DNA of 64,000 nucleotides from Paenirhodobacter populi (lineage in GTDB: Bacteria; Pseudomonadota; Alphaproteobacteria; Rhodobacterales; Rhodobacteraceae). The notes beneath the pieces are model-generated. The model was not told the origin of the DNA and searched no databases. It saw nothing but the letters and a program-made list of their open reading frames with translations. Both the position numbers and the translations under genes were made by a program. The DNA lies in NCBI RefSeq assembly GCF_004022215.1, contig NZ_SAUZ01000024.1, positions 1-64,000 of the forward strand, written 5' to 3'. Shown here in pieces: positions 1 through 64,000 of the stretch. Every line of letters begins with the position of its first letter. Position 1 is the first letter of the stretch.

Positions 1-282
1 CGCGACCCCATGGCGCACTTCCTCTTCAGCAGTCAGGTTCCCCGGCAACACGCTGAAGACGCCATAAGCATCTTCCATGGCTGCGCGGATGACATCCCTG
101 TCCTCGAATGAGCCTTGCACAAGCTCGACGCCAGCATTCCGCAGCCTCAAGGATGCGGTCCCGGCGGCGTCCAATACAAGCGCGCGAACGGGCCACCCTG
201 CCTTCAGCAAGGCTTTGGCGACAGATCCTCCCTGCCGCCCGGTGGCGCCGAAAACCAGCATGGGTCTTTTGTCATCGGTCAT
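1..282 (-). CDS. NmrA-like NAD(P)-binding protein, 3' end outside window
   Basis: The first 94 codons of a minus-strand gene are visible; the rest lies beyond base 1. After a short start (MTDDKRPM) comes a nucleotide-binding motif GATGRQGGSVAK at about residues 11-22, followed by a region matching NmrA/YtfG-type atypical short-chain reductases (ALLKAGWPVRALV, then a VQGSFEDRD segment typical of the second Rossmann strand). Such proteins are quinone or NAD(P)-sensing reductases. It is divergent from an HxlR regulator 90 bp away, a pairing known for quinone reductase genes such as the qor2/QorR type, so redox or electrophile control is plausible. Substrate cannot be assigned. Confidence 0.7.
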   Translation of the reverse strand, partial: MTDDKRPMLVFGATGRQGGSVAKALLKAGWPVRALVLDAAGTASLRLRNAGVELVQGSFEDRDVIRAAMEDAYGVFSVLPGNLTAEEEVRHGVA

Positions 283-371
283 TGGATACCCTCGCATGGA
301 ACAAGGGCTATCCATATATACCAATATAAACCTGCCGGAAGACGGCACATTTTTCTGCATCAGGCACAAGG
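283..371. promoter_or_regulatory. Divergent promoter region of the NmrA-like gene and the HxlR regulator
   Basis: This 89-bp gap holds an AT-rich tract at about 310-331 (TATCCATATATACCAATATA) in otherwise GC-rich DNA. It is the natural place for back-to-back promoters and an HxlR operator. No canonical sigma-70 hexamer pair is clear, so the operator assignment is inference from gene arrangement. Confidence 0.35.
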
Positions 372-785
372 ATGATACCCTTGGACGAACAGATACATGC
401 CGACGCACCACAAGGGTCTGGGGATAGCCGGGTGTTCAGGCCCGTTCCATCAAACGGGGTCTGCGCCCTGTTGAGCGACAAGTGGACTGTTCCAGTCCTT
501 TGGCGGCTTTCACTCGCGGAGGGACATCGGCTCCGCTTCTCAACGCTCAAAAAGGAGGTGGACGGTGTCACTCAGCGCATGCTGACACGCACGCTCCGCA
601 ACCTTGAGCGCGATGGACTGATTGCCCGCTACTATTTCCCGGAAGTGCCCCCGCGCGTCGAATATGAACTGACCGACATGGGTATCGGCGCCTTGCGCGC
701 TCTTGAGGAGTTTAACTTCTGGGTCCGCGACAACCTGCATTCCATCAGAGAGAACCGCCACGCTTACGACGAAGTGAGATTGTAA
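372..785 (+). CDS. HxlR-family winged-helix transcriptional regulator
   Basis: A 137-aa DNA-binding protein with the HxlR winged-helix fold from about residue 28 to 120. The recognisable core is SDKWTVPVLWRL, then RFSTLKKEVDGVTQRMLTRTLRNLERDGLIAR, then a wing ending in VEYELTDMG. A single cysteine (Cys31) sits just before the first helix, where redox-sensing members of the family (YodB, QorR type) carry their sensing cysteine; sensing by this protein is inference. The start is ATG at 372, with only a weak AAGG immediately upstream. It is divergent from the NmrA-like reductase and likely represses that gene and itself. Confidence 0.85.
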   Translation: MIPLDEQIHADAPQGSGDSRVFRPVPSNGVCALLSDKWTVPVLWRLSLAEGHRLRFSTLKKEVDGVTQRMLTRTLRNLERDGLIARYYFPEVPPRVEYELTDMGIGALRALEEFNFWVRDNLHSIRENRHAYDEVRL

Positions 786-925
786 CCCCATATCATTCAG
801 ATCGGACGCCAGATGCATACGGTTCCTTCGCCGGGCTTGACCAAACGACCGCTTTAGGGAACGCCGCCGCGCGGCATCAATGTTTCTCGACCGGACTCTT
901 AATGCCGAACAGGATGCGTCCTTCC

Positions 926-1852
926 TCAGATAGGCGCATCCTCCGATGCGAGCCGGGCAGTCGACAAGGCATATTGCCCAGGTGGCTGGCCGACCTCGCG
1001 GGCGAAGGCCGTATTGAACGCACTGGCCGAGCCATAACCCAGGGCCGCGCCGATCTCGGCCAGGCTGCCGTCGCCGCGCCGCAGCCGGTCTTTGGCGAGG
1101 CTCATCCGCCAGCCGGTCAGATAGGCCATCGGCGCGCGGCCGACCTCGCGCTCGAACCGCGCAAAGAAGGCGGAGCGCGACAGGCCCGCGGCGCGGGCCA
1201 GTTCCGCCACCGTCCACGGTCGCGCCGGATCGGCATGCAGGGCGCGCAGGGCGATGGACAGATGCGGATCGCTCAGCCCCCGCAGCAGGCCCGGCGGGGC
1301 AGAGATGCCGCCCGAGGCGCGGAAGGCCTCAATCAGCAGGACCTCCAGCAGCCGTTCCAGCACCACCTCGCGCCCCGGCCGGGTCGCCCGCGCCTCATCC
1401 GCCACCAGTTGGATCAGCGTCGCCAGCCGCGCCTCGCCGCGGATGACGACCAGATCGGGAAGCAGGGTCAGCAACAGCGCGGCATCCCGCGCGGCGAAGG
1501 TGCAGTGGCCCACCAGCTGCTGCGTCGTGACCGGCAGGTCAGGGTCGCCGATGCGCATCTGCCCGGGCGCGAGCAGGACGGGCTCGGTGAGCCGTCCCTT
1601 TGGCAGAACCGGATCGGGGCTTGAGATCGTGAAGCCCCGCGCGGCCGGGATCAGGGCGAAGTCGCCCTCCTCCAGCAGGACCGGCGACCGCCCGTCGACT
1701 TCCAGCAGCGCCCGACCGGCGAGGGTCAGGTTGTAGAAGACGATGCCGTCTTCCTCCCGGCGCACCCGCCACGCGCCCGAGGCGCTGGCGACCTTGGCAT
1801 AGGGCGCGCCGGGGCGGAGCAAGGTCACGATCTGGGTCAGCGGATCGGTCAT
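926..1852 (-). CDS. AraC-family regulator with N-terminal cupin-type sensor domain
   Basis: A 308-aa regulator. The N-terminal about 180 residues form a cupin-like ligand domain (GIVFYNLTLAGRALLEVDG, LLEEGDFALIPAARGF). The C-terminal about 100 residues hold the two AraC helix-turn-helix motifs: WTVAELARAAGLSRSAFFARFEREVG and LAEIGAALGYGSASAFNTAFAREVGQPP. I chose ATG at 1852 (MTDPLTQIV), because the reading frame runs on without similarity into the divergent promoter and the neighbouring gene. It faces an SDR gene across about 106 bp. AraC/SDR divergent pairs are common and the regulator probably controls the SDR. The ligand is unknown. Confidence 0.85.
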   Translation of the reverse strand: MTDPLTQIVTLLRPGAPYAKVASASGAWRVRREEDGIVFYNLTLAGRALLEVDGRSPVLLEEGDFALIPAARGFTISSPDPVLPKGRLTEPVLLAPGQMRIGDPDLPVTTQQLVGHCTFAARDAALLLTLLPDLVVIRGEARLATLIQLVADEARATRPGREVVLERLLEVLLIEAFRASGGISAPPGLLRGLSDPHLSIALRALHADPARPWTVAELARAAGLSRSAFFARFEREVGRAPMAYLTGWRMSLAKDRLRRGDGSLAEIGAALGYGSASAFNTAFAREVGQPPGQYALSTARLASEDAPI

Positions 1853-1958
1853 GGCGGCCTGTGGTTTGGACGATCGGTAAATCATCATGGACTTCGGATT
1901 ATAGGTGGTCGCGCGCGGGATGGCCAGATCGGATGGGCAACAGCGAAAGGACCCCACC

Positions 1959-2711
1959 ATGCCCACCATCCTGATCACCGGCTGCTCCTCGGGCTTCGGC
2001 CTCGAGACCGCGCGGCACTTCCTCGCCAAAGGCTGGACCGTCATCGCCACGATGCGGACCCCGAAGGCCGATCTGCTGCCCGCCTCCGAGCGGCTGACGA
2101 TCCTGCCGCTCGACGTCACCGACCCGGCGAGCATCGCCGCCGCGGTGGCGGCCGCGGGCGAGATCGACGTGCTGGTGAACAACGCCGGCATCGGCTGGCT
2201 TAACGCGCTCGAGGGCACCCCGATCAGCGTCGTGCGCGACATCTTCGAGACCAACACCATCGGCACCATCGCGATGATCCAGGCGGTGCTGCCGCAGTTC
2301 CGCACCCGCCGCGCGGGCGTGATCATCAACGTGACCTCCAGCGTGACGCTGAAGAATTACGACCTGCTGTCGGTCTATACCGCCAGCAAGGCGGCGGTGA
2401 ACGCGCTGACCGAGGTGATGGCGCTGGAACTCGCCCCCTTCGGCATCCGCAGCCATGTCGTGCTGCCGGGGCAGGCACCGGGGACCGCCTTTTCCGCCAG
2501 TGCCCGCGAACGGCTGACACAGGCGGGCGGCTTTCCGGAGCCCTATGCCGAGATGGTCGAAGGGGTCTTCGCACGGCTCACCAGCGGGTCAGGCGAAGAA
2601 AAGACCAGACCGGAAGACGTGGCCGCCGCGATCTGGCGCATCGCGACCGATCCAACCGCACCGATGTGTATGCCCGCGGGCGCAGATGCCGTGGCGCTGT
2701 TCAAAGGCTGA
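1959..2711 (+). CDS. Short-chain dehydrogenase/reductase (classical SDR)
   Basis: A 250-aa NAD(P)(H)-dependent oxidoreductase. It has the cofactor motif TGCSSGFG (residues 7-14), NNAG at 74-77, a catalytic Ser near 127-128 and the YxxxK pair Tyr140/Lys144 (YTASK). Length and motif order are normal for classical SDRs. ATG at 1959 follows GAAAGGACCCCACC; an in-frame start at 1905 would run into the divergent regulator's promoter and is less likely. Substrate is not deducible. The neighbouring AraC regulator suggests inducible expression. Confidence 0.88.
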   Translation: MPTILITGCSSGFGLETARHFLAKGWTVIATMRTPKADLLPASERLTILPLDVTDPASIAAAVAAAGEIDVLVNNAGIGWLNALEGTPISVVRDIFETNTIGTIAMIQAVLPQFRTRRAGVIINVTSSVTLKNYDLLSVYTASKAAVNALTEVMALELAPFGIRSHVVLPGQAPGTAFSASARERLTQAGGFPEPYAEMVEGVFARLTSGSGEEKTRPEDVAAAIWRIATDPTAPMCMPAGADAVALFKG

Positions 2712-3046
2712 GTCGTACTGCGCCCTCATCCGGAGATTCCCGCGCAGGAGGTCGCGCCAGATTGAAGTTGCTGCGCTGAAGACGAATGGCTGTTCTCGGG
2801 AACACCGCTGCGCAGCGATAGCGCGTGTTGAGCGGCAGTTTCAGGCCGTCCTCTACGGCTAGGGCGCCGGGTTGCCTGAGATCGGCAAGCCTGCCGGTTG
2901 CTGTGCCGCAGCATGTTGCTCGAAGCGCTTAGCAGATTGGCAGCGGCACTATCGACCGCGCCCGAAGTGTGCTCCGAATTCATTCCGGCGCAGGGGGGCG
3001 GTTCTAGCCCCCATCATGGGTCTAGAGGAAAGCCGCTAACCGCTTC
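2712..3046. other. 335-bp intergenic stretch without a supportable gene
   Basis: Between the SDR stop and the 3' end of the AAA ATPase no reading frame shows recognisable protein similarity. An 85-codon minus-strand frame (2726-2983) has Ser/Arg-rich low-quality coding and no convincing ribosome binding site. Near 3003-3026 there is an imperfect inverted repeat (CTAGACCCAT / ATGGGGGCTAG) just downstream of the ATPase stop. It could end that transcript but lacks a U-run. Confidence 0.5.
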
Positions 3047-4300
3047 TTACTCGGCCGCAGTTGCCACCCGCACTGAAACCGGAGCCAGCGCCTCGGCTCT
3101 GGCGGCGACACCGGGATCGTCGCGATGTGCCAGCAGCCAGCCCTGCACTACGGCGGGGTTGAGGCGTTCCTGCCCGATCACCCGCTCGAAGGCCAGCGCC
3201 AGCGCGATCTCGCCGGGGAAGAACCGTTCGAACAGTCTGCGGGCGGTTCCGGCGCCGATCAGGCCCATCTCGACATGCAAATCTGCGCGGCCCGGCCGGA
3301 TTAACGCCGGATCGAGCCGGTCGAGATGGTTCGTCGTCATCACCAGCGCCCGACCCTCCTGTGCGCCGACACCGTCGATGGCGTTCAACAGGCCCGAAAA
3401 GCTGATGCCGCCCCGGCGGTCGCCTGCCTCACGCTGGCTGAAGACGGCATCCACATCCTCGATGGCGATCAGGCTGCGCTTCGGGGCCGACATCATCGCC
3501 TCGCGCAGCGCATCGTCTGTCAGGGTCGCGCGACCTACGTCCAGCGTGGCGATGTCCAGCCCCAGCTCCGAGGTAAGCGCGCGGATCAGGCTTGATTTGC
3601 CGGTGCCGGGCGGTCCGTAGAACAAATAGCCCCACCGCCACGGTACACCCCGCGTCGCATACCAGTCGCTGGTGGCATAGAACCAGCGCATGTCTTCCAG
3701 CACCTGCAAGGCCCGATCATCCTCGACCACAACGCTGTCGATGCTGCGGCGCGGCACCTCACCCACATCGTCCCAATAGCTGTCGCGCAGGATATGCAGC
3801 ATCGGCCCGCTGCGGTCGCGCAGCGCGGCGATCCGGGCGCCCTCGTCGATCCAGCCGGTCAGCGTGGCGATGCTGCCGAAGAGCAGGCCGACTTCCAATG
3901 TTTCCATCGGCCGCTGCTCGTGCGATCCGCCGACCCGGGCCTTTTCGTTGATCGAGCGCGTAAGGCGGGCGATATGGCCCTGCACGATGAACCAGTGCTT
4001 TCCGGGGGCGGGGGCATAGCCGCTCGTCCCCGCATTCCAGCGGGTGTCCGTCAGCCGCACCTGCAGGACATGGGCGAGGACCCCGTTCGCCTCCATCCAC
4101 AGCGAAAGGTGCCGATAGGCCGTAGAGCGGTTGTCCAGCGCCAGTTGCGCCCAGAGGCGGCGCGACAGCAGGCGACCGATCACGCCAACAGCCGTCCGGC
4201 CAAGCGCCACCGTCACGCCTATAGTTCCAAGCGCGAGGCCACCCGCGAAGATATCGCTGGCCATTGCGCTAGCAAGTAAGGTTTGAAGGGCCTCGGTCAT
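3047..4300 (-). CDS. BCS1-like AAA ATPase
   Basis: A 417-aa ATPase related to mitochondrial BCS1. A hydrophobic N-terminal helix (about residues 17-45) is followed by a BCS1-N-like segment to about 215 and then one AAA module. That module has Walker A GPPGTGKS (229-236), Walker B LIAIEDVD (277-284), sensor-1 MTTNH (321-325) and the RPGRAD arginine motif (335-340). In mitochondria BCS1 moves the folded Rieske protein across the inner membrane. Bacterial homologues are scattered, their roles are mostly unknown, and some sit in conflict-type loci. Here no bc1 gene is adjacent. The start overlaps a 42-codon upstream frame by ATGA. Confidence 0.85.
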   Translation of the reverse strand: MTEALQTLLASAMASDIFAGGLALGTIGVTVALGRTAVGVIGRLLSRRLWAQLALDNRSTAYRHLSLWMEANGVLAHVLQVRLTDTRWNAGTSGYAPAPGKHWFIVQGHIARLTRSINEKARVGGSHEQRPMETLEVGLLFGSIATLTGWIDEGARIAALRDRSGPMLHILRDSYWDDVGEVPRRSIDSVVVEDDRALQVLEDMRWFYATSDWYATRGVPWRWGYLFYGPPGTGKSSLIRALTSELGLDIATLDVGRATLTDDALREAMMSAPKRSLIAIEDVDAVFSQREAGDRRGGISFSGLLNAIDGVGAQEGRALVMTTNHLDRLDPALIRPGRADLHVEMGLIGAGTARRLFERFFPGEIALALAFERVIGQERLNPAVVQGWLLAHRDDPGVAARAEALAPVSVRVATAAE

Positions 4301-4425
4301 CGGACGGCCTCCCGCAGATCAGGGAGCCAGCCAGACGATACGCCGCTGCCGAGAACGAAATGAAATTTGCGGACAGCCCCCGCCGCGTCCGCAGCCGGGT
4401 GGCCATCCAGAACGGGAATGCCCAT
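4297..4425 (-). CDS. Possible 42-aa small protein coupled to the BCS1-like ATPase
   Basis: A short frame begins at ATG 4425 and ends in TGA at 4297-4299, overlapping the ATPase start codon in an ATGA arrangement. That arrangement suggests translational coupling. The product (starts MGIPVLDGHP, ends DLREAVR) has no family I recognise and no membrane segment. It has no strong ribosome binding site, and the frame stays open about 20 codons further upstream, so it could be the tail of a decayed gene. Existence is inferred from the overlap only. Confidence 0.3.
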   Translation of the reverse strand: MGIPVLDGHPAADAAGAVRKFHFVLGSGVSSGWLPDLREAVR

Positions 4426-4878
4426 GATGATGCCCCGATGTTCCGTTGATGAGCCGACCCGAGGTCATCCTTGCGATCTGCCCTTCCGGAAGCTCCGTTT
4501 CAGGCGAGGATCAGCCCGCGAAGGGCGCAGCGATTGACGATCATGTAAGGCTCTCCTTTTGTCAGCGGTTACGGATTGGGGCACAAGGCCGAGGCGGTCT
4601 CTCTAACGGTCGGGAGCGATTCTGGCAAAGCGTGAATGGTGAGGCAAAACCGACTATTGCCGATCCGCATCATGGACGAGAGCGGGTGGCATTATGGCCG
4701 GGAAGGAGCGAAAGACAGCCTCCCCATCGAAACGGGCGGCGAGTCTTTCAGGAACGAAGAAGCTCTCGGCAGACGGATGCACGCGCTTCAGCGAACAAAT
4801 CTGTTTGCCGCTTGCATCCCGATGGACAGAACCCTGTCACAAATGGACAACTCAGGTGTCACCTGACAATAGGTGGAT
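4426..4878. other. Gene-poor stretch between the ATPase locus and tRNA-Lys
   Basis: No conserved protein is visible in any frame. The only item with a good translation signal is a 14-codon minus-strand frame at 4500-4544 (MIVNRCALRGLILA), which has AGGAG 8 nt before its ATG. It could be a leader peptide for the downstream small ORF and ATPase. Longer plus-strand frames here run through the tRNA and read its antisense, so they are not genes. Confidence 0.4.
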
Positions 4879-4954
4879 TGGTGAGCCGGCTGGGGTTCGA
4901 ACCCAGGACCTACTGATTAAAAGTCAGTTGCTCTACCGGCTGAGCTACCGGCTC
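4879..4954 (-). tRNA. tRNA-Lys (anticodon TTT)
   Basis: On the minus strand a full cloverleaf is readable. The acceptor stem is GAGCCGG/CCGGCTC, the D arm GCTC..GAGC, and the anticodon stem ACTGA/TCAGT around loop CTTTTAA (anticodon TTT). The T arm is CTGGG-TTCGAAC-CCCAG, with discriminator A and an encoded CCA at 4879-4881. The tRNA 3' end faces the accessory-looking region at 1-4.8 kb, the usual geometry for an island integrated at a tRNA gene. Confidence 0.97.
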
Positions 4955-4966
4955 ACACTGGGGCGC

Positions 4967-4995
4967 TCTCTACAAACCAAGTTCCTGCCGGTCAA
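4967..4995 (-). promoter_or_regulatory. Sigma-70-type promoter of tRNA-Lys
   Basis: Reading the minus strand, TTGACC (-35) is followed by a 17-nt spacer and TAGAGA (-10). The -10 ends 12 nt before the first base of tRNA-Lys. Confidence 0.6.
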
Positions 4996-5048
4996 GGCCG
5001 AATCCCGCCGAAAACGCGCCACTGGAAAAATAGAACGGCGGGGCGTAT

Positions 5049-5888
5049 ATGCGCGGGATGACTCGCACGCTTGCCCCTGACGGCCTGCCGTTCATGAAAA
5101 TGCACGGGCTCGGCAATGATTTCGTGGTGATCGACGCCCGTGAGGGCGACGATCCGGTCACGCCTGCGCTGGCGCGGGCGCTTGGGGACCGGCACCGGGG
5201 CGTGGGATTCGATCAGCTTGCGGTGATCCGGCCCTCGGACCGGGCGGACTTCGCGCTGGAGTTCTGGAATTCCGACGGATCGCGGGCGGGGGCCTGCGGC
5301 AATGCCACGCGCTGCGTTTCGGACTGGATGATGGGGCAGCTCGGGCTGGATCGGCTCTCGCTGGTGACGGAACGCGGCGTGCTGCGGGCGGTGCGGCGCG
5401 GGGACGGGCTGGTGTCGGTGAACATGGGCGCGCCGATCCTTGAGGCCGCGCAGATCCCGGTCGCGGCGGATCCGATGCACCTGCCGCTGGATGGCGATCC
5501 GGTCGCGGTGGGGATGGGCAATCCGCATTGCATCTTCTTCGTCCCGGATGCCGAAGCGGTGGATGTCGAAGCCATCGGCTCGCGGATCGAGCATGACCCG
5601 ATCTTCCCCGAGCGGACGAATGTGGAATTCGCCGCGCTGACCGGGCTGGACCGGCTGCGGATGCGGGTCTGGGAACGCGGCGCCGGGATCACGCTGGCCT
5701 GCGGCTCAGGCACCTGCGCCACTGCCGTCGCCGCGCATCTGAAAGGGCTGACCGGGCGGCATGTGCTGGTCGATGTCGACGGCGGGCAGCTTGAGATCGA
5801 CTGGCGCGAGGATGGCGTCTGGATGACCGGGCCGACGGCTCTGGTGTTCGAGGCGCGGCTGTCGCCCGCATTTCTGGCCGCGTCATGA
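5049..5888 (+). CDS. dapF: Diaminopimelate epimerase
   Basis: Interconverts LL- and meso-diaminopimelate for lysine and peptidoglycan synthesis in the cytoplasm. The 279-aa protein has both halves of the duplicated fold and both catalytic cysteines: Cys83 in ACGNATRC and Cys218 in ACGSGTCA. Other family blocks are [35 protein letters not shown] and NVEFAALTG. Start codons at 5049, 5058 or 5094 are all possible; I keep 5049 because the family usually has some residues before MKMHG. Its TGA overlaps the ATG of mtaB (ATGA), so the two are translationally coupled. Confidence 0.95.
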
Positions 5889-7138
5889 ACCCGCCCGTCT
5901 TCGCCACGCTGGGATGCCGGCTGAACGCCTATGAGACCGAGGCGATGCGGGAACTCTCCGCCGCCGCCGGGCTGGAAAACGCCGTCATCGTCAACACCTG
6001 CGCCGTGACCGCCGAGGCGGTGCGCAAGGCGAAGCAGGAAATCCGCCGTCTCGCCCGCGAAAACCCCGGCGCGCCGGTGATCGTCACCGGCTGCGCCGCG
6101 CAGACGGAACCCGAAACCTTCGCCGGAATGCCCGAGGTCACCCGCGTCATCGGCAACCACGAAAAGATGCAGGCGGAAACGTGGCAATCGCTCCGCGCCC
6201 CCGATTTCATCGGCGCGACCGAGCGGGTGATGGTCGATGATATCATGTCCGTCCGGGAAACCGCCGGGCATCTGATCGACGGCTTCGGCCGCCACCGCGC
6301 CTATGTGCAGGTGCAGAACGGCTGCGACCACCGCTGCACCTTCTGCATCATCCCCTATGGCCGGGGCAATTCGCGGTCCGTCCCCGCCGGAGTGGTGATC
6401 GAACAGATCAAACGACTGGTCGATCGCGGCTTCAACGAGGTGGTGCTGACCGGGGTGGACCTGACCTCATGGGGGGCCGACCTGCCGGGCGAGCCGCGCC
6501 TTGGCGATCTGGTGATGCGGATCCTGCGGCTGGTGCCGGATCTGCCGCGGCTCAGGATTTCCTCGATCGACAGTATCGAGGCGGACGACAACCTGATGCT
6601 GGCCATCGCCACCGAGCCGCGCCTGATGCCGCATCTGCACCTGTCCCTTCAGGCAGGCGACGACATGATCCTCAAGCGGATGAAGCGCCGCCACCTGCGC
6701 GACGACGCGATCCGTTTCTGCGAGGAGGCGCGCCGCCTGCGCCCCGGCATCCTGTTCGGCGCCGACATCATCGCCGGTTTCCCGACGGAGACCGAGGCAA
6801 TGTTCGAGAATTCGCTGAAGCTGGTCGATGACTGCGGGCTGACCTTCCTGCATGTCTTTCCCTATTCGGCGCGTCAGGGCACACCCGCCGCGCGGATGCC
6901 GCGCGTGCCCGGCCCGGCGATCAAGGACCGCGCCGCCCGCCTGCGCGCCAAGGGGCAGGAGGCGCTGCGGCGGCATCTGGAATCCGAGGTCGGGCAGGAA
7001 CGGGTGATCCTGACAGAAGGCCCGCGCGCCGGACGGACGGAATATTTCACCGAGGTGGCCTTTGACCGCGACATGCCCGAGGGCACGATCCTGATGCTGC
7101 GCATCAGCGGACATGACGGCGCCCGGTTGCAGGCGTAG
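5885..7138 (+). CDS. mtaB: tRNA threonylcarbamoyladenosine methylthiotransferase
   Basis: A 417-aa radical-SAM methylthiotransferase that would convert t6A37 to ms2t6A37 in tRNAs reading ANN codons. Its N-terminal MTTase domain carries the three cluster cysteines Cys11, Cys39 and Cys70. The radical SAM CxxxCxxC motif is Cys147/Cys151/Cys154 (CDHRCTFC). The length fits MtaB rather than the longer MiaB, and the N-terminus [12 protein letters not shown] is MtaB-like. Overlaps dapF by ATGA. TsaD, which makes its t6A substrate, is encoded at 58857-59966. Confidence 0.92.
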
Positions 7139-7266
7139 CCGGGGGCGCTGCCCCCGTCGATGGAAGGCCCGGCGCGGCCACGGGCCGCGCGTTCGCCGGG
7201 GCGGCCTTCCACTGGAAGGCCTCTTTTCCCGGCTCACCCCCCGGGATATTTATGGAAACACGAAAG
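7139..7266 (+). repeat. Intergenic structured repeat, copy 1 (plus orientation)
   Basis: Hairpin 1 is GGGGGCGCTGCCCCC at 7141-7155. A longer GC-rich middle follows, including GGAAGGCC-type arms, and then the conserved tail CACCCCCCGGGATATTTATG with GGAAAC at about 7234-7262. This is the longest copy, and its end reads ACGAAA where most copies read ATGAA. It lies directly after the mtaB stop. Confidence 0.75.
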
Positions 7267-7320
7267 GCAGGAAGGCCGCCCATTCTTCCCCCGCGGTTTT
7301 TCCATTGGTTTCGCGGGCCC

Positions 7321-7478
7321 AGGCTGTGTCAAAACTCAGTTCCGGCACAGCACCGGAGAATGCGGTTCTCCACAGTGGCACCTATGTTCACATCGGCGCG
7401 CGCAGATGGCCTAAGGGTGGCTTCGTGAGAGAATTTCGTTCTGAGCCACTGTCATAAAGGTGAGTTTTGACACAGCCT
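7321..7478. mobile_element. MITE-like element with perfect 18-bp terminal inverted repeats
   Basis: AGGCTGTGTCAAAACTCA at 7321-7338 is repeated exactly as its reverse complement at 7461-7478, bounding a 158-bp element with no full transposase gene. The interior has short fragments that could be the ends of a transposase frame, so it looks internally deleted. The ends resemble insertion sequences of the IS5 type, but family assignment needs a search. No clear target duplication is visible. It sits between mtaB and arfB in intergenic DNA. Confidence 0.7.
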
Positions 7479-7558
7479 CGGCCCTTTTCGGGTGAGATAC
7501 TTGTGGAAAGCAAGCGGCATATGCTGGCGCTTTCCGCTGATGCGGATAGGTTTGCGGA

Positions 7559-7981
7559 ATGCTCTGGATCAACGACACGCTGGCAATCGCCGATTGGGAA
7601 CTGACGGAAAGCTTCACCCGCGCGCAGGGGCCGGGGGGGCAGAACGTCAACAAGGTCTCGACGGCGGTGGAGCTGCGGTTCGAGGCGGACCGCTCGCCGG
7701 GGCTGACACCGGCGGTGAAGGCGCGGCTGAAGCGCATCGCCGGGCGGAAATGGACCTCGGACGGTGCCATCGTGATCCGCGCCGAGGAAACCCGCAGTCA
7801 GGCGCGCAACCGCGAACTGGCGCGCGAAAGGCTGGTGGAGATGATCCGTCAGGCCCTTGTCGCGCCGAAGCGCCGGGTGGCGACGAAGCCAACGCTTGGC
7901 AGTCAGCGGCGGCGGTTGAAGGCAAAGACCATGCGCGGCGCGGTCAAGGCATTGCGCGGAACCATAGAAGACGACCCCTAG
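7559..7981 (+). CDS. arfB: Peptidyl-tRNA hydrolase ArfB, ribosome rescue factor
   Basis: A 140-aa release-factor-like protein that hydrolyses peptidyl-tRNA on stalled ribosomes lacking a stop codon. The catalytic GGQ motif is at residues 26-28 (GPGGQNVNKVSTAVELRF is the family block). A Lys/Arg-rich C-terminal tail follows (RRRLKAKTMRGAVKALRG region), which in ArfB enters the empty mRNA channel. The absence of codon-recognition domains and the short length separate it from RF1/RF2. Upstream lies the MITE. Confidence 0.93.
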   Translation: MLWINDTLAIADWELTESFTRAQGPGGQNVNKVSTAVELRFEADRSPGLTPAVKARLKRIAGRKWTSDGAIVIRAEETRSQARNRELARERLVEMIRQALVAPKRRVATKPTLGSQRRRLKAKTMRGAVKALRGTIEDDP

Positions 7982-8038
7982 GGCCGGATTGCCCCCGATG
8001 CCTTTTCGTCAGGACCGGGCAGACCGAAACCGGGATGA

Positions 8039-9346
8039 TCAGACCACCACCGTCCGCGCCTGCTGCGGGCCGACCTCGAACACCTTGCGGTAGCGCGCGA
8101 TCTCCTCGGCCGGGCCGGTCGCCTTTTCGGGGTTGTCGGACAGTTTCACCGTTGGCCGGCCGTTCGCCGACACCGCCTTGCACACCAGACTGAAGGGCGC
8201 CAGCGCGTCATTCGGCACCAGATGGCGGAAATCGTTGGTCAGAAGCGTGCCCCAGCCGAAGCTGACCTTCACCCGCCCATGGAATCGCGCGTAGAGATCG
8301 CGGATCTCGGGCACGTCGAGCCCGTCGGAGAAGATCACCAGCTTGTCGCGCGGATCCTCGCCCCGCGATTTCCACCAGTCGATCGCCATCTCCGCCCCGG
8401 CCACCGGATCGCCGGAATCGATGCGGATGCCGGTCCAGCCAGCCAGCCAGCCGGGCGCATGGTCGAGGAACCCCTTCGTCCCGTAGGTGTCGGGCAGGAT
8501 GATCCGCAGGTTGCCGTCATGTTCCTCGTGCCAGTCGGCCAGAACGCGGTAGGGCGCCTTGCGCAATTCGTCATCCGTCTCGGCCAGCGCGGCATAGACC
8601 ATCGGCAGTTCATGGGCGTTGGTGCCCACCGCCTCAAGGTCGCGGCGCATGGCGATCAGGCAGTTCGACGTGCCGGTGAAGGCCCCGCCTTCGGAGGCGT
8701 CCCCCAGCCCCTCGATCATCGCCTGCACGCACCAGTCCTGCCACAGGAAGCTGTGCCGCCGCCGGGTGCCGAAATCGGCGATCTTGAGCCCCGGCAGCTT
8801 GCGCAGGTTCTCGATCTTTTCCCACAGGCGGGTCATCGCGCGGGCATAGAGGATCTGCAGGTCGAACCGCCCCATCCGGTTCAGCACGGCGCGGGAGCGC
8901 AGCTCCATCAGGATGGCGAGGGCGGGGATTTCCCACAGCATCACCTCGGGCCAGGCGCCCTCGAAGGTCAGCTCGTATTGCCCGTCGCGCTTTTCCAGAT
9001 GATAGGGCGGCAGGTGGACATTCTCGAACCATTCCATGAAGTCCGAGCGGAACATCTGCCGCTTGCCGTAGAAGTTGTTGCCGCGCAGCCAGGTGCTTTC
9101 GCCGCGCGTGAGCCGCAGGCCGCGGGCGTAGTCGAGCTGTTCGCGCAGCTCGCCCTCGTCGATCAGCTCGGCGAGGCGGATGGATTTCGATCGGTTGATC
9201 AGGCTGAATTCCACCCGCGTGTCGCGCTTGTTGCGGAACACCGACTGGCACATCAGCAGCTTGTAGAAATCGGTGTCGATCAGCGAGCGGACGATCGGGT
9301 CGATCTTCCATTTGTGGTTGTAGACGCGGGTTGCGATGTCGACCAT
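8039..9346 (-). CDS. pncB: Nicotinate phosphoribosyltransferase
   Basis: Converts nicotinate, PRPP and ATP to nicotinate mononucleotide in the Preiss-Handler NAD salvage pathway. The 435-aa product has the normal length. The N-terminal block [23 protein letters not shown] near the middle, [17 protein letters not shown] and [10 protein letters not shown] match the family. I place the start at ATG 9346 ([10 protein letters not shown]), six bases before the end of pncA; a GTG start a few codons upstream is also possible. It forms a two-gene operon with pncA, which supplies its substrate. Confidence 0.94.
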
Positions 9347-9351
9347 GTCCG

Positions 9352-9960
9352 TCACTCCGCCAGAACCACGCCGGCGGCGCGCATCGCATCGCGCGCCCCG
9401 GCGAGCGAACCGTTCAGGTCGATGGCCCGGCACGCGCCTTGCAGCACCCGGGCGTTGAAGCCGAGCTTCGCCGCATCGATCGCCGACCAGGCCACGCAGA
9501 AATCGAGCGCGAGGCCCACGAAGGTCAGATCGGTGATGCCGCGTTCCCGCAGATAGCCCGCAAGGCCGGTGGGGGTGCTGTGGTCGTTCTCGAAGAAGGC
9601 GGAATAGCTGTCGATGGCGGGGCGGAAGCCCTTGCGCAGGATCAGATCGGCGGGATCGACGGTCAGCGCGGGATGGAAGGCCGCGCCTTCGCTCCCCCAG
9701 ACGCAATGCACGGGCCAGAGCGTCTGCGGCCCATAGGGCAGCTCGATCGTCGAGAAGGGGGTGGCGCCCTCGTGCATCGCCGCGAAGGAGGAATGTTCCT
9801 CGGGGTGCCAGTCCTGCGTCAGCACGGTGACCGGATATTCCTGCATCAGCGCGTTGACGCGCGGGATGATTTCATCGCCACCGGCGACGGCCAGCGCTCC
9901 GCCCGGGCAGAAATCATTCTGGATGTCGATCACGATCAGGGCTTCGGAAACGTCTGCCAT
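9352..9960 (-). CDS. pncA: Nicotinamidase
   Basis: Hydrolyses nicotinamide to nicotinate, feeding PncB directly downstream. The 202-aa protein has the cysteine-hydrolase triad Asp12 (VIDIQNDFC), Lys111 (LRKGFRP) and Cys156 ([11 protein letters not shown]). Metal ligands Asp51, His53 and His57 lie in [10 protein letters not shown]. The spacing to pncB is 5 bp, a clear operon for NAD recycling. Confidence 0.94.
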
Positions 9961-10058
9961 GTCTTCCCCCTCTTTGGCATATGCCTAGGACGCGCATGCC
10001 CCCCGGTCAATTGCCGTCAGAAGGAAAGAGGCAGGGATTCGCCCCCTGCCCCGTCCGT

Positions 10059-11372
10059 TCAGCCGCGCAGCGCCTCGGCGGGCGCCTGCCGGTAGGCCAG
10101 CACCGCGGGCAGCAGCGCCAGCACCGCCGCCACCGCCAGCAGGACCAGCAACAGCATCCCGTCTTCGGCGGCGAAAGCCACCGGCAGGCCGAAGCCGCGT
10201 TCCGCCGCGAAGATGCCCGACAGCACCTGCGCCGCCGCACAGCCGAGCGCGAAGCCCAGCAGCACGCCCGCCGCCACCAGCACGAACAGCTCCAGCCAGA
10301 CGATGCCGAAGACCGCCCCGCCCGGCGCGCCAAAGGCCCGCAGCGCGCCGATCTGCCTGCGCCTTTGCCCGACATGGATCACCGTCACCAAGAGCAGCGC
10401 CGCCGCCACCAGAAGCTGCGCCCCCGCCGCGATGACGGCCAGCACCTTCTTCATGTCGCCAAGGGTGGCGTAGAGGCTGGTCAGCACCTCGCCGGGGAAG
10501 ACCGCCAGCGTCTGGCCGTTGCCGCGGTATTCCTGCCGCAGCTTGTAGGCGTCGGCGATGGTCTTCGGCTTGACGAGGATCGCGGGCAGGCCGGGCACCG
10601 CGCCGCGATGCCAGTGTTCGCCCAGGGGCGCGTCGGGGTCGATCCCCTCGTGGCCGTGTTCATGTTCGTCTTCGTCATCGTGATGGCCAGCCTCTTCGAC
10701 ATGGTCGTGATCGTGGCCGTCGTGGCCGGCCTCTTCTTCTTCGTGGTCATGATCCTCGTCTTCCTCATGGCCCAGCCCGTGGACGTGCCAGACCGCCTGA
10801 ATGGGCACGAGGATGGCGCGGTCCCACGGCGTGCCCGTGGGGTTCAGCTTGCCGGCGACGGTATAATTCACCCCGCCATGGGCATGGCCGCCTTCGGACA
10901 GGCGCCCGTGGGTCGGGGTGATCGTCTCGCCGATCGCCAGATCCACGGCGGAGCCTATGACCGCCTCCCCCTCGACGTCGAAGATATGGCCGGCGGCAAA
11001 GCCGCTGCCGGTGCGGTCGATCAGCGTCGTCGTGGTGCCGACGATCGGATAGCCCGCGTGAAAATCGCCGAAGCCCACCGGGGCGGCCCAGTCGACGCGC
11101 GGATCCTCGGACAGGTCGATCAGGTTGTCGCCCGAGATCAGCGGCAGTGCCGAGGGTTGCAGGAAGACCGAGGACAGGATCAGCTGCGTCTCGCTGCCCG
11201 GGGCGCCGATCACCAGATCGAATTTCTCCGCCGCCCGCGCCGAGCCGAGCCGCAAGGCCCGTTCCTGCAGGCTGACGCCAACGCCCAATGCCACCGCCAG
11301 AGCGATCAGCAGGACGATCACCACCGAACCGGCCCAAAGCCGTTTCAGGTCCGCCAGAACGAAACGGATCAT
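10059..11372 (-). CDS. ABC transporter permease, FtsX/MacB type, with His-rich periplasmic loop
   Basis: A 437-aa membrane protein with the FtsX-type layout: one N-terminal membrane helix (about 14-36), a large extracytoplasmic domain, and three C-terminal helices after about residue 325. Residues 196-255 are packed with His, Asp and Glu (runs of HEEDEDHDHE and HDGHDHDH type), a metal-binding stretch seen in zinc-handling proteins. Its start overlaps the ATPase stop by 4 bp. ATPase, FtsX-type permease and DUF3299 protein recall the zinc-regulated zrg cluster described in Vibrio, but its periplasmic ZrgA (DUF2796) protein is not here. A metal-related role is inferred. Confidence 0.8.
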   Translation of the reverse strand: MIRFVLADLKRLWAGSVVIVLLIALAVALGVGVSLQERALRLGSARAAEKFDLVIGAPGSETQLILSSVFLQPSALPLISGDNLIDLSEDPRVDWAAPVGFGDFHAGYPIVGTTTTLIDRTGSGFAAGHIFDVEGEAVIGSAVDLAIGETITPTHGRLSEGGHAHGGVNYTVAGKLNPTGTPWDRAILVPIQAVWHVHGLGHEEDEDHDHEEEEAGHDGHDHDHVEEAGHHDDEDEHEHGHEGIDPDAPLGEHWHRGAVPGLPAILVKPKTIADAYKLRQEYRGNGQTLAVFPGEVLTSLYATLGDMKKVLAVIAAGAQLLVAAALLLVTVIHVGQRRRQIGALRAFGAPGGAVFGIVWLELFVLVAAGVLLGFALGCAAAQVLSGIFAAERGFGLPVAFAAEDGMLLLVLLAVAAVLALLPAVLAYRQAPAEALRG

Positions 11373-12055
11373 GCGACAGGCTCCCCGATGGTGTCCGAAA
11401 CGATGCGGCCGTCCGCCAGCGCGATGCGGCGGGGGATCTGCGCGGCAAGGCGCGGATCGTGCGAAACGACGATCAGCGTCGCCCCGGTCTGCACGGCCAG
11501 ATCCAGCAGCAGCGAGCCGATCGCCGCGCCGTTTTCGGGATCGAGGCTGGCCGTCGGTTCATCCGCGACGATGACACCCGGATCGCGCAGCACCGCCCGC
11601 GCCACGGCGACGCGCTGCATTTCGCCGCGCGACATGGTTTCGACCTTCTGGCCGGGGCGCGAGAGGCCAACCCGCTCCAGCAGCGCCCCTGCCCGCGCGA
11701 CCATCGCCGCATCGGCCACCCGCGACAGGCGCGCCGGCAGCAGCACGTTGTCCAGCGCGGAAAGGCCGGGGAACAGGTGGAAATCCTGCATCACCAGACC
11801 GATGTTGGCGCCGCGCCAGCGGTCCCGCGCGCCTTCGGACAGGGTGCCGATGTCGGTCCCGTCCCAGTTCACCCGGCCCCGCGTCGCGCGTTCGAGCCCG
11901 GTGATGATATTGACGAAGGTGGATTTTCCAGACCCGGACGGGCCGACCACCACGACGCGGTCGCCCGCGGGGATATCCAGTGCGGGCACATGCAGCACCG
12001 GCGCGGCAAGACCCGGAAAGGTCACCGCGATGTCATCGAGATGAAGGGAGGGCAT
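11369..12055 (-). CDS. ABC transporter ATP-binding protein (LolD/MacB-like)
   Basis: A 228-aa nucleotide-binding subunit. Walker A is GPSGSGKST (38-46), the Q-loop VMQDFHLFPG, Walker B VIVADEP (160-166) and the H-loop VSHD. The signature motif is MSRGEMQ (140-146) rather than the usual LSGGQ/E, an unusual but still Gly-Glu/Gln-containing variant. It partners the FtsX-type permease immediately downstream (ATGA overlap). The transported substrate is not shown by sequence; zinc is suggested by the neighbours. Confidence 0.88.
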   Translation of the reverse strand: MPSLHLDDIAVTFPGLAAPVLHVPALDIPAGDRVVVVGPSGSGKSTFVNIITGLERATRGRVNWDGTDIGTLSEGARDRWRGANIGLVMQDFHLFPGLSALDNVLLPARLSRVADAAMVARAGALLERVGLSRPGQKVETMSRGEMQRVAVARAVLRDPGVIVADEPTASLDPENGAAIGSLLLDLAVQTGATLIVVSHDPRLAAQIPRRIALADGRIVSDTIGEPVA

Positions 12056-12063
12056 TCTCTGTG

Positions 12064-12507
12064 TCAGGCCATTCCGTAGCGGGCGTCGCGCAGCCGCAGC
12101 TGGCTGACGAAGCCGGTTTCAGGATCCATCCAGGATCCGCGTTCCAGCCGCCCGGTCACCGCGATCCGCTGGTTCGGCTGCACGAAGGTCTGCCGCTTGT
12201 CCAGATAGACGACCATGATGTTGTCCGGCCAGTCGGAATCGCTGGAACAGAAGGGACAGATCGACATCGGGATCTGCGTCAGGACGAAGAACTGCGCCTC
12301 GGCCTTGAGCGGCGGGGCCATGAACCCCTGAATGCGGATGGTCTGATCCGTCAGGTTCAGCACCTTGTCGGAGAATTTCAGGCCAAGCGCGCTGAAGGAT
12401 GCGTAAAGCTCGTCAAAGGTGATCTCGGGGGGTGCGGCCAGCGCCGGTCGCGCCGCGACAAGCGCCATGGTTGCCGCCATTCCGGTCAGACAGTCTCTGC
12501 GTTGCAT
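12064..12507 (-). CDS. Exported DUF3299-type protein
   Basis: A 147-aa protein with an N-terminal export signal. RRDCLTG followed by a hydrophobic Ala-rich stretch to about residue 25 could be a Tat-type or Sec signal. The mature part has the DUF3299 pattern: VLNLTDQTIRIQGFMAPP, an ICPFCSSDSDWP segment and a strand-rich end, an OB-fold-like layout. The C-x-x-C motif in ICPFCSS may bind metal. It lies 8 bp upstream of the ABC ATPase and downstream of phoA. DUF3299 proteins recur beside such ABC pairs; their biochemical role is not known to me. Confidence 0.75.
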   Translation of the reverse strand: MQRRDCLTGMAATMALVAARPALAAPPEITFDELYASFSALGLKFSDKVLNLTDQTIRIQGFMAPPLKAEAQFFVLTQIPMSICPFCSSDSDWPDNIMVVYLDKRQTFVQPNQRIAVTGRLERGSWMDPETGFVSQLRLRDARYGMA

Positions 12508-12529
12508 CGTCAGCCTCCTGAAATCAGGG

Positions 12530-12563
12530 GAACCTGCCCGGGGCTCGCCGCCCGGACAGGTTC
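12530..12563 (-). terminator. Stem-loop between phoA and the DUF3299-ABC genes
   Basis: Ten bases after the phoA stop the minus strand forms a 13-bp stem (arms GAACCTGTCCGGG and CCCGGGCAGGTTC, with one U-G pair) around an 8-nt loop. No U-run follows, so it is better read as a leaky terminator or mRNA-stabilising hairpin that sets the ratio of phoA to the downstream genes. Confidence 0.55.
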
Positions 12564-12572
12564 ATGGTCACA

Positions 12573-14327
12573 TCACTTCTTGTCGGCGCCAAGGGCGAAG
12601 GCGTCGACCAGCACCTTGTAGACGTCCGACTGTTCCATGTAGCCCCTGAAGCCTTCGGAGCCCGGGCCGGTCGCCTGAAGGACCACATCATCGACCGCGT
12701 GGACGGCGGTGTCGTTGTCCTTGGGGATGTTGCCGACGCGCAGAACCGCACCGGGAACGTCCTTGTAGGCCTCGTTGGCGATGTATTCGCCGTTTTCGTT
12801 CTTCACGGCCGGCTCGAACGGACCGTCAAGCTTCGGGCCCCAGGTTTCGTAATAGTCGGGGAAGTTGTTGGCGAACATCGCGATATGGCGCGACACCGCG
12901 ATGCTGTCCGGATAGCCGTCGCCGTCGGCGTCGACATAGTTCGGGAAGCCGGCCTCGTCATAAACGCCGACCTTGTCGCGGCCTTCGCCGGGCTTGTCCT
13001 CGTCGATCGTGCCGATGAGCCCGACGCCGTGGGTGTGGTCGCCGGTCACGACGATCATCGTATCCGGGTTGTTGGCGGCGAACTCGCGGGCGAGCGCGAC
13101 GACATGGTCAAGCTCGATCGTCTCGACCACCGCACGTTCCCAGTCCATCGGGTGGGACATCTTGTCGACCGAGGCGCCCTCGACCATCAGGAAGAAGCCG
13201 TCGGGGTTCTTGGACAGCTGGTCGAGCGCCACCTTCGTCATGTCGACGAGGCCGGGCTGATCGCCGAACTTGCCGACGGTGCCCTTCTTGAGCTGGTTGC
13301 GGTCAAGCCAGGTGTCCATGTTGCCGGTGTGGAACAGGCCGAGCAGCTTGCCCTGGTTCGAGCCTTCGGCCGCGGCGAGTTCGGACTTGGTCGTGACGAC
13401 ACTGTAGCCCGCATCCTGGAACAGCTGGATGTAGTCCTTGTCGTCCTTGCGCTTGGAGCCCGGGATATCCGACTTGAGGAAATAGGCCGAACCGCCGCCC
13501 AGCAGAACGTCGGGCTGAACGTCGTAGAACATGCCCACGATCTCGGGCTTGTCGGCGCGCTTGCGGGTGTGCGCGACGAGCGCGGCGGGCGTCGCATCTT
13601 CCAGCTCGGCGGTCGAGATGATGCCGATCGACTTGTTCGAGGCGCGGCGCAGCGCCTCGGCGATGGTTTCCACCTTGGGATCGTCGAAGCTGTCCGGCGT
13701 GCGGTCGGCATAGACGCCAAGCGCATTCACCCGGCTTTTGTGGCCGGTCATGTAAGCCGACATCGTATTGGCCGAGTCGGTCGCGATCGAATGGGTCGAG
13801 GAGGTGCCGATGAAGGCCATCCGGTCGAGGTCGTCCATCGCCAGCCGGCCGTCGGCCTTGCCCTCGGTCATGCCCTTGGACATGATCCGCGCGGCGGTGC
13901 GGTGGGCGACCGACAGGCCGTCGCCGAGGATGAAGATGATGTTCTTGGCCTTGGGCGTCGCGTCCGTGCCGAAGACGTCCCAGGTGACCGATTTCGCCTC
14001 GTCACCTGCCTTGACCGAAACGGTGTAGGCGCCCGGTTCGGCAAGCGCCAGATCGCGCAGGATCAGGGCCGAGCCCAGAACCTTGTCGTCCTTGCCCTTT
14101 TCCTCGGTCACGAATTGCGCCGGTGCGCCGAAAACCTCGGCGTAGGGCTTGCCGTTCACGGTGACTTCTACCGCATCTTCGGGATGGACGTTGTCCAGCT
14201 CGACCTTGAAGTCGAACTTCGAGTTCACAAGGATCGTTGCCCGGTCGAGCGGATAGATGGTGGTGTCGGCAAATGCCGCACCGGTCAGAACAGTCGTCGC
14301 CGCGAGTGCAGCAAGCAGGATACGCAT
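12573..14327 (-). CDS. phoA: Alkaline phosphatase, periplasmic
   Basis: A 584-aa secreted phosphomonoesterase that releases phosphate from organic esters. Signal peptide residues 1-20 end in AFA. About residues 25-120 look like an Ig-like extension. The catalytic domain begins NIIFILGDGLS with metal ligand Asp136, and the nucleophile is Ser185 (ATDSANTMSAYMTG). VEGASVDKMSHP and VVTGDHTHG supply further zinc ligands. An EF-hand-like DADGDGYPDS loop suggests calcium binding. A tandem Pho box lies 51 bp upstream of the start, so PhoB control is likely. The following DUF3299-ABC genes may be cotranscribed. Confidence 0.92.
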   Translation of the reverse strand: MRILLAALAATTVLTGAAFADTTIYPLDRATILVNSKFDFKVELDNVHPEDAVEVTVNGKPYAEVFGAPAQFVTEEKGKDDKVLGSALILRDLALAEPGAYTVSVKAGDEAKSVTWDVFGTDATPKAKNIIFILGDGLSVAHRTAARIMSKGMTEGKADGRLAMDDLDRMAFIGTSSTHSIATDSANTMSAYMTGHKSRVNALGVYADRTPDSFDDPKVETIAEALRRASNKSIGIISTAELEDATPAALVAHTRKRADKPEIVGMFYDVQPDVLLGGGSAYFLKSDIPGSKRKDDKDYIQLFQDAGYSVVTTKSELAAAEGSNQGKLLGLFHTGNMDTWLDRNQLKKGTVGKFGDQPGLVDMTKVALDQLSKNPDGFFLMVEGASVDKMSHPMDWERAVVETIELDHVVALAREFAANNPDTMIVVTGDHTHGVGLIGTIDEDKPGEGRDKVGVYDEAGFPNYVDADGDGYPDSIAVSRHIAMFANNFPDYYETWGPKLDGPFEPAVKNENGEYIANEAYKDVPGAVLRVGNIPKDNDTAVHAVDDVVLQATGPGSEGFRGYMEQSDVYKVLVDAFALGADKK

Positions 14328-14377
14328 GGATCGCCTCTTGTGGTCGTGATCTCCTGCCGGTGCGCTAGACCCCGATT

Positions 14378-14395
14378 GTCACAGATCCGTGACAG
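14378..14395 (-). promoter_or_regulatory. Pho box upstream of phoA
   Basis: Minus strand CTGTCAC-GGAT-CTGTGAC: two 7-bp direct repeats with a 4-bp spacer, the PhoB half-site spacing. Each half differs from the CTGTCAT consensus by only one or two bases. It is correctly oriented and positioned for phoA activation. Confidence 0.75.
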
Positions 14396-14483
14396 GATAT
14401 TGTTTTTTGCCCCTTCTTGCGACGATAAGCAGTCCTGTCGCCGGAAACGCCGCGCGAACCCCGTTTCGGGGTGCGAAATTCCA

Positions 14484-14520
14484 GTGATAACATAACGAAT
14501 ACAATATGTTATAAAATCAC
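14484..14520. promoter_or_regulatory. Dyad operator overlapping the trhO -10, Zur-like
   Basis: In the phoA-trhO divergent gap, ATAACAT (14487-14493) and ATGTTAT (14506-14512) form an inverted repeat, with a second outer pair GTGAT / ATCAC (14484-14488 and 14516-14520). TATAAA at 14510-14515 is a good -10 for trhO. The half-site ATGTTATAAAATCAC resembles the enterobacterial Zur consensus (ATGTTATANTATAACAT). Zur assignment is a hypothesis prompted by the zinc-linked genes downstream of phoA. Confidence 0.4.
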
Positions 14521-14538
14521 TCAAGCCTTGAGAACCCC

Positions 14539-15459
14539 ATGCTGACCGTCGCCGCGCTGTATCATTTCACCCGATTCGAATCCCCCGAGGCGCTGAAGGC
14601 GCCGCTGGCCAAGGTCGCCTGCGCGAACGGGGTGCGGGGGACGCTGCTGCTGGCGCGCGAGGGGATCAACGGCACCATCGCCGGCACACGGGAGGGGATC
14701 GACAGGGTACTCGCGCATATCCGCGCCCTGCCCGGCTGCGCGGATCTGGAGTGGAAGGAAAGCAGCGCGCGGGAGATGCCCTTCGGCCGGATGAAGGTGC
14801 GGCTCAAGGCGGAGATCGTCACGATGGGCCAGCCGGATGTCGATCCGCGCGCCTCCGTCGGGCATTACGTCGAACCGCAGGACTGGAATGCGCTGATCTC
14901 GGCCCCCGATGTGGTGGTGATCGACACCCGCAACGATTACGAGGTGGGGATCGGCACCTTCGACGGCGCCATCGACCCGCAGACCCGCAGCTTTCGTGAC
15001 TTCCCGCGCTGGTGGCAGGAAAACGCGGCGCGTTTCCACAACAAGCGCATCGCGATGTTCTGCACCGGCGGTATCCGTTGCGAGAAATCGACCAATTACC
15101 TGATGTCGCAGGGCGTGGACGAGGTCTACCACCTGAAGGGCGGCATCCTGAAATATCTGGAACAGGTGCCCGAGGAAGAAAGCCTTTGGCAGGGGGAATG
15201 CTTCGTCTTCGACCGGCGCGTCAGCCTGAAGCACGGGCTGAAACAGGGCGAACATGACCTGTGCCACGCCTGCCGCCGGCCGATCTCGGCCGCGGACAAG
15301 CTGAGCCCGGATTACGAACAGGGCGTCAGTTGCCCGCGCTGCATCGGCGAGTATTCAAACGACGATCGCGCCCGCTTTCGCGAGCGCGAGCATCAGATCC
15401 GCCTTGCCGCGGAACGCGGCGCGGAGCCGCATTCCAAGGCGAACCGGATGCCGGACTGA
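14539..15459 (+). CDS. trhO: tRNA uridine(34) hydroxylase, rhodanese-domain
   Basis: A 306-aa YceA/TrhO protein that uses oxygen to hydroxylate U34 of tRNA, on the path to 5-carboxymethoxyuridine-type modifications. The N-terminal ferredoxin-like part carries [14 protein letters not shown]. The rhodanese domain has [15 protein letters not shown] and the active-site loop [12 protein letters not shown] (Cys175, Cys181). The C-terminus adds CHACRRP and CPRC, probably a zinc site. The start is ATG at 14539; its promoter appears to overlap the dyad upstream. Confidence 0.93.
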
Positions 15460-15502
15460 GCCGTCGTCACCCGCCGCGAGGGAAAGGCGGCGGGAAACCG
15501 CG

Positions 15503-15676
15503 TCAGACCGGTGGTTTGCCACGCACGGCGCGGGCGATCATCGCCACGACGAACAGCACGATGAAGATCAGGAACAGGATCTTTGCGATCCCGGCCGAAG
15601 TCCCCGCAATGCCGCCGAAGCCGAGCGCCGCCGCAATCAGTGCGATGACCAGAAAAGTCAGTGCCCATCCAAGCAT
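15503..15676 (-). CDS. DUF1328 small membrane protein
   Basis: A 57-aa protein with two hydrophobic helices (about 5-24 and 31-50) and the DUF1328/YtjA pattern [20 protein letters not shown] then [13 protein letters not shown] strong GGAGG lies 7 nt upstream of ATG 15676, which fixes the start; longer frames upstream are spurious. Members are inner-membrane proteins of unknown, possibly stress-related role. Confidence 0.85.
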
Positions 15677-15848
15677 GTCGTCCTCCTTCGGGTGAGTTGA
15701 TCGGCCGCTGGGGCGGCCCATGATCGTTACTCGGACCATGAGCCAGCAACGCATGGTGGCGCGGAATGGTTCCGCAGAGGAATTCTGGCGGGATGGCAAG
15801 GAAAAGCCCCGGCCGATGGCCGGGGCAGTAACCGCGCGGGCGGCTGGA

Positions 15849-16955
15849 TCAGAGGCTCGCGTCCAGCGCGGCGACGATATGATCGCCCATGCCCGAGGTG
15901 GTGACCGGCACGCCTCCGTCCGGCCCCATCAGATCGGCGGTGCGGATGCCGTCGGCCAGAACCTTCTCGATCGCCGCTTCGATCCGCGTGGCCTCGTCCC
16001 CCTGATCGAAGGAATAGCGCAGGGCCATGGCAAAGCTGAGGATCGTGGCGATCGGGTTCGCCTTCCCCTGCCCCGCGATGTCGGGCGCCGAGCCGTGGAC
16101 GGGTTCATACATCGCCTTGGGCCGGCCATTCGCCATCGGCGCGCCGAGCGAGGCCGACGGCAGCATGCCGAGCGAGCCGGTCAGCATCGCCGCGCAATCC
16201 GAAAGGATGTCGCCGAACAGGTTGTCGGTCAGGATCACGTCGAACTGCTTGGGCGTGCGGACAAGCTGCATGGCGCAGTTGTCGGCATACATGTGGTTCA
16301 GCGCGATCTCGGGGTAATCCTCGTCGCGGATCTTCTGCACGACCTCGCGCCAAAGGATGCCGGATTCCATCACATTGGCCTTTTCGACCGAGGTGACCTT
16401 GTTGCCGCGCCGCTTCGCCAGTTCAAAGGCCGAGCGCGCCACCCGGGCGATCTGCGATTCCGTGTAACGCTGGGTGTTGATGCCGACGCGCTCGTTCCCC
16501 TCGGTGAAGATGCCGCGGGGTTCGCCGAAATAGACGCCCGAGGTCAGCTCGCGCACGATCATGATGTCGAGCCCCGCCACCACGTCGCGCTTGAGCGAGG
16601 AGAAATCCGCCAGCGCGTCGAAGCATTGCGCCGGGCGCAGGTTGGCGTAGAGGTCCATTTCCTTGCGCAGGCGCAGCAGGCCGCGTTCCGGTTTCACCGC
16701 GAAATCGAGCGTGTCGTATTTCGGCCCGCCCACGGCGCCGAGCAGCACGGCATCCACCGCCTGCGCCTTGGCCATGGTTTCATCGGTCAGTGGCACGCCA
16801 TGCGCGTCATAAGCCGCGCCACCGACGAGATCCTCGCTGACGTCGAAGACAAGGCCGCGCTTGTCGCCAAGCCAGCCGATGATCTTTTTCACCTCGGCCA
16901 TGACTTCGGGGCCGATGCCGTCACCGGCGAGGATGAGAAGGGAAGGATTGGCCAT
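15849..16955 (-). CDS. leuB: 3-isopropylmalate dehydrogenase
   Basis: A 368-aa NAD-dependent dehydrogenase that oxidises and decarboxylates 3-isopropylmalate in leucine synthesis. Typical blocks are [54 protein letters not shown], the [28 protein letters not shown] region and [24 protein letters not shown]. It is the last leu gene of the minus-strand series leuC, hdeD-like, leuD, EEP protein, leuB. Repeat copy 2 lies just upstream. Confidence 0.96.
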
Positions 16956-17047
16956 GCGTTTTCTCCTCCGACAGGGTCGGGAATGGCCTAGCCAAAGGGG
17001 CGGCGTGGGTCAAGCGCGGCGCTGTGCGGTTCACGGAGAGGAAGCAA

Positions 17048-17108
17048 GGGGGCCAGCCCCCTCGCCCGTTCCGGGCTCACCCCCGGGATATTTTCGGAAA
17101 GATGAAAA
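17048..17108 (+). repeat. Intergenic structured repeat, copy 2 (plus orientation)
   Basis: GGGGGCCAGCCCCC hairpin at 17048-17061, a second hairpin GCCCG-TTC-CGGGC, then the tail CACCCCCGGGATATTTTCGG and AAAGATGAAAA. It lies between the EEP gene and leuB, antisense to both genes. Confidence 0.8.
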
Positions 17109-17151
17109 GCCCGGAGACCGGGGAAGCGCGCTTGGCTGCGGGGCCGGTTCG

Positions 17152-18201
17152 TCAGGGCAGGGCCACATCGACCCAGACGAGCCGATGGCGCGAGGCGCGC
17201 GCGGCGGTTTCGCCTTCGGCGCCCGCGGGCCAGTAGACGCCCGATCCGGTGATGGTCAGATCGGATGAGGGCAGCACGTAATCCACCCGCAAACGACCGA
17301 CGGAATCGCCGTAATCCGCGGTATCCGACGATCGATCGCCTGAGTGGTCGATCCATTCTGGAAGCGGGTCGGTCATGCGGGCCATGAGCTGTTGCAAGGC
17401 GGGGCGCCTGCCCTCCCCCTTCGCCGGATCCAGGCCGATATAGCCCAGCACGATGAAGGGTCCCGGGTGTGGGGCGACCGGCAGGCGTCCCTCCTGATAG
17501 CGCAGCCAGAAGGCGGTTTCGTCATGATTGCGGCGGCCGTTGCGATCCTCGGGCCCATCGAAGACCGGCGGCGTGGCGGCGAAGGACCGGAGGCTAAGCG
17601 TGCTGCCATCGGGCAGCGTGACCGGCACATCCCAATGCGCCGTGGTCGAAAGCCGTTGCAGGGCGCGGGCCTCGGGCGTCAGATCCGCGCCGTCAATGAG
17701 AGAATCCGGCAGATCGTTCCAGAGAAAGGCGGAGAAGTCGCGCGCCTCCCCGGTCCGGATCGGCAGGCGCGACAGCAGCGCCATCCCGTCCGCGCCGGAA
17801 AACAGGCCGTAACCCTGTGCGTCGCGCGGCCCGCCCTTGCGGCCGTCGCCGTCGAGATCAAGGCCTGTCGCCATTCCCGTATTCGGCCGCGGCGCATAAA
17901 GGTGATCGTAATCCGCTCCGGCGTCGGCAAGGCGTGCCTGAAACGCGCGCAGGGCGGCGCCTTGCAGGTCCCAATCGAAGCCGGTCAGCAGCAGGATATC
18001 GGGCGAAACCCCGGCGATCACCGCCACCACGGCGTCGATCTGCCTGTCCCTGCCCGCCGTCAGATCGCGCAGCAGCAGCCCCGGCCCGTCGCGGGTCAGG
18101 GATGGGTCATAGGTTGCGATGCGGAGGGTTTCCGCCTGAACGGGCAGGACGGCCGCGCAAAGCGGCAACAGCCAGCAGAATATCCGTTTCGTCCCGATCA
18201 T
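17152..18201 (-). CDS. Exported endonuclease/exonuclease/phosphatase-fold protein, possibly catalytically degenerate
   Basis: A 349-aa protein with a signal peptide (MIGTKRIFC to VQA, about 23 residues) and the EEP fold. I chose ATG 18201 because it gives a clean signal sequence; a GTG at 18234 is in frame. Family blocks are visible: GLLLRDL, PRPNTGMATGLDLDGDGR, DAQGYGLFSG and ASRHRLVWVDV. Two sites that usually carry catalytic residues differ. The first strand reads RIATYDPSL instead of an Asn-containing RIATFN-type motif, and the GDxN motif is replaced by LGYIGLDP. It lies inside the leu gene series; function is unknown. Confidence 0.75.
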   Translation of the reverse strand: MIGTKRIFCWLLPLCAAVLPVQAETLRIATYDPSLTRDGPGLLLRDLTAGRDRQIDAVVAVIAGVSPDILLLTGFDWDLQGAALRAFQARLADAGADYDHLYAPRPNTGMATGLDLDGDGRKGGPRDAQGYGLFSGADGMALLSRLPIRTGEARDFSAFLWNDLPDSLIDGADLTPEARALQRLSTTAHWDVPVTLPDGSTLSLRSFAATPPVFDGPEDRNGRRNHDETAFWLRYQEGRLPVAPHPGPFIVLGYIGLDPAKGEGRRPALQQLMARMTDPLPEWIDHSGDRSSDTADYGDSVGRLRVDYVLPSSDLTITGSGVYWPAGAEGETAARASRHRLVWVDVALP

Positions 18202-18269
18202 GGAGGAACGGAAGCCCGGAATCCGGCGAAACACAACATGAAAAGGGCCGCCCGAGGGCGGCCCAGCTT

Positions 18270-18875
18270 TCAGACCCAGGGGCGCGACTGCGCCAGCGCC
18301 TGTTCGTAACTGTCGATCTTGGGCGCCTTCTTCATCGTCAGCCCGATATCGTCGAGCCCGTTCAGCAGACAGTGCTTCTTGAACGGATCGATGTCGAAGC
18401 GGATCACCTCACCGTCCGAGGTGGTGATCTCCTCCTTTTCGAGGTCGATCGTCATCCGCGCATTGGCGCCGCGCTCGGCATCCTTCATCAGGATGTCGAC
18501 CTGTTCCTGCGGCAGCCTGATCGGCAGCATGCCGTTCTTGAAGCAGTTGTTGTAGAAGATATCGGCGAAGGAGGTCGAGATGACCGCCTTGATGCCGAAA
18601 TCCGCCAGCGCCCAGGGCGCATGTTCGCGCGACGATCCGCAGCCGAAATTGTCGCCCGCGACGATGATCTCGGCCTTGCGGTATTGCGGCTTGTTCAGCA
18701 CGAAATCCGGTTTTTCCGCGCCGTTGTCGTCATAGCGCATCTCGTCAAAGGCATGGACGCCCAGACCCGACCGCTTGATCGTCTTGAGGAACTGCTTCGG
18801 GATGATCATGTCGGTGTCGATATTGACCAGCGGCATGGGCGCCGCGATCCCGGTCAGTTGGGTGAATTTATCCAT
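18270..18875 (-). CDS. leuD: 3-isopropylmalate dehydratase small subunit
   Basis: A 201-aa swivel-domain subunit that pairs with LeuC to isomerise isopropylmalate. Typical blocks are [26 protein letters not shown] at the start (20-residue core [14 protein letters not shown]), [19 protein letters not shown] and [17 protein letters not shown]. The start codon shares one base with the stop of the HdeD-like gene (TGATG), showing tight coupling. Confidence 0.96.
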
Positions 18876-19399
18876 CAGAATTTTCCGTGTTTCTTGAGGG
18901 CGATGCCCATCGACAAAAGCGTGGTGCCGATCACGATCAGCTCGATCGCGACCAGCGTGCCCAGGATGACGAGGCTGGCGGCAGGCAGCTTGACGAGGAT
19001 GAACAGGCCAAGCCCGGTCGAGATCAGACCCGACAGCAGCATCAGCCAGAACATGTCCGTGCCGCGGAAGTTGGAAAAGGCGAGGAACAGCCGCGTCAGA
19101 CCCGAGGCGAAGAACAGCGCCCCCACCACCAGCGTCAGCGACACCATGCCGGCAAGCGGATTGGCCAGCATCCAGACGCCGACGATCACATCGAGCAGGC
19201 TGAAGAACCCGGCCCAGCCCCGGTGCGACATCTCCTTGTCGGAAAATGCCGCCCAGAGGCCCAGCACGCCGGAAATCAGGAATGCCCAGCCGACCAGCAC
19301 CGTCACCGCCAGCGAGGCGGGAAGCGGAAAGATCAGCGCCGCAAACCCGCCCACGAGTGCGAGAATGCCTGAAACGACAAGAACGGTGGTGCCCTTCAT
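18875..19399 (-). CDS. HdeD-family (DUF308) inner-membrane protein
   Basis: A 174-aa protein with six predicted membrane helices (first helices [19 protein letters not shown] and [19 protein letters not shown]). The Gly-rich helix pairs of the DUF308/HdeD family are present. HdeD is linked to acid resistance in enterobacteria; here no such role is shown. AGGAG 6-8 nt upstream supports ATG 19399. It is inserted between leuC and leuD and overlaps leuD by one base, so it is expressed with the leucine genes. Confidence 0.85.
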
Positions 19400-19447
19400 G
19401 ATGCGACTCCTGCGATTGTTTGCCTTCAACTTAGCGTGAAAGCCGCG

Positions 19448-20857
<1,410 letters not shown>

Positions 20858-21121
20858 GGCTCTCTCTCTCGATGGCTCTGGATATGATCATTCCCCACGC
20901 GGGCGCGGCGGGGCAGGGAAAGGCATGGGGCAGGGCTGCCCCGCGGACATCAAAGTCGCGCGAGGGCGGAGCGGCTTTCGCCGGTGAAGCGTTCGCTCAG
21001 GCGGACGCGTTCGGTTATGTCGAACACCACGATCATCCGGGCGATATACGCCGGCGCGCGGATTCCCGCAAGAAAATCTCGGGTCAGGGGGGCTGACCTA
21101 AGATTGTGGCGGTTTTTCTGC
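20858..21121. other. Upstream region of leuC, no gene seen
   Basis: No supportable coding frame is visible. A GGGGCAG/CTGCCCC hairpin near 20923-20938 lies about 70 bp upstream of leuC and could belong to its leader. A 28-codon minus-strand frame ending near 20950 has no recognisable family. I did not find a leucine-rich leader peptide or an attenuator with a U-run. Confidence 0.4.
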
Positions 21122-21185
21122 CGTCGTTTTTCCATAAATATCCCGGGGGTGAGGCCGAAGGCCGAGGGGGCAGCGCCCCCTTGGC
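21122..21185 (-). repeat. Intergenic structured repeat, copy 3 (minus orientation)
   Basis: Read on the minus strand: GGGGGCGCTGCCCCC, then GGCC-TTC-GGCC, then CACCCCCGGGATATTTATGG and AAAAACGA. It is back-to-back with copy 4, about 55 bp away, so the two conserved tails point outward. Confidence 0.8.
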
Positions 21186-21239
21186 GACGTTGGGTCCGGG
21201 AATCCCCGAAATCACGGAACGCGGGCGGAAAGCAGGAAA

Positions 21240-21299
21240 GGGGGCCAGCCCCCTCGCGCATGCGCGCTCACCCCCGGGATATTTAGGGAAGAATGAAGG
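21240..21299 (+). repeat. Intergenic structured repeat, copy 4 (plus orientation)
   Basis: GGGGGCCAGCCCCC, then the palindrome CGCGCATGCGCG as second stem, then CACCCCCGGGATATTTAGGG and AAGAATGAAGG. Confidence 0.8.
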
Positions 21300-21391
21300 C
21301 AGAAGACGGGATACTCGGGGTGTTCCGGTGCTGCCAAGGGTTGACAATCGGCGTCCGGTCGCGCAGGGGGCGTGATCCTTTGCGGGCTTGG

Positions 21392-21420
21392 TTGAGATTT
21401 GGCCCCCGCAATGCTACATT
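21392..21420 (+). promoter_or_regulatory. Sigma-70-type promoter of rsfS
   Basis: TTGAGA (21392-21397), a 17-nt spacer and TACATT (21415-21420). The predicted leader then contains a CCCCC/GGGGG hairpin (21429-21443) and a 19-codon upstream ORF before rsfS. Confidence 0.55.
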
Positions 21421-21473
21421 TTCAACATCCCCCGCGCCGGGGGCGGAGGCGGCGCGCGAACCTTCGGAGGACA

Positions 21474-21533
21474 ATGTCCTGTCTCATATTTCTCTCGCAT
21501 CCACGGACAGGGATGCAAAGGCGGCCCCGATGA
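21474..21533 (+). CDS. Putative 19-aa upstream ORF coupled to rsfS
   Basis: ATG 21474 lies 3 nt after a GGAGG sequence and opens a 19-codon frame (MSCLIFLSHP then RTGMQRRPR). Its TGA overlaps the rsfS ATG (ATGA at 21530-21533). The rsfS start itself has no Shine-Dalgarno sequence, so translation of rsfS may depend on termination of this uORF. The peptide sequence has no known family. Confidence 0.4.
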   Translation: MSCLIFLSHPRTGMQRRPR

Positions 21534-21889
21534 GCGATCTTGCGGGTGCCGAAGTGACGAGTGACCAGATTCTGGAGCGCGTCCTGACCTCTCTTGACGA
21601 CGACAAGGCCGAGGATGTGGTCACCATCGACCTTCGGGGCCGGTCCTCGATCGCGGATTACATGGTGATCTGTTCGGGGCGGTCCTCGCGGCAGGTGGGG
21701 GCGATCGCCGAAAAGCTCACCGAGCGGCTGAAAGAGGATTTCGGCCGGCAGAGCAAGATCGAGGGCAAGGATCAGGGCGACTGGGTGCTGATCGACACGC
21801 AGGACGTGATCGTCCATGTGTTCCGCCCCGAGGTCCGGGAGTTCTACCAGCTTGAAAAGATGTGGCTGCCGGCGGGCGGTCGGGTCTGA
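21530..21889 (+). CDS. rsfS: Ribosomal silencing factor RsfS
   Basis: A 119-aa protein of the RsfS/Iojap family that binds uL14 on the 50S subunit and blocks subunit joining in starvation. Blocks LDDDKAEDVVTIDLRGRSSIADYMVICSG (core DKAEDVVTIDLRG), RQVGAIAEKL, GDWVLIDTQDVIVHVF and REFYQLEKMW are diagnostic. Start ATG 21530 overlaps the uORF stop. It is followed by rlmH 9 bp on, the usual rsfS-rlmH pair. Confidence 0.93.
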   Translation: MSDLAGAEVTSDQILERVLTSLDDDKAEDVVTIDLRGRSSIADYMVICSGRSSRQVGAIAEKLTERLKEDFGRQSKIEGKDQGDWVLIDTQDVIVHVFRPEVREFYQLEKMWLPAGGRV

Positions 21890-21898
21890 GGCTGACGG

Positions 21899-22366
21899 AT
21901 GAAAGTGACGGTCTGCGCGGTCGGCCGGCTGCGCAAGGGTCCTGAACAGGCGCTGGCCGGGGATTACCTCGACCGTTTCAACAAGGGCGGTCGCGCGATC
22001 GGCTTTGGGCAGGCCTCGATCATCGAGGTCGAGGACAAGAAGAACCTTGGCATGGAGGCGGAGGCGGTTCTGCTGGAACGCGCCATTCCCGCCGGATCGG
22101 TTCTGGTGACGCTGGACGAGCGGGGGGATCTGGTCTCCTCGCCCGAATTCGCGGCGAAGCTGGGCGGATGGCGCGATGGCGCACGCGATGTGGCCTTTGT
22201 CATCGGCGGGGCGGACGGCATTGCGCCCGGCCTGCGCGCCAGGGCCGACTGGTCGCTGAGCTTCGGGCGCATGGTCTGGCCGCATATGCTGGTGCGGGTG
22301 ATGCTGGCGGAACAGCTTTACCGGGCGGGGCAGATTTTGGCCGGGACGCCCTATCACCGGGTCTAG
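21899..22366 (+). CDS. rlmH: 23S rRNA (pseudouridine1915-N3)-methyltransferase
   Basis: A 155-aa SPOUT methyltransferase that methylates m3-pseudouridine 1915 in helix 69. It begins MKVTVCAVGRL and ends LYRAGQILAGTPYHRV, the typical C-terminal knot motif. VTLDERGDLVSSPEFA and FVIGGADGIAP form the SAM-binding part. Normal length. Operon with rsfS. Confidence 0.95.
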   Translation: MKVTVCAVGRLRKGPEQALAGDYLDRFNKGGRAIGFGQASIIEVEDKKNLGMEAEAVLLERAIPAGSVLVTLDERGDLVSSPEFAAKLGGWRDGARDVAFVIGGADGIAPGLRARADWSLSFGRMVWPHMLVRVMLAEQLYRAGQILAGTPYHRV

Positions 22367-22411
22367 AGCGGCTTCAGAACCGCGGTCTTTGGCCTGCGTG
22401 GACAGGTCGGC

Positions 22412-22477
22412 AGGGGGCCAGCCCCCTCTTTGCCTTACGGCAAATTCACCCCCGGGATATTTAAGGAAAGATGAAAG
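22412..22477 (+). repeat. Intergenic structured repeat, copy 5 (plus orientation)
   Basis: GGGGGCCAGCCCCC at 22413-22426, second hairpin TTGCC-TTAC-GGCAA, tail CACCCCCGGGATATTTAAGG and AAAGATGAAAG. It is located between rlmH and gpmI. Confidence 0.8.
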
Positions 22478-22623
22478 AGATCATCCGATGGGGCGGTTTT
22501 GAAGCGCCCTTCGGAGCGCCCAGCCATGCGTTCACCGGGATATGCGGACGCGGGGGCCTTAGTGCTGTTGCCGCATCGCGCGTAGCGGCGTAAGACGGGG
22601 GCGATAATTCCGTGGAGGCTGCG

Positions 22624-24144
22624 ATGACCCGTCCGAAACCCGTTGTCCTGTGCATTCTTGACGGCTGGGGCGAACGTGCCGAGACCGAGGGCAATGCCCC
22701 CGCTCAGGCGAATACACCGAACCTCGACAGGATCTGGACGACCTGCCCGAAATCGACGCTGATCACCTTTGGCCCGGATGTCGGCCTGCCGACCGGGCAG
22801 ATGGGCAATTCCGAGGTCGGGCACACCAATATCGGCGCGGGCCGGGTGGTGGCGATGGATCTGGGACAGATCGATCTGGCGATCGAGGATGGATCCTTCT
22901 TCGAGAACGAGGCGATCCTTTCCTTCATCGACGCGGTGAAGACCGCGGGCGGGCGGGCGCATCTGATGGGCGTGATCTCGAACGGCGGGGTGCATGGGCA
23001 TATCGAGCATGTGCTGGCGGCGTGCCGGATGATCGCCGGGGCAGGGGTGCCGGTCGTCGTTCATGCGATCACCGACGGGCGCGACGTGGCGCCGGATTCC
23101 TCCGCCGCTTTCATCGACGATTTTGCCGCCCGCCTGCCGGAAGGAGCGACCATCGGCACGGTCATCGGCCGCTACTGGGCGATGGACCGCGACAACCGCT
23201 GGGAACGGGTGGGCCGCGCCTATGACGCGATCGTGAAGGGTGAGGGGCTGCACGCCGCCACGCCCGCCGAAGCGGTGGCGCAATCCTATGCGCTGAAGGA
23301 AATGGACGAATTCATCCAGCCCACCGTCATCGGCGATTATGCGGGCACAAAGGATGGCGACGGGTTCTTCTGCCTCAACTTCCGCGCCGACCGGGCGCGG
23401 GAAATCCTGCGCGCGCTGGCAGAGCCGGGTTTTGGAGAGCTGGACACCTCCGCCCGGCCGGAATGGTCGGCGATGCTGGGCATGGTCGAATATTCCTCGG
23501 GCCACAACGCCTATATGGCCACCGCCTATCCGAAACGCGATCTGGTCAACACGCTTGGCGAATGGGTCTCGAAACAGGGTCTGACGCAGTTCCATTGCGC
23601 CGAGACCGAGAAATATCCCCATGTGACCTTCTTCCTGAATGGCGGGCGCGAGGAGCCGTGGACGGGCGAGGATCGCTTCATGCCGAAATCGCCGAAAGTG
23701 GCGACCTATGACCTGCAACCGGAAATGAGCGCCCCGGAGGTGACGGATCAGTTCGTCGGCGCGATCGAGAAGGGCTACGACCTGATCGTGGTGAACTATG
23801 CCAACCCCGACATGGTGGGCCATACCGGCAGCCTGCCCGCCGCCATCGCCGCCTGCGAGGAAATCGACCGCGACATCGGCCGGGTTCTGGCGGCGCTGAA
23901 ACAGGCGGGCGGGGCGATGATCATCACCGCCGACCACGGCAATTGCGAAACCATGATCGACCCGGAAACCGGCAAGCCGCATACCGCGCATACGACCAAC
24001 CTTGTGCCCGTGGCGCTGGTCGGCGGGCCCGAGGGCGTCACGTTGCGCGACGGACGGCTGGCCGATCTGGCACCGACGCTTCTGGACCTGATGCAACTGC
24101 CCGTCCCGCCCGAGATGACCGGCAAGACGCTGATCCGGCGCTGA
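22624..24144 (+). CDS. gpmI: 2,3-bisphosphoglycerate-independent phosphoglycerate mutase
   Basis: A 506-aa alkaline-phosphatase-superfamily mutase interconverting 2- and 3-phosphoglycerate. Metal Asp13 is in LCILDGWGER and the phosphorylated Ser63 in MGNSEVGHTNIG. Later ligands appear in NYANPDMVGHTG and TADHGNCE. GGAGG lies 6 nt before ATG 22624, which I prefer to the GTG at 22612. Ten bases later the envC-like gene starts, forming a conserved alphaproteobacterial block with ctpA. Confidence 0.95.
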   Translation: MTRPKPVVLCILDGWGERAETEGNAPAQANTPNLDRIWTTCPKSTLITFGPDVGLPTGQMGNSEVGHTNIGAGRVVAMDLGQIDLAIEDGSFFENEAILSFIDAVKTAGGRAHLMGVISNGGVHGHIEHVLAACRMIAGAGVPVVVHAITDGRDVAPDSSAAFIDDFAARLPEGATIGTVIGRYWAMDRDNRWERVGRAYDAIVKGEGLHAATPAEAVAQSYALKEMDEFIQPTVIGDYAGTKDGDGFFCLNFRADRAREILRALAEPGFGELDTSARPEWSAMLGMVEYSSGHNAYMATAYPKRDLVNTLGEWVSKQGLTQFHCAETEKYPHVTFFLNGGREEPWTGEDRFMPKSPKVATYDLQPEMSAPEVTDQFVGAIEKGYDLIVVNYANPDMVGHTGSLPAAIAACEEIDRDIGRVLAALKQAGGAMIITADHGNCETMIDPETGKPHTAHTTNLVPVALVGGPEGVTLRDGRLADLAPTLLDLMQLPVPPEMTGKTLIRR

Positions 24145-24152
24145 GGCAAGGC

Positions 24153-25286
24153 ATGCGCGCTGCCCTGCTGGCCTGTCTGATCGCCTCGGCAACGGCGGCG
24201 ATGGCGGATTCTTCGACCGATGCCGCGCTGAGCGCGGCGGCGGGTCTGCGCGAGGCCGTTTCCGCGCTGAACGCGGCGCAGACGCGATCGGATCGCATCG
24301 CCGCCCTGACCACGACGATCACCGCCTATGAAGAGGGGCTGTCCGCGCTGCGCGGCGGGCTGCGCCGCGCCGCCATCCGCGAGCAGGAGATCGAGGCCGG
24401 TTTCAGCCGCAAGCGGGCGGAACTCGGCCGCCTTCTGGGCATGATGAGCACGATGCAGCAATCCGAGGGGCCGCTGTTGCTGCTGCATCCGGCGGGGGCG
24501 CTTGGCTCGGCGCGGTCGGGGATGGTGATGGGCTCCATCGCGCCGGCCTTGCAGGACGAGGCGGAAAAGATGCGCGCCTCGCTGGAGGAAATCGCCGCGC
24601 TGCGGGCGGTTCAGGGCAATGCGGAACAGGTGCTGGAAGAGGGGCTCGCCTCGGTTCAGGCGGCGCGGACCGCGTTGAGTCAGGCGATTTCGGAACGCAC
24701 CGACCTGCCGCGCCGCTATCTGGAAGACCCCGAGGAACTGCGCAGCCTTGTCGACAGCGCCAAGACGCTGGACGAATTCGCCACAGGCATGGCGGGGATC
24801 GACAGCGACATCGGCCCGCCGCTGGCGGATTTCGACGGGGCGAAGGGCAGCCTGCCGATGCCGGTGCTGGGCAAGGTGCTGCGCAAGTTCAACGAAGCCG
24901 ATGCGGCGGGGATCCGGCGGCCCGGTCTGGTGGTCGCGACGGCGCCCTCGGCGCTGGTCACGGCACCCTGGCCCGCGACCATCCGCTACCGCGGTCCGCT
25001 GCTCGACTACGGAAATGTGATGATTCTGGAGCCCGCGAGGGGGTATCTTCTGGTTCTTGCCGGGCTCGGGACCGTCTATGGTGAAGTCGGGGACGTGCTT
25101 GCCGCGGGGGCACCCGTGGGTCTGATGAGTGGTGCGGAACCGGCAGCACAGGAATTCGGGGCGGAATTCGTTCGCGCGGCGCTGAAAGGCGGTAGCGCCG
25201 ACCGGACCGAAACGCTTTATATGGAACTTAGGAAGGGCAAGACGCCCGTGGACCCCGCCGAGTGGTTCATCCAGACGAAAGACTGA
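24153..25286 (+). CDS. EnvC-like murein hydrolase activator with degenerate LytM domain
   Basis: A 377-aa exported protein: signal peptide MRAALLACLIASATAAMA, a long Ala/Glu/Arg-rich coiled coil (about 25-240), then a C-terminal M23/LytM-like domain. The domain keeps the fold pattern (RYRGPLLDYGNVMILEPARG, LVLAGLGTVYGEVGDVL) but lacks the zinc-binding His residues, where peptidases have H-x-H. That matches EnvC/NlpD activators, which stimulate amidases rather than cut peptidoglycan. Position between gpmI and ctpA is typical for this class. Confidence 0.82.
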   Translation: MRAALLACLIASATAAMADSSTDAALSAAAGLREAVSALNAAQTRSDRIAALTTTITAYEEGLSALRGGLRRAAIREQEIEAGFSRKRAELGRLLGMMSTMQQSEGPLLLLHPAGALGSARSGMVMGSIAPALQDEAEKMRASLEEIAALRAVQGNAEQVLEEGLASVQAARTALSQAISERTDLPRRYLEDPEELRSLVDSAKTLDEFATGMAGIDSDIGPPLADFDGAKGSLPMPVLGKVLRKFNEADAAGIRRPGLVVATAPSALVTAPWPATIRYRGPLLDYGNVMILEPARGYLLVLAGLGTVYGEVGDVLAAGAPVGLMSGAEPAAQEFGAEFVRAALKGGSADRTETLYMELRKGKTPVDPAEWFIQTKD

Positions 25287-25295
25287 AGGTTGGCA

Positions 25296-26678
25296 ATGAA
25301 AAAATTCGTCATGGCCGCGATCTGCGGCACCGTTGCCGGAGCGGTGATTTCCACGCAGGTGGCGCCGCTGCTGGCCCAGGGCGCGGAAAAGCCCGCTTCG
25401 GTCTATGAACAGCTCGACCTGTTCGGGGATGTGTTTGAACGCATCCGCGCGGGCTATGTCGAAAAGGTCGACGACAAGAAGCTGATCGAAGCCGCGATCA
25501 ACGGCATGCTCACCTCGCTCGATCCGCATTCGAGCTACATGCCCCCCGACGACTACGACAACATGAAGGTGCAGACGCGCGGCTCGTTCGGCGGGCTGGG
25601 GATCGAGGTCACGCAGGAAGACGGCGCGATCAAGGTCGTCTCGCCGATGGACGGCACCCCGGCCGATCAGGCCGGGATCCAGTCGGGCGACTTCATCACG
25701 CAGGTCAACGGCGAAAGCCTGATGGGCCTGTCGCTGGATCAGGCGGTGGACAAGATGCGCGGCCCGGTCGGCAGCGAGATCACCGTGACCATCGTCCGGC
25801 AGGGGCAGCAGGAACCCTTCGACGTCACCATGACCCGCGACACGATCAAGATGACCGCCGTCCGGGGCCGGGTCGAAGGCAATACCGTCGTGCTGCGGAT
25901 CACCACCTTCAACGACCAGACCTTCCCCAACCTGAAGGAAAACCTTGCCAAGGCGGTGCAGGATGCGGGCGGCATGGACAAGGTGAACGGCATCGTCATC
26001 GACCTGCGCAACAACCCGGGCGGGCTGCTGAATCAGGCGATCGAGGTATCGGACGCCTTCCTCGACAAGGGGGAGATCGTCTCGACCCGTGGCCGCAACC
26101 CGGAAGACAGCGAACGCTGGAACGCCACCCCCGGAGATCTGGCCGAGGGCAAGCCGATGGTCGTGCTGATCAACGGCGGGTCGGCCTCGGCTTCGGAAAT
26201 CGTCACCGGGGCGTTGCAGGACCATCACCGCGCGGTCGTCGTCGGCACCAAGAGCTTTGGCAAGGGCTCGGTCCAGACGGTCATCCCGATCAAGGGCGAA
26301 GGCGCGATGCGGCTGACCACGGCGCGGTATTACACGCCGTCGGGCCGCTCGATCCAGGCGCTTGGCATCGCGCCCGACATCGTGGTGCAACAGCCCGATC
26401 CCGTTCCGGCGAACGAGGAGGATCAGGACAAGGCGGCGGCGCAGACCCGCTCGGAAGCCGATCTGCGCGGCGTGCTGTCGAACGACTCGATGACCGAGGA
26501 AGAGAAGCAGCAATACAAGGCGGATCAGGAAAAGGCCGAGGCGGCGGCAAAACTTCGGCAGGACGATTACCAGCTTGCCTATGCGATCGACATTCTCAAG
26601 GGGATGGTCGTTCTGGGTCAGGACGTTCCGACGAATACCGCGGCGGTGCCTGTCCCCGAACAGAAAAGCGCGAACTGA
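25296..26678 (+). CDS. ctpA: Carboxy-terminal processing protease (S41)
   Basis: A 460-aa periplasmic protease with N-terminal signal/anchor (1-28), a PDZ domain (about 95-175, [22 protein letters not shown]) and the S41 catalytic core. Ser298 in [10 protein letters not shown] and Lys323 in [11 protein letters not shown] have the spacing of the Ser-Lys dyad. It ends in a Gln/Glu-rich tail. ATG 25296 is preferred over an upstream TTG. CtpA enzymes trim cell-wall hydrolase regulators, which fits the EnvC-like neighbour. A rho-independent terminator follows. Confidence 0.94.
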
Positions 26679-26686
26679 TTTCAAGC

Positions 26687-26710
26687 GGGGGCCTTCGGGC
26701 CCCCTTATTT
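26687..26710 (+). terminator. Rho-independent terminator after ctpA
   Basis: GGGGGCC-TTCG-GGCCCCC followed by TTATTT: a 7-bp GC stem with a UUCG tetraloop, 8 nt after the ctpA stop. Confidence 0.85.
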
Positions 26711-26724
26711 CACGGAAGACGAAA

Positions 26725-27213
26725 ATGACCGCCAAGGATCTGCACGCATTGCCCTATCGCCCCTGCGCGGGCGTGGTTTTGATGAACAAGGATGGCCTGA
26801 TCTTCGCCGGGCAGCGGATCGACAACCCGGTCCCCGCCTGGCAGATGCCGCAAGGCGGGATCGACGAGGGTGAAAAGCCCAAGGAAGCCGCGCTGCGCGA
26901 ACTGTGGGAAGAAACCGGCGTCACCGCCAATCTGGTCGAGAAGGTCGCCAAGACCCATGAATGGCTGACCTACGACCTGCCGGACGAGCTTTTGGGCAAG
27001 GTCTGGAAGGGCAAATACAAGGGCCAGAAGCAGAAATGGTTCCTGTTCCGCTTTCTGGGCGGAGACAGCGATGTGAACATCCAGACCAAGATTCCGGAAT
27101 TTTCCGTCTGGGCGTGGAAATCGCCGGAAGAGATCCTGACGGGCATCGTGCCGTTCAAGCGCGCCGTCTATGCGCAGGTCTTCACCGAGTTCAAGGACTA
27201 CCTGAAGTGGTGA
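26725..27213 (+). CDS. rppH: RNA pyrophosphohydrolase (Nudix)
   Basis: A 162-aa Nudix enzyme that removes pyrophosphate from mRNA 5' ends or cleaves dinucleoside polyphosphates. The Nudix box runs from about residue 38 to 60 ([20 protein letters not shown] core). The opening [24 protein letters not shown] and [10 protein letters not shown] are the RppH pattern. ATG 26725 lies 14 bases past the ctpA terminator. It is convergent with dnaQ. Confidence 0.93.
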
Positions 27214-27225
27214 CGGGTCGCGCGA

Positions 27226-27918
27226 TCAGGACCTGAGCCAGATCGCGTTTTCGCCGAGTTTGGCCACGAATGCCTCATGCGCCTGCGCCTCTTCTTCGGT
27301 AAGGCGCGGGGGCAGGGGGACGGGCCGGGGCCGCGGGCGCCATTCCTCGCTGATCGCGGTGGTGCGGTTGCGCGCGGGCTCGATCGTCAGGCCGAAGACG
27401 GGCTGACGGCCGCCGATCAGTTCCAGATAGACATCGGCAAGGATTTCCGAGTCGAGCAGCGCGCCGTGCAGCGTCCGCGACGAATTGTCGATGTTGAACC
27501 GCCGGCACAGGGCGTCGAGCGAGGCGGGCGAGCCCGGAAACTTGCGCCGCGCCATCATCAGCGTGTCGACCGCCCGGTCATCGGCGATCAGCGGCTTTTT
27601 CACCCAGCTCAGCTCGGCGTTCAGGAATTTCATGTCGAAGCTGGCGTTGTGGATCACCAGTTTGGAATCCGCGCCGATGAAATCCAGAAAATCCTGTGCG
27701 ATCGCGGCAAAGACGGGCTTGTCGGAGAGGAATTCGGCGCTCAGCCCGTGGACGTTGAAGGCCTCGGTCGGCATGTCGCGTTCGGGGTTGATATATTGGT
27801 GATAGGTGCGGCCCGTCGGCACGTGGTTGAACAGCTCCACCGCGCCGATTTCGACGATCCGGTCGCCCTCGCCGGGTTCAAAGCCGGTGGTTTCCGTATC
27901 GAGGACGATTTCACGCAT
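27226..27918 (-). CDS. dnaQ: DNA polymerase III epsilon subunit, proofreading exonuclease
   Basis: A 230-aa 3'-5' exonuclease of the DEDDh type. ExoI is LDTETTGF (Asp7, Glu9), ExoII HNASFDMKFLN, ExoIII HGALLDSEILADVYLEL. A Pro/Arg-rich linker and a C-terminal tail for alpha-subunit contact follow. Its start overlaps coaE by 8 bp. It is part of the dnaQ-coaE-aroE-maf series that flanks the origin in other alphaproteobacteria. Confidence 0.94.
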   Translation of the reverse strand: MREIVLDTETTGFEPGEGDRIVEIGAVELFNHVPTGRTYHQYINPERDMPTEAFNVHGLSAEFLSDKPVFAAIAQDFLDFIGADSKLVIHNASFDMKFLNAELSWVKKPLIADDRAVDTLMMARRKFPGSPASLDALCRRFNIDNSSRTLHGALLDSEILADVYLELIGGRQPVFGLTIEPARNRTTAISEEWRPRPRPVPLPPRLTEEEAQAHEAFVAKLGENAIWLRS

Positions 27919-28507
27919 GGCGGCTCCTGATGGTGCGGATCAGATCGCGCACGGCGGCGCGGGTTTCGTCCAGACTGTGCGTCTCGATCACATGATGCGC
28001 AAGGGTGCGCTTGCGGGCATCGGGCATCTGGCGCGACAGGATCAGGTCGAACTGTTCGCCCGTCATCGTGCCCCGCGCGAGCACCCGGTCTCGTTGCACC
28101 TCGGGCGCGGCGGTGACGACCAGAACGGCATCACATTCCGCATCCGCGCCGGTTTCATAGAGCAGCGGGATATCCAGAAGGATCAGATCGGCATCGGCAT
28201 GGGCCGCGATGAAAGCCTGGCGCGCGGCGGTGGTCAGCGGGTGGACGATGGATTCGAGCCGGGCGAGGGCGCCTTCCTGCGCCGCCAACGCGGTGCGCAG
28301 GCGGCTGCGGTCAACGGCGCCATCCAGCACCGCCTCAGGGAAGGCGGCGGCAATGGGCGCCACCGCCGCACCGCCCCGTGCGTAGAGTGCATGGACCGTG
28401 GCATCGGCATCCCAGACGGGGATGCCTTCATCCGCGAACATCTGCGCGGTGGTGGACTTGCCCATACCGATCGAGCCGGTCAGGCCCAGCAGGAACGGGC
28501 GGGTCAT
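27911..28507 (-). CDS. coaE: Dephospho-CoA kinase
   Basis: A 198-aa P-loop kinase for the last step of coenzyme A synthesis. The P-loop is LTGSIGMGKST (about 9-19). WDADATVHALY, LLDIPLLYETG and LSRQMPDARKRTLAHHVI (core SRQMPDARK) are family blocks. It overlaps aroE by 4 bp and dnaQ by 8 bp. Confidence 0.94.
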   Translation of the reverse strand: MTRPFLLGLTGSIGMGKSTTAQMFADEGIPVWDADATVHALYARGGAAVAPIAAAFPEAVLDGAVDRSRLRTALAAQEGALARLESIVHPLTTAARQAFIAAHADADLILLDIPLLYETGADAECDAVLVVTAAPEVQRDRVLARGTMTGEQFDLILSRQMPDARKRTLAHHVIETHSLDETRAAVRDLIRTIRSRHA

Positions 28508-29340
28508 TGACCCAGCACCGTCTGGCGCAGTTCGGGCGTGACCTCGGGCGTGCGGCCAAACCAGCGTTCGAACCCCGGCACGGCCTGATGCAGCAGCATG
28601 CCAAGGCCGTCGACCACCGTGCAGCCCCGCGCCGCCGCATCGGCCAGAAACGGGGTGATCAGCGGCGTATAGACGCAATCCGTCACCACCGCATCCGGGG
28701 GCAGCGCCGCCATCGGCACGCGATCACCGCCGCCGCCCATGCCGAGCGACGATGTATTCACCAGCGTCGCCACATCGGCCAGCATTGCGCCCACCGCGGC
28801 CCAGTCATGAACCCGGATCCGGTCGCCGAATTCAGCCTGCAAGGCCTCGGCCCGGGCGCGGGTGCGGTTGGCGATGCGCAACTCCGGCACTCCAGCGTCG
28901 AGCAGAGAGGCGACGATCGCCCGCGCCGCGCCGCCCGCCCCCAGAACCGCCGCCGGCCCCGCGTCGGCGCGCCAGAGCGGCGCGCCGGCATGCAGGTTGG
29001 CGATGAAGCCGTAGCCATCGGTATTGTCCGCGTGGATCGTGCCATCCGGCTGAAATGTCAGGGTATTCGCCGCACCGATCCGGGCGGCCCGGTCCGTCAC
29101 CGCATCGGCAAGGGCGAAGACCGCCTCCTTATGCGGAATGGTGACGTTGCAGCCGACGAAACCGGCCTTGGGCAGAGCGCGCAAAACCTCGGCCAGATCC
29201 TCGGGCGCGATCTGCATGGGGATATAGTGAGCGCGAATACCGTAACGGCGCAGCCAGAAGCCATGCACCGCCGGTGACAGCGAATGGCCGATCGGATTGC
29301 CGATGACTCCGGCCAGCGGGATGGCGGGATGCGCGGTCAT
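28504..29340 (-). CDS. aroE: Shikimate dehydrogenase
   Basis: A 278-aa NADPH-dependent enzyme of aromatic amino acid synthesis. GVIGNPIGHSLSP, GCNVTIPHKEAV (catalytic Lys), NTDGYGF, the NADP motif VLGAGGAARAI and NRTRARAE are all present. Overlaps maf and coaE by 4 bp each. Confidence 0.95.
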   Translation of the reverse strand: MTAHPAIPLAGVIGNPIGHSLSPAVHGFWLRRYGIRAHYIPMQIAPEDLAEVLRALPKAGFVGCNVTIPHKEAVFALADAVTDRAARIGAANTLTFQPDGTIHADNTDGYGFIANLHAGAPLWRADAGPAAVLGAGGAARAIVASLLDAGVPELRIANRTRARAEALQAEFGDRIRVHDWAAVGAMLADVATLVNTSSLGMGGGGDRVPMAALPPDAVVTDCVYTPLITPFLADAAARGCTVVDGLGMLLHQAVPGFERWFGRTPEVTPELRQTVLGQ

Positions 29341-29939
29341 GTTCTGATATCTCCCCGGATATGGAGCCAGTTGAGGAAGGGCAGCAGCGGCAACCCGAGG
29401 ACAGAGAAGTAATCCCCCTCGACGGCGGAAAACAACCGCACGCCTTCGGCCTCGAGCCGGTAGCAACCGACGGACCAGCGGATGTTCTCCCAGTTCTGGT
29501 TGACATAATCCTGAACGAACCCGTCCGACAGCCGGTGCATCGTCAGCCGCACCTCACCCACATGCCGCCAGATCGGCGTGCCGTCGCGGAACACCACCGC
29601 CGCCGACAGCAGCCGGTGCGTGCGGCCCGAAAGCGCGTGCAGATGTTCCACCGCCTGCTCGGGCGTCTCGGGTTTGGAAAATATCCGGCCTTTCAGCTCC
29701 AGCACCTGATCGGCCCCCAGCGTCATGACTCCGGGATTGCGGGCGGAGACCTTGGCCGCCTTCATTTCGGCGAGCGTATCGGCCACGTCGCGGGGATTGG
29801 CACCCTCGGCCAGAAGCGCGTCGCGGATCATCTCTTCATCGATGCGGGCAGGTTCCACCCGCAGCGACAGACCGGCATCGCGCAGCAGTTTCGCGCGGAT
29901 TTCCGAGCTTGAGGCAAGCAGAATGTCCGGTTCAGCCAT
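29337..29939 (-). CDS. maf: Maf-like nucleoside triphosphate pyrophosphatase
   Basis: A 200-aa Maf/HAM1-superfamily house-cleaning enzyme. It begins ILLASSSEIRAKLL and has the DQVLELKGRIFSKP and EGVRLFSAVEGDYFSVLGLPLLP regions. The exact substrate (dTTP/UTP or modified GTP) is not clear. A DnaA-like box overlaps its start codon. It is the first gene left of the putative origin, transcribed away from it. Confidence 0.9.
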   Translation of the reverse strand: MAEPDILLASSSEIRAKLLRDAGLSLRVEPARIDEEMIRDALLAEGANPRDVADTLAEMKAAKVSARNPGVMTLGADQVLELKGRIFSKPETPEQAVEHLHALSGRTHRLLSAAVVFRDGTPIWRHVGEVRLTMHRLSDGFVQDYVNQNWENIRWSVGCYRLEAEGVRLFSAVEGDYFSVLGLPLLPFLNWLHIRGDIRT

Positions 29940-30330
29940 GTGGAAAACTCCGGGAGGACTCAGGGGCGGGCGATGTGGATCGCACTGGGGACAGATTGTT
30001 TCCCACCGACCGACGCCGTTTTGTAGCGGAACGAAGAGCGTTTTTCCAGCTGTTGGCAGGGACTCCGGCAAGATGTGCATGACTCTGGCCGCCCACAGAA
30101 CGAAACGGGATTCCCGCGAAACTATCCACAGTTTTCGTTTTCGCAAGATTTTGAAATCATGGCCGAAACCGTGAAATCCACAGCCCATGCGACGGGAAGG
30201 CCGGATTTTGTCCACGCCGGGAACAATCTGTTGAAAAGTGATTTATCCCCACCATCCACAGGCCTTACATCATCATCATCTTTTCTTTTAAATATTTATC
30301 TTTAAGAAGTTGTCCGGCCCCGGAGGTGCG
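29940..30330. other. Probable chromosomal replication origin (oriC)
   Basis: A 390-bp gap between maf (leftward) and hemJ (rightward). DnaA-like nonamers are TTTTCCACA (29939-29947, minus), CTATCCACA (30122-30130), AAATCCACA (30174-30182), TTGTCCACG (30208-30216), and the adjacent TTATCCCCA (30243-30251) and CCATCCACA (30252-30260). An (ATC)4 run and a very AT-rich segment at 30281-30305 follow, a good unwinding element. Four GANTC sites lie within 29957-30112. The flanking order maf-aroE-coaE-dnaQ and rho-mnmE-mnmG-rsmG-parAB matches the Caulobacter-type origin region. No dnaA gene is in view. Confidence 0.7.
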
Positions 30331-30795
30331 ATGACCGACTTCCTTTTGATCCACTATCCTTGGGTGAAAGCCCTGCATGTGATTTCCGTGATCGCGTGGA
30401 TGGCGGGGCTGTTCTACCTGCCGAGGCTGTACGTTTATCATGTGGAAGGCCTGAAAAAGCGCGGCGTGGCGCCGGGATCCGAGATGGATCTGCTGTTTCG
30501 CCATCAGGAAAGGCTGCTGCTGCGGGCGATCATGAATCCGGCGATGATCGCCAGCTGGGTTTTCGGGCTGCTGCTGGTTGCAACGCCCGGTGTGGTGGAC
30601 TGGACGGCCGCCTGGCCCTGGGCGAAGGCGGCGGGGGTGATCGCGATGACGGCGTTCCACATGGGGCTGGCGCGGGCACGCAGAGGCTTTGCCGAAGGGG
30701 AGAACCGGCTGAGTGGCCGCCAGTGGCGGATGATGAACGAAATACCGACGGTTCTGATGATCGTCATCGTCATCGCCGTGATCGTGAAATTCTGA
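30331..30795 (+). CDS. hemJ: Protoporphyrinogen IX oxidase HemJ
   Basis: A 154-aa integral membrane protein with four helices that oxidises protoporphyrinogen IX in heme and chlorophyll synthesis. WVKALHVISVIAWMAGLFYLPRL contains the conserved helix-1 His (core ALHVISVIAWMAG), YVYHVE supplies the next, and FHMGLARARR and RMMNEIPT are family blocks. GGAGG 5 nt upstream fixes ATG 30331. It is the first gene right of the putative origin, where Caulobacter has hemE. Confidence 0.9.
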   Translation: MTDFLLIHYPWVKALHVISVIAWMAGLFYLPRLYVYHVEGLKKRGVAPGSEMDLLFRHQERLLLRAIMNPAMIASWVFGLLLVATPGVVDWTAAWPWAKAAGVIAMTAFHMGLARARRGFAEGENRLSGRQWRMMNEIPTVLMIVIVIAVIVKF

Positions 30796-30801
30796 CAGGC
30801 G

Positions 30802-30830
30802 TTGACTCGTGGCGGTTGCGGTCTTATCTG
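30802..30830 (+). promoter_or_regulatory. Candidate promoter of rho
   Basis: TTGACT (30802-30807), a 17-nt spacer and TATCTG (30825-30830), about 100 bp before the rho start. A GANTC (GACTC) site overlaps the -35, so CcrM-type methylation could touch it. Confidence 0.4.
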
Positions 30831-30930
30831 CAAGGTCAGCCCCGGTCGTCCGACCGAAAGGTTTCAGCACCAAATGACATGACGCAGCGCCGCCCATCGG
30901 GGCAGGCGCCCCTTTGCAGACGGGTATGCG

Positions 30931-32208
30931 ATGAGCACGGAAACGGAACGGTTGAATCTTGCGGATCTGAAGGCGAAAAGCCCGAAAGACCTGCTGGCGA
31001 TGGCCGAAGACTGGGAAATCGAGAACGCCTCGACCATGCGCAAGGGCGAGATGATGTTCTCGATCCTCAAGGAACATGCCGAGGATGGCGTCGAGATCGG
31101 CGGCGACGGCGTTCTTGAGGTTCTTCAGGACGGTTTCGGCTTCCTGCGTTCGACCGAGGCGAACTACCTCCCCGGTCCCGATGACATCTACGTCAGCCCC
31201 GAGATGATCCGGCAATATTCGCTGCGCACCGGCGATACGGTCGAGGGAATCATCCGCGCGCCGGGCGAGAACGAACGCTATTTCGCGCTGACCGCCGTCG
31301 AACGGATCAACTTCGAGGAGCCGGAGCGCGCGCGCCACAAGGTGGCCTTCGACAACCTCACGCCGCTGTATCCCGACGAACGGCTGAAGATGGAGATCGA
31401 GGATCCGACGCTGAAGGATAAATCGGCGCGGATCATCGACCTTGTGTCGCCGATCGGGAAGGGGCAGCGGTCGCTGATCGTGGCGCCGCCGCGCACGGGT
31501 AAGACGGTCCTGTTGCAGAACATCGCCCATTCGATCGAACGCAACCACCCGGAATGCTATCTGATCGTGCTGCTGATCGACGAGCGGCCCGAGGAAGTGA
31601 CCGACATGCAGCGCTCGGTGCGGGGCGAGGTGATTTCCTCGACCTTCGACGAGCCGGCTTCGCGCCACGTGGCGGTTGCGGAGATGGTGATCGAGAAGGC
31701 CAAGCGGCTGGTTGAGCACAAGCGCGACGTGGTGATTTTGCTCGACTCGATCACGCGGCTCGGGCGGGCCTACAACACCGTCGTGCCGTCGTCCGGCAAG
31801 GTGCTGACCGGCGGTGTGGACGCAAATGCGCTGCAACGGCCGAAGCGCTTCTTCGGTGCCGCGCGGAATATCGAGGAAGGCGGCTCGCTGACCATCATCG
31901 CCACCGCGCTGATCGACACCGGATCGCGGATGGACGAGGTGATCTTTGAAGAATTCAAGGGCACCGGCAACTCGGAAATCGTGCTCGACCGCAAGGTGGC
32001 GGACAAGCGTGTCTTCCCGGCGATGGACATCCTCAAATCCGGCACGCGGAAAGAGGAATTGCTGGTCGATTCCAAGGACTTGCAGAAGACCTATCTGCTG
32101 CGCCGCATTCTGAACCCGATGGGCACCACGGATGCGATCGAATTCCTGATTTCCAAGCTGAAACAGACGAAATCCAACGCGGAATTCTTCGATTCCATGA
32201 ACGGCTGA
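30931..32208 (+). CDS. rho: Transcription termination factor Rho
   Basis: A 425-aa hexameric RNA helicase. The N-terminal SAP-like part begins [23 protein letters not shown] (core [13 protein letters not shown]). The RNA-binding cold-shock fold has [12 protein letters not shown] and [16 protein letters not shown]. The ATPase has P-loop [25 protein letters not shown], and the [14 protein letters not shown] and [20 protein letters not shown] blocks. Full length. 15 bp before mnmE. Confidence 0.97.
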
Positions 32209-32223
32209 CGCCCGGAGGGGCAA

Positions 32224-33507
32224 ATGGAGACGATCTTTGCCCTGGCGACGGCCCGCGGAAAGGCGGGCGTCGCCGTTATTCGTATCTCCGGGGCGCTGGC
32301 GTGGGAGGCGGCTGGCCGTCTGGCGGGGCGCCTGCCGGAGCCGCGCGTCGCCGGCCTGCGGCATCTGCGGCTGGACGGGGAGACGCTGGACGAGGCGGTG
32401 GTGATCTGCTTCGCGGAAGGTGCGAGTTTCACGGGGGAAGAGGTCGCCGAGCTGCATCTGCATGGTGCCATGGCGACGGTGACCGCCGTTCTGCGTGCGC
32501 TTTCGGGGATGGAGGGGCTGCGGCTGGCGGAACCGGGGGAATTCACCCGGCGCGCGCTGGAAAATGGCCGGCTGGATCTTGCGCAGGTCGAGGGCCTGTC
32601 GGATCTGATTGAGTCCGAAACAGAATCACAACGAAAACAAGCACTTGCCGTTCTTTCCGGGGCGGTCGGAACGATGGTCGAGGGCTGGCGGGCAAAGCTG
32701 GTGCGGGCCGCGGCATTGCTTGAAGCGACGATTGATTTCGTGGATGAGGATGTTCCGGTCGATGTGACGCCGGAAGTGATTGAATTGATCGACGATCTGC
32801 GCCGCGATCTTCGGTGGGAAATGGATCGCAGCGGCGCGGCAGAACGCATTCGCGAAGGATTCGAAGTCGCGATCGTGGGCCGTCCGAATGCCGGAAAATC
32901 CACACTTCTCAATATGTTGGCGGGACGGGAAGCGGCTATCACCTCGGAAATCGCGGGCACGACCCGCGATGTGATCGAGGTGCGGATGGATCTTGGCGGT
33001 CTCGCGGTGACGCTTCTGGATACGGCGGGCCTGCGTGAGACCGCTGATGTGGTGGAAGCGATTGGGGTCGAGCGCGCTGTTCAGCGCGCGCAGGGTGCGG
33101 ATCTGCGGATTTTTCTTCTGGATGATGCGGATGTGCCGATGATTGCGCCCAAGCCGGATGATCTGATCGTGTTTGGCAAGGCGGATTTGCGGTCAGTGGA
33201 TGGCTTTGCGATTTCCGGAAAGACGGGCGAGGGGCTTGATCGGCTGATCGCTGAAGTGACGGCAATACTGGCCAATCGCGCGGCAGGTGCCGGTGTCATG
33301 AGTCGGGAACGTCATCGCGCCGCCCTGTCACGCGCATTTGATGCTTTGGATTCGGCGCGGAATGAGGTATTGCGCGGCACCGAGAGGGCAGAACTGGCGG
33401 CGGAATCGCTAAGGCAGGCTCTGCGGGCGCTGGAAGCTCTTGTCGGACATGTGGATGTCGAACATCTTCTTGACGAGATTTTTGCGAGTTTTTGCATCGG
33501 GAAGTGA
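32224..33507 (+). CDS. mnmE: tRNA modification GTPase MnmE
   Basis: A 427-aa GTPase that with MnmG installs the cmnm5 group on U34. The N-terminal tetrahydrofolate-binding domain opens [20 protein letters not shown] (core [14 protein letters not shown]). The helical part surrounds a G domain with P-loop [12 protein letters not shown], the [13 protein letters not shown] switch and LDTAGLRET. It ends with the invariant CIGK tetrapeptide. GGAGGGGCAA precedes ATG 32224. It is 12 bp from mnmG. Confidence 0.96.
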
Positions 33508-33511
33508 GGAG

Positions 33512-33527
33512 TGTTTCACGTGAAACA
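33512..33527. promoter_or_regulatory. parS site 1
   Basis: TGTTTCACGTGAAACA, a perfect 16-bp palindrome identical to the widespread ParB-binding parS core. It covers the mnmG translation start region. parA and parB are 2.5-4 kb downstream. Confidence 0.93.
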
Positions 33528-35382
33528 TTTTGACGTCATCGTTGTCGGCGGCGGTCATGCCGGGACCGAGGCGGCGCATGGCTCGGCCCGTATGGGTGCG
33601 GAAACGGCGCTGGTCACCTTGCGTCGCGATGCAATCGGGGTGATGTCCTGCAATCCGGCGATCGGTGGGCTGGGTAAGGGGCATCTGGTTCGGGAAATCG
33701 ATGCGCTGGATGGCGTGATGGGCCGTGCGGCGGATTTTGCCGGGATCCAGTTCCGGCTGTTGAATCGCCGCAAGGGACCGGCGGTGCAGGGACCCCGGAC
33801 TCAGGCAGACCGCAAGCTTTATCGCGAAGCGATGCAAAAACTGACCGACGATCAACCACACCTGACGGTGATTGAGGGTGAGGTCGCGGATCTGATCGTG
33901 ACCGAAGGAAAGGTTTCAGGCGTTATCCTGGCCGATGGCAGTCAGCTGGCGGCGGGTGGCATTGTGCTGACGACGGGGACCTTCCTGAATGGTGTGATCC
34001 ATATCGGCGACCGGCAGAAGCCGGGCGGGCGAATTGGAGATCAGCCGTCGGTTGCACTGGCGGCCCGGTTGCGCGATCTATCCTTGCCACTGGGGCGGCT
34101 CAAGACCGGCACCCCGCCGCGTCTGGATGGGAAGACGATTCGCTGGGATATCCTGGATAGCCAGCCTGGTGACGACGATCCGGAAATGTTCAGCTTTCTG
34201 CATGACAAGCCATTCGTCAGGCAGGTTTCCTGCGGAATCACGCACACGAACGAACAGACGCACGACATCATCCGAGAAAACCTTAATCGTTCGGCAATGT
34301 ATGGTGGGCATATTTCGGGCGTCGGGCCGCGCTATTGCCCGTCGATCGAGGACAAGGTTGTCCGCTTCGCGGATAAGAATGCGCATCAGGTCTTTCTGGA
34401 GCCCGAGGGGCTGGATGACGATACCATTTACCCCAACGGGGTTTCGACTTCGCTGCCCGAGGATGTGCAGGAACGCTATATCCGGTCGATTCGTGGTCTT
34501 GAAAATGTCCGGATCCTGCAGCCGGGCTATGCGATTGAATATGATTTCGTCGATCCGCGCGCATTGAAGCCGACGTTGGAGTTGCGCGACCTGCCGGGTC
34601 TGTATCTGGCGGGCCAGATCAATGGCACGACCGGGTATGAAGAAGCCGCCGCTCAGGGGCTTGTTGCCGGCCTGAATGCGGCGCTGTGCGTTCAATCGCG
34701 CGATCCGATGATCTTCAGCCGGACCAGCAGCTATATCGGGGTCATGATCGACGATCTGGTGACCCGTGGCGTGTCCGAACCCTACCGGATGTTCACATCG
34801 CGTGCGGAGTTCCGGCTTTCTCTGCGCGCAGATAACGCGGACCAGCGCCTGACGGGCGTGGGACTCGCGCTTGGATGCGTTGGGGAGGAACGGCGGCGGA
34901 GCTTTTCCGACAAGATGGAGAGGCTTTCCGCGGGCAAGGATCTTCTCGCGTCGATCGTTCTGACGCCGAAAGAAGCCGCGTTGCGGGGTCTGCGGGTCAA
35001 TCAGGATGGCGCTAAAAGGAGCGCCTATTCGCTTTTGTCCTTCCCTGATATCGATTTCAGCCAACTCGCGGCCGTTATCCCTGAACTTGGGGCGATGGAT
35101 CCGAAAATCGGTGAGCAACTTGCGCGGGACGCACTCTATGCGCATTATATCATCCGGCAGGAAAACGATATCGCCGCGCTCAAGCGTGATGAGGATTGGG
35201 TGATTCCGGACGATTTCGATTACTCCGCGCTTTCGGGCTTGTCGAACGAGCTGAAGCTCAAGCTTGGCCGGGCGCGACCGCAGACATTGGCTCAGGCGGG
35301 ACGGATTGACGGAATGACGCCCGCGGCGCTCGCGCTGATTCTTGCGCGGCTGCGGCAGGGTAGGCGGGCTGCGATCGCATGA
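33520..35382 (+). CDS. mnmG: tRNA uridine 5-carboxymethylaminomethyl modification enzyme MnmG
   Basis: FAD-binding partner of MnmE, 620 aa from GTG 33520 ([19 protein letters not shown]). I prefer this GTG because AGGAG (33507-33511) is 8 nt upstream; the earlier GTG at 33511 overlaps that Shine-Dalgarno sequence. Family blocks are [22 protein letters not shown] (core [13 protein letters not shown]), [44 protein letters not shown] and [16 protein letters not shown]. The parS palindrome spans the start. ATGA overlap with rsmG. Confidence 0.95.
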
Positions 35383-36002
35383 GCGAAAAGGCCGAATTTC
35401 TGAAATCCGTGGATGTTTCACGTGAAACATTGGAGCGTCTTGAGGGGTTTGAACAGCTCCTGATCAAATGGAATGGGGCGATCAATCTGGTCTCGCCGCA
35501 TACGATCAGGCAAATCTGGAGCCGTCACTTCCTTGATTCCGCTCAGATTTTCGATCTGTCAGAGGGACGGAGTGGCCTTTGGATGGATATTGGCAGTGGC
35601 GGGGGATTTCCGGGGCTGATCGTGGCCATTCTGGCGGCGGAGAAACGTCCGGACCTATCGGTTATGCTGGTTGAGAGCGATCGCCGAAAGGCGGCATTTC
35701 TGACGACGGCCGCCGTGAAGCTCGGCCTCAAGGTGACCGTCAAAGCCGATCGGATCGAGGCACTGCCGCCAGCCAATTGCGACATTCTCAGCGCCCGGGC
35801 CTTGGCGCCGCTGTCGGACCTTCTGGGATATGCTGCGCGACATCTTGCGAAGGATGGCATTTGTCTTTTCCCAAAAGGCATCCGGTGGCGGGATGAGCTT
35901 GCCGAGGCCGCGAAAAACTGGTCATTCTCCCATGAACAGTTTCCAAGCCTTACCGACAAAGACGCCGTGATCCTGAAGATGAAAGAGCCCGTCCATGTCT
36001 GA
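35379..36002 (+). CDS. rsmG: 16S rRNA (guanine527-N7)-methyltransferase
   Basis: A 207-aa SAM-dependent GidB/RsmG enzyme methylating G527 near the decoding site. The SAM motif is [29 protein letters not shown] and [12 protein letters not shown] are characteristic. A parS palindrome lies in its codons 12-17 (VSRET). Its end overlaps parA by 8 bp, so rsmG-parA-parB read as one unit. Confidence 0.95.
35414..35429. promoter_or_regulatory. parS site 2
   Basis: A second perfect TGTTTCACGTGAAACA palindrome, inside the rsmG coding region, 1.9 kb from the first. Two sites within 2 kb beside parAB support a ParB loading centromere here. Confidence 0.93.
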
Positions 36003-36807
36003 TCCGCTGCGTCAAAGGCGATCCAGAATTGTCGCGGTCACCAACCAGAAGGGTGGGGTGGGCAAGACCACGACGGCGATCAACCTGGCCGCGGCGCTGA
36101 TCGAACACGGTAAGCGCGTGATTCTCGTCGATCTGGACCCGCAGGGAAATGCGTCGACCGGACTGGGGATTGAGCCGGACAGCCGCGATTTCACCAGCTA
36201 TGACCTGCTGATAGATGCTGTGCCGCTTGCCTCGGTCATTCAGAAGACTGCGATTGACGGTTTGATGATCTGTCCGGCGACCACCGATCTGTCCTCGGCA
36301 GATATGGAGCTGGTTTCGAACGAAAAGCGCAGCTTTCTGCTGCACGATTCGCTCCGCCAGCCTTTGGTCGATGACCTTGATGTAGACTATATCTTGATAG
36401 ATTGTCCGCCGTCCCTCAACCAGTTGACGGTCAATGCGATGGTTGCGGCCGATTCGGTGCTTGTGCCGTTGCAGGCGGAGTTCTTTGCGCTCGAAGGTCT
36501 GTCGCAACTGATGCTGACGGTGCGCGAGGTTCGCCAATCCGCCAATCCGGACCTGCGGATCGACGGAATCGTGCTGACAATGTATGATGTGCGCAACAAC
36601 CTTTCGCAACAGGTCGAGGCAGATGCCCGCGCGACCCTGGGCGAACTGGTATTCCGGACGATGATTCCGCGCAATGTCCGCGTATCCGAGGCGCCGTCCT
36701 ATGCGATGCCGGTTCTGAGCTACGATTCCTCCTCGCGCGGGGCCGAAGCCTATCGGGCCTTGGCGCGCGAATTCCTTGCCCATCATGCGGCGCAGACGAA
36801 GGGATAA
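35995..36807 (+). CDS. parA: Chromosome partitioning ATPase ParA
   Basis: A 270-aa Walker-type ATPase with the deviant P-loop TNQKGGVGKTTTAINLAAAL, Walker A' VDLDPQGNASTGLG and Walker B YILIDCPPSLN. It forms DNA-bound gradients that move ParB-parS complexes. The chromosomal (Soj-like) form lacks an N-terminal DNA-binding domain. 3 bp from parB. Confidence 0.95.
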   Translation: MSDPLRQRRSRIVAVTNQKGGVGKTTTAINLAAALIEHGKRVILVDLDPQGNASTGLGIEPDSRDFTSYDLLIDAVPLASVIQKTAIDGLMICPATTDLSSADMELVSNEKRSFLLHDSLRQPLVDDLDVDYILIDCPPSLNQLTVNAMVAADSVLVPLQAEFFALEGLSQLMLTVREVRQSANPDLRIDGIVLTMYDVRNNLSQQVEADARATLGELVFRTMIPRNVRVSEAPSYAMPVLSYDSSSRGAEAYRALAREFLAHHAAQTKG

Positions 36808-36810
36808 AAG

Positions 36811-37698
36811 ATGAACGACAAAAAGCCGGAACGTCGCGGATTGGGCCGGGGCCTCTCGGCCCTGATGGCGGATGCCTATCTGACCCCGGCGGATGTCGAT
36901 GCGGCGCCGCGCAGGCCGGAAACCCATCTTCCGATCGAGATGATCGAGCCCAATCCGGACCAGCCGCGCCGCACCTTCGACCCGGAGGCGCTCGATGAAC
37001 TTGCGGCCTCGATCCGCGAAAAGGGCGTCATCCAGCCGCTGATCGTTCGCAAGCATCCGCACAAAGATGGCCATTACGAAATCGTTGCCGGCGAACGCCG
37101 CTGGCGCGCCGCGCAAATCGCGCAATTGCACGAACTTCCGGCCATCGTTCGCGATCTGAGCGATACCGAGGTTCTCGAAGTCGCCATCATCGAAAACATC
37201 CAGCGCGCCGATCTGAACCCGCTGGAAGAGGCGCTCAGCTATCGCCAGCTCATGGACCGTTTCGGCCATACGCAGGAAAAACTGGCCGAAGCGCTTTCAA
37301 AAAGCCGCAGCCATATCGCAAACCAGCTTCGTCTGCTGCAACTCCCTGACGAAGTTCAGGATTTTCTGCGCGACGGCAAGCTGACGGCGGGTCATGCGCG
37401 GGCGATGATCACTTCGGCAGACCCTATCCGTCTTGCGCGCGAGGCTGTTTCGCGCGGGCTTTCGGTGCGCGAGGTCGAACGTCTGGCGCAGAAGCCCCGC
37501 GAGACCGGCGCAAAATCCAACCCCGCTCCCACGCGCAACAAGGATGCTGATACCGTCGCGCTGGAAAACGATCTGAGCGCCGCTGTCGGTCTCAAGGTCT
37601 CGATCATGCCTAAATCGGCACAAAGCGGGCAGTTGGTGATTTCCTACGCCGATCTGGATGAACTTGACCGCCTGTGCCAGCTTCTCAGCAGTCACTGA
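36811..37698 (+). CDS. parB: Chromosome partitioning protein ParB
   Basis: A 295-aa CTP-dependent clamp. It begins RRGLGRGLSALM, the ParA-contact motif. The ParB/Srx domain has PNPDQPRRTFDP and the CTP-binding GERRWRAAQIAQL and ENIQRADLNPLEEA. A helix-turn-helix LAEALSKSRSHIANQLRLL follows, then a C-terminal dimer domain. Its parS targets are at 33512 and 35414. Confidence 0.95.
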   Translation: MNDKKPERRGLGRGLSALMADAYLTPADVDAAPRRPETHLPIEMIEPNPDQPRRTFDPEALDELAASIREKGVIQPLIVRKHPHKDGHYEIVAGERRWRAAQIAQLHELPAIVRDLSDTEVLEVAIIENIQRADLNPLEEALSYRQLMDRFGHTQEKLAEALSKSRSHIANQLRLLQLPDEVQDFLRDGKLTAGHARAMITSADPIRLAREAVSRGLSVREVERLAQKPRETGAKSNPAPTRNKDADTVALENDLSAAVGLKVSIMPKSAQSGQLVISYADLDELDRLCQLLSSH

Positions 37699-37701
37699 AG
37701 C

Positions 37702-38859
37702 TCAGGGCATCAGCTCGCGGATCACACCATTCAGCACGGCGCGGCCCTCGGCGGTCGCACGAATCCGACCGGAATCGTCACTAATCAGGCCCAATTCCTG
37801 CAGATCGCGGATCTTGTCCTGCGGCAGATCGCGGCCGGAAAGGGCGCGATACCGCAGCGGATCGATCCCTTCGGCCAGTCGCAGCCCGAACAGCAGAAAT
37901 TCGATCGCCTGTTCGTCACGGGGCAGGGCTTCGCGCGGCAGCTCCCCGCATCTGTCCCGCTCGACCATCTCCAGCCATGCTCCCGGTGCCTTCGGCGTTG
38001 TCGTGGCGTGGCGCTGGCCGGCAAGCGTCAACCGTCCATGCGCACCGGGGCCGATACCGGCATAATCGCCATAACGCCAGTAGACCTCATTGTGCCGGCA
38101 TTCCGCGCCTTCGCGGGCGTGGTTCGACACCTCATAGGCGTGCAGGCCGGCGCTGTCGCAAATTTCCTGCGTGCGCAGATACATATCCGCGCCCAGATCC
38201 TCGTCCGGCAGACCGGGCAGTTTGCCGATCGCCGCGCGGCGGCCAAAGGCTGTGCCTTCCTCGATCGTCAGTTGATAAAGGGAGAAGTGATCCACCGCCA
38301 TGCCGATCGCCTCGCGCAGCTCCGCCTCCCATGCGGCAAGATCCTGCTCCTGCCGGGCATAGATCAGATCGAAGCTCACCCGCTGGAAATGCGTCCGCGC
38401 GATGTCAAAGGCCCGGCGCCCCTCGGCAGCGGTGTGCATCCGGCCAAGGCGACGCAGGTCGGTGTCGTTCAGCGCCTGCATTCCCATGGAAATCCGGTTC
38501 ACCCCGGCCTCGGAATAGGCTCTGAACCGGCCGGATTCGATACTGGTGGGGTTCGCTTCCAGCGTCACTTCCAGATCGTTCGACAACCGCCAGCGGGCGC
38601 GGATACGGTCCAGAATGGCGCTGACCAATTCCGGCTCCATCAGCGAAGGTGTCCCGCCGCCGAAGAATACGGTGTTCAGGATACGGTCGGGCACCTCCGC
38701 CGCAACCCTGTCGATCTCGGCCAGATAGGCGGCCTGCCAGCGGCGTTGGTCAATCGCCGCCGAGACATGACTGTTGAAGTCGCAATAAGGGCATTTGGCG
38801 GCACAGAAGGGCCAGTGGAGGTAAAGGCCGAACCCTCCGTGCCGCCAATCCTCGGTCAT
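37702..38859 (-). CDS. hemW: Radical SAM HemW-like heme chaperone
   Basis: A 385-aa HemN-related radical SAM protein. The motif is [13 protein letters not shown] with Cys19, Cys23 and Cys26. [33 protein letters not shown] and AYEVSNHA follow. The Phe/Ala after the third Cys and the short N-terminus fit HemW (heme trafficking) more than true HemN. ATG 38859 overlaps the upstream gene by 4 bp. Convergent with parB, 3 bp apart. Confidence 0.9.
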
Positions 38860-39836
38860 CCGCGCAGCGCCGTGACTTCGATTTCGATTTTCATCGCCGG
38901 ATTCACCAGCCCTGCCACGATCATCATCGCCGCCGGGCGAATCTCGCCGAAGGTCTCCGACAGGGCAGGAATGATCGCCTCGACATAGGACGGATCGGTG
39001 ATCACGTAATTCGCCCGCACCACGTCGGACAGGCTGAAGCCCTGCGCCTCCAGCACGCCCCGAATGGTCGCCAGCGCGTTGCGGGCCTGATCCAGAACGC
39101 TGTCGGGGAAGGTTCTTGTCACCGGATCCGCGCCCGTGGTCCCGGCGACAAAGCACCAGTCGCCCTGCATTACGGCCCGCGAATAGCCCAGCTTCGGCTC
39201 ATAGGGCGAGCCGCTGGACACATTCCTGCGCCCGCCAAAGCAGGTCACCAGCTTGCGGAAGGCATTGGCGCGGTGGCTGATCCGGTTCTTTTCCGCTGGT
39301 TCCATCTCGCCAAAGGTGATGTCGTAACCGTCGGGCTGGAACATCGGGTCATAGCCATGCCCATGCGTGCCGCGCATCGGCCAGACGAGCTGGCCCTCCA
39401 CCTTGCCGTCGAAGATCTCGTCATGCCCATCGGGCCAGGCCAGAACCAGCGTCGAGCGGAACCGGGCGGTGCGCGGAAACGGCGCCGCGATCTTTTCGCA
39501 TTCGGTCCAGGTCTTGGTCATCGCCATGGTGAAATCGCGCCCGTTCGGCGTTTCGGCCCAGTCGGCGGTATAGACCCCCGGGGCACCGCCAAGGGCGTCG
39601 ACCTCGATCCCGCTGTCGTCCGACAGCGCCGGCAGGCCGGTCGCCTGCGCCGCCGCATGGGCCTTGATCCGGGCGTTTTCGGCAAAAGTAGTGCCTGTTT
39701 CCTCGGGTTCCGGCAGATTGAAATCGGCGTTCGACTTCACCTCGATCCCGTAGGGCGCCAGCAGCGCCCGCATCTCTTCGACCTTGCCCGCGTTATGCGT
39801 CGCGAAGAGCAGCGTCTTGCCGGTGAACTTCCTCAT
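38856..39836 (-). CDS. rdgB: RdgB-RidA fusion: XTP/dITP pyrophosphatase joined to a RidA-like domain
   Basis: A 326-aa protein of two complete families in one frame. Residues 1-200 are RdgB/HAM1 ([46 protein letters not shown]), which clears ITP, dITP and XTP. Residues 203-326 are a RidA/YjgF domain ([38 protein letters not shown]). The RidA part retains the Arg (Arg300) and the KIEIEV end that bind imine substrates. RdgB alone is usually about 200 aa. The joint at about residue 201 has neither stop nor start. Overlaps rph and hemW by 4 bp each. Either a true fusion or loss of a stop between adjacent genes. Confidence 0.88.
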
Positions 39837-40546
39837 GCCACGGCTTCCTTCTGCGCGGCGACGAGTTTGGCGATCCCCGCTTCGGCCAGATCCAGCAACT
39901 GGTTCATCTGGTCTCGGGTGAAGGTCGCGCCCTCGGCTGACATCTGCACCTCGACCAGCTTGCCCGCGCCGGTCAGGATGAAATTGCCGTCAACGCCGGC
40001 CTCGCTGTCCTCGGCATAGTCCAGATCGGCCACCGCCTGCCCGGCGTAGATGCCGCAGGAAATCGCCGCCACGTGGTCGAGGATCGGGTCCGAGGAGATC
40101 ACGCCGGCCTTCAGCAGCTTGTTCACCGCCAGACGCAGCGCCACCCAGCCCCCGGTGATCGAGGCGCAGCGCGTCCCGCCATCCGCCTGAATCACGTCGC
40201 AATCGACGACGATCTGCCGTTCGCCAAGCGCCGAGCGGTCAACGCCGGCCCGCAAGGACCGCCCGATCAGCCGCTGGATTTCCTGCGTTCGGCCGGATTG
40301 CTTGCCCACCGCGGCTTCGCGCCGGGTGCGGGAATTGGTGGCGCGCGGCAGCATGCCGTATTCCGCCGTGACCCAGCCGAGCCCGGTGCCCTTCAGGAAA
40401 GAGGGCGCCTTTTCCTCAAGCGTGGCGGTGCACAGCACATGGGTGTCGCCGACCTTGATCAGGCAGGATCCCTCCGCATGTCTGGTGATGCCGGTCTCGA
40501 TTGAAATCGTGCGGATTTCGCCTAGATTCCTGCCAGAAGGGCGCAT
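39833..40546 (-). CDS. rph: Ribonuclease PH
   Basis: A 237-aa phosphorolytic 3'-5' exonuclease that trims tRNA 3' ends. [55 protein letters not shown] (core [11 protein letters not shown]) and [19 protein letters not shown] are intact. First gene of the rph, rdgB-ridA, hemW unit and divergent from hrcA. Confidence 0.95.
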
Positions 40547-40615
40547 GATCGTTCCTTTCGAAGAGTTTGCCTCATTTGAGGCGAGGAAGGCCGCGATGCA
40601 AGCCCGAAGGCACGA

Positions 40616-40643
40616 TTGACCTGATCGTGTCTTGGGCTTTAAT
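40616..40643 (+). promoter_or_regulatory. Promoter of hrcA-grpE
   Basis: TTGACC (40616-40621), a 16-nt spacer and TTTAAT (40638-40643). Transcription would begin near 40650, just before the candidate start codons, leaving almost no leader. A 14-bp palindrome GCCTCATTTGAGGC lies upstream at 40569-40582. Confidence 0.5.
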
Positions 40644-40662
40644 GCTGGCAATGAAGAACGTG

Positions 40663-41727
40663 ATGGACGACCAGACCAGATTGCTGTCCGACCTCAATGA
40701 ACGCTCGCGTGAAGTCTTTCGCCGGGTGGTCGAGGGCTATCTGGAAACCGGGGATCCGGTCGGATCGCGCACCCTGACCCGGCAGTTCAGCGAAAAGCTG
40801 TCCGCCGCGACGATCCGCAATGTGATGCAGGACCTTGAATACATGGGGCTTCTGGGCAGCCCGCATGTTTCCGCCGGACGGGTTCCGACGCAGCTGGGCC
40901 TGCGGATCTTCGTCGACGGCTTCATGGAGATGAGCGAGCTTCACGCCCGGGACCGACAGGCGCTGGAGGCGACACTGGGCGAAAGCGACCCGGATGTCGG
41001 CTCGCTGCTCGATCGGGTCAGCGGCGCGCTGTCGGGGCTGACGCATGGGGCGAGCATCGTTCTGGCGCCGAAACACGAAGCGGCGATCCGGCATATCGAA
41101 TTCGTCTCGCTCGGGCCTGACAGGGCGCTGGTGGTGCTGGTCTTTGCTGACGGACAGGTCGAAAATCGCGTATTCACTCCGCCGCCGGGGCAGACGCCGT
41201 CCTCGATGCGCGAGGCGGCGAATTTCCTCAACGCACTGGCCGAGGGGCTGACGCTCGCCGACCTGCGCAAGCAGATCACGGCCGAGATCGCCTCGCGCCG
41301 GCAGGAACTGGATACGCTCGCCTCGGCGCTGGTCGAAAGCGGTCTGGCGCAATGGGCCGACAAGGGCGAGTCCTATGAACGGCTGATCGTGCGCGGCCAG
41401 TCGAACCTTCTGGATGCCGAGGGCGATATCGACCGGGTCCGCAGCCTGTTCGACGATCTGGAACGCAAGCGCGACATCGCCGAATTCCTCGATCTGACCG
41501 AGAAAGGCGACGGTGTGCGCATTTTTATCGGCTCGGAGAACAAGCTTTTTTCACTTTCGGGTTCCTCTGTCGTCGTCTCTCCCTATATGAACGCTGAACG
41601 CAAGATCATCGGGGCGATAGGGGTTATCGGGCCGACACGGCTCAACTACGGACGCATCGTGCCGATCGTGGATTTCACGGCGCAGCTTGTCGGGCGCGTT
41701 CTGTCCGGCAAAAGGGTAGGACCATGA
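40663..41727 (+). CDS. hrcA: Heat-inducible transcription repressor HrcA
   Basis: A 354-aa repressor of class I heat-shock genes. The winged helix opens [20 protein letters not shown] and includes [33 protein letters not shown] (core [13 protein letters not shown]). Middle GAF-like and C-terminal domains end in [26 protein letters not shown]. ATGs at 40642, 40651 and 40663 are in frame. The predicted transcription start near 40650 leaves 40663, or a leaderless 40651. I see no CIRCE inverted repeat nearby. ATGA overlap with grpE. Confidence 0.93.
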
Positions 41728-42272
41728 GTGAAAAGAAAGACGAGATGCTCGAAGATCAGGAGCAACTGAACGAACCGCTGGCCGAAGATTCGGTGGACGA
41801 AAGCGGTGAACTGGAAACGCTGCGCGCCGAGCGGGATGAATTCAGGGATCGGTTCATGCGGGCGCTGGCGGATGCCGAGAATGCCCGCAAGCGCGCCGAC
41901 CGCGACCGCCGCGAGGCGGAAAACTACGGTGGCTCGAAACTGGCGCGCGACATGCTGCCGGTGTTCGACGCGCTGAACCGCGCGCTGGATGCGGCGGGCG
42001 AGGATGTGCGCGCCGCGGCCCCCGCGCTGATCGAGGGCGTGGAACTGACGCAGCGCGAACTGCTGAACGTCTTCAAGCGCCACGGCATCGTCGCCATCAC
42101 GCCCGTGGTCGGCGACCGTTTCGATCCGCAGCATCACGAGGCGATGTTCGAGGCGCCGGTTCCCGGCACCAAGGCGGGCGACATCATTCAGGTGATGGAC
42201 AACGGCTTCATGCTGCATGACCGGCTGCTGCGTCCGGCGAAGGTCGGCGTGAGTTCCACACCGAAAAGCTGA
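41724..42272 (+). CDS. grpE: Nucleotide exchange factor GrpE
   Basis: A 182-aa DnaK co-chaperone. An acidic N-terminus and a long coiled coil (LRAERDEFRDRFMRALADAENARKR core) precede the beta domain. NYGGSKLARDMLPVFDALNRAL (core LARDMLPVFDALNRA) and GDRFDPQHHEAMFE then VMDNGFMLHDRLLRPAKVGVS are diagnostic. Coupled to hrcA by ATGA. Confidence 0.95.
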   Translation: MSEKKDEMLEDQEQLNEPLAEDSVDESGELETLRAERDEFRDRFMRALADAENARKRADRDRREAENYGGSKLARDMLPVFDALNRALDAAGEDVRAAAPALIEGVELTQRELLNVFKRHGIVAITPVVGDRFDPQHHEAMFEAPVPGTKAGDIIQVMDNGFMLHDRLLRPAKVGVSSTPKS

Positions 42273-42285
42273 CCGATGGCGGGCG

Positions 42286-42354
42286 GGGGGCGCTGCCCCC
42301 ATCCTTGCGGCAAAGCCGCAAGGATTCCCCCGGGATATTTATGGAAGAATGAAG
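42286..42354 (+). repeat. Intergenic structured repeat, copy 6 (plus orientation)
   Basis: GGGGGCGCTGCCCCC (42286-42300), second hairpin ATCCTTGCGGC-AAA-GCCGCAAGGAT with an 11-bp perfect stem (42301-42325), tail CCCCCGGGATATTTATGG and AAGAATGAAG. It lies between the convergent grpE and mutS stops. Confidence 0.8.
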
Positions 42355-42355
42355 A

Positions 42356-44995
42356 TCAGGGGGCTTCCTTCAGGAGCCCCCTGAGTTCGTAAAGCGCCTC
42401 CATCGCCTGTTTCGGCGTCATCTCGTCGGGATGGAGGGTGCGCAGGCGCTCCTCGACCTTCGACGGTGCGGCGGGCGCGGGCGCCGGTTTCGCCACCGAG
42501 AACAGCGGCAGGTCGTCGATCACCATCTGCTTCTTCGACCCACCCTCGCGGTCGCCGGTTTCCAGCGCGTCGAGAACGATCCGCGCCCGTGACACGACCG
42601 AGGCGGGCAGGCCCGCCAGTTGCGCCACCTGCACGCCGTAGCTGCGATCCGCTGCGCCCTTGCGCACCTCGTGCAGGAAGATCACCTCGCCTTCCCATTC
42701 CTTGACGCTGACGGTGGCGTTTTCCACGCCGTCGAGCTTGCGGGCGAGTGCGGTCATTTCGTGGTAATGCGTGGCGAAAAGCGCGCGGCAGCGGTTCGCG
42801 CCGTGCAGATGTTCCAGCACCGCCCAGGCGATCGACAGCCCGTCATAGGTGGCCGTGCCGCGCCCGATTTCATCCAGAATAACCAGCGCCCTGTCATCCG
42901 CTTGATTGAGAATTGCCGCGGTTTCCACCATTTCCACCATAAAGGTGGAACGTCCCCGCGCCAGATCGTCCGCCGCGCCGACGCGGCTGAAAAGCTGGCT
43001 CACCAGCCCGATATGCGCGCGCCGCGCGGGAACGAAGCTGCCCGCCTGCGCCAGTAGGGCGATCAGCGCGTTCTGCCGCAGGAAGGTGGATTTCCCCGCC
43101 ATGTTCGGCCCGGTCAGCAGCCAGATCGCCGGCGTGGCGCCGGAGGTCAGGCCACAGTCGTTGGCGATGAAGGATTCACCCCGGCGTTTCAGCGAGGCCT
43201 CGACAACCGGGTGACGGCCGCCTTCCACCTCGAAGGCGCGGCTTTCGTCGATCAGCGGCTCGACCCAATCCTCCCCGGCGGCAAGATCGGCGAAAGCCGT
43301 GGCAAGGTCGATTTCGGCAAGCGCCCGGGCCGCCTCGCCGATCGGACCGGCATGGGCGAGGATCGCGGATTTCAGGCTGTCATACAGGCGTTTTTCAATC
43401 TCCAGCGCATGGGCGCCGGCGTTCAGGATGCGGGTTTCCAGCTCGCTCAGTTCCAGCGTGGTGAAGCGCACCTGATTGGCGGTCGTCTGCCGGTGGATGA
43501 ACCGTTCCGACAGGGGCGGCGCCAGCATCCGTTCTGCATGGGTCGCCGTCGTCTCGATGAAATAGCCCAGCACGTTGTTGTGCTTGATCTTCAGCGAGGA
43601 AATCCCGGTGTCCCCGATATACTGCGCCTGCATCCCGGCGATGACGCCGCGCCCTTCGTCGCGCAGCTGCCGCGTCCGGTCCAGTTCCGTATCATAGCCC
43701 GCCGCGATGAAGCCGCCATCGCGTGCCAGCAAGGGCGGCTCGGCCACCAGCGCGGCATCCAGCAGCGCCACGAGGTCCTCATGCCCGGTCAGGGCGCGGG
43801 CCGCCTCGGTCAGCAGGGCGGGCGCGTCCGGGGGCAGCCGCCCGGCGATATGCCCCGCCTGCGTCAGCGCCGCCCGGATCGAAACCATGTCGCGCGGCCC
43901 GCCCCGGTCCAGCGCCAGCCGCCCGAGCGCGCGGTCCATATCCGGCGCGCGCTTCAGATCGGCGCGCAGATCCTCGCAAAAGCGGCTCTGTTCCAGCAGA
44001 AAACGCACCGCATCGTGCCGCGCGCGGATCTGTGCCAGATCGCGCGACGGCGCCGAGATCCGCCGTTCCAGCAGCCGCGCGCCCCCCGCCGTCACCGTCC
44101 GGTCGATCACCGACAGCAGCGATCCCTCGCGCCCGCCCGACAGCGCCTGCGTCAGTTCCAGATTGCGCCGGGTGGCGGCGTCGATCTGCATCAGGGCGCC
44201 GGCTTCCTCGCGCACCGGGCGGCGCAGCAGCGGCAGCTTGCCCCGCTGCGTCAGGTCCAGATAATCGACGATCGCCCCAAGCGCCGAGACCTCGGCCCGC
44301 GAGAACCCGCCGAAAGCGTCGAGCGAGCCGATCCCGTAAAGATCCAGCAGCCGCTTTTCCGCCCCCTGACTGTCGAAGCCCGCGCGCGGCACCACCGTCA
44401 GCGCGACGCGCATATCCTCGGTCACGGGGCGGCAGTCGGCCTCGCGCATTTCACCCACCAGCAGCTCGCGCGGGGCGAGCCGCGCCAGCTCCGCCCCCAG
44501 CCGCACCAGAGGACAGGGCATCACCCGGATCTCGCCCGTGGAAATGTCGACCCAGGCCAGCGCGCCTTCGTCCCGCACCTCGCCCCAGGCGGCGAGGAAG
44601 TTGTTGCGCCGCGCTTCCAGCAGGCTGTCCTCGGTCAGGGTCCCCGGCGTCACCAGCCGCACCACGTCGCGCTTCACCACGGATTTGGAGCCGCGCTTCT
44701 TCGCCTCGGCCGGGTCTTCCATCTGCTCGGCGATGGCGACGCGGAAGCCCTTGCGGATCAGCGTCAGCAGATACCCCTCGGCGGCAAAGACCGGCACGCC
44801 GCACATCGGGATGTCCTGGTCCAGATGCTTGCCGCGTTTCGTCAGCGCGATGTCCAGCGCCGCCGATGCCGCCACGGCATCCTCAAAGAACATTTCGTAG
44901 AAATCGCCCATCCGGTAGAACAGCAGTGCCCCCGGGTTCGCCTCTCTGATCGCCAGATATTGTGCCATCATCGGCGTGACTGTCGGTTCGGTCAT
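42356..44995 (-). CDS. mutS: DNA mismatch repair protein MutS
   Basis: An 879-aa mismatch sensor. The N-terminal mismatch motif is FYRMGDFYEMFFEDA (Phe-x-Glu). Connector, lever and clamp domains are full length. The ABC ATPase has TGPNMAGKSTFLRQ, LILDEIGRGTATYDG-type Walker B (VILDEIGRGT) and FATHYHEM. The C-terminal segment DEMTPKQAMEALYELRGL is the usual tetramer/MutL end. It stands alone, convergent with grpE. Confidence 0.96.
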   Translation of the reverse strand: MTEPTVTPMMAQYLAIREANPGALLFYRMGDFYEMFFEDAVAASAALDIALTKRGKHLDQDIPMCGVPVFAAEGYLLTLIRKGFRVAIAEQMEDPAEAKKRGSKSVVKRDVVRLVTPGTLTEDSLLEARRNNFLAAWGEVRDEGALAWVDISTGEIRVMPCPLVRLGAELARLAPRELLVGEMREADCRPVTEDMRVALTVVPRAGFDSQGAEKRLLDLYGIGSLDAFGGFSRAEVSALGAIVDYLDLTQRGKLPLLRRPVREEAGALMQIDAATRRNLELTQALSGGREGSLLSVIDRTVTAGGARLLERRISAPSRDLAQIRARHDAVRFLLEQSRFCEDLRADLKRAPDMDRALGRLALDRGGPRDMVSIRAALTQAGHIAGRLPPDAPALLTEAARALTGHEDLVALLDAALVAEPPLLARDGGFIAAGYDTELDRTRQLRDEGRGVIAGMQAQYIGDTGISSLKIKHNNVLGYFIETTATHAERMLAPPLSERFIHRQTTANQVRFTTLELSELETRILNAGAHALEIEKRLYDSLKSAILAHAGPIGEAARALAEIDLATAFADLAAGEDWVEPLIDESRAFEVEGGRHPVVEASLKRRGESFIANDCGLTSGATPAIWLLTGPNMAGKSTFLRQNALIALLAQAGSFVPARRAHIGLVSQLFSRVGAADDLARGRSTFMVEMVETAAILNQADDRALVILDEIGRGTATYDGLSIAWAVLEHLHGANRCRALFATHYHEMTALARKLDGVENATVSVKEWEGEVIFLHEVRKGAADRSYGVQVAQLAGLPASVVSRARIVLDALETGDREGGSKKQMVIDDLPLFSVAKPAPAPAAPSKVEERLRTLHPDEMTPKQAMEALYELRGLLKEAP

Positions 44996-45103
44996 GATGC
45001 CCCCTGATTTGGCGCGACCCTACAAAAGGCGAAAACCGCGTGCAAATCCATTGAGACGTCCGCGGCCCGACGCTAAGGAGGTTCCAGATCCGAGGAGACC
45101 CCC

Positions 45104-47371
45104 ATGACCAACAAGAACCGCGTCACGCCCGAGGAGGCGCTGGCCTACCACATCGAACCGAAGCCCGGCAAATACGAGGTCGTCGCCTCGAAGCCGATGG
45201 CGACGCAGCGCGACCTGAGCCTGGCATACAGCCCGGGCGTCGCCGTGCCGGTGCAGGCGATCGCGGACCGTCCGGAAACCGCCTATGACTATACCGTCAA
45301 GGGCAACATGGTCGCGGTGATCTCGAACGGGACGGCGATCCTTGGCATGGGCAATCTGGGCGCGCTGGCCTCGAAACCGGTGATGGAGGGCAAGTCGGTC
45401 CTGTTCAAGCGTTTCGCCGATGTGAACTCGATCGACATCGAACTGGCGACCGAGGACCCGGACGAGATCATCAAGGCCGTCAGCCTGATGGCGCCGACCT
45501 TCGGGGGGATCAACCTCGAAGATATCAAGGCGCCGGAATGCTTCATCATCGAAAGCCGGCTGAAAGAGATCTGCGACATTCCGGTGTTCCACGATGACCA
45601 GCACGGCACCGCGGTGATCTGCGCGGCGGGGATGATCAACGCGCTGGAACTGTCGGGCAAGAAGATCGAGGATGTGCGGATCGTCCTCAACGGTGCCGGC
45701 GCGGCGGGGATCGCGTGCCTCGAGCTGCTCAAGTCGATGGGCGCGCGGCCGCAGAACTGCCTGATGTGCGACACAAAGGGCGTGATCTGGCAGGGCCGGA
45801 CTGAGGGCATGAACCAGTGGAAATCGGCCCATGCCGCCGTGACCGACGCCCGCACGCTGGAAGATGCGATGAAGGGCGCGGATGTGTTCCTGGGCGTTTC
45901 GGCCAAGGGCGCGCTGACGCCCGAGATGGTCAAGACCATGGCCGACAATCCGGTCATCTTCGCCATGGCGAACCCCGACCCGGAAATCACCCCCGAAGAG
46001 GCCCATGCCGTCCGCCCGGATGCGATCGTGGCGACGGGGCGGTCCGACTATCCGAACCAGGTCAACAACGTCCTGTGCTTCCCCTATCTGTTCCGTGGCG
46101 CGCTGGATATCCACGCCCGCGCGATCAACGAGGAAATGAAGATCGCCTGTGCCCATGCGCTGGCCCGCCTTGCGCGCGAGGACGTGCCGGACGAGGTGGC
46201 GATGGCCTATGGCCGCAAGCTGACTTTCGGGCGCGACTACATCATCCCGACGCCCTTCGACCCGCGGCTGATCCATGTGATCCCGCCCGCCGTGGCCAAG
46301 GCCGGGATGGATACCGGCGTCGCCCGCCGCCCGATCATCGACATGGAGGCCTATACCCAAGACCTGCGCGTCCGCATGGACCCGACGGCGGCGATCCTGC
46401 AGGGCATCCAGTCCCGCGCCCGGCAGGCGCAGGCGACGATGATCTTTGCCGAGGGGGACGACCCCCGCGTGCTGCGCGCCGCCGTGGCATGGCAGCGTGG
46501 CGGCATGGGCCGCGCGCTGGTCGTGGGCCGCGAGGCCGATGTGCGCGAAAAGCTGGAAGCCGCCGGTCTGGGCGATGCCTACCGCGAGATCACGGTGGTG
46601 AACGCGGCGAATTCCCGGCATCTCGATGCCTACAAGGCCTTCCTGTATGAGCGCCTGCAACGGCAGGGCCACGACGCCGAGGATGTCCACAAGCTTGCCA
46701 CCCGCGACCGGCATGTCTTTGCCGCGCTGATGCTGGCGCATGGGCATGGCGACGGGCTGGTGACCGGGGCGACGCGGAAATCCGGCTATATCCTCGAACG
46801 CATCAACAAGGTGTTCGACGCCAAGCCCTCGGACGGGGCGGTGGGCATCACCGCGCTCCTGCACAACGGGCGGGTGGTTCTGGTCGGCGATACGCTGGTG
46901 CATGAATGGCCCGAAGCCGAAGACCTCGCCGACATCGCCGAGGCGGGTGCGATGGTGGCGCGCGGGCTCGGGCTGGAGCCGCGGGTGGCCTTCGCCTCGT
47001 TCTCGACCTTCGGCTATCCCGTCTCGGAACGCGCGAGCAAGATGTATATGGCGCCCAAGGTGCTGGACGCGCGCGGGGTCGATTTCGAATATGATGGCGA
47101 AATGACCGTCGATGTGGCGCTGAACATGGACCAGATGAAATCCTATCCGTTCTGCCGCCTGACCGGGCCCGCCAACGTGCTGGTGGTGCCGGCGCGGCAC
47201 GCGGCCTCGATCTCGACCAAGCTGATGCAGGAAATGGCCGGGGCCACCGTGATCGGGCCGGTGCTGACGGGGGTGGAAAAGCCGATCCAGCTGTGCACCA
47301 CGCGCGCCACGGTGAACGATATCCTGAACATGGCGGCGATCGCGGCCTGCGAACTCGGTCAGGGCAAGTAA
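45104..47371 (+). CDS. maeB: NADP-dependent malic enzyme with phosphotransacetylase-like domain
   Basis: A 755-aa two-domain enzyme. Residues 1 to about 430 are the malic enzyme (DLSLAYSPGVAVP, GNLGALASKPVMEGK, FHDDQHGTAVICAAG, LNGAGAAGIACLELL and MANPDPEITPEEA). It converts malate to pyruvate and CO2. Residues about 440-755 resemble phosphate acetyltransferase (AEGDDPRVLRAAVAWQ, NILNMAAIAA end) and are thought to regulate or oligomerise. GAGGAGACCCCC precedes the ATG. 11 bp from the ribokinase-like gene. Confidence 0.94.
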   Translation: MTNKNRVTPEEALAYHIEPKPGKYEVVASKPMATQRDLSLAYSPGVAVPVQAIADRPETAYDYTVKGNMVAVISNGTAILGMGNLGALASKPVMEGKSVLFKRFADVNSIDIELATEDPDEIIKAVSLMAPTFGGINLEDIKAPECFIIESRLKEICDIPVFHDDQHGTAVICAAGMINALELSGKKIEDVRIVLNGAGAAGIACLELLKSMGARPQNCLMCDTKGVIWQGRTEGMNQWKSAHAAVTDARTLEDAMKGADVFLGVSAKGALTPEMVKTMADNPVIFAMANPDPEITPEEAHAVRPDAIVATGRSDYPNQVNNVLCFPYLFRGALDIHARAINEEMKIACAHALARLAREDVPDEVAMAYGRKLTFGRDYIIPTPFDPRLIHVIPPAVAKAGMDTGVARRPIIDMEAYTQDLRVRMDPTAAILQGIQSRARQAQATMIFAEGDDPRVLRAAVAWQRGGMGRALVVGREADVREKLEAAGLGDAYREITVVNAANSRHLDAYKAFLYERLQRQGHDAEDVHKLATRDRHVFAALMLAHGHGDGLVTGATRKSGYILERINKVFDAKPSDGAVGITALLHNGRVVLVGDTLVHEWPEAEDLADIAEAGAMVARGLGLEPRVAFASFSTFGYPVSERASKMYMAPKVLDARGVDFEYDGEMTVDVALNMDQMKSYPFCRLTGPANVLVVPARHAASISTKLMQEMAGATVIGPVLTGVEKPIQLCTTRATVNDILNMAAIAACELGQGK

Positions 47372-47382
47372 CGGGGGCGGCG

Positions 47383-48270
47383 ATGACGGTCTTCAACCTC
47401 GGGTCGATCAACGCCGATCACTTCTACCGGCTGCCGCATCTGCCGGCGCCGGGGGAGACGCTGGCCGCGCAGGACTATGCGACAGGCCTTGGCGGCAAGG
47501 GGGCGAACCAGTCGGTGGCGCTGGCCCGCGCCGGGGCGGAGGTGCGCCATGTCGGCGCGATCGGCGAGGACGGGCGGTGGATGGTTGACCGGATGACCGC
47601 GGCGGGGGTGGATTGCCGCCACGTCGCCGAGCTGCCCGGCGCCTCCGGCCATGCGATCATCGAGGTCGAGGCTTCGGGTGAAAACCTCATCATCGTCTAT
47701 CCCGGCGCGAACCGGGCGATCTCGCCCGGGCAGGCGCTGTTCGCGCTGAATACCGCGCGGGCGGGCGACTGGCTGGTGATGCAGAACGAAACCTCGGCGC
47801 AGGTCGAGGCGGCACAGGCCGCCCGGGCCGCGGGGATGACGGTCGTCTATTCCGCCGCCCCCTTCGACGCCGGATCGGTGCGCGCGGTGATCGACCACAT
47901 CTCGCTGCTGATCGTCAATGAAATCGAGGCGGCGCAGCTGTGCGCCGATTTCGGCGTGACCTTGCAGGAGCTTCCGGTGGCGCGGCTTGTCGTGACACTC
48001 GGGGCAAGGGGCGCGATGTGGTATGACCTTGCCGCGGGAACGCAGGTTTCGGCCCCCGCGTTCCACGTGACGCCCGTCGACACGACGGGGGCGGGGGACA
48101 CTTTCGCGGGCTATCTGGTGGCCGGTCTGGCCGAAGGGCTGCCCCCGGCGGATGCGATGCGGCTGGCTTCGGCCGCGGCGGCGCTGAAGGTGACACGGGC
48201 GGGAACGGCCGATGCCATCCCCGCCCGCGCCGAAGTCGAGGCTTTCCTGAAAACTCAGCCGAGCGAATAG
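47383..48270 (+). CDS. PfkB-family sugar kinase, ribokinase-like
   Basis: A 295-aa carbohydrate kinase. Substrate-site block NLGSINADHFYRLPHLPAPGETL (core LGSINADHFYRL), GGKGANQSVALARAGA and the anion-hole/base motif DTTGAGDTFAGYLVAG (catalytic Asp) are present. Ribokinase is the nearest reading, but other PfkB sugars are possible because no rbs transport genes are adjacent. The last 16 bp overlap the convergent phoB 3' end. Confidence 0.82.
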   Translation: MTVFNLGSINADHFYRLPHLPAPGETLAAQDYATGLGGKGANQSVALARAGAEVRHVGAIGEDGRWMVDRMTAAGVDCRHVAELPGASGHAIIEVEASGENLIIVYPGANRAISPGQALFALNTARAGDWLVMQNETSAQVEAAQAARAAGMTVVYSAAPFDAGSVRAVIDHISLLIVNEIEAAQLCADFGVTLQELPVARLVVTLGARGAMWYDLAAGTQVSAPAFHVTPVDTTGAGDTFAGYLVAGLAEGLPPADAMRLASAAAALKVTRAGTADAIPARAEVEAFLKTQPSE

Positions 48271-48947
48271 CCCGTGCCGCGCACGGTGCGCACGGGATCC
48301 GTGCCGCCATGCGCCATCAGCGCCTTGCGCAGACGGCCCACATGCACGTCGATCGTGCGGGTGTCCACGTAGATGTCCCGTCCCCAGACCCGGTCCAGCA
48401 ACTGATCCCGCGTCCAGACCCGGCCCGGCTTTTCCATCAGCGTGGACAGCAGACGGAATTCGGTCGGGCCGAGCTTCAGCATCTGACCGTCGCGGAACAC
48501 CCGGTGTTCGCCGGAATCGAGGATGATGTCGTCATAGGCCAGCCGTTCCCCCATCGAGGCCGGCCGCGTCCGGCGCAGCTGCGTGCGCAGGCGCGCCATC
48601 AGTTCCACCACCGAATAGGGTTTCACGACGTAATCGTCGGCGCCGGTCTCCAGCCCCCGCACGCGGTCGGATTCCTCCGACCGGGCGGACAGCATGATGA
48701 TCGGGATCTGGCGGGTTTCCGGGTTCGCCTTCACCCGGCGGCAGATCTCGATCCCCGAGACATTGGGCAGCATCCAGTCGAGCACGATCAGATCGGGCTT
48801 TTCCTCGCGTACCATCAAAAGCGCCTCGTCGCCGTTCACGGCAACCGCGACGCGGAACCCCTCGGCTTCGAGATTGTATTGCAGGACTTCGCGTTGGGCC
48901 GATTCATCCTCGACCACCAGCACGCAGGGCTGTTGGGCGGGGCTCAT
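48255..48947 (-). CDS. phoB: Phosphate regulon response regulator PhoB
   Basis: A 230-aa OmpR-type regulator. The receiver domain has VVEDESAQREVL, the phosphoacceptor in LIVLDWMLPNVSG (Asp about 55) and YVVKPYSVVELMARL. The C-terminal winged helix has LGPTEFRLLSTLMEKPGRVWTRDQLLDRVWG (core GPTEFRLLSTLMEK) and TIDVHVGRLRKAL. It is last in the pst-phoU unit, 3 bp after phoU. Its likely sites are the Pho boxes at 54495 and 14378. The cognate PhoR is not in the window. Confidence 0.95.
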   Translation of the reverse strand: MSPAQQPCVLVVEDESAQREVLQYNLEAEGFRVAVAVNGDEALLMVREEKPDLIVLDWMLPNVSGIEICRRVKANPETRQIPIIMLSARSEESDRVRGLETGADDYVVKPYSVVELMARLRTQLRRTRPASMGERLAYDDIILDSGEHRVFRDGQMLKLGPTEFRLLSTLMEKPGRVWTRDQLLDRVWGRDIYVDTRTIDVHVGRLRKALMAHGGTDPVRTVRGTGYSLG

Positions 48948-48950
48948 GAC

Positions 48951-49664
48951 TTATATCTCCGGGTGGTTGGCAAGGGTCACGCCCTCTGATTTGGGCCGTT
49001 CGTCATCCGGAATCTCGCCGGTGACGAGGTAGATCACCTGTTCCGCGATCGAGGTGGCCAGATCGCCCATCCGCTCGATGTTCTTCGCGATGAAATGCAG
49101 GTGCATGCAGGCGGTGATGTTGCGCGGGTCTTCCAGCATGTAGGTCAGGAATTCGCGGAAGAGCGCGTTGTACATCTGGTCGATCTCGATGTCGCGCGAA
49201 CGCACGTCGGCCGCAAGCTTTTCATCGCGCTGGATGTAGCTGTCGATCGCGTCCTTGAGCATCCCCTCGACCGCCAGCGCCATCCGGCGCAGCGCGCTGG
49301 TCGAACCGTTGATCTGCTGCATCTGCAACAGGACCTTGGTGCGCTTGGCGATGTTCTTGGAATAATCGCCGACCCGTTCCAGATTGCCGGAAATCTTGAT
49401 GACCGACAGCGCGATGCGCAGGTCGGACGCCGTGGGGGCGCGCAGCGCGATCAGCTGCGCGGCCTCGGCGTTGATCTGTTCCTCCAGCTTGTCGACGGCC
49501 TTGTCGCGCTTGCGCACGGCCTCGGCCAGTTCCTCGTCGCGGGTTTCGAGCGCGGTCGCCGCATCGACGATCTGCGCCTCCACCAGCCCGCCCATCTTGA
49601 CGACCATCGCCTGAACGGCCTCCAGGTCGCGGTCGAATGCGGAAAGGATGTGTTGGTTTTCCAT
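48951..49664 (-). CDS. phoU: Phosphate signalling protein PhoU
   Basis: A 237-aa helical-bundle protein linking the Pst transporter to the PhoR/PhoB system. Two repeats of the PhoU three-helix unit are visible (LIALRAPTASDLRIALSVIKISGNLERVGDYSKNIAKR core DLRIALSVIKISGNLERVGD, and ACMHLHFIAKNIERMGDLATSIAEQ core HFIAKNIERMGDLATSIAE). GGAGGAAGAT precedes ATG 49664, which fixes the start against a spurious longer frame. Confidence 0.95.
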   Translation of the reverse strand: MENQHILSAFDRDLEAVQAMVVKMGGLVEAQIVDAATALETRDEELAEAVRKRDKAVDKLEEQINAEAAQLIALRAPTASDLRIALSVIKISGNLERVGDYSKNIAKRTKVLLQMQQINGSTSALRRMALAVEGMLKDAIDSYIQRDEKLAADVRSRDIEIDQMYNALFREFLTYMLEDPRNITACMHLHFIAKNIERMGDLATSIAEQVIYLVTGEIPDDERPKSEGVTLANHPEI

Positions 49665-49675
49665 ATCTTCCTCCG

Positions 49676-50476
49676 TCAGCCGATGCGGCCGGTGATGTAG
49701 CTTTCGGTGCGGGGGTCCGAGGGCTTGGTGAAGATCTGCGCCGTATCCCCGTATTCCACCAGGTTGCCGAGGTGGAAGAAGGCGGTCTTCTGGCTGACCC
49801 GCGCGGCCTGCTGCATCGAGTGGGTGACGATCACCACCGAGAAGTTGGTGCGCAGTTCGTCGATCAGTTCCTCGACCTGCGCCGTGGCGATCGGGTCGAG
49901 CGCCGAGCACGGTTCGTCCATCAGCAGAACCTCGGGCGAGGTGGCGACGGCGCGGGCGATGCACAGGCGCTGTTGCTGACCGCCCGACAGGCCGGTGCCG
50001 GGGGCGTCCAGACGGTCCTTGACCTCGTTCCACAGGGCGGCCTTGCGCAGCGAACTTTCGACCACCGCGTCCAGTTCCGCCTTGTTGCGGGTCAGGCCGT
50101 GGATCTTCGGTCCGTAGGACACGTTGTCGTAGATAGATTTCGGGAAGGGGTTCGGCTTCTGGAACACCATGCCGACGCGGGCGCGCAGCTGCACCGGGTC
50201 GACCTTGCGGTCGTAGATGTCCTCGCTGTCCAGCAGGATCTTGCCTTCCACCCGGCAGATCGGGATCGTGTCGTTCATCCGGTTCAGGCAGCGCAGGAAG
50301 GTCGATTTGCCGCAACCCGACGGCCCGATGAAGGCGGTGACCGTCTTGTCGAGGATCTCGATGTTCACATCCTTGATCGCGTGGGAGGCGCCGTAATAGA
50401 CCTGCACGTCCTTGGCGGAAATCTTGATCTTGGTGGCGTCCACGACTCTCTCCGTAAGTCTCATGTCGTTCATCAT
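49676..50476 (-). CDS. pstB: Phosphate ABC transporter ATP-binding protein
   Basis: A 266-aa ATPase of the Pst system. Walker [38 protein letters not shown], signature [14 protein letters not shown], Walker [13 protein letters not shown] and H-loop [10 protein letters not shown] are textbook PstB. In the order pstS-pstC-pstA-pstB-phoU-phoB. Confidence 0.97.
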
Positions 50477-50484
50477 ATCAATCC

Positions 50485-51840
50485 TTACCAGCGGCGCTCG
50501 AATTTGCGACGCAGAATGACCGCGAGGATGTTCATCGCCAGGAGGAAGACCAGAAGCACGATGATAGCGCCCGATGCCCGTTCGACGAACGCGGGATCCG
50601 CACGTTGGGTGAAGTTGTAGACCTGCACCGGCAGGGCCGAGGCGGGGTCGAGGAAGCCTTCCGGCGGGGCGCCGGGATAGTCGCGCACGAAGGCCACCAT
50701 GCCGATCAGCAGCAGCGGCGCGGTTTCGCCAAGGGCCTGCGCAAGGCCGATGATCGTGCCGGTCAGGATGCCCGGCATGGCCAGCGGCAGGACGTGGTGG
50801 AAGATCGTCTGCGTCTTCGACGCGCCGACGCCAAGTGCCGCATCCTTGATCGAGGGCGGCACCGCCTTCAGCGCGGCACGGGTCGAGATGATGATGGTGG
50901 GCAGGGTCATCAGCGTCAGCACCAGCCCGCCGACCAGCGGCGAGGACTGCGGCATCCCGGCGAAGTTGATGAACACCGCGAGGCCGAGGATACCGAAGAC
51001 GATCGACGGCACCGCGGCGAGGTTGGCGATGTTCACCTCGATCAGGTCGGTGAACCAGTTCTTGGAGGCGAATTCCTCAAGGTAGATCGAGGCGGCGACC
51101 CCGATCGGCAGCGCCAGCGCCAGCACGATCAGCATCATGTAGGCCGAGCCGAGGATCGCGACGCCAAGGCCCGCGGCCTCGGGGCGCACTTCGGAGGCGT
51201 CCGGCCCGGTGATGAAGGCCCAGTTGAACGGCATCGTGATCAGCCCGGCGTCGCGCATGGCCTGCGCCAGTTGCAGCTGTTCGGGCGTGACGTTGCTGTC
51301 GAGCTGCGCGCTTTCCATCGTCACGCGGCCCTTGAAGAAGCCGTCGATCCGGCCCCCCGTCCAGGCGTCGAAGCTGATGGTCGAGCCGATCTTCGACGGA
51401 TCGGCCAGCACGATCTTGCGCAGCTGCGCCGGGGCCTCCTTGGAGATCATGGCCGACACGTCGCGCGCCGACATGCCCTCGGGGATCAGGCCCTTTCCGG
51501 CCAGTTCCTTGTTCAGAGCGTCATCCAGAAGCCGGCCATAGGTGATGGTCGTCACCTTGCCCAGTTCCGCCGGATCGCGGTTGCCGGTCTTGTCCAGCAC
51601 CGCGGGGTCGAGTTCGACCTGCATGACCATCGTGGTCTGGCGGAAGGCGCTGAGCCCCTGGCTGAGCACCGAGGTCAGCAGCACCACCAGCGCCAGCACG
51701 CCAAAGGCCACCGCGGCGATCCCATAGGCGCGGAACCGGGTCTCTGCCGCGTTGCGGCGCTTGGTGCGGCTGTCGGTCTTGTACAGCGACGGACGGAAGT
51801 CCGCGGCCGGAACCGGAATGTTCGTCGAGGGCGCGGTCAT
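50485..51840 (-). CDS. pstA: Phosphate ABC transporter permease PstA, long form
   Basis: A 451-aa permease, about 150 residues longer than the enterobacterial protein. The extra length is an extracytoplasmic region after the first helix (about 65-215). The C-terminal transporter core has [27 protein letters not shown] (core [14 protein letters not shown]), [12 protein letters not shown] and the EAA-like [27 protein letters not shown] (core [16 protein letters not shown]). Its start overlaps pstC by 4 bp. Confidence 0.93.
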
Positions 51841-53297
51841 TCATATTGCTCCCGATACTTGCGCACGATGACGAGCGCGAGGATGTTCAGCCCGAGGGTG
51901 AAGACGAAAAGCGTCAGGCCGAGCGCAAAGGCCACCAGCGTTTCCGGGCTGGCGAATTCGGTATCCCCGGTGAGCTGGCTGACGATCTTGACCGTGACGG
52001 TGGTCATCGCCTCGAACGGATTGAGCGACATCTTGGCGGCGGCACCGGCGCCCATCACCACGATCATCGTTTCGCCGATGGCACGCGAGGCGGCCAGCAG
52101 CACCGCGCCGACGATGCCGGGCAAGGCGGCGGGCAGGATCACCTGCTTGATGGTTTCCGATTGCGTCGCACCAAGCCCGTAGGACCCGTCGCGCAGCGAT
52201 TGCGGCACCGCGTTGATGATGTCGTCCGACAGCGAGGACACGAAGGGGATGAGCATCAGCCCCATCACCACGCCCGCCGTCATCACCGAGCTGGAAGACG
52301 ATCCGAACCCCATCGGCTGGGCGAAATAGTCCCGCAGCATCGGGCCGACGGTGATCAGCGCGAAGAGACCGTAGACGATGGTCGGGATCCCGGCGAGGAT
52401 CTCGATCAGCGGCTTGGCGACGGCGCGCACCTTCTTCGAGGCGTATTCCGCAAGGAAGATCGCGGCGAAGATGCCCACCGGCACCGATACCAGGAGCGCG
52501 ATGAACGAGATATAGAGCGTGCCCCAGATCAGCGGCCAGATGCCGAGGTCGGAGCCGCCGCCGAATTTCGGGTTCCAGGTCAGGCTGAGGAAGAAGTCCT
52601 TCGCCGGATAGATGCGGAAGAAGCTGATCGTTTCGAAGACAAGCGACAGGACGATGCCGACCGTGGTCAGGATCGCGATGCAGGACGCGCCTATCAGCAG
52701 GACCTTGACGAAGGCCTCGGTCACGTTGCGGGCGCGGAATTCGGGCTGGATGCGCGAGATCGCATAGACGAACCCCGCCAGCGCCAGCGCGAGGACGCCC
52801 ACCGTCATCATCATCCGGCTGGTGCCGGAGAGGTCGTGATAGGCCTTGCCGGCCGCGAAGACGGCGGGGGTGACATTGGTGCCAAGGGCGACGCCCACCT
52901 CGGCCAGACGGCCGCGCACATCCGTCAGGTCGGTGCGCATCGCGGCGATGTCGGCGCTGTTCAGTCCGCCCTTCGCAAGCATCAGGTCGATGCCGTTGGC
53001 GATCCGCCGCACATCCGTCATCATCAGCGAGACGGAGGATCCATCAGGCACATCGGCGACATTCAGCATCGCGGAAACCCGCGATTCGATCAGCAGGGGC
53101 TGGATCAGCAGCCACGCGGCCAGAAACAAAAGCGCCGGAACGGCGGTGAAAAGGAATACGGTCTGTCCGTAATAGCTGGGCAGCGAATGCAGCTTGCGGA
53201 TGTCGCCGGCCACTTTCGAGACCGCCAGCCGGCGCCCCGCGAAATAGCCTGCAACCGCCAGCACGATCACGATCAGGGAAAGAAGGCCGATGCTCAT
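51837..53297 (-). CDS. pstC: Phosphate ABC transporter permease PstC, long form
   Basis: A 486-aa permease, also extended at the N-terminus by two helices and a periplasmic segment (about 85-165). The core has SVPVGIFAAIFLAEYASKKVR, EILAGIPTIVYGLFALI and GATQSETIKQVILPAALPGIVGA (core QSETIKQVILPAALPG). ATG 53297 (MSIGLLSLIV) follows GGAAAG; the frame upstream of it is in the intercistronic hairpin and is not coding. Confidence 0.93.
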   Translation of the reverse strand: MSIGLLSLIVIVLAVAGYFAGRRLAVSKVAGDIRKLHSLPSYYGQTVFLFTAVPALLFLAAWLLIQPLLIESRVSAMLNVADVPDGSSVSLMMTDVRRIANGIDLMLAKGGLNSADIAAMRTDLTDVRGRLAEVGVALGTNVTPAVFAAGKAYHDLSGTSRMMMTVGVLALALAGFVYAISRIQPEFRARNVTEAFVKVLLIGASCIAILTTVGIVLSLVFETISFFRIYPAKDFFLSLTWNPKFGGGSDLGIWPLIWGTLYISFIALLVSVPVGIFAAIFLAEYASKKVRAVAKPLIEILAGIPTIVYGLFALITVGPMLRDYFAQPMGFGSSSSSVMTAGVVMGLMLIPFVSSLSDDIINAVPQSLRDGSYGLGATQSETIKQVILPAALPGIVGAVLLAASRAIGETMIVVMGAGAAAKMSLNPFEAMTTVTVKIVSQLTGDTEFASPETLVAFALGLTLFVFTLGLNILALVIVRKYREQYE

Positions 53298-53322
53298 GGA
53301 ACTTTCCGATGAAAAGGGAAAA

Positions 53323-53342
53323 GTGGCGCCCGGGGGCGCCAC
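53323..53342 (-). terminator. Intercistronic hairpin between pstS and pstC
   Basis: GTGGCGCC-CCCG-GGCGCCAC on the minus strand, then TTTTCCCTTTTC. The stem is 8 bp and GC-rich with a short U-run, 15 bp after the pstS stop. It looks like a partial terminator giving more pstS than permease mRNA. Confidence 0.7.
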
Positions 53343-53357
53343 CGTCAGATCCTGGTC

Positions 53358-54413
53358 TTATTGAAGCGGGCCCATCGCGACGTCGTTGGCGACGTCTTCC
53401 TGGGTCTTGGCCAGTTCCGGATCGGGAACCAGGCCGTAGGCCGCCAGCGGGCCATCGGGGCCGGCCATGTCATCGGACACGAAGAAGTCGATGTATTCCT
53501 GCAGGCCCGGGACCACGCCGATATGCGCCTTCTTCACGTAGAAGTAGAGCGGACGCGACACCGGATATTCGCCCTTGGCGACGGTTTCGACCGAAGGGGT
53601 CACGCCGTCCACGGTGGCGACGCGCAGCTTGTCGGTGTTGTTCTGGTAGAACGACAGGCCGAAGACGCCGATGGCGTTCTTGTTCGCCGCGATGCGGGCG
53701 AGCGTTTCGGTGTAGTCGCCGTCGATGTCGACGGAAACGCCGTCCTTGCGCAGGTCGTTGCAGGCCTTGGCGGCGTCAGCGGCCTTGGCCTTGTCGTCGG
53801 CGCCGGTCGAGGCGGCGGCGAACAGGTCGAACGCGCCCGAGGCCTTGCAGCCCGCGACGATGACCTTTTCATCAAACACTTCACGGGTGCCGTGCTTGGT
53901 GCCCGGGATGAAGGCCAGCAGTTCCTGCGCCGGGAAGTCGGCGTTGACGTCCTGCCAGGTCTTGTTCGGGTTGGCGACGAGCGCACCGTCCTTCGCCACG
54001 TTCGCGGCAAGGGCGTTGTACCAGTCGGCCGGGGTGTAGGCGAATTGCGGACCATTGATGTCGCTGGCGAAGACGATGCCGTCATAGCCGAAGCGGACTT
54101 CCATGATCTCGTTCACGCCGTTCGCCTTGCAGGTGTCGATGTCCGACTGCGAGATGCGCGAGGAGGAGTTGGCGATGTCGATGGTGTTTTCGCCGACGCC
54201 TTCGCACAGTTTCTTGCGGCCGGCACCCGAACCGCCGGATTCGACGACCGGGGTGGGGAAGTCGAAGTTTTCGCCGAAGGCTTCGGCGACGATCGTGGCA
54301 TAGGGCAGCACGGTCGACGAGCCGGCCGTCTGGATCTGGTCGCGGGCATACGAGCCCGTGGCAGACACGGCCACCAGGGCAAGGGCCGAGACGCCGAGTT
54401 TCACGCTGTTCAT
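53358..54413 (-). CDS. pstS: Phosphate-binding periplasmic protein PstS
   Basis: A 351-aa substrate-binding protein. Signal peptide 1-23 (ALALVAVSATGSYA). Mature start DQIQTAGSSTVLPYATIVAE contains the phosphate-contact Ser/Thr loop. VESGGSGAGRKKLCEGVGENTIDIANSSSRIS (core ESGGSGAGRKKLCEG) supplies further ligands. First gene of the pst operon behind a perfect Pho box. Confidence 0.95.
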   Translation of the reverse strand: MNSVKLGVSALALVAVSATGSYARDQIQTAGSSTVLPYATIVAEAFGENFDFPTPVVESGGSGAGRKKLCEGVGENTIDIANSSSRISQSDIDTCKANGVNEIMEVRFGYDGIVFASDINGPQFAYTPADWYNALAANVAKDGALVANPNKTWQDVNADFPAQELLAFIPGTKHGTREVFDEKVIVAGCKASGAFDLFAAASTGADDKAKAADAAKACNDLRKDGVSVDIDGDYTETLARIAANKNAIGVFGLSFYQNNTDKLRVATVDGVTPSVETVAKGEYPVSRPLYFYVKKAHIGVVPGLQEYIDFFVSDDMAGPDGPLAAYGLVPDPELAKTQEDVANDVAMGPLQ

Positions 54414-54494
54414 GGATCACTCCTGAATATCTGGGGCCATCATGGCCGCGCACCTTTCCCTAGGCGCACTGCGTGACGCTTATGCAAAAGTAAT

Positions 54495-54512
54495 ATGACA
54501 GTTGCATGACAG
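54495..54512 (-). promoter_or_regulatory. Pho box upstream of the pst operon
   Basis: Minus strand CTGTCAT-GCAA-CTGTCAT, two perfect 7-bp PhoB half-sites with 4-bp spacing, 82 bp upstream of pstS. Phosphate-starvation activation by the PhoB encoded in the same operon is expected. Confidence 0.92.
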
Positions 54513-54690
54513 GCGGCACCCCGGATGTGTCATCCGGCCGGAAACGATATATGCGCGCCGGGCGATGTCATTGCCTCGCTGGACAGCCTCTTTCCGGTCC
54601 GTCCGGTCGGGATCAGCAGGTCCCGGCGCTGCGGCCTGCTGGCAGAAGACTTCGGGAAGAAGGAAGCCACCGCCTTTGTGAACGGCGACG
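54513..54690. other. Non-coding remainder of the pstS-tRNA gap
   Basis: Weak frames only; no conserved protein. Together with the terminase remnant this stretch probably represents decayed accessory DNA beside tRNA-Thr. Confidence 0.35.
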
Positions 54691-54825
54691 GCGTTGGCGA
54701 GCCTGTGCTTCGCCAACAGGGTGGCCGAGAACGAGAAGTTCACGAAGGCCAAGGCCCGAGGGCGGATTGACGGAGCAGTTGCCGCAGCGATGGCCGTGGG
54801 ACGGATCATCGCCAGCGAGATGGCA
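54691..54825 (+). pseudogene. Remnant of a phage terminase large subunit (C-terminal end)
   Basis: A short plus-strand frame reads ENEKFTKAKARGRIDGAVAA then AMAVGR, which matches the C-terminal nuclease end of phage terminase large subunits. A preceding segment GEPVLRQ, a typical pre-motif, is in another frame, so at least one frameshift is present. No start, ATPase domain or other phage genes are visible. It lies 180 bp past the tRNA-Thr 3' end, consistent with the leftover of a prophage or gene transfer element. Confidence 0.5.
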
Positions 54826-54950
54826 CCTCACCCTATGAATCGCGAGGCTCTGCCGTTCTCTGACCTTGGGAGTGCGCGCCACCCATCACATCGGCGCGAG
54901 GATAGGATGCCTTAATGCCTGTTCTGCTTGGTCCCGCGAATTCGAGAAGC

Positions 54951-54980
54951 AAAAGGCCGCCCCGAAGGACGGCCATTTTT
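54951..54980. terminator. Bidirectional terminator downstream of tRNA-Thr
   Basis: On the minus strand GGCCGTCC-TTCG-GGGCGGCC is followed by TTTT, an 8-bp stem with a UUCG loop after the tRNA-Thr transcript. On the plus strand the same stem is followed by ATTTTT, so it can also stop readthrough from the left. Confidence 0.75.
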
Positions 54981-55002
54981 CTCTGGTATTCCAGTAAGTT
55001 AC

Positions 55003-55078
55003 TGGTGCCGGTGAAGGGACTCGAACCCCCGACCCCATCATTACGAATGACGTGCTCTACCAGCTGAGCTACACCGGC
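55003..55078 (-). tRNA. tRNA-Thr (anticodon CGT)
   Basis: Minus-strand cloverleaf: acceptor GCCGGTG/CACCGGC, D arm GCTC..GAGC, anticodon loop TTCGTAA (CGT), T loop TTCGAGT, discriminator A and encoded CCA at 55003-55005. It reads ACG codons. The terminase remnant lies beyond its 3' end. Confidence 0.96.
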
Positions 55079-55183
55079 AACCGGACCGCCATATTCCGTG
55101 ACGCATCATCGGTGACGCGGCGGGAACATGACCGGATCGGTCGTTGGCGGGCAGTTAGCACGCCAATCGACCGATGTGTAGCC

Positions 55184-56638
55184 CTAATTTTTCTCCGCCA
55201 CCTGTTCGGGGGCATAATCTTTGGCGGGCTCCGGCGCCGCGTCCGGCGGTTGCGTCGCGTCGGGGCGGCCGATGATGACCGGCAGCATCTCGGCCCCGTT
55301 CGGCAGGGGCATCTGCGACTGCACCGGCTCGCGCCAGGACAGGGTGTCGAAGCCGCCGCAGTTTTCGCAGATCGGGGTCCAGTCGGACTGGATGTTCTGG
55401 CATTTGTCGCAGCACCATTGCGGCCCGCGCGGAGCCGTGAGTGCGCGGGTCAGCCAGCCGCGCACGACCGCATCGGCCGCGCCCTCGCCCCGCTCGATCG
55501 CGGCCATGATGGTCAGGACGCGCGCCGTCGGATGGGTGGTGACCAGATCGCCAAGGGCGCGCCGCGCGGCCGGGAAATCCTCGGCGGCGATGTTCAGCTC
55601 GGCGTCGAGCAGGCGGGTTTCCTCGTGATCCGGGCGCAGGGCCAGCAGCTTGCCGAAGCGTTTCAGCCGCGCCTCGGGGGTTTCCTCGGGCAGGATCGCG
55701 GCATAGACGGCCGCCAGATCGGGGTGGGGCTGGGCCTCCCACGCCTTGAGAATCACCCGCGACGCATGTTTCGGCTTGCCCTCGTCGATATAGGCGTGCG
55801 CAGCCATCACCGCGGCGGGGATCAGGTCGGGCGAGGCCTTGTTGGCGGCGATCGCGGCTTCGCGCGCCTCGATCGTGGCGCCTTCCTCGAAAACGCCCTT
55901 CGCCTCCTGCAGGGCCATCACGGCGTCGCGGCGGCGATGCACGTCTTTCGGCAGCAGGCCCTGCCAGCGCTTGGCGCTGAGCACCTCGCGCGCGCCCTTC
56001 CAGTTGCCCTTCTCGGCCTGCAGCTTCAAAAGCGCGTCCTGCACGTCCACGTTCGAGGGCTTCAGCGCATAGGCCTTTTCCGCAAGCTTCAGCGCCGTCG
56101 CGGTATCGCCTTCCTCCAGCTTCTGCCGCATCAGCCCCTGCACCCCGACAAAGCGGGTGCGGTCGTCGGACAGCAGGCGGCGATAGACCTCGGCGGCCTT
56201 GGTGCGGTCGCCCGCGACCTCGGCGGCCTGCGCGCTCAGCAGGTTGGTCAGTTCGGGCCGGTTGAGGTAGCGCTCCGCCCGCGCCGCCTTGGACAGGGCG
56301 AGCTTCCCCTCGCCCGAGGCGACGGCCAGCATCCCCTCGGCCAGCGCCTCATAGCCCTTGCGTTCGCGGTTCTGGTCGAAATAGCGGCCGATCGCGGTGT
56401 TGTCGCCGTTCACGAAGCGCAGGAAGGCGACGAGCAGCCCGGCCACGCGGATGATCAGCCAGATCACCAGAAAGACGATGATCGCCGCGATCACCGCCTG
56501 AAGCGGCCCGAAGGTGTATTCCGTGCCGGCAAAGATGAGGCGGAAGCCGTCGGTGCTGTCCGCCAGACGCGCGCCAATCAGCGCGAGCAGGCCGACGATG
56601 GCCAGAAAGACGGCGATCTTCACGAAGGACCAGATCAT
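55184..56638 (-). CDS. HemY-domain TPR membrane protein
   Basis: A 484-aa protein with two N-terminal membrane helices (about 5-25 and 43-66), the HemY-N pattern, then TPR-like helical repeats (LAEKAYALKPSNVDVQDALL, AEVYRRLLSDDRT). A C-terminal C-x-x-C pair set (Cys409/410/413 and Cys424/427, CCDKCQ and CENCGG) looks like a zinc ribbon, then a Pro/Ala-rich tail. It follows the Mic60-like gene by 10 bp. In purple alphaproteobacteria a TPR protein encoded beside Mic60 (Orf52) takes part in membrane curvature, a plausible parallel. Confidence 0.82.
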   Translation of the reverse strand: MIWSFVKIAVFLAIVGLLALIGARLADSTDGFRLIFAGTEYTFGPLQAVIAAIIVFLVIWLIIRVAGLLVAFLRFVNGDNTAIGRYFDQNRERKGYEALAEGMLAVASGEGKLALSKAARAERYLNRPELTNLLSAQAAEVAGDRTKAAEVYRRLLSDDRTRFVGVQGLMRQKLEEGDTATALKLAEKAYALKPSNVDVQDALLKLQAEKGNWKGAREVLSAKRWQGLLPKDVHRRRDAVMALQEAKGVFEEGATIEAREAAIAANKASPDLIPAAVMAAHAYIDEGKPKHASRVILKAWEAQPHPDLAAVYAAILPEETPEARLKRFGKLLALRPDHEETRLLDAELNIAAEDFPAARRALGDLVTTHPTARVLTIMAAIERGEGAADAVVRGWLTRALTAPRGPQWCCDKCQNIQSDWTPICENCGGFDTLSWREPVQSQMPLPNGAEMLPVIIGRPDATQPPDAAPEPAKDYAPEQVAEKN

Positions 56639-56648
56639 GCCATGTTCC

Positions 56649-58028
56649 TCACTGCACCGACTGGGCAAGCTCGCCCATCGCCTCGGTGGCGGCGATCCGC
56701 GTCTGCGCCTGCGAGATCCAGCCCGACAGCATCGCCTGCGCGGCCTGCGGCAGCGTGTCGATTTCCGACAGTGCCTTGCCGATATCGCCGGCATCGACGG
56801 CGGCCTGTGCGCGGGACAGGATCGCATCCGGGCTGTTGCCTTCGCGCGGGACGACGGAACGGGCGCCGGTCTGCGCCGTCAGGAAGGCCCCGGCCCTTTG
56901 CCAGAAGGTTTCGCCCGCCGCCGATTTCCGCGCGGCGGCAAGCGCGTTGCGCGCGGCCTCGGGGAAGCTCGCCTGAAGCACCGGCAGCGACGGGATATTC
57001 GCCCTGAGCGCGGCGGGAACGGTCAGGCCGGCGGCCTCGGCATCGGCGAGCGCGGGGGCCAGCGGCACACCGCTTTGCAGCGCCGCCGCGACCCGCGCGA
57101 TCGACGCCTGCGCGATGGAGCGATGCACCGCCGCCTCGGATTCGGCGCGCAGGCGTTGCGTTTCGGCCTGCACGGTGTCGATCTGGGCGCGGGCGGCCTC
57201 CGCCGCTTCGGTGATCTGTTGCTGCGCGTCGGCGCCGGGCTGGCCAGCCGTCGCGACCTGCTGGCGCAGCCCGTCGATCTGGCTTTGCAGCGCGGCCACG
57301 GTGGAATCGTCGATGGGCGCGCCGTCCGGCGTGACGACGGGCCGGGTTTCCAGCGTGGCGAGCCGGTCTTCGACCGTGCTCAGCCGGTCCGTCAGGTTGC
57401 GCACGCCCGAGGAGGCCTCGTCCAGCACGCCCTGAACCCCGGACAGGTCCGCGGCCTGCGGCGGCGCGGCCTTGAGCGTGTCGATATCCGCGCGCAGCGA
57501 GTCGATCTGCGATTTCTGTTCGGCAAGCGCGGTGTCGAAGACGCTGGTATCGGGCGTGTAGGACGGCAGGAAGCCGGCAAGCTGCGGCGGCAGATGCGGC
57601 AGGGCGAAGATCGTGCCGCCCGCGCCGATCAGCGCCGCGACGACCCCACCAAGGACCAGCGGAACGAAGCCCGGACCCTTGTGGATCACCTGCGGTTGTG
57701 GCGGGGGGGCGGGGGGAACTGCCGCGGCGGGCGGTTCCGGCGTGACCTCTTCGGCGCGGGTGTCACCCTCGGACAGGGCTTCGATCAGGCGTTCCTCGGG
57801 CGGTTCGGGGGTGGTTTCCGGGGGGGCGGTCTCTTCGGCCACAGCCGGTGTTTCAGCCGCTGTTTCTGCGGGCGTCTCTGCCGGCGTTTCGGCGGGGACC
57901 TCCGGGCCGGTCGCTTCCGGGGGCGTCTCCGCCGGGGTGTGCGACAGATCCGCCGGTTCCGTGGCCGCGGGCAGATCCTTCGCCGCGGCGTCGCTTGCCC
58001 CGGAGGTTTCGGTTTTCGGTCTTGCCAC
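56649..58028 (-). CDS. Mic60 (mitofilin) homologue
   Basis: A 459-aa protein with the Mic60 layout: a low-complexity Pro/Ala/Glu N-terminus (1 to about 95), one membrane helix (about 110-132, VPLVLGGVVAALIGAGGTIF), a coiled coil (about 150-290) and a C-terminal mitofilin-like helical end (PEAARNALAAARKSAAGETFWQRAG core ARKSAAGETFWQRAG). Start GTG 58028 has GGAGG 7 nt upstream. Alphaproteobacterial Mic60 shapes inner-membrane invaginations and contacts the outer membrane. The gene order with hemD is the known context. Confidence 0.82.
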   Translation of the reverse strand: MARPKTETSGASDAAAKDLPAATEPADLSHTPAETPPEATGPEVPAETPAETPAETAAETPAVAEETAPPETTPEPPEERLIEALSEGDTRAEEVTPEPPAAAVPPAPPPQPQVIHKGPGFVPLVLGGVVAALIGAGGTIFALPHLPPQLAGFLPSYTPDTSVFDTALAEQKSQIDSLRADIDTLKAAPPQAADLSGVQGVLDEASSGVRNLTDRLSTVEDRLATLETRPVVTPDGAPIDDSTVAALQSQIDGLRQQVATAGQPGADAQQQITEAAEAARAQIDTVQAETQRLRAESEAAVHRSIAQASIARVAAALQSGVPLAPALADAEAAGLTVPAALRANIPSLPVLQASFPEAARNALAAARKSAAGETFWQRAGAFLTAQTGARSVVPREGNSPDAILSRAQAAVDAGDIGKALSEIDTLPQAAQAMLSGWISQAQTRIAATEAMGELAQSVQ

Positions 58029-58099
58029 GGCTTCGCCTCCATTCGCGCTACATATGCGCCCTTGTAACGCGGTCACTCTAGAGGGCAGTTCCCTTTCAC

Positions 58100-58801
58100 T
58101 CAACCCGCGTGATCGTCGGCGATAAGCTGCCGCAGGGCGGTAAGCACGCCATCCGCATCCGGGTGCGGGGCGATGGCGATCCGCGCGGCGGCGATGGCGC
58201 GGGCGGCGGTGGGGGAAATCGCCGCGACCAGAAGGCGGGCGGCGGTCGTGCGGGGCAGGGCGGAGGCAAGCCTTTCGGCGCTGCGCGGTGAAAACACCGG
58301 GACGAGCACCGTTCCCGGACGGGACAGCAGCGCCCGGGCCTGTTCCGTCAGCGGCAGGTCCCGCTGATGATAGAGCACCAGCTCATCCGCCGCGATACCC
58401 GCTTGTTGCAGGCTCTGCGCCATCGGAAAGGCGCTTTCGGTCCCGCGCAGGTGCAGGAACGGCCCCGGGGAACGGTCGGCGATGATCCTTGCCGCCAGCG
58501 CGGCCGCATCGCCCGGCCCCTCGATCACCTGAAACCCGCTGTCGCGCGCGGCGCGGGCGGTGCGGGGACCGACGCACCATGCCATTCGCCCCGCCCCCGG
58601 ACCCGCCAGCGCCACGGCGTTTTCCGAGGTGAAGATCACCCGCCGGTCCGGCGGCACCTGCGCCCCGGTGGGCGCGATTTCGGTCAGCGGCGCGATCACC
58701 ACCGGCAGATCCCGGCCAAGCCGTTCCCGGCACAGCGCGGCAAAGCGCCGCGCCGCGGGCTCCGGCCGGGTCAGCAGCAGCGCGGGAAAGGGCTCGGTCA
58801 T
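58100..58801 (-). CDS. hemD: Uroporphyrinogen-III synthase
   Basis: A 233-aa HemD protein that closes and flips ring D to make uroporphyrinogen III. Sequence conservation is low in this family; [45 protein letters not shown] and [14 protein letters not shown] identify it. First gene of the minus-strand hemD, mic60, hemY-like unit and divergent from tsaD by 55 bp. Confidence 0.88.
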
Positions 58802-58856
58802 CGCGGTCCCGGGATTGCAGGGTGACTGCCCCGGTGTTACCTGCGAAGAACAAGCC

Positions 58857-59966
58857 ATGCAACAAATGCCCATGACCCGCGCTCTGACCTTCCTTGGCAT
58901 CGAATCGAGCTGCGACGACACCGCCGCCGCCGTCGTCCGCATGGGCGACGCGGGGCCGGAGATCCTGTCCTCGGTCGTCGCGGGGCAATATGCGCTGCAT
59001 GAGGCCTATGGCGGCGTCGTGCCGGAAATCGCCGCCCGCGCCCATGCCGAGAAGCTGGACATCTGCGTCGAAAGCGCGCTGGCCGAGGCCGGGGTGCAGC
59101 TGGACGATCTGGATGGCGTCGCGGTGACGGCGGGGCCGGGGCTGATCGGCGGGGTGATGTCGGGCGTGATGTGCGCCAAGGGCATCGCCGCCGGGGCGGG
59201 GCTGCCGCTTGTCGGCGTCAACCATCTGGCGGGCCATGCGCTGACGCCGCAACTGACGGACGGGCTGGCCTTTCCCTATCTGCTGCTGCTGGTCTCGGGC
59301 GGGCATTGCCAGTTCCTGATCGTGCGCGGCGCGGATGATTTCACCCGCATCGGCGGCACCATCGACGACGCGCCGGGCGAGGCCTTCGACAAGACGGCAA
59401 AGCTTCTGGGCCTGCCGCAGCCGGGCGGCCCGGCGGTCGAGGCCGAGGCGGCCGAGGGCGATCCGAAGGCGTTCCACTTTCCGCGCCCGCTGCTGGACCG
59501 GCCGGGCTGTGACATGTCGTTTTCGGGGCTGAAGACCGCGCTGCTGCGTGCCCGCGACGGGGCGATGGCCGCGCGGGGCGGGCTGACGCGGCAGGACCGC
59601 GCCGATCTGTGCGCGGGCTTTCAGGCCGCCGTCTGCGATGTGCTGGCGGAAAAGACCCGCCGGGCGCTGAGCGAATATCTGGCGCTGTCCCCGGCCGAAC
59701 CGGCGATCGCCGTGGCCGGCGGCGTTGCCGCGAACAAGGCGATCCGCGCGCGGCTGGAACAGGTCGCGGCCGGGGTGGGCGCGCGCTTTGCCGCGCCGCC
59801 CCTGCGGCTGTGCACCGACAATGCGGCGATGATCGCCTATGCCGGGCTGCGGCGGTTCCAGCTTGGCCACCGCGACGGGATGGATCTGTCGGCACGGCCG
59901 CGCTGGCCCCTGGATCAGGGGGCACCGGCGATGCTCGGCTCGGGCAAGAAGGGGGCGAAGGCATGA
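58857..59966 (+). CDS. tsaD: tRNA N6-adenosine threonylcarbamoyltransferase
   Basis: A 369-aa TsaD/Kae1 protein that transfers threonylcarbamoyl to A37. It opens [15 protein letters not shown], has the metal motif [17 protein letters not shown] and the [11 protein letters not shown] block. ATGs at 58857, 58866 and 58872 are in frame; [11 protein letters not shown] from 58872 is equally possible. MtaB at 5885 acts on the t6A this enzyme makes. ATGA overlap with gpsA. Confidence 0.94.
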
Positions 59967-60916
59967 CGGTGACCATTCTGGGGGCAGGGGCCTTTGGCAC
60001 GGCGCTGGCGATCACGCTGGCGCAGAACGGGGCGGTGAGCCTTTGGGCGCGCGACGCCGCGCGGGTCGAGGAAATGAACCGCACCCGCCGCAATGACCGT
60101 CGTCTGCCGATGGCGGAACTGCCGGAGAACGTTGCCGTCACGGCGGATATCGACGCGGCGCTGACGGAAACCGTGCTGCTGGCGATGCCGATGCAGCAGA
60201 TGGGCGGCTTCCTGCGCGAACATCGGGCGCGGCTGGACGGGCGCACGCTGGTCGCCTGTTCCAAGGGGATCGACCTTGCCACCGGCCACGGGCCGACGGC
60301 GCTGATCCATGCGACCTGCCCCGGCGCGCGGGCGGCGATCCTGACCGGGCCGAGCTTTGCCGCCGATATCGCGCGCGGCCTGCCCACGGCGCTGACGCTC
60401 GCCTGCGATACGGATGACGCGGCCTTGCAGGAACGGCTGTCGACGCCGACCCTGCGGATCTACCGCACCACCGACACCACGGGGGCGGAGCTGGGCGGCG
60501 CGCTGAAAAACGTCATCGCCATCGCCGCGGGCGTGGTGACGGGGGCGGAGCTGGGCGATTCCGCCCGCGCCGCGCTGATGACGCGGGGGTTCGCCGAAAT
60601 GACCCGGCTGGCGATCCGCCTTGGCGCGCGGCCCGAGACGCTGGCGGGCCTCTCGGGCTTTGGCGATCTGGTGCTGACCTGCACCTCGCCCCTGTCGCGC
60701 AACTTCCGGTTCGGTCAGGCGCTTGGTCAGGGCGAGGGGTTCGACCCCGAAACCACGGTCGAGGGCGTCGCCACCGCGAAAGCCGTGGTGACCCTTGCCG
60801 GAAATCTTGGTATCGAGATGCCGGTCGCCGAGGTGGTGGCGGATCTGTCCGATCACCGCGTCACGGTGGCCGAGGCCATGCACGCGCTGTTGTCGCGCCC
60901 GCTCAAGGAGGAATGA
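59963..60916 (+). CDS. gpsA: Glycerol-3-phosphate dehydrogenase [NAD(P)+]
   Basis: A 317-aa enzyme making sn-glycerol 3-phosphate for phospholipids. NAD motif [38 protein letters not shown], catalytic Lys in [12 protein letters not shown] and [22 protein letters not shown] (core [12 protein letters not shown]) are intact. Coupled to tsaD by ATGA and 1 bp from the YciI-like gene. Confidence 0.95.
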
Positions 60917-60917
60917 G

Positions 60918-61187
60918 ATGTATTTCGTGCTGAACTGCCGTGACAAGGAAGGCGCGCTGCAAACGCGGCTCGACAACCGGGACAGGCACCTGGCCTATGC
61001 CCGCGAAAGCGGCGTGGTCTTTGTCGGCGGCCCGCTGATCGAGAATGGCGGCATGGTCGGCTCACTGGTGATCATCGAGGTCGAGGATCTGGCCGCGGCG
61101 CAGGCCTTTGCCGCCGAGGATCCCTATGCCAAGGCCGGGCTGTTCGAAAGCGTCACCATCAGCGAATGGAAGAAGGTCATCAGCTGA
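60918..61187 (+). CDS. YciI-like protein
   Basis: An 89-aa YCII-domain protein (dimeric ferredoxin-like fold). MYFVLNCRDKEGAL, the RDRHLAYARE helix with the conserved His, FVGGPL and DPYAKAGLFESVTISEW are family blocks. AGGAGGAATGAG precedes the ATG. Its stop shares one base with the EVE-domain start. Function in most bacteria is unknown. Confidence 0.9.
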   Translation: MYFVLNCRDKEGALQTRLDNRDRHLAYARESGVVFVGGPLIENGGMVGSLVIIEVEDLAAAQAFAAEDPYAKAGLFESVTISEWKKVIS

Positions 61188-61606
61188 TGGCGAAATGGCT
61201 GTTCAAGTCCGAACCGGATGTCTTTTCCTGGGACGATCTGGTGGCGAAGGGCGCGGCGGGCGAGCAGTGGGACGGCGTCCGCAACTACCTTGCGCGCAAC
61301 AACATGCGGGCGATGAAGATCGGCGAGCAGGGGTTCTTCTACCATTCCAATCAGGGCAAGGAGATCGTCGGCATCGCCGAGGTCTGCGCGCTCGCCCATC
61401 ACGACACGACGACAGACGACCCGCGTTGGGACTGTGTCGATATCCGCGCCGTCCGCCCGGTGGCGCGGCCGGTGACGCTGGCCGAGGTGAAGGCCGAACC
61501 CCGGCTGTCACAGATGGCGCTGGTCACCTCGATGCGGCTGTCGGTGCAGCCGGTGACCGAAGAGGAATGGCGGATCGTCTGCGAGATGGCGGGGATCGAG
61601 CCTTGA
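61187..61606 (+). CDS. EVE-domain (PUA-like) protein
   Basis: A 139-aa single-domain protein: WLFKSEPDVFSWDDL, WDGVRNYLARNNMRAMKIGEQGFFYHSN (core GVRNYLARNNMRAM), EIVGIAEV and the MRLSVQPVTEEEW end. EVE domains are related to YTH and PUA readers and are thought to bind modified nucleobases; the eukaryotic counterpart is THYN1. Tight coupling with YciI and gpsA recurs in alphaproteobacteria. A specific ligand cannot be named. Confidence 0.92.
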   Translation: MAKWLFKSEPDVFSWDDLVAKGAAGEQWDGVRNYLARNNMRAMKIGEQGFFYHSNQGKEIVGIAEVCALAHHDTTTDDPRWDCVDIRAVRPVARPVTLAEVKAEPRLSQMALVTSMRLSVQPVTEEEWRIVCEMAGIEP

Positions 61607-61639
61607 AGGCATATCTTGCCTCTCGCGCGAATCTCTTCC

Positions 61640-61702
61640 CCTTCATTCTTCCACAAATATCCCGGGGGTGAGCCCGGGACGGGCGAGGGGGCAGCGCCCC
61701 CT
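61640..61702 (-). repeat. Intergenic structured repeat, copy 7 (minus orientation)
   Basis: Minus strand GGGGGCGCTGCCCCC, second hairpin GCCCG-TC-CCGGGC, tail CACCCCCGGGATATTTGTGG and AAGAATGAAGG. It lies after the EVE gene, in antisense orientation to it. Confidence 0.8.
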
Positions 61703-61934
61703 TGCGCCCTGTCCGTGTGCGCGCCGATTCTGGTCTTGAAACGGAAACGAGGGTCCGGCCTCCCAAAGCCAGGACCCTCAACCCCCATGGCGCATAACGC
61801 GCACCCACCGGAAATGCTGAAACTCTCGGGTTCTGGCCATACTGGCCGACGGGGTTATGTTAGGATGGTCCCGAGGCTTCCGGCAAGGCGTGAATGTTGA
61901 AAATGCGATACATCCTTTCTCGCCGGTTCCGCGC
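61703..61934. other. Leader region of the CbiX-like gene, no separate gene seen
   Basis: A hairpin with arms GAGGGTCC and GGACCCTC (61749-61779) lies mid-gap. I looked for a cobalamin riboswitch B12 box and did not recognise one. No coding frame is supportable. Confidence 0.4.
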
Positions 61935-62639
61935 ATGACGCGGGTGGTGCTGGTCGCGCATGGTTCGCCCTCGGATCCCGTTCCGCCCGACCGGGTGCTG
62001 AAGGATCTGGCCGCGCAGGTGCAGGCGCTGCTCCCGGGGGTGCAGGTGCGGGCGGGCACGCTGGCGATGCCGGGCTCGTTCGAGGCGGCGCTGGCCGGCT
62101 GCGACGATCCCCTGATCTATCCGTTCTTCATGGCCGAGGGCTGGTTCACCCGGCGCGAACTGCCCCGCCGGATCGCGGCCGCCGGCGCGGGGGGACGGAT
62201 CCTGCCGCCTTTCGGGCTTGAACCCGACCTGCCCGAGCTGATCCTCCGCACGACGCTCGCCGCCGCGGAACAGGCCGGGATGAACCCGCAATCGGCCGAT
62301 CTGATCCTTGTCGCGCATGGCTCGCGCAGCCCCGGACGCGCGAAAGAGGCGCCGCTTGCGATGGCCGCAACGCTTGCGCGGATCACGCCTTTCGCCGCCA
62401 TCCGCCCGGCCTTCATCGAGGAACCGCCCTTCGTCGCCGATGTCGCCGCGGGGGTGCGCGGGCTGTGCCTGCCGTTCTTCGCCCTGCGCGCAGGCCATGT
62501 GGGAATCGACATTCCCGCCGCCTTGCAGGAGGCGGGATTCTCCGGCCCGTTGTTGCCGGCGATCGGCGAACATCCTGAGGTTGCGGCGATCATCGCCCGC
62601 AGCCTTGGCCGTGCCCTGCTTTGTTACAAAGGGGCGTGA
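61935..62639 (+). CDS. CbiX-type sirohydrochlorin chelatase
   Basis: A 234-aa protein with two CbiX/SirB-like halves. The first opens VVLVAHGSPSDP and the second DLILVAHGSRSPGRAKE, each carrying the metal-site His-Gly-Ser. PLIYPFFMAEGWFTRRELP is the active-site wall of such chelatases. It would insert cobalt or iron into sirohydrochlorin for B12 or siroheme. ATG 61935 is chosen since residues upstream have no similarity. No cob genes are adjacent, so the metal is open. Confidence 0.82.
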   Translation: MTRVVLVAHGSPSDPVPPDRVLKDLAAQVQALLPGVQVRAGTLAMPGSFEAALAGCDDPLIYPFFMAEGWFTRRELPRRIAAAGAGGRILPPFGLEPDLPELILRTTLAAAEQAGMNPQSADLILVAHGSRSPGRAKEAPLAMAATLARITPFAAIRPAFIEEPPFVADVAAGVRGLCLPFFALRAGHVGIDIPAALQEAGFSGPLLPAIGEHPEVAAIIARSLGRALLCYKGA

Positions 62640-62793
62640 GGTTCCCCCCTGCTTCCTAACGAAAATATGCCGATCGGGACGGGTCTCAGGCGGAAATCCC
62701 CTCAATCGGGCGGGTTTTGGGGGTTGGATAGTGGAAGTCGTTAGGATTGCTGTTAGATAAGCGGTTCAAAACGCAGATAAACGGGTTGACCCC

Positions 62794-64000
62794 TTGAACA
62801 GTACGCATTGGTTGGTTGTCGATCTCGACGGAACATTGATCCGCACGGATATGTTGTTCGAGACTTTCTGGTTGAGGTCGTCGCAGGACTGGACGACGCC
62901 CTTCCGGCTTCTGCCCGATCTGTTGAAGGGGCGCGCCGCGCTCAAGGATCGGCTGGCCGGTCAGGTCGAGGTCGATCCCGCGGCGCTGCCCTACAATCCC
63001 GAGGTCATCGAGCTGCTGGAACGCTGGCGCGCCGCAGGCGGGCGGACCGCGCTGGTCACGGCCTCGAGCCAGCGGATCGCCGACCGGATCGCCGCGCATC
63101 TGGGCCTGTTCGACGAGGTGCATGGCTCTTCCGCCGTGGAAAACCTCAAGGGGCCGCGCAAGGCCGCCTTTCTTGACCGGCATTTCGGCCAGGGTGGCTA
63201 TGCCTATGTCGGCGACAGCCGCGCGGATCTGGGGGTCTGGCCCTCGGCCACCGCGATCTACACCGTCGATTCGCGTCCGTCCGTTCGGCGCGCGGCCGAG
63301 GATATCGCCGCCCGCAACCAGGTCGAGATCCGCCATCTGGGTGCCCCGCGCGGATCCCTGCGCGCCTGGATGAAGCTCTTGCGCCCGCATCAGTGGCTGA
63401 AGAACATCCTGATCTTCGTCACGCTGCTGATCGCGCATCAGTTCGAGTGGCATGCCTTCGGGCTGGCGCTGCTGGCTTTCATCAGCTTCTGCCTCGTCGC
63501 CTCCAGCGCCTATATCAACAACGACCTGCTCGACCTTGCCGCCGACCGGGTGCATCCGCGCAAGCGCAAGCGGCCGCTGGCCTCGGGCGCGGTCCCGATC
63601 GAGCTGGGCACCGTGGTCTGGCCGCTGCTGCTGCTGGCGGGGGTGGGCTTCGCGCTGCTGGTGGGGGTGAAGTTCTTTGCGGTGATGGCGGTTTATTACG
63701 TCACCACCACGGCCTATTCGCTGCGGCTGAAACGCTTCATGGTGATCGACATCTTCGTCCTGTCGCTGCTGTATACGCTGCGCATTCTGGCGGGCGCGGT
63801 GGCGATCGGGGTGATGCCCTCGATCTGGCTGATGGCGTTTTCGATGTTCTTCTTCTTCTCTCTCGCGGCGGTGAAGCGGCAGGCCGAGCTTGTGGACGCC
63901 ATCAAGACCAACCGCAGCGAGGTCGCCGGGCGCGGCTATCTGGTCGAGGACATGCCGATCATCTCGATGATGGGGCTGGCCTCGGGCTATGTCTCGGTGC
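62794..64000 (+). CDS. HAD phosphatase-UbiA prenyltransferase fusion, 3' end outside window
   Basis: At least 402 residues. The N-terminal part (to about 190) is a HAD hydrolase with motif I VVDLDGTLIRT, motif II LVTASS and motif III/IV GDSRADLGVW. The C-terminal part is a UbiA membrane domain with the NDLLDLAADRVHPRKRKRPL Asp-rich motif and several helices. The only in-frame start before motif I and after a stop at 62758 is TTG 62794. Fused members resemble polyprenyl-phosphate phosphoribosyltransferases; the substrate here is inferred only at that level. Confidence 0.85.
   Translation, partial: MNSTHWLVVDLDGTLIRTDMLFETFWLRSSQDWTTPFRLLPDLLKGRAALKDRLAGQVEVDPAALPYNPEVIELLERWRAAGGRTALVTASSQRIADRIAAHLGLFDEVHGSSAVENLKGPRKAAFLDRHFGQGGYAYVGDSRADLGVWPSATAIYTVDSRPSVRRAAEDIAARNQVEIRHLGAPRGSLRAWMKLLRPHQWLKNILIFVTLLIAHQFEWHAFGLALLAFISFCLVASSAYINNDLLDLAADRVHPRKRKRPLASGAVPIELGTVVWPLLLLAGVGFALLVGVKFFAVMAVYYVTTTAYSLRLKRFMVIDIFVLSLLYTLRILAGAVAIGVMPSIWLMAFSMFFFFSLAAVKRQAELVDAIKTNRSEVAGRGYLVEDMPIISMMGLASGYVSV

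What the first reader, a model, noticed from the sequence alone, without database searches (positions are those of the whole stretch)
7139..61702. Seven-copy intergenic element with covarying second hairpin
Copies at 7139-7266 (+), 17048-17108 (+), 21122-21185 (-), 21240-21299 (+), 22412-22477 (+), 42286-42354 (+) and 61640-61702 (-) share a plan. First comes a GGGGGC(GCT or CA)GCCCCC hairpin, then a second hairpin, then a tail close to CACCCCCGGGATATTT followed by GGAA and usually ATGAA. The second hairpin has a different sequence in each copy (GCCCG/CGGGC, CGCGCATGCGCG, TTGCC/GGCAA, an 11-bp stem in copy 6) but keeps pairing. That is compensatory change, the mark of a selected RNA or DNA structure. 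The tail CCCCC could alternatively pair with the GGGGG of hairpin 1, allowing a switch. All copies are intergenic, in both orientations to neighbours. I know of similar tails in Rhodobacterales intergenic DNA but no described family name.
Basis: partly seen in the sequence, partly recalled or inferred. Interest (0 to 1): 0.78.

Follow-up and report, generated by a model that had tools for sequence, protein, structure and literature searches.

The report
Gene-end repeats built like DNA triplexes
Hundreds of short intergenic repeats in this Rhodobacter-like bacterium and its relatives carry a hairpin plus a third stretch whose changes mirror the hairpin's, which is what a folded three-stranded DNA would leave; they sit mostly at the ends of genes, and what they do there is not yet known.

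Summary
The seven copies are real and belong to a large family: 315 exact CCCCCGGGATATTT tails in the 4.78-Mb genome, none of the reversed control; a pattern of hairpin 1 plus tail hits 161 of 292 Rhodobacterales genomes. Hairpin 2 covaries. The proposed switch, the tail C-run pairing with hairpin 1's G-run, is not supported. In 48 distinct copies from other genera whose hairpin 1 holds A-T pairs, the tail mirrors hairpin 1's 3' arm: T or A at the mirror position of 47 of 49 A-T pairs, C opposite 258 of 260 G-C pairs; one copy fits a direct repeat. Mirror symmetry is not Watson-Crick; it is the rule of an intrastrand triplex, the kind known as PIT/BoxC/TM elements (PMC4666352). Hairpin 2, or a spacer of about 3 nt, links second and third strands. 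Copies sit at gene 3' ends in both orientations (in 42 of 58 convergent, 4 of 106 divergent gaps of 100 bp or more) and come and go. I read them as a dispersed intrastrand-triplex DNA repeat, possibly a two-way polymerase barrier. Folding in the cell and function are inferred.

The parts
7141..7251 (+). copy 1 (long subtype): hairpin 1 7141-7155, linker 7156-7236 with further hairpins, C-run 7237-7242, GGGATATTT 7243-7251; starts 2 bp after the end of a Radical_SAM/UPF0004 gene (5885-7138 +)
17047..17093 (+). copy 2: hairpin 1 17047-17062, linker with hairpin 2 17063-17079, third-strand C-run 17080-17084, GGGATATTT 17085-17093; antisense between an Exo_endo_phos gene (17152-18201 -) and an Iso_dh gene (15849-16955 -); the gap lacks the element in the 16 relatives readable there
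21136..21181 (-). copy 3: hairpin 1 21165-21181, linker with hairpin 2 21150-21164, third-strand C-run 21145-21149, GGGATATTT 21136-21144; divergent gap between an Aconitase-family and an RsfS gene
21239..21284 (+). copy 4: hairpin 1 21239-21254, linker with hairpin 2 21255-21270, third-strand C-run 21271-21275, GGGATATTT 21276-21284; same divergent gap as copy 3, heads facing
22412..22462 (+). copy 5: hairpin 1 22412-22427, linker with hairpin 2 22428-22448, third-strand C-run 22449-22453, GGGATATTT 22454-22462; sense, upstream of an iPGM gene (22624-24144 +)
42285..42340 (+). copy 6: hairpin 1 42285-42300, linker with 11-bp hairpin 2 42301-42326, third-strand C-run 42327-42331, GGGATATTT 42332-42340; convergent gap between a GrpE gene (41724-42272 +) and a MutS gene (42356-44971 -)
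61655..61702 (-). copy 7: hairpin 1 61686-61702, linker with hairpin 2 61669-61685, third-strand C-run 61664-61668, GGGATATTT 61655-61663; antisense, upstream of a CbiX gene (61935-62639 +)

Best explanation
Each copy is a dispersed repeat that can fold, on one DNA strand, into an intrastrand triplex. The G-run and C-run of hairpin 1 form a homopurine.homopyrimidine Watson-Crick stem. The tail C-run (a G-run on the other strand) is the mirror image of that stem and is its third strand. Hairpin 2, whose sequence is free but whose pairing is kept, or a spacer of about 3 nt, only ties the second strand to the third. On the G-rich strand this is the purine motif (G.G-C, A.A-T or T.A-T; order third strand-purine-pyrimidine, class I of Holder et al.), on the C-rich strand the pyrimidine motif (class III). 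Shown here: mirror rule in variant copies, agreeing run lengths, hairpin-2 covariation, gene-end placement in both orientations, absence from the same gaps in relatives. Inferred: that the plain-G copies of the window obey the rule their variants show, that the triplex forms in the cell, that the DNA strand rather than an RNA folds, and the effect, which I take to be stalling of polymerases at gene ends from either side, so that read-through between neighbouring genes is limited. My confidence is about 0.8 that the triplex rule is the constraint, 0.6 for DNA rather than RNA, 0.3 for the barrier function.
For: Mirror rule: patterns that fixed only hairpin 1 with an A-T pair and the GGGATATTT tail, in 292 genomes each (hits in 2, 17 and 12 genera, 26 different ones). 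In the 48 distinct copies read, the mirror position is T 33, A 14, C 2 of 49; the direct-repeat position, where it differs, is C 43, G 1, T 1 of 45; opposite G is C 258 of 260 (Fisher p 1e-50, which treats copies as independent although relatives are not). Run lengths of G arm, C arm and third strand: 4/4/4 in 7, 5/5/5 in 72, 6/6/6 in 2 of 91 own copies; 5/5/5 in 74 and 6/6/6 in 22 of 149 elsewhere. In the flanks of the 35 copies printed I saw no other Watson-Crick partner for the tail (by eye). Hairpin 1 stays purine/pyrimidine: a C-interrupted version gave 4 hits in 292 genomes; two are hairpin 2 of ordinary copies and the other two lack the third strand. Purine-motif code (A or T for A-T) fits 47 of 49, the pyrimidine code (T only) 33 of 49 (codes as given in PMC4666352). 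DNA rather than RNA: 0 G.T and 3 A.C mismatches inside 186 hairpin-2 stems, 1 G.U in 140 cells, 3-nt loops in 123 of 184 stems. Gene ends: 50 convergent, 40 codirectional, 5 divergent of 95 placed own copies against intergenic length shares 0.173, 0.491, 0.336.
Against: No structure probing or expression data. The E. coli relatives (PIT/TM_ECO) showed no terminator activity and no in-vivo footprint of a triplex (PMC4666352). One copy (L330) fits a direct repeat and one (L334) has neither base. The window's seven copies and all copies counted have plain G-runs, where mirror and direct repeat cannot be told apart; 53 of those 240 do not have three equal runs of 4, 5 or 6 or 7. In the GGGGGT-loop-ACCCCC class the third strand goes on with GT, which could pair Watson-Crick with loop CAC instead. 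Among codirectional gaps the element is sense in 24 of 40 own and 61 of 104 other cases, pooled p 0.037, a weak strand bias that an RNA role would also give. Fold energies are not striking for two of three window copies tested, as DNA (z -1.0 to -2.2) or as RNA (z -0.1 to -1.3); copy 6 stands out (z -3.6 to -4.5).
Confidence: 0.6

Rival explanations
1. A REP/BIME-like selfish repeat: it spreads as folded single-stranded DNA and is merely tolerated at gene ends; the triplex serves its own copying, not the host.
For: Copy number 19-354 among 18 genomes of one genus; three gaps holding four window copies are without the element in the relatives readable there (16, 7 and 17 genomes), and none of the 17 fetched orthologous regions holds an exact GGGATATTT tail after a pyrimidine run; 22 plus-minus pairs 46-80 bp apart, tails facing, in G010; near absence from divergent gaps is what selection against promoter damage gives.
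Against: No Y1_Tnp/RAYT gene in the own genome (5 of 14 control genomes positive); no other mobiliser was looked for; two to three bases after ATATTT vary while neighbours are nearly fixed, which looks like constraint rather than fresh copying; a similar stretch lies between folD and purU in two Paracoccus records.
Confidence: 0.35
2. An RNA device: the C-rich strand is transcribed at mRNA 3' ends and folds into a hairpin with a pyrimidine-motif triple helix (or a triple-helix pseudoknot) that ends or protects the transcript.
For: Weak sense bias, 85 of 144; hairpins and an AU-rich tail soon after stop codons; T opposite A-T in 33 of 49; possible loop pairing in the GGGGGT class.
Against: 59 of 144 codirectional copies are antisense to their neighbours; A opposite A-T in 14 of 49 does not fit the pyrimidine motif; G.U pairs almost absent; RNA fold z-scores of two of three window copies are ordinary; five or more adjacent protonated C are unfavourable at neutral pH (general knowledge).
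Confidence: 0.25
3. One reading: the tail C-run alternatively pairs Watson-Crick with the hairpin-1 G-run.
For: Possible on paper for plain-G copies, including the window's seven; run lengths go together.
Against: Asymmetric variants are mirror-symmetric; the direct-repeat position is C in 43 of 45.
Confidence: 0.03
4. Ordinary intrinsic terminators.
For: Gene-end position; copies whose hairpin 2 ends in CGGG can form a hairpin right before ATATTT, and the folds of copy 7 show it. My terminator scan was positive at 25 of 123 gene ends beside elements and 22 of 226 without.
Against: 18 of the 22 same-strand hits overlap the element itself, mostly the CGGG class; other hairpin-2 classes lack that hairpin; the tail has no U-tract; both orientations are used.
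Confidence: 0.12

Closest known systems
PIT / BoxC / TM_ECO intrastrand triplex repeats (Holder et al. 2015, PMC4666352, and the older work it cites)
   Same: Short intergenic repeat, no clear strand preference, homopurine stem plus third strand on one strand, also found as close inverted pairs, copy number varying sharply between relatives, many sites changed or lost between strains.
   Different: TM_ECO runs pyrimidine, purine, third strand (class II); here the G-rich strand runs third strand, purine, pyrimidine (class I). The linker is a covarying hairpin, longer than the 1-6-nt loops of their search. TM_ECO lies more often upstream of ORFs at no set distance; here copies lie close to stop codons. 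The main text does not contain Rhodobacter, Roseobacter, Paracoccus or Ruegeria; its supplements and database could not be read.
REP/BIME elements with RAYT (TnpA-REP)
   Same: Intergenic palindromic repeat in hundreds of copies, singles and inverted pairs, avoids promoters (REP features from memory).
   Different: No Y1_Tnp in this genome; mirror third strand; different tail.
Rho-independent terminators
   Same: GC hairpin after stop codons.
   Different: Two hairpins, then C-run and GGGATATTT in place of a U-tract; both orientations.

Membership tests
Intrastrand triplex repeats (PIT/TM kind) | Watson-Crick homopurine.homopyrimidine stem plus tethered third strand matching the triplex code | tested here: met
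   47 of 49 A-T pairs and 258 of 260 G-C pairs obey the purine code in 48 variant copies from other genera; the window's copies have plain G-runs, so the code is met but the orientation is not tested there
   window copies have C-runs of 5-6 and linkers of 15-81 nt; short-linker relatives (GGA, GCA, GCG) do meet the loop limit
Intrastrand triplex repeats (PIT/TM kind) | forms a triplex in vitro or in vivo | not testable with these tools
   needs CD/NMR or chemical footprinting
TM_ECO / BoxC | consensus CCCTCNCCC-N3-6-GGGNGAGGG-N3-GGGNGAGGG | tested here: not met
   different order and sequence (consensus, element; compared by eye)
REP elements | RAYT (Y1_Tnp) in the genome | tested here: not met
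   PF01797: 0 matches in the own genome, 5 of 14 control genomes positive
Rho-independent terminator | hairpin followed by a U-tract | tested here: not met
   tail is CCCCCGGGATATTTNNGG; scan hits that overlap elements come mostly from one hairpin-2 class
Any Rfam family | covariance-model match | tested here: not met
   only two tRNAs in the window at gathering score; none up to E 5 in 21100-22520

The most novel reading that the evidence does not exclude
This is comparative, covariation-type evidence that an intrastrand DNA triplex folds in living bacteria and is kept by selection: across some two dozen Rhodobacterales genera, changes in a hairpin's purine arm are matched by mirror-placed changes in a third strand, in a repeat that marks many hundreds of gene ends, where the triplex acts as a two-way boundary for polymerases.
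Probability: 0.35. Interest if true: 0.88.

Novelty: new variant of a known kind. Interest (0 to 1): 0.66.

Why it matters
Whether intrastrand triplex repeats fold in cells is open: the E. coli work found a stable triplex in vitro but no footprint in vivo (PMC4666352). Here evolution supplies an independent test: three-strand covariation with the right code and the right symmetry, over a bacterial order. It gives ready-made natural variants for a direct experiment, and it marks a common gene-end element for which my searches found no description.

Tried and rejected
Watson-Crick switch: rejected on the mirror result. RAYT-driven REP: Y1_Tnp absent. Rfam: nothing. Replichore polarity: contig 1 of G064 looked biased (8+/1- below 1.1 Mb, 2+/9- at 1.6-2.4 Mb) and the G014 list seemed very biased, but that list was cut short and leaves out minus places: 20 sampled stretches of G014 hold 9 plus and 10 minus exact tails (my notebook entry gives other figures, which are wrong). 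I make no claim. Terminators: one search suggested more canonical terminators on the element's strand; one search showed that 18 of 22 were the element itself. RNA tetraloops (UNCG) as an RNA sign: 1 of 53 four-nt loops. Gene calls: two earlier home-made models were poor and their context counts are not used; one search is used for this genome (84% of bases in called genes) and a retrained copy for other genomes (82%). Papers: exact-sequence and keyword searches found no description of the family. Of PMC4666352 I saw the abstract and outline, passages (66), the first of two parts of the introduction (67), four sections whole and the first of two parts of the discussion (73). All other papers I saw as search listings only.
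Full report
What is there. The seven copies are exact. The plan is: hairpin 1, linker (hairpin 2), a C-run, GGGATATTT, two free bases, then GGAA. The whole genome holds 315 exact CCCCCGGGATATTT (0 reversed controls) and 354 CCCGGGATATTT. In one search all 18 genomes of the genus have the 12-mer, 19 to 354 copies; 7 other genomes of the family have 0 to 72, and 16 genomes of other families 0 to 5. A pattern of hairpin 1 plus tail hits 161 of 292 genomes of the order, this genome having 287 and the next 57. The window's genus probably holds Paenirhodobacter enshiensis: contig length 466,805 is shared by G003 and NZ_JFZB01000005.1; this rests on the length alone.

Hairpin 2 covaries. On 28 distinct linkers of equal length, 90.0% of cells pair (shuffled mean 53.4), 45 cells change on both sides (18.9) and the score is 0.770 (0.216); 0 of 500 shuffles reach these three. 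Two further measures are not above the shuffles (pairs with a double change 5 against 4.8, further pair types 8 against 7.9). Sliding by 1-3 columns drops the score to 0.183 or less. The linkers come from this genome and others; relatedness is not modelled. Mismatches are few and not of the wobble kind: inside 186 stems 0 G.T, 3 A.C and 7 others (41 of 227 linkers had no stem by that rule and were left out); one G.U among 140 cells.

The tail run is a third strand. In copies with plain G-runs the lengths of G arm, C arm and tail run mostly agree: 4/4/4 in 7, 5/5/5 in 72, 6/6/6 in 2 of 91 own copies; elsewhere 5/5/5 in 74 and 6/6/6 in 22 of 149, with 16 at 5/5/6-8 and the rest scattered. Plain runs cannot tell a direct repeat from a mirror, so I looked for hairpin 1 with an A-T pair off-centre, fixing nothing in the tail but GGGATATTT: GGGAGC/GCTCCC (9 places in 2 of 292 genomes), GAGGGC/GCCCTC (27 places in 21 genomes, 17 genera), GGGGAC/GTCCCC (40 places in 17 genomes, 12 genera, 35 of them listed). 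I read 55 of the 71 listed places as loci; 48 are distinct in the matched letters, the 7 repeats were dropped. T or A is at the mirror position of 47 of 49 A-T pairs; where the direct-repeat position differs, it is C in 43 of 45; opposite G stands C in 258 of 260. By eye, 33 of the 35 places listed have T directly before GGGATATTT. Exceptions: L330 fits a direct repeat, L334 has no T. I saw no other Watson-Crick partner in the flanks printed; below the G-run, two bases often extend hairpin 1 and covary with the linker (CC/GG, GC/GC, CT/AG, TT/AA, by eye), leaving one base, usually A, before the third strand. A control with a C inside the purine arm gave 4 places in 292 genomes, none a hairpin 1 with third strand. 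A T-interrupted control was not run.

Which strand. The C-rich strand would use the pyrimidine motif (T for A-T, C for G-C), the G-rich strand the purine motif (A or T for A-T, G for G-C); these codes are as stated in PMC4666352. 47 of 49 fit the purine code, 33 of 49 the pyrimidine code. In one search all 7 GAGGGC copies with a hairpin linker have A, the 14 with a short linker T in 10 and A in 4. In copies whose hairpin 1 ends in an A-T pair the base before the C-run is A in 74 and T in 9 of 83, though that may be one subfamily's consensus. The same paper says purine-motif triplexes cannot form in RNA. With the lack of wobble pairs and the 3-nt loops (123 of 184 stems) this favours DNA, but not decisively.

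A class that does not fit simply. GGGGGT-TTCAC-ACCCCC with tail CCCCC-GT occurs in 51 of 292 genomes, 29 genera. G opposite T-A is a pyrimidine-motif triplet that I recall and did not check, but GT(G) can also pair with loop CAC; among 20 loci, 19 have a loop with CAC and GT or TGT, and one has CGC and GC. In the list a second CGC copy also has GC, but at least two CAC copies have GC too.

Where it sits. By my gene model on 823 kb of this genome, 95 of 96 copies fall between two called genes (the other is at a contig end): 50 convergent, 40 codirectional (24 sense, 16 antisense), 5 divergent, against length shares 0.173, 0.491, 0.336; 42 of 58 convergent gaps of 100 bp or more hold one, 32 of 154 codirectional, 4 of 106 divergent (p-values). 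The head often starts 0-60 bp after a stop. Of 215 copies in other genomes 183 could be placed: 104 codirectional (61 sense, 43 antisense), 70 convergent, 9 divergent. In five plasmid records with a similar stretch it lies outside listed genes, in either orientation (their gene tables are incomplete). The window itself is not typical: four codirectional, two divergent, one convergent.

Gain and loss. In the three gaps compared, holding four window copies, the relatives readable there (16, 7 and 17 genomes) show no element; the orthologous gap is shorter in all 16 of the first and in 6 of 7 of the second. None of the 17 fetched regions holds an exact tail. G010 has 22 plus-minus pairs 46-80 bp apart, and the tails of the pairs looked at repeat each other in inverse. 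No Y1_Tnp gene was found.

What it most likely is. The kind is known: intrastrand triplex repeats, PIT/BoxC and TM motifs. The variant differs in strand order, in the hairpin used as linker, in gene-end placement and in host group. New in substance is the evidence: three-strand covariation in nature. What it does is the weak part. A two-way polymerase barrier fits the placement and the reported block of DNA polymerase in vitro by PIT elements, but those elements showed no terminator activity and no effect on RNA polymerase, and a selfish repeat tolerated at gene ends explains the placement as well.

Noticed in passing
L304, L307, L308, L312, L318, L320, L323: A second module in other Rhodobacterales genomes: CCTCCGGC followed by GGGATATTT and AGAAGAAG, with no G-run hairpin; 7 of the 30 loci read.
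   Followed up: no
51 of 292 order genomes, two copies in the own genome: A subclass GGGGGTTTCACACCCCC-GGA/GCA-CCCCCGTGGGATATTT, strikingly uniform across 29 genera, whose GTG may pair with the loop CAC.
   Followed up: partly
G010 and G014; L368, L380, L384, L387, L392: Facing elements 46-80 bp apart; the tail NNGGCAAGATGAA is one arm of an inverted repeat, the two free bases matching in three of the five cases looked at.
   Followed up: partly
window 7156-7236 and C1 copies: A long subtype with extra hairpins in the linker (CTTCCACTGGAAG core).
   Followed up: no
G064 contig 1: Element orientation follows chromosome halves (8+/1- then 2+/9-); its sister G065 looks alike; other genomes were not tested systematically.
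   Followed up: partly
bases before hairpin 1 of own-genome copies: The bases before hairpin 1 are G-rich and partly conserved in this genome (GCGGAGAGGNNGCA-like).
   Followed up: no
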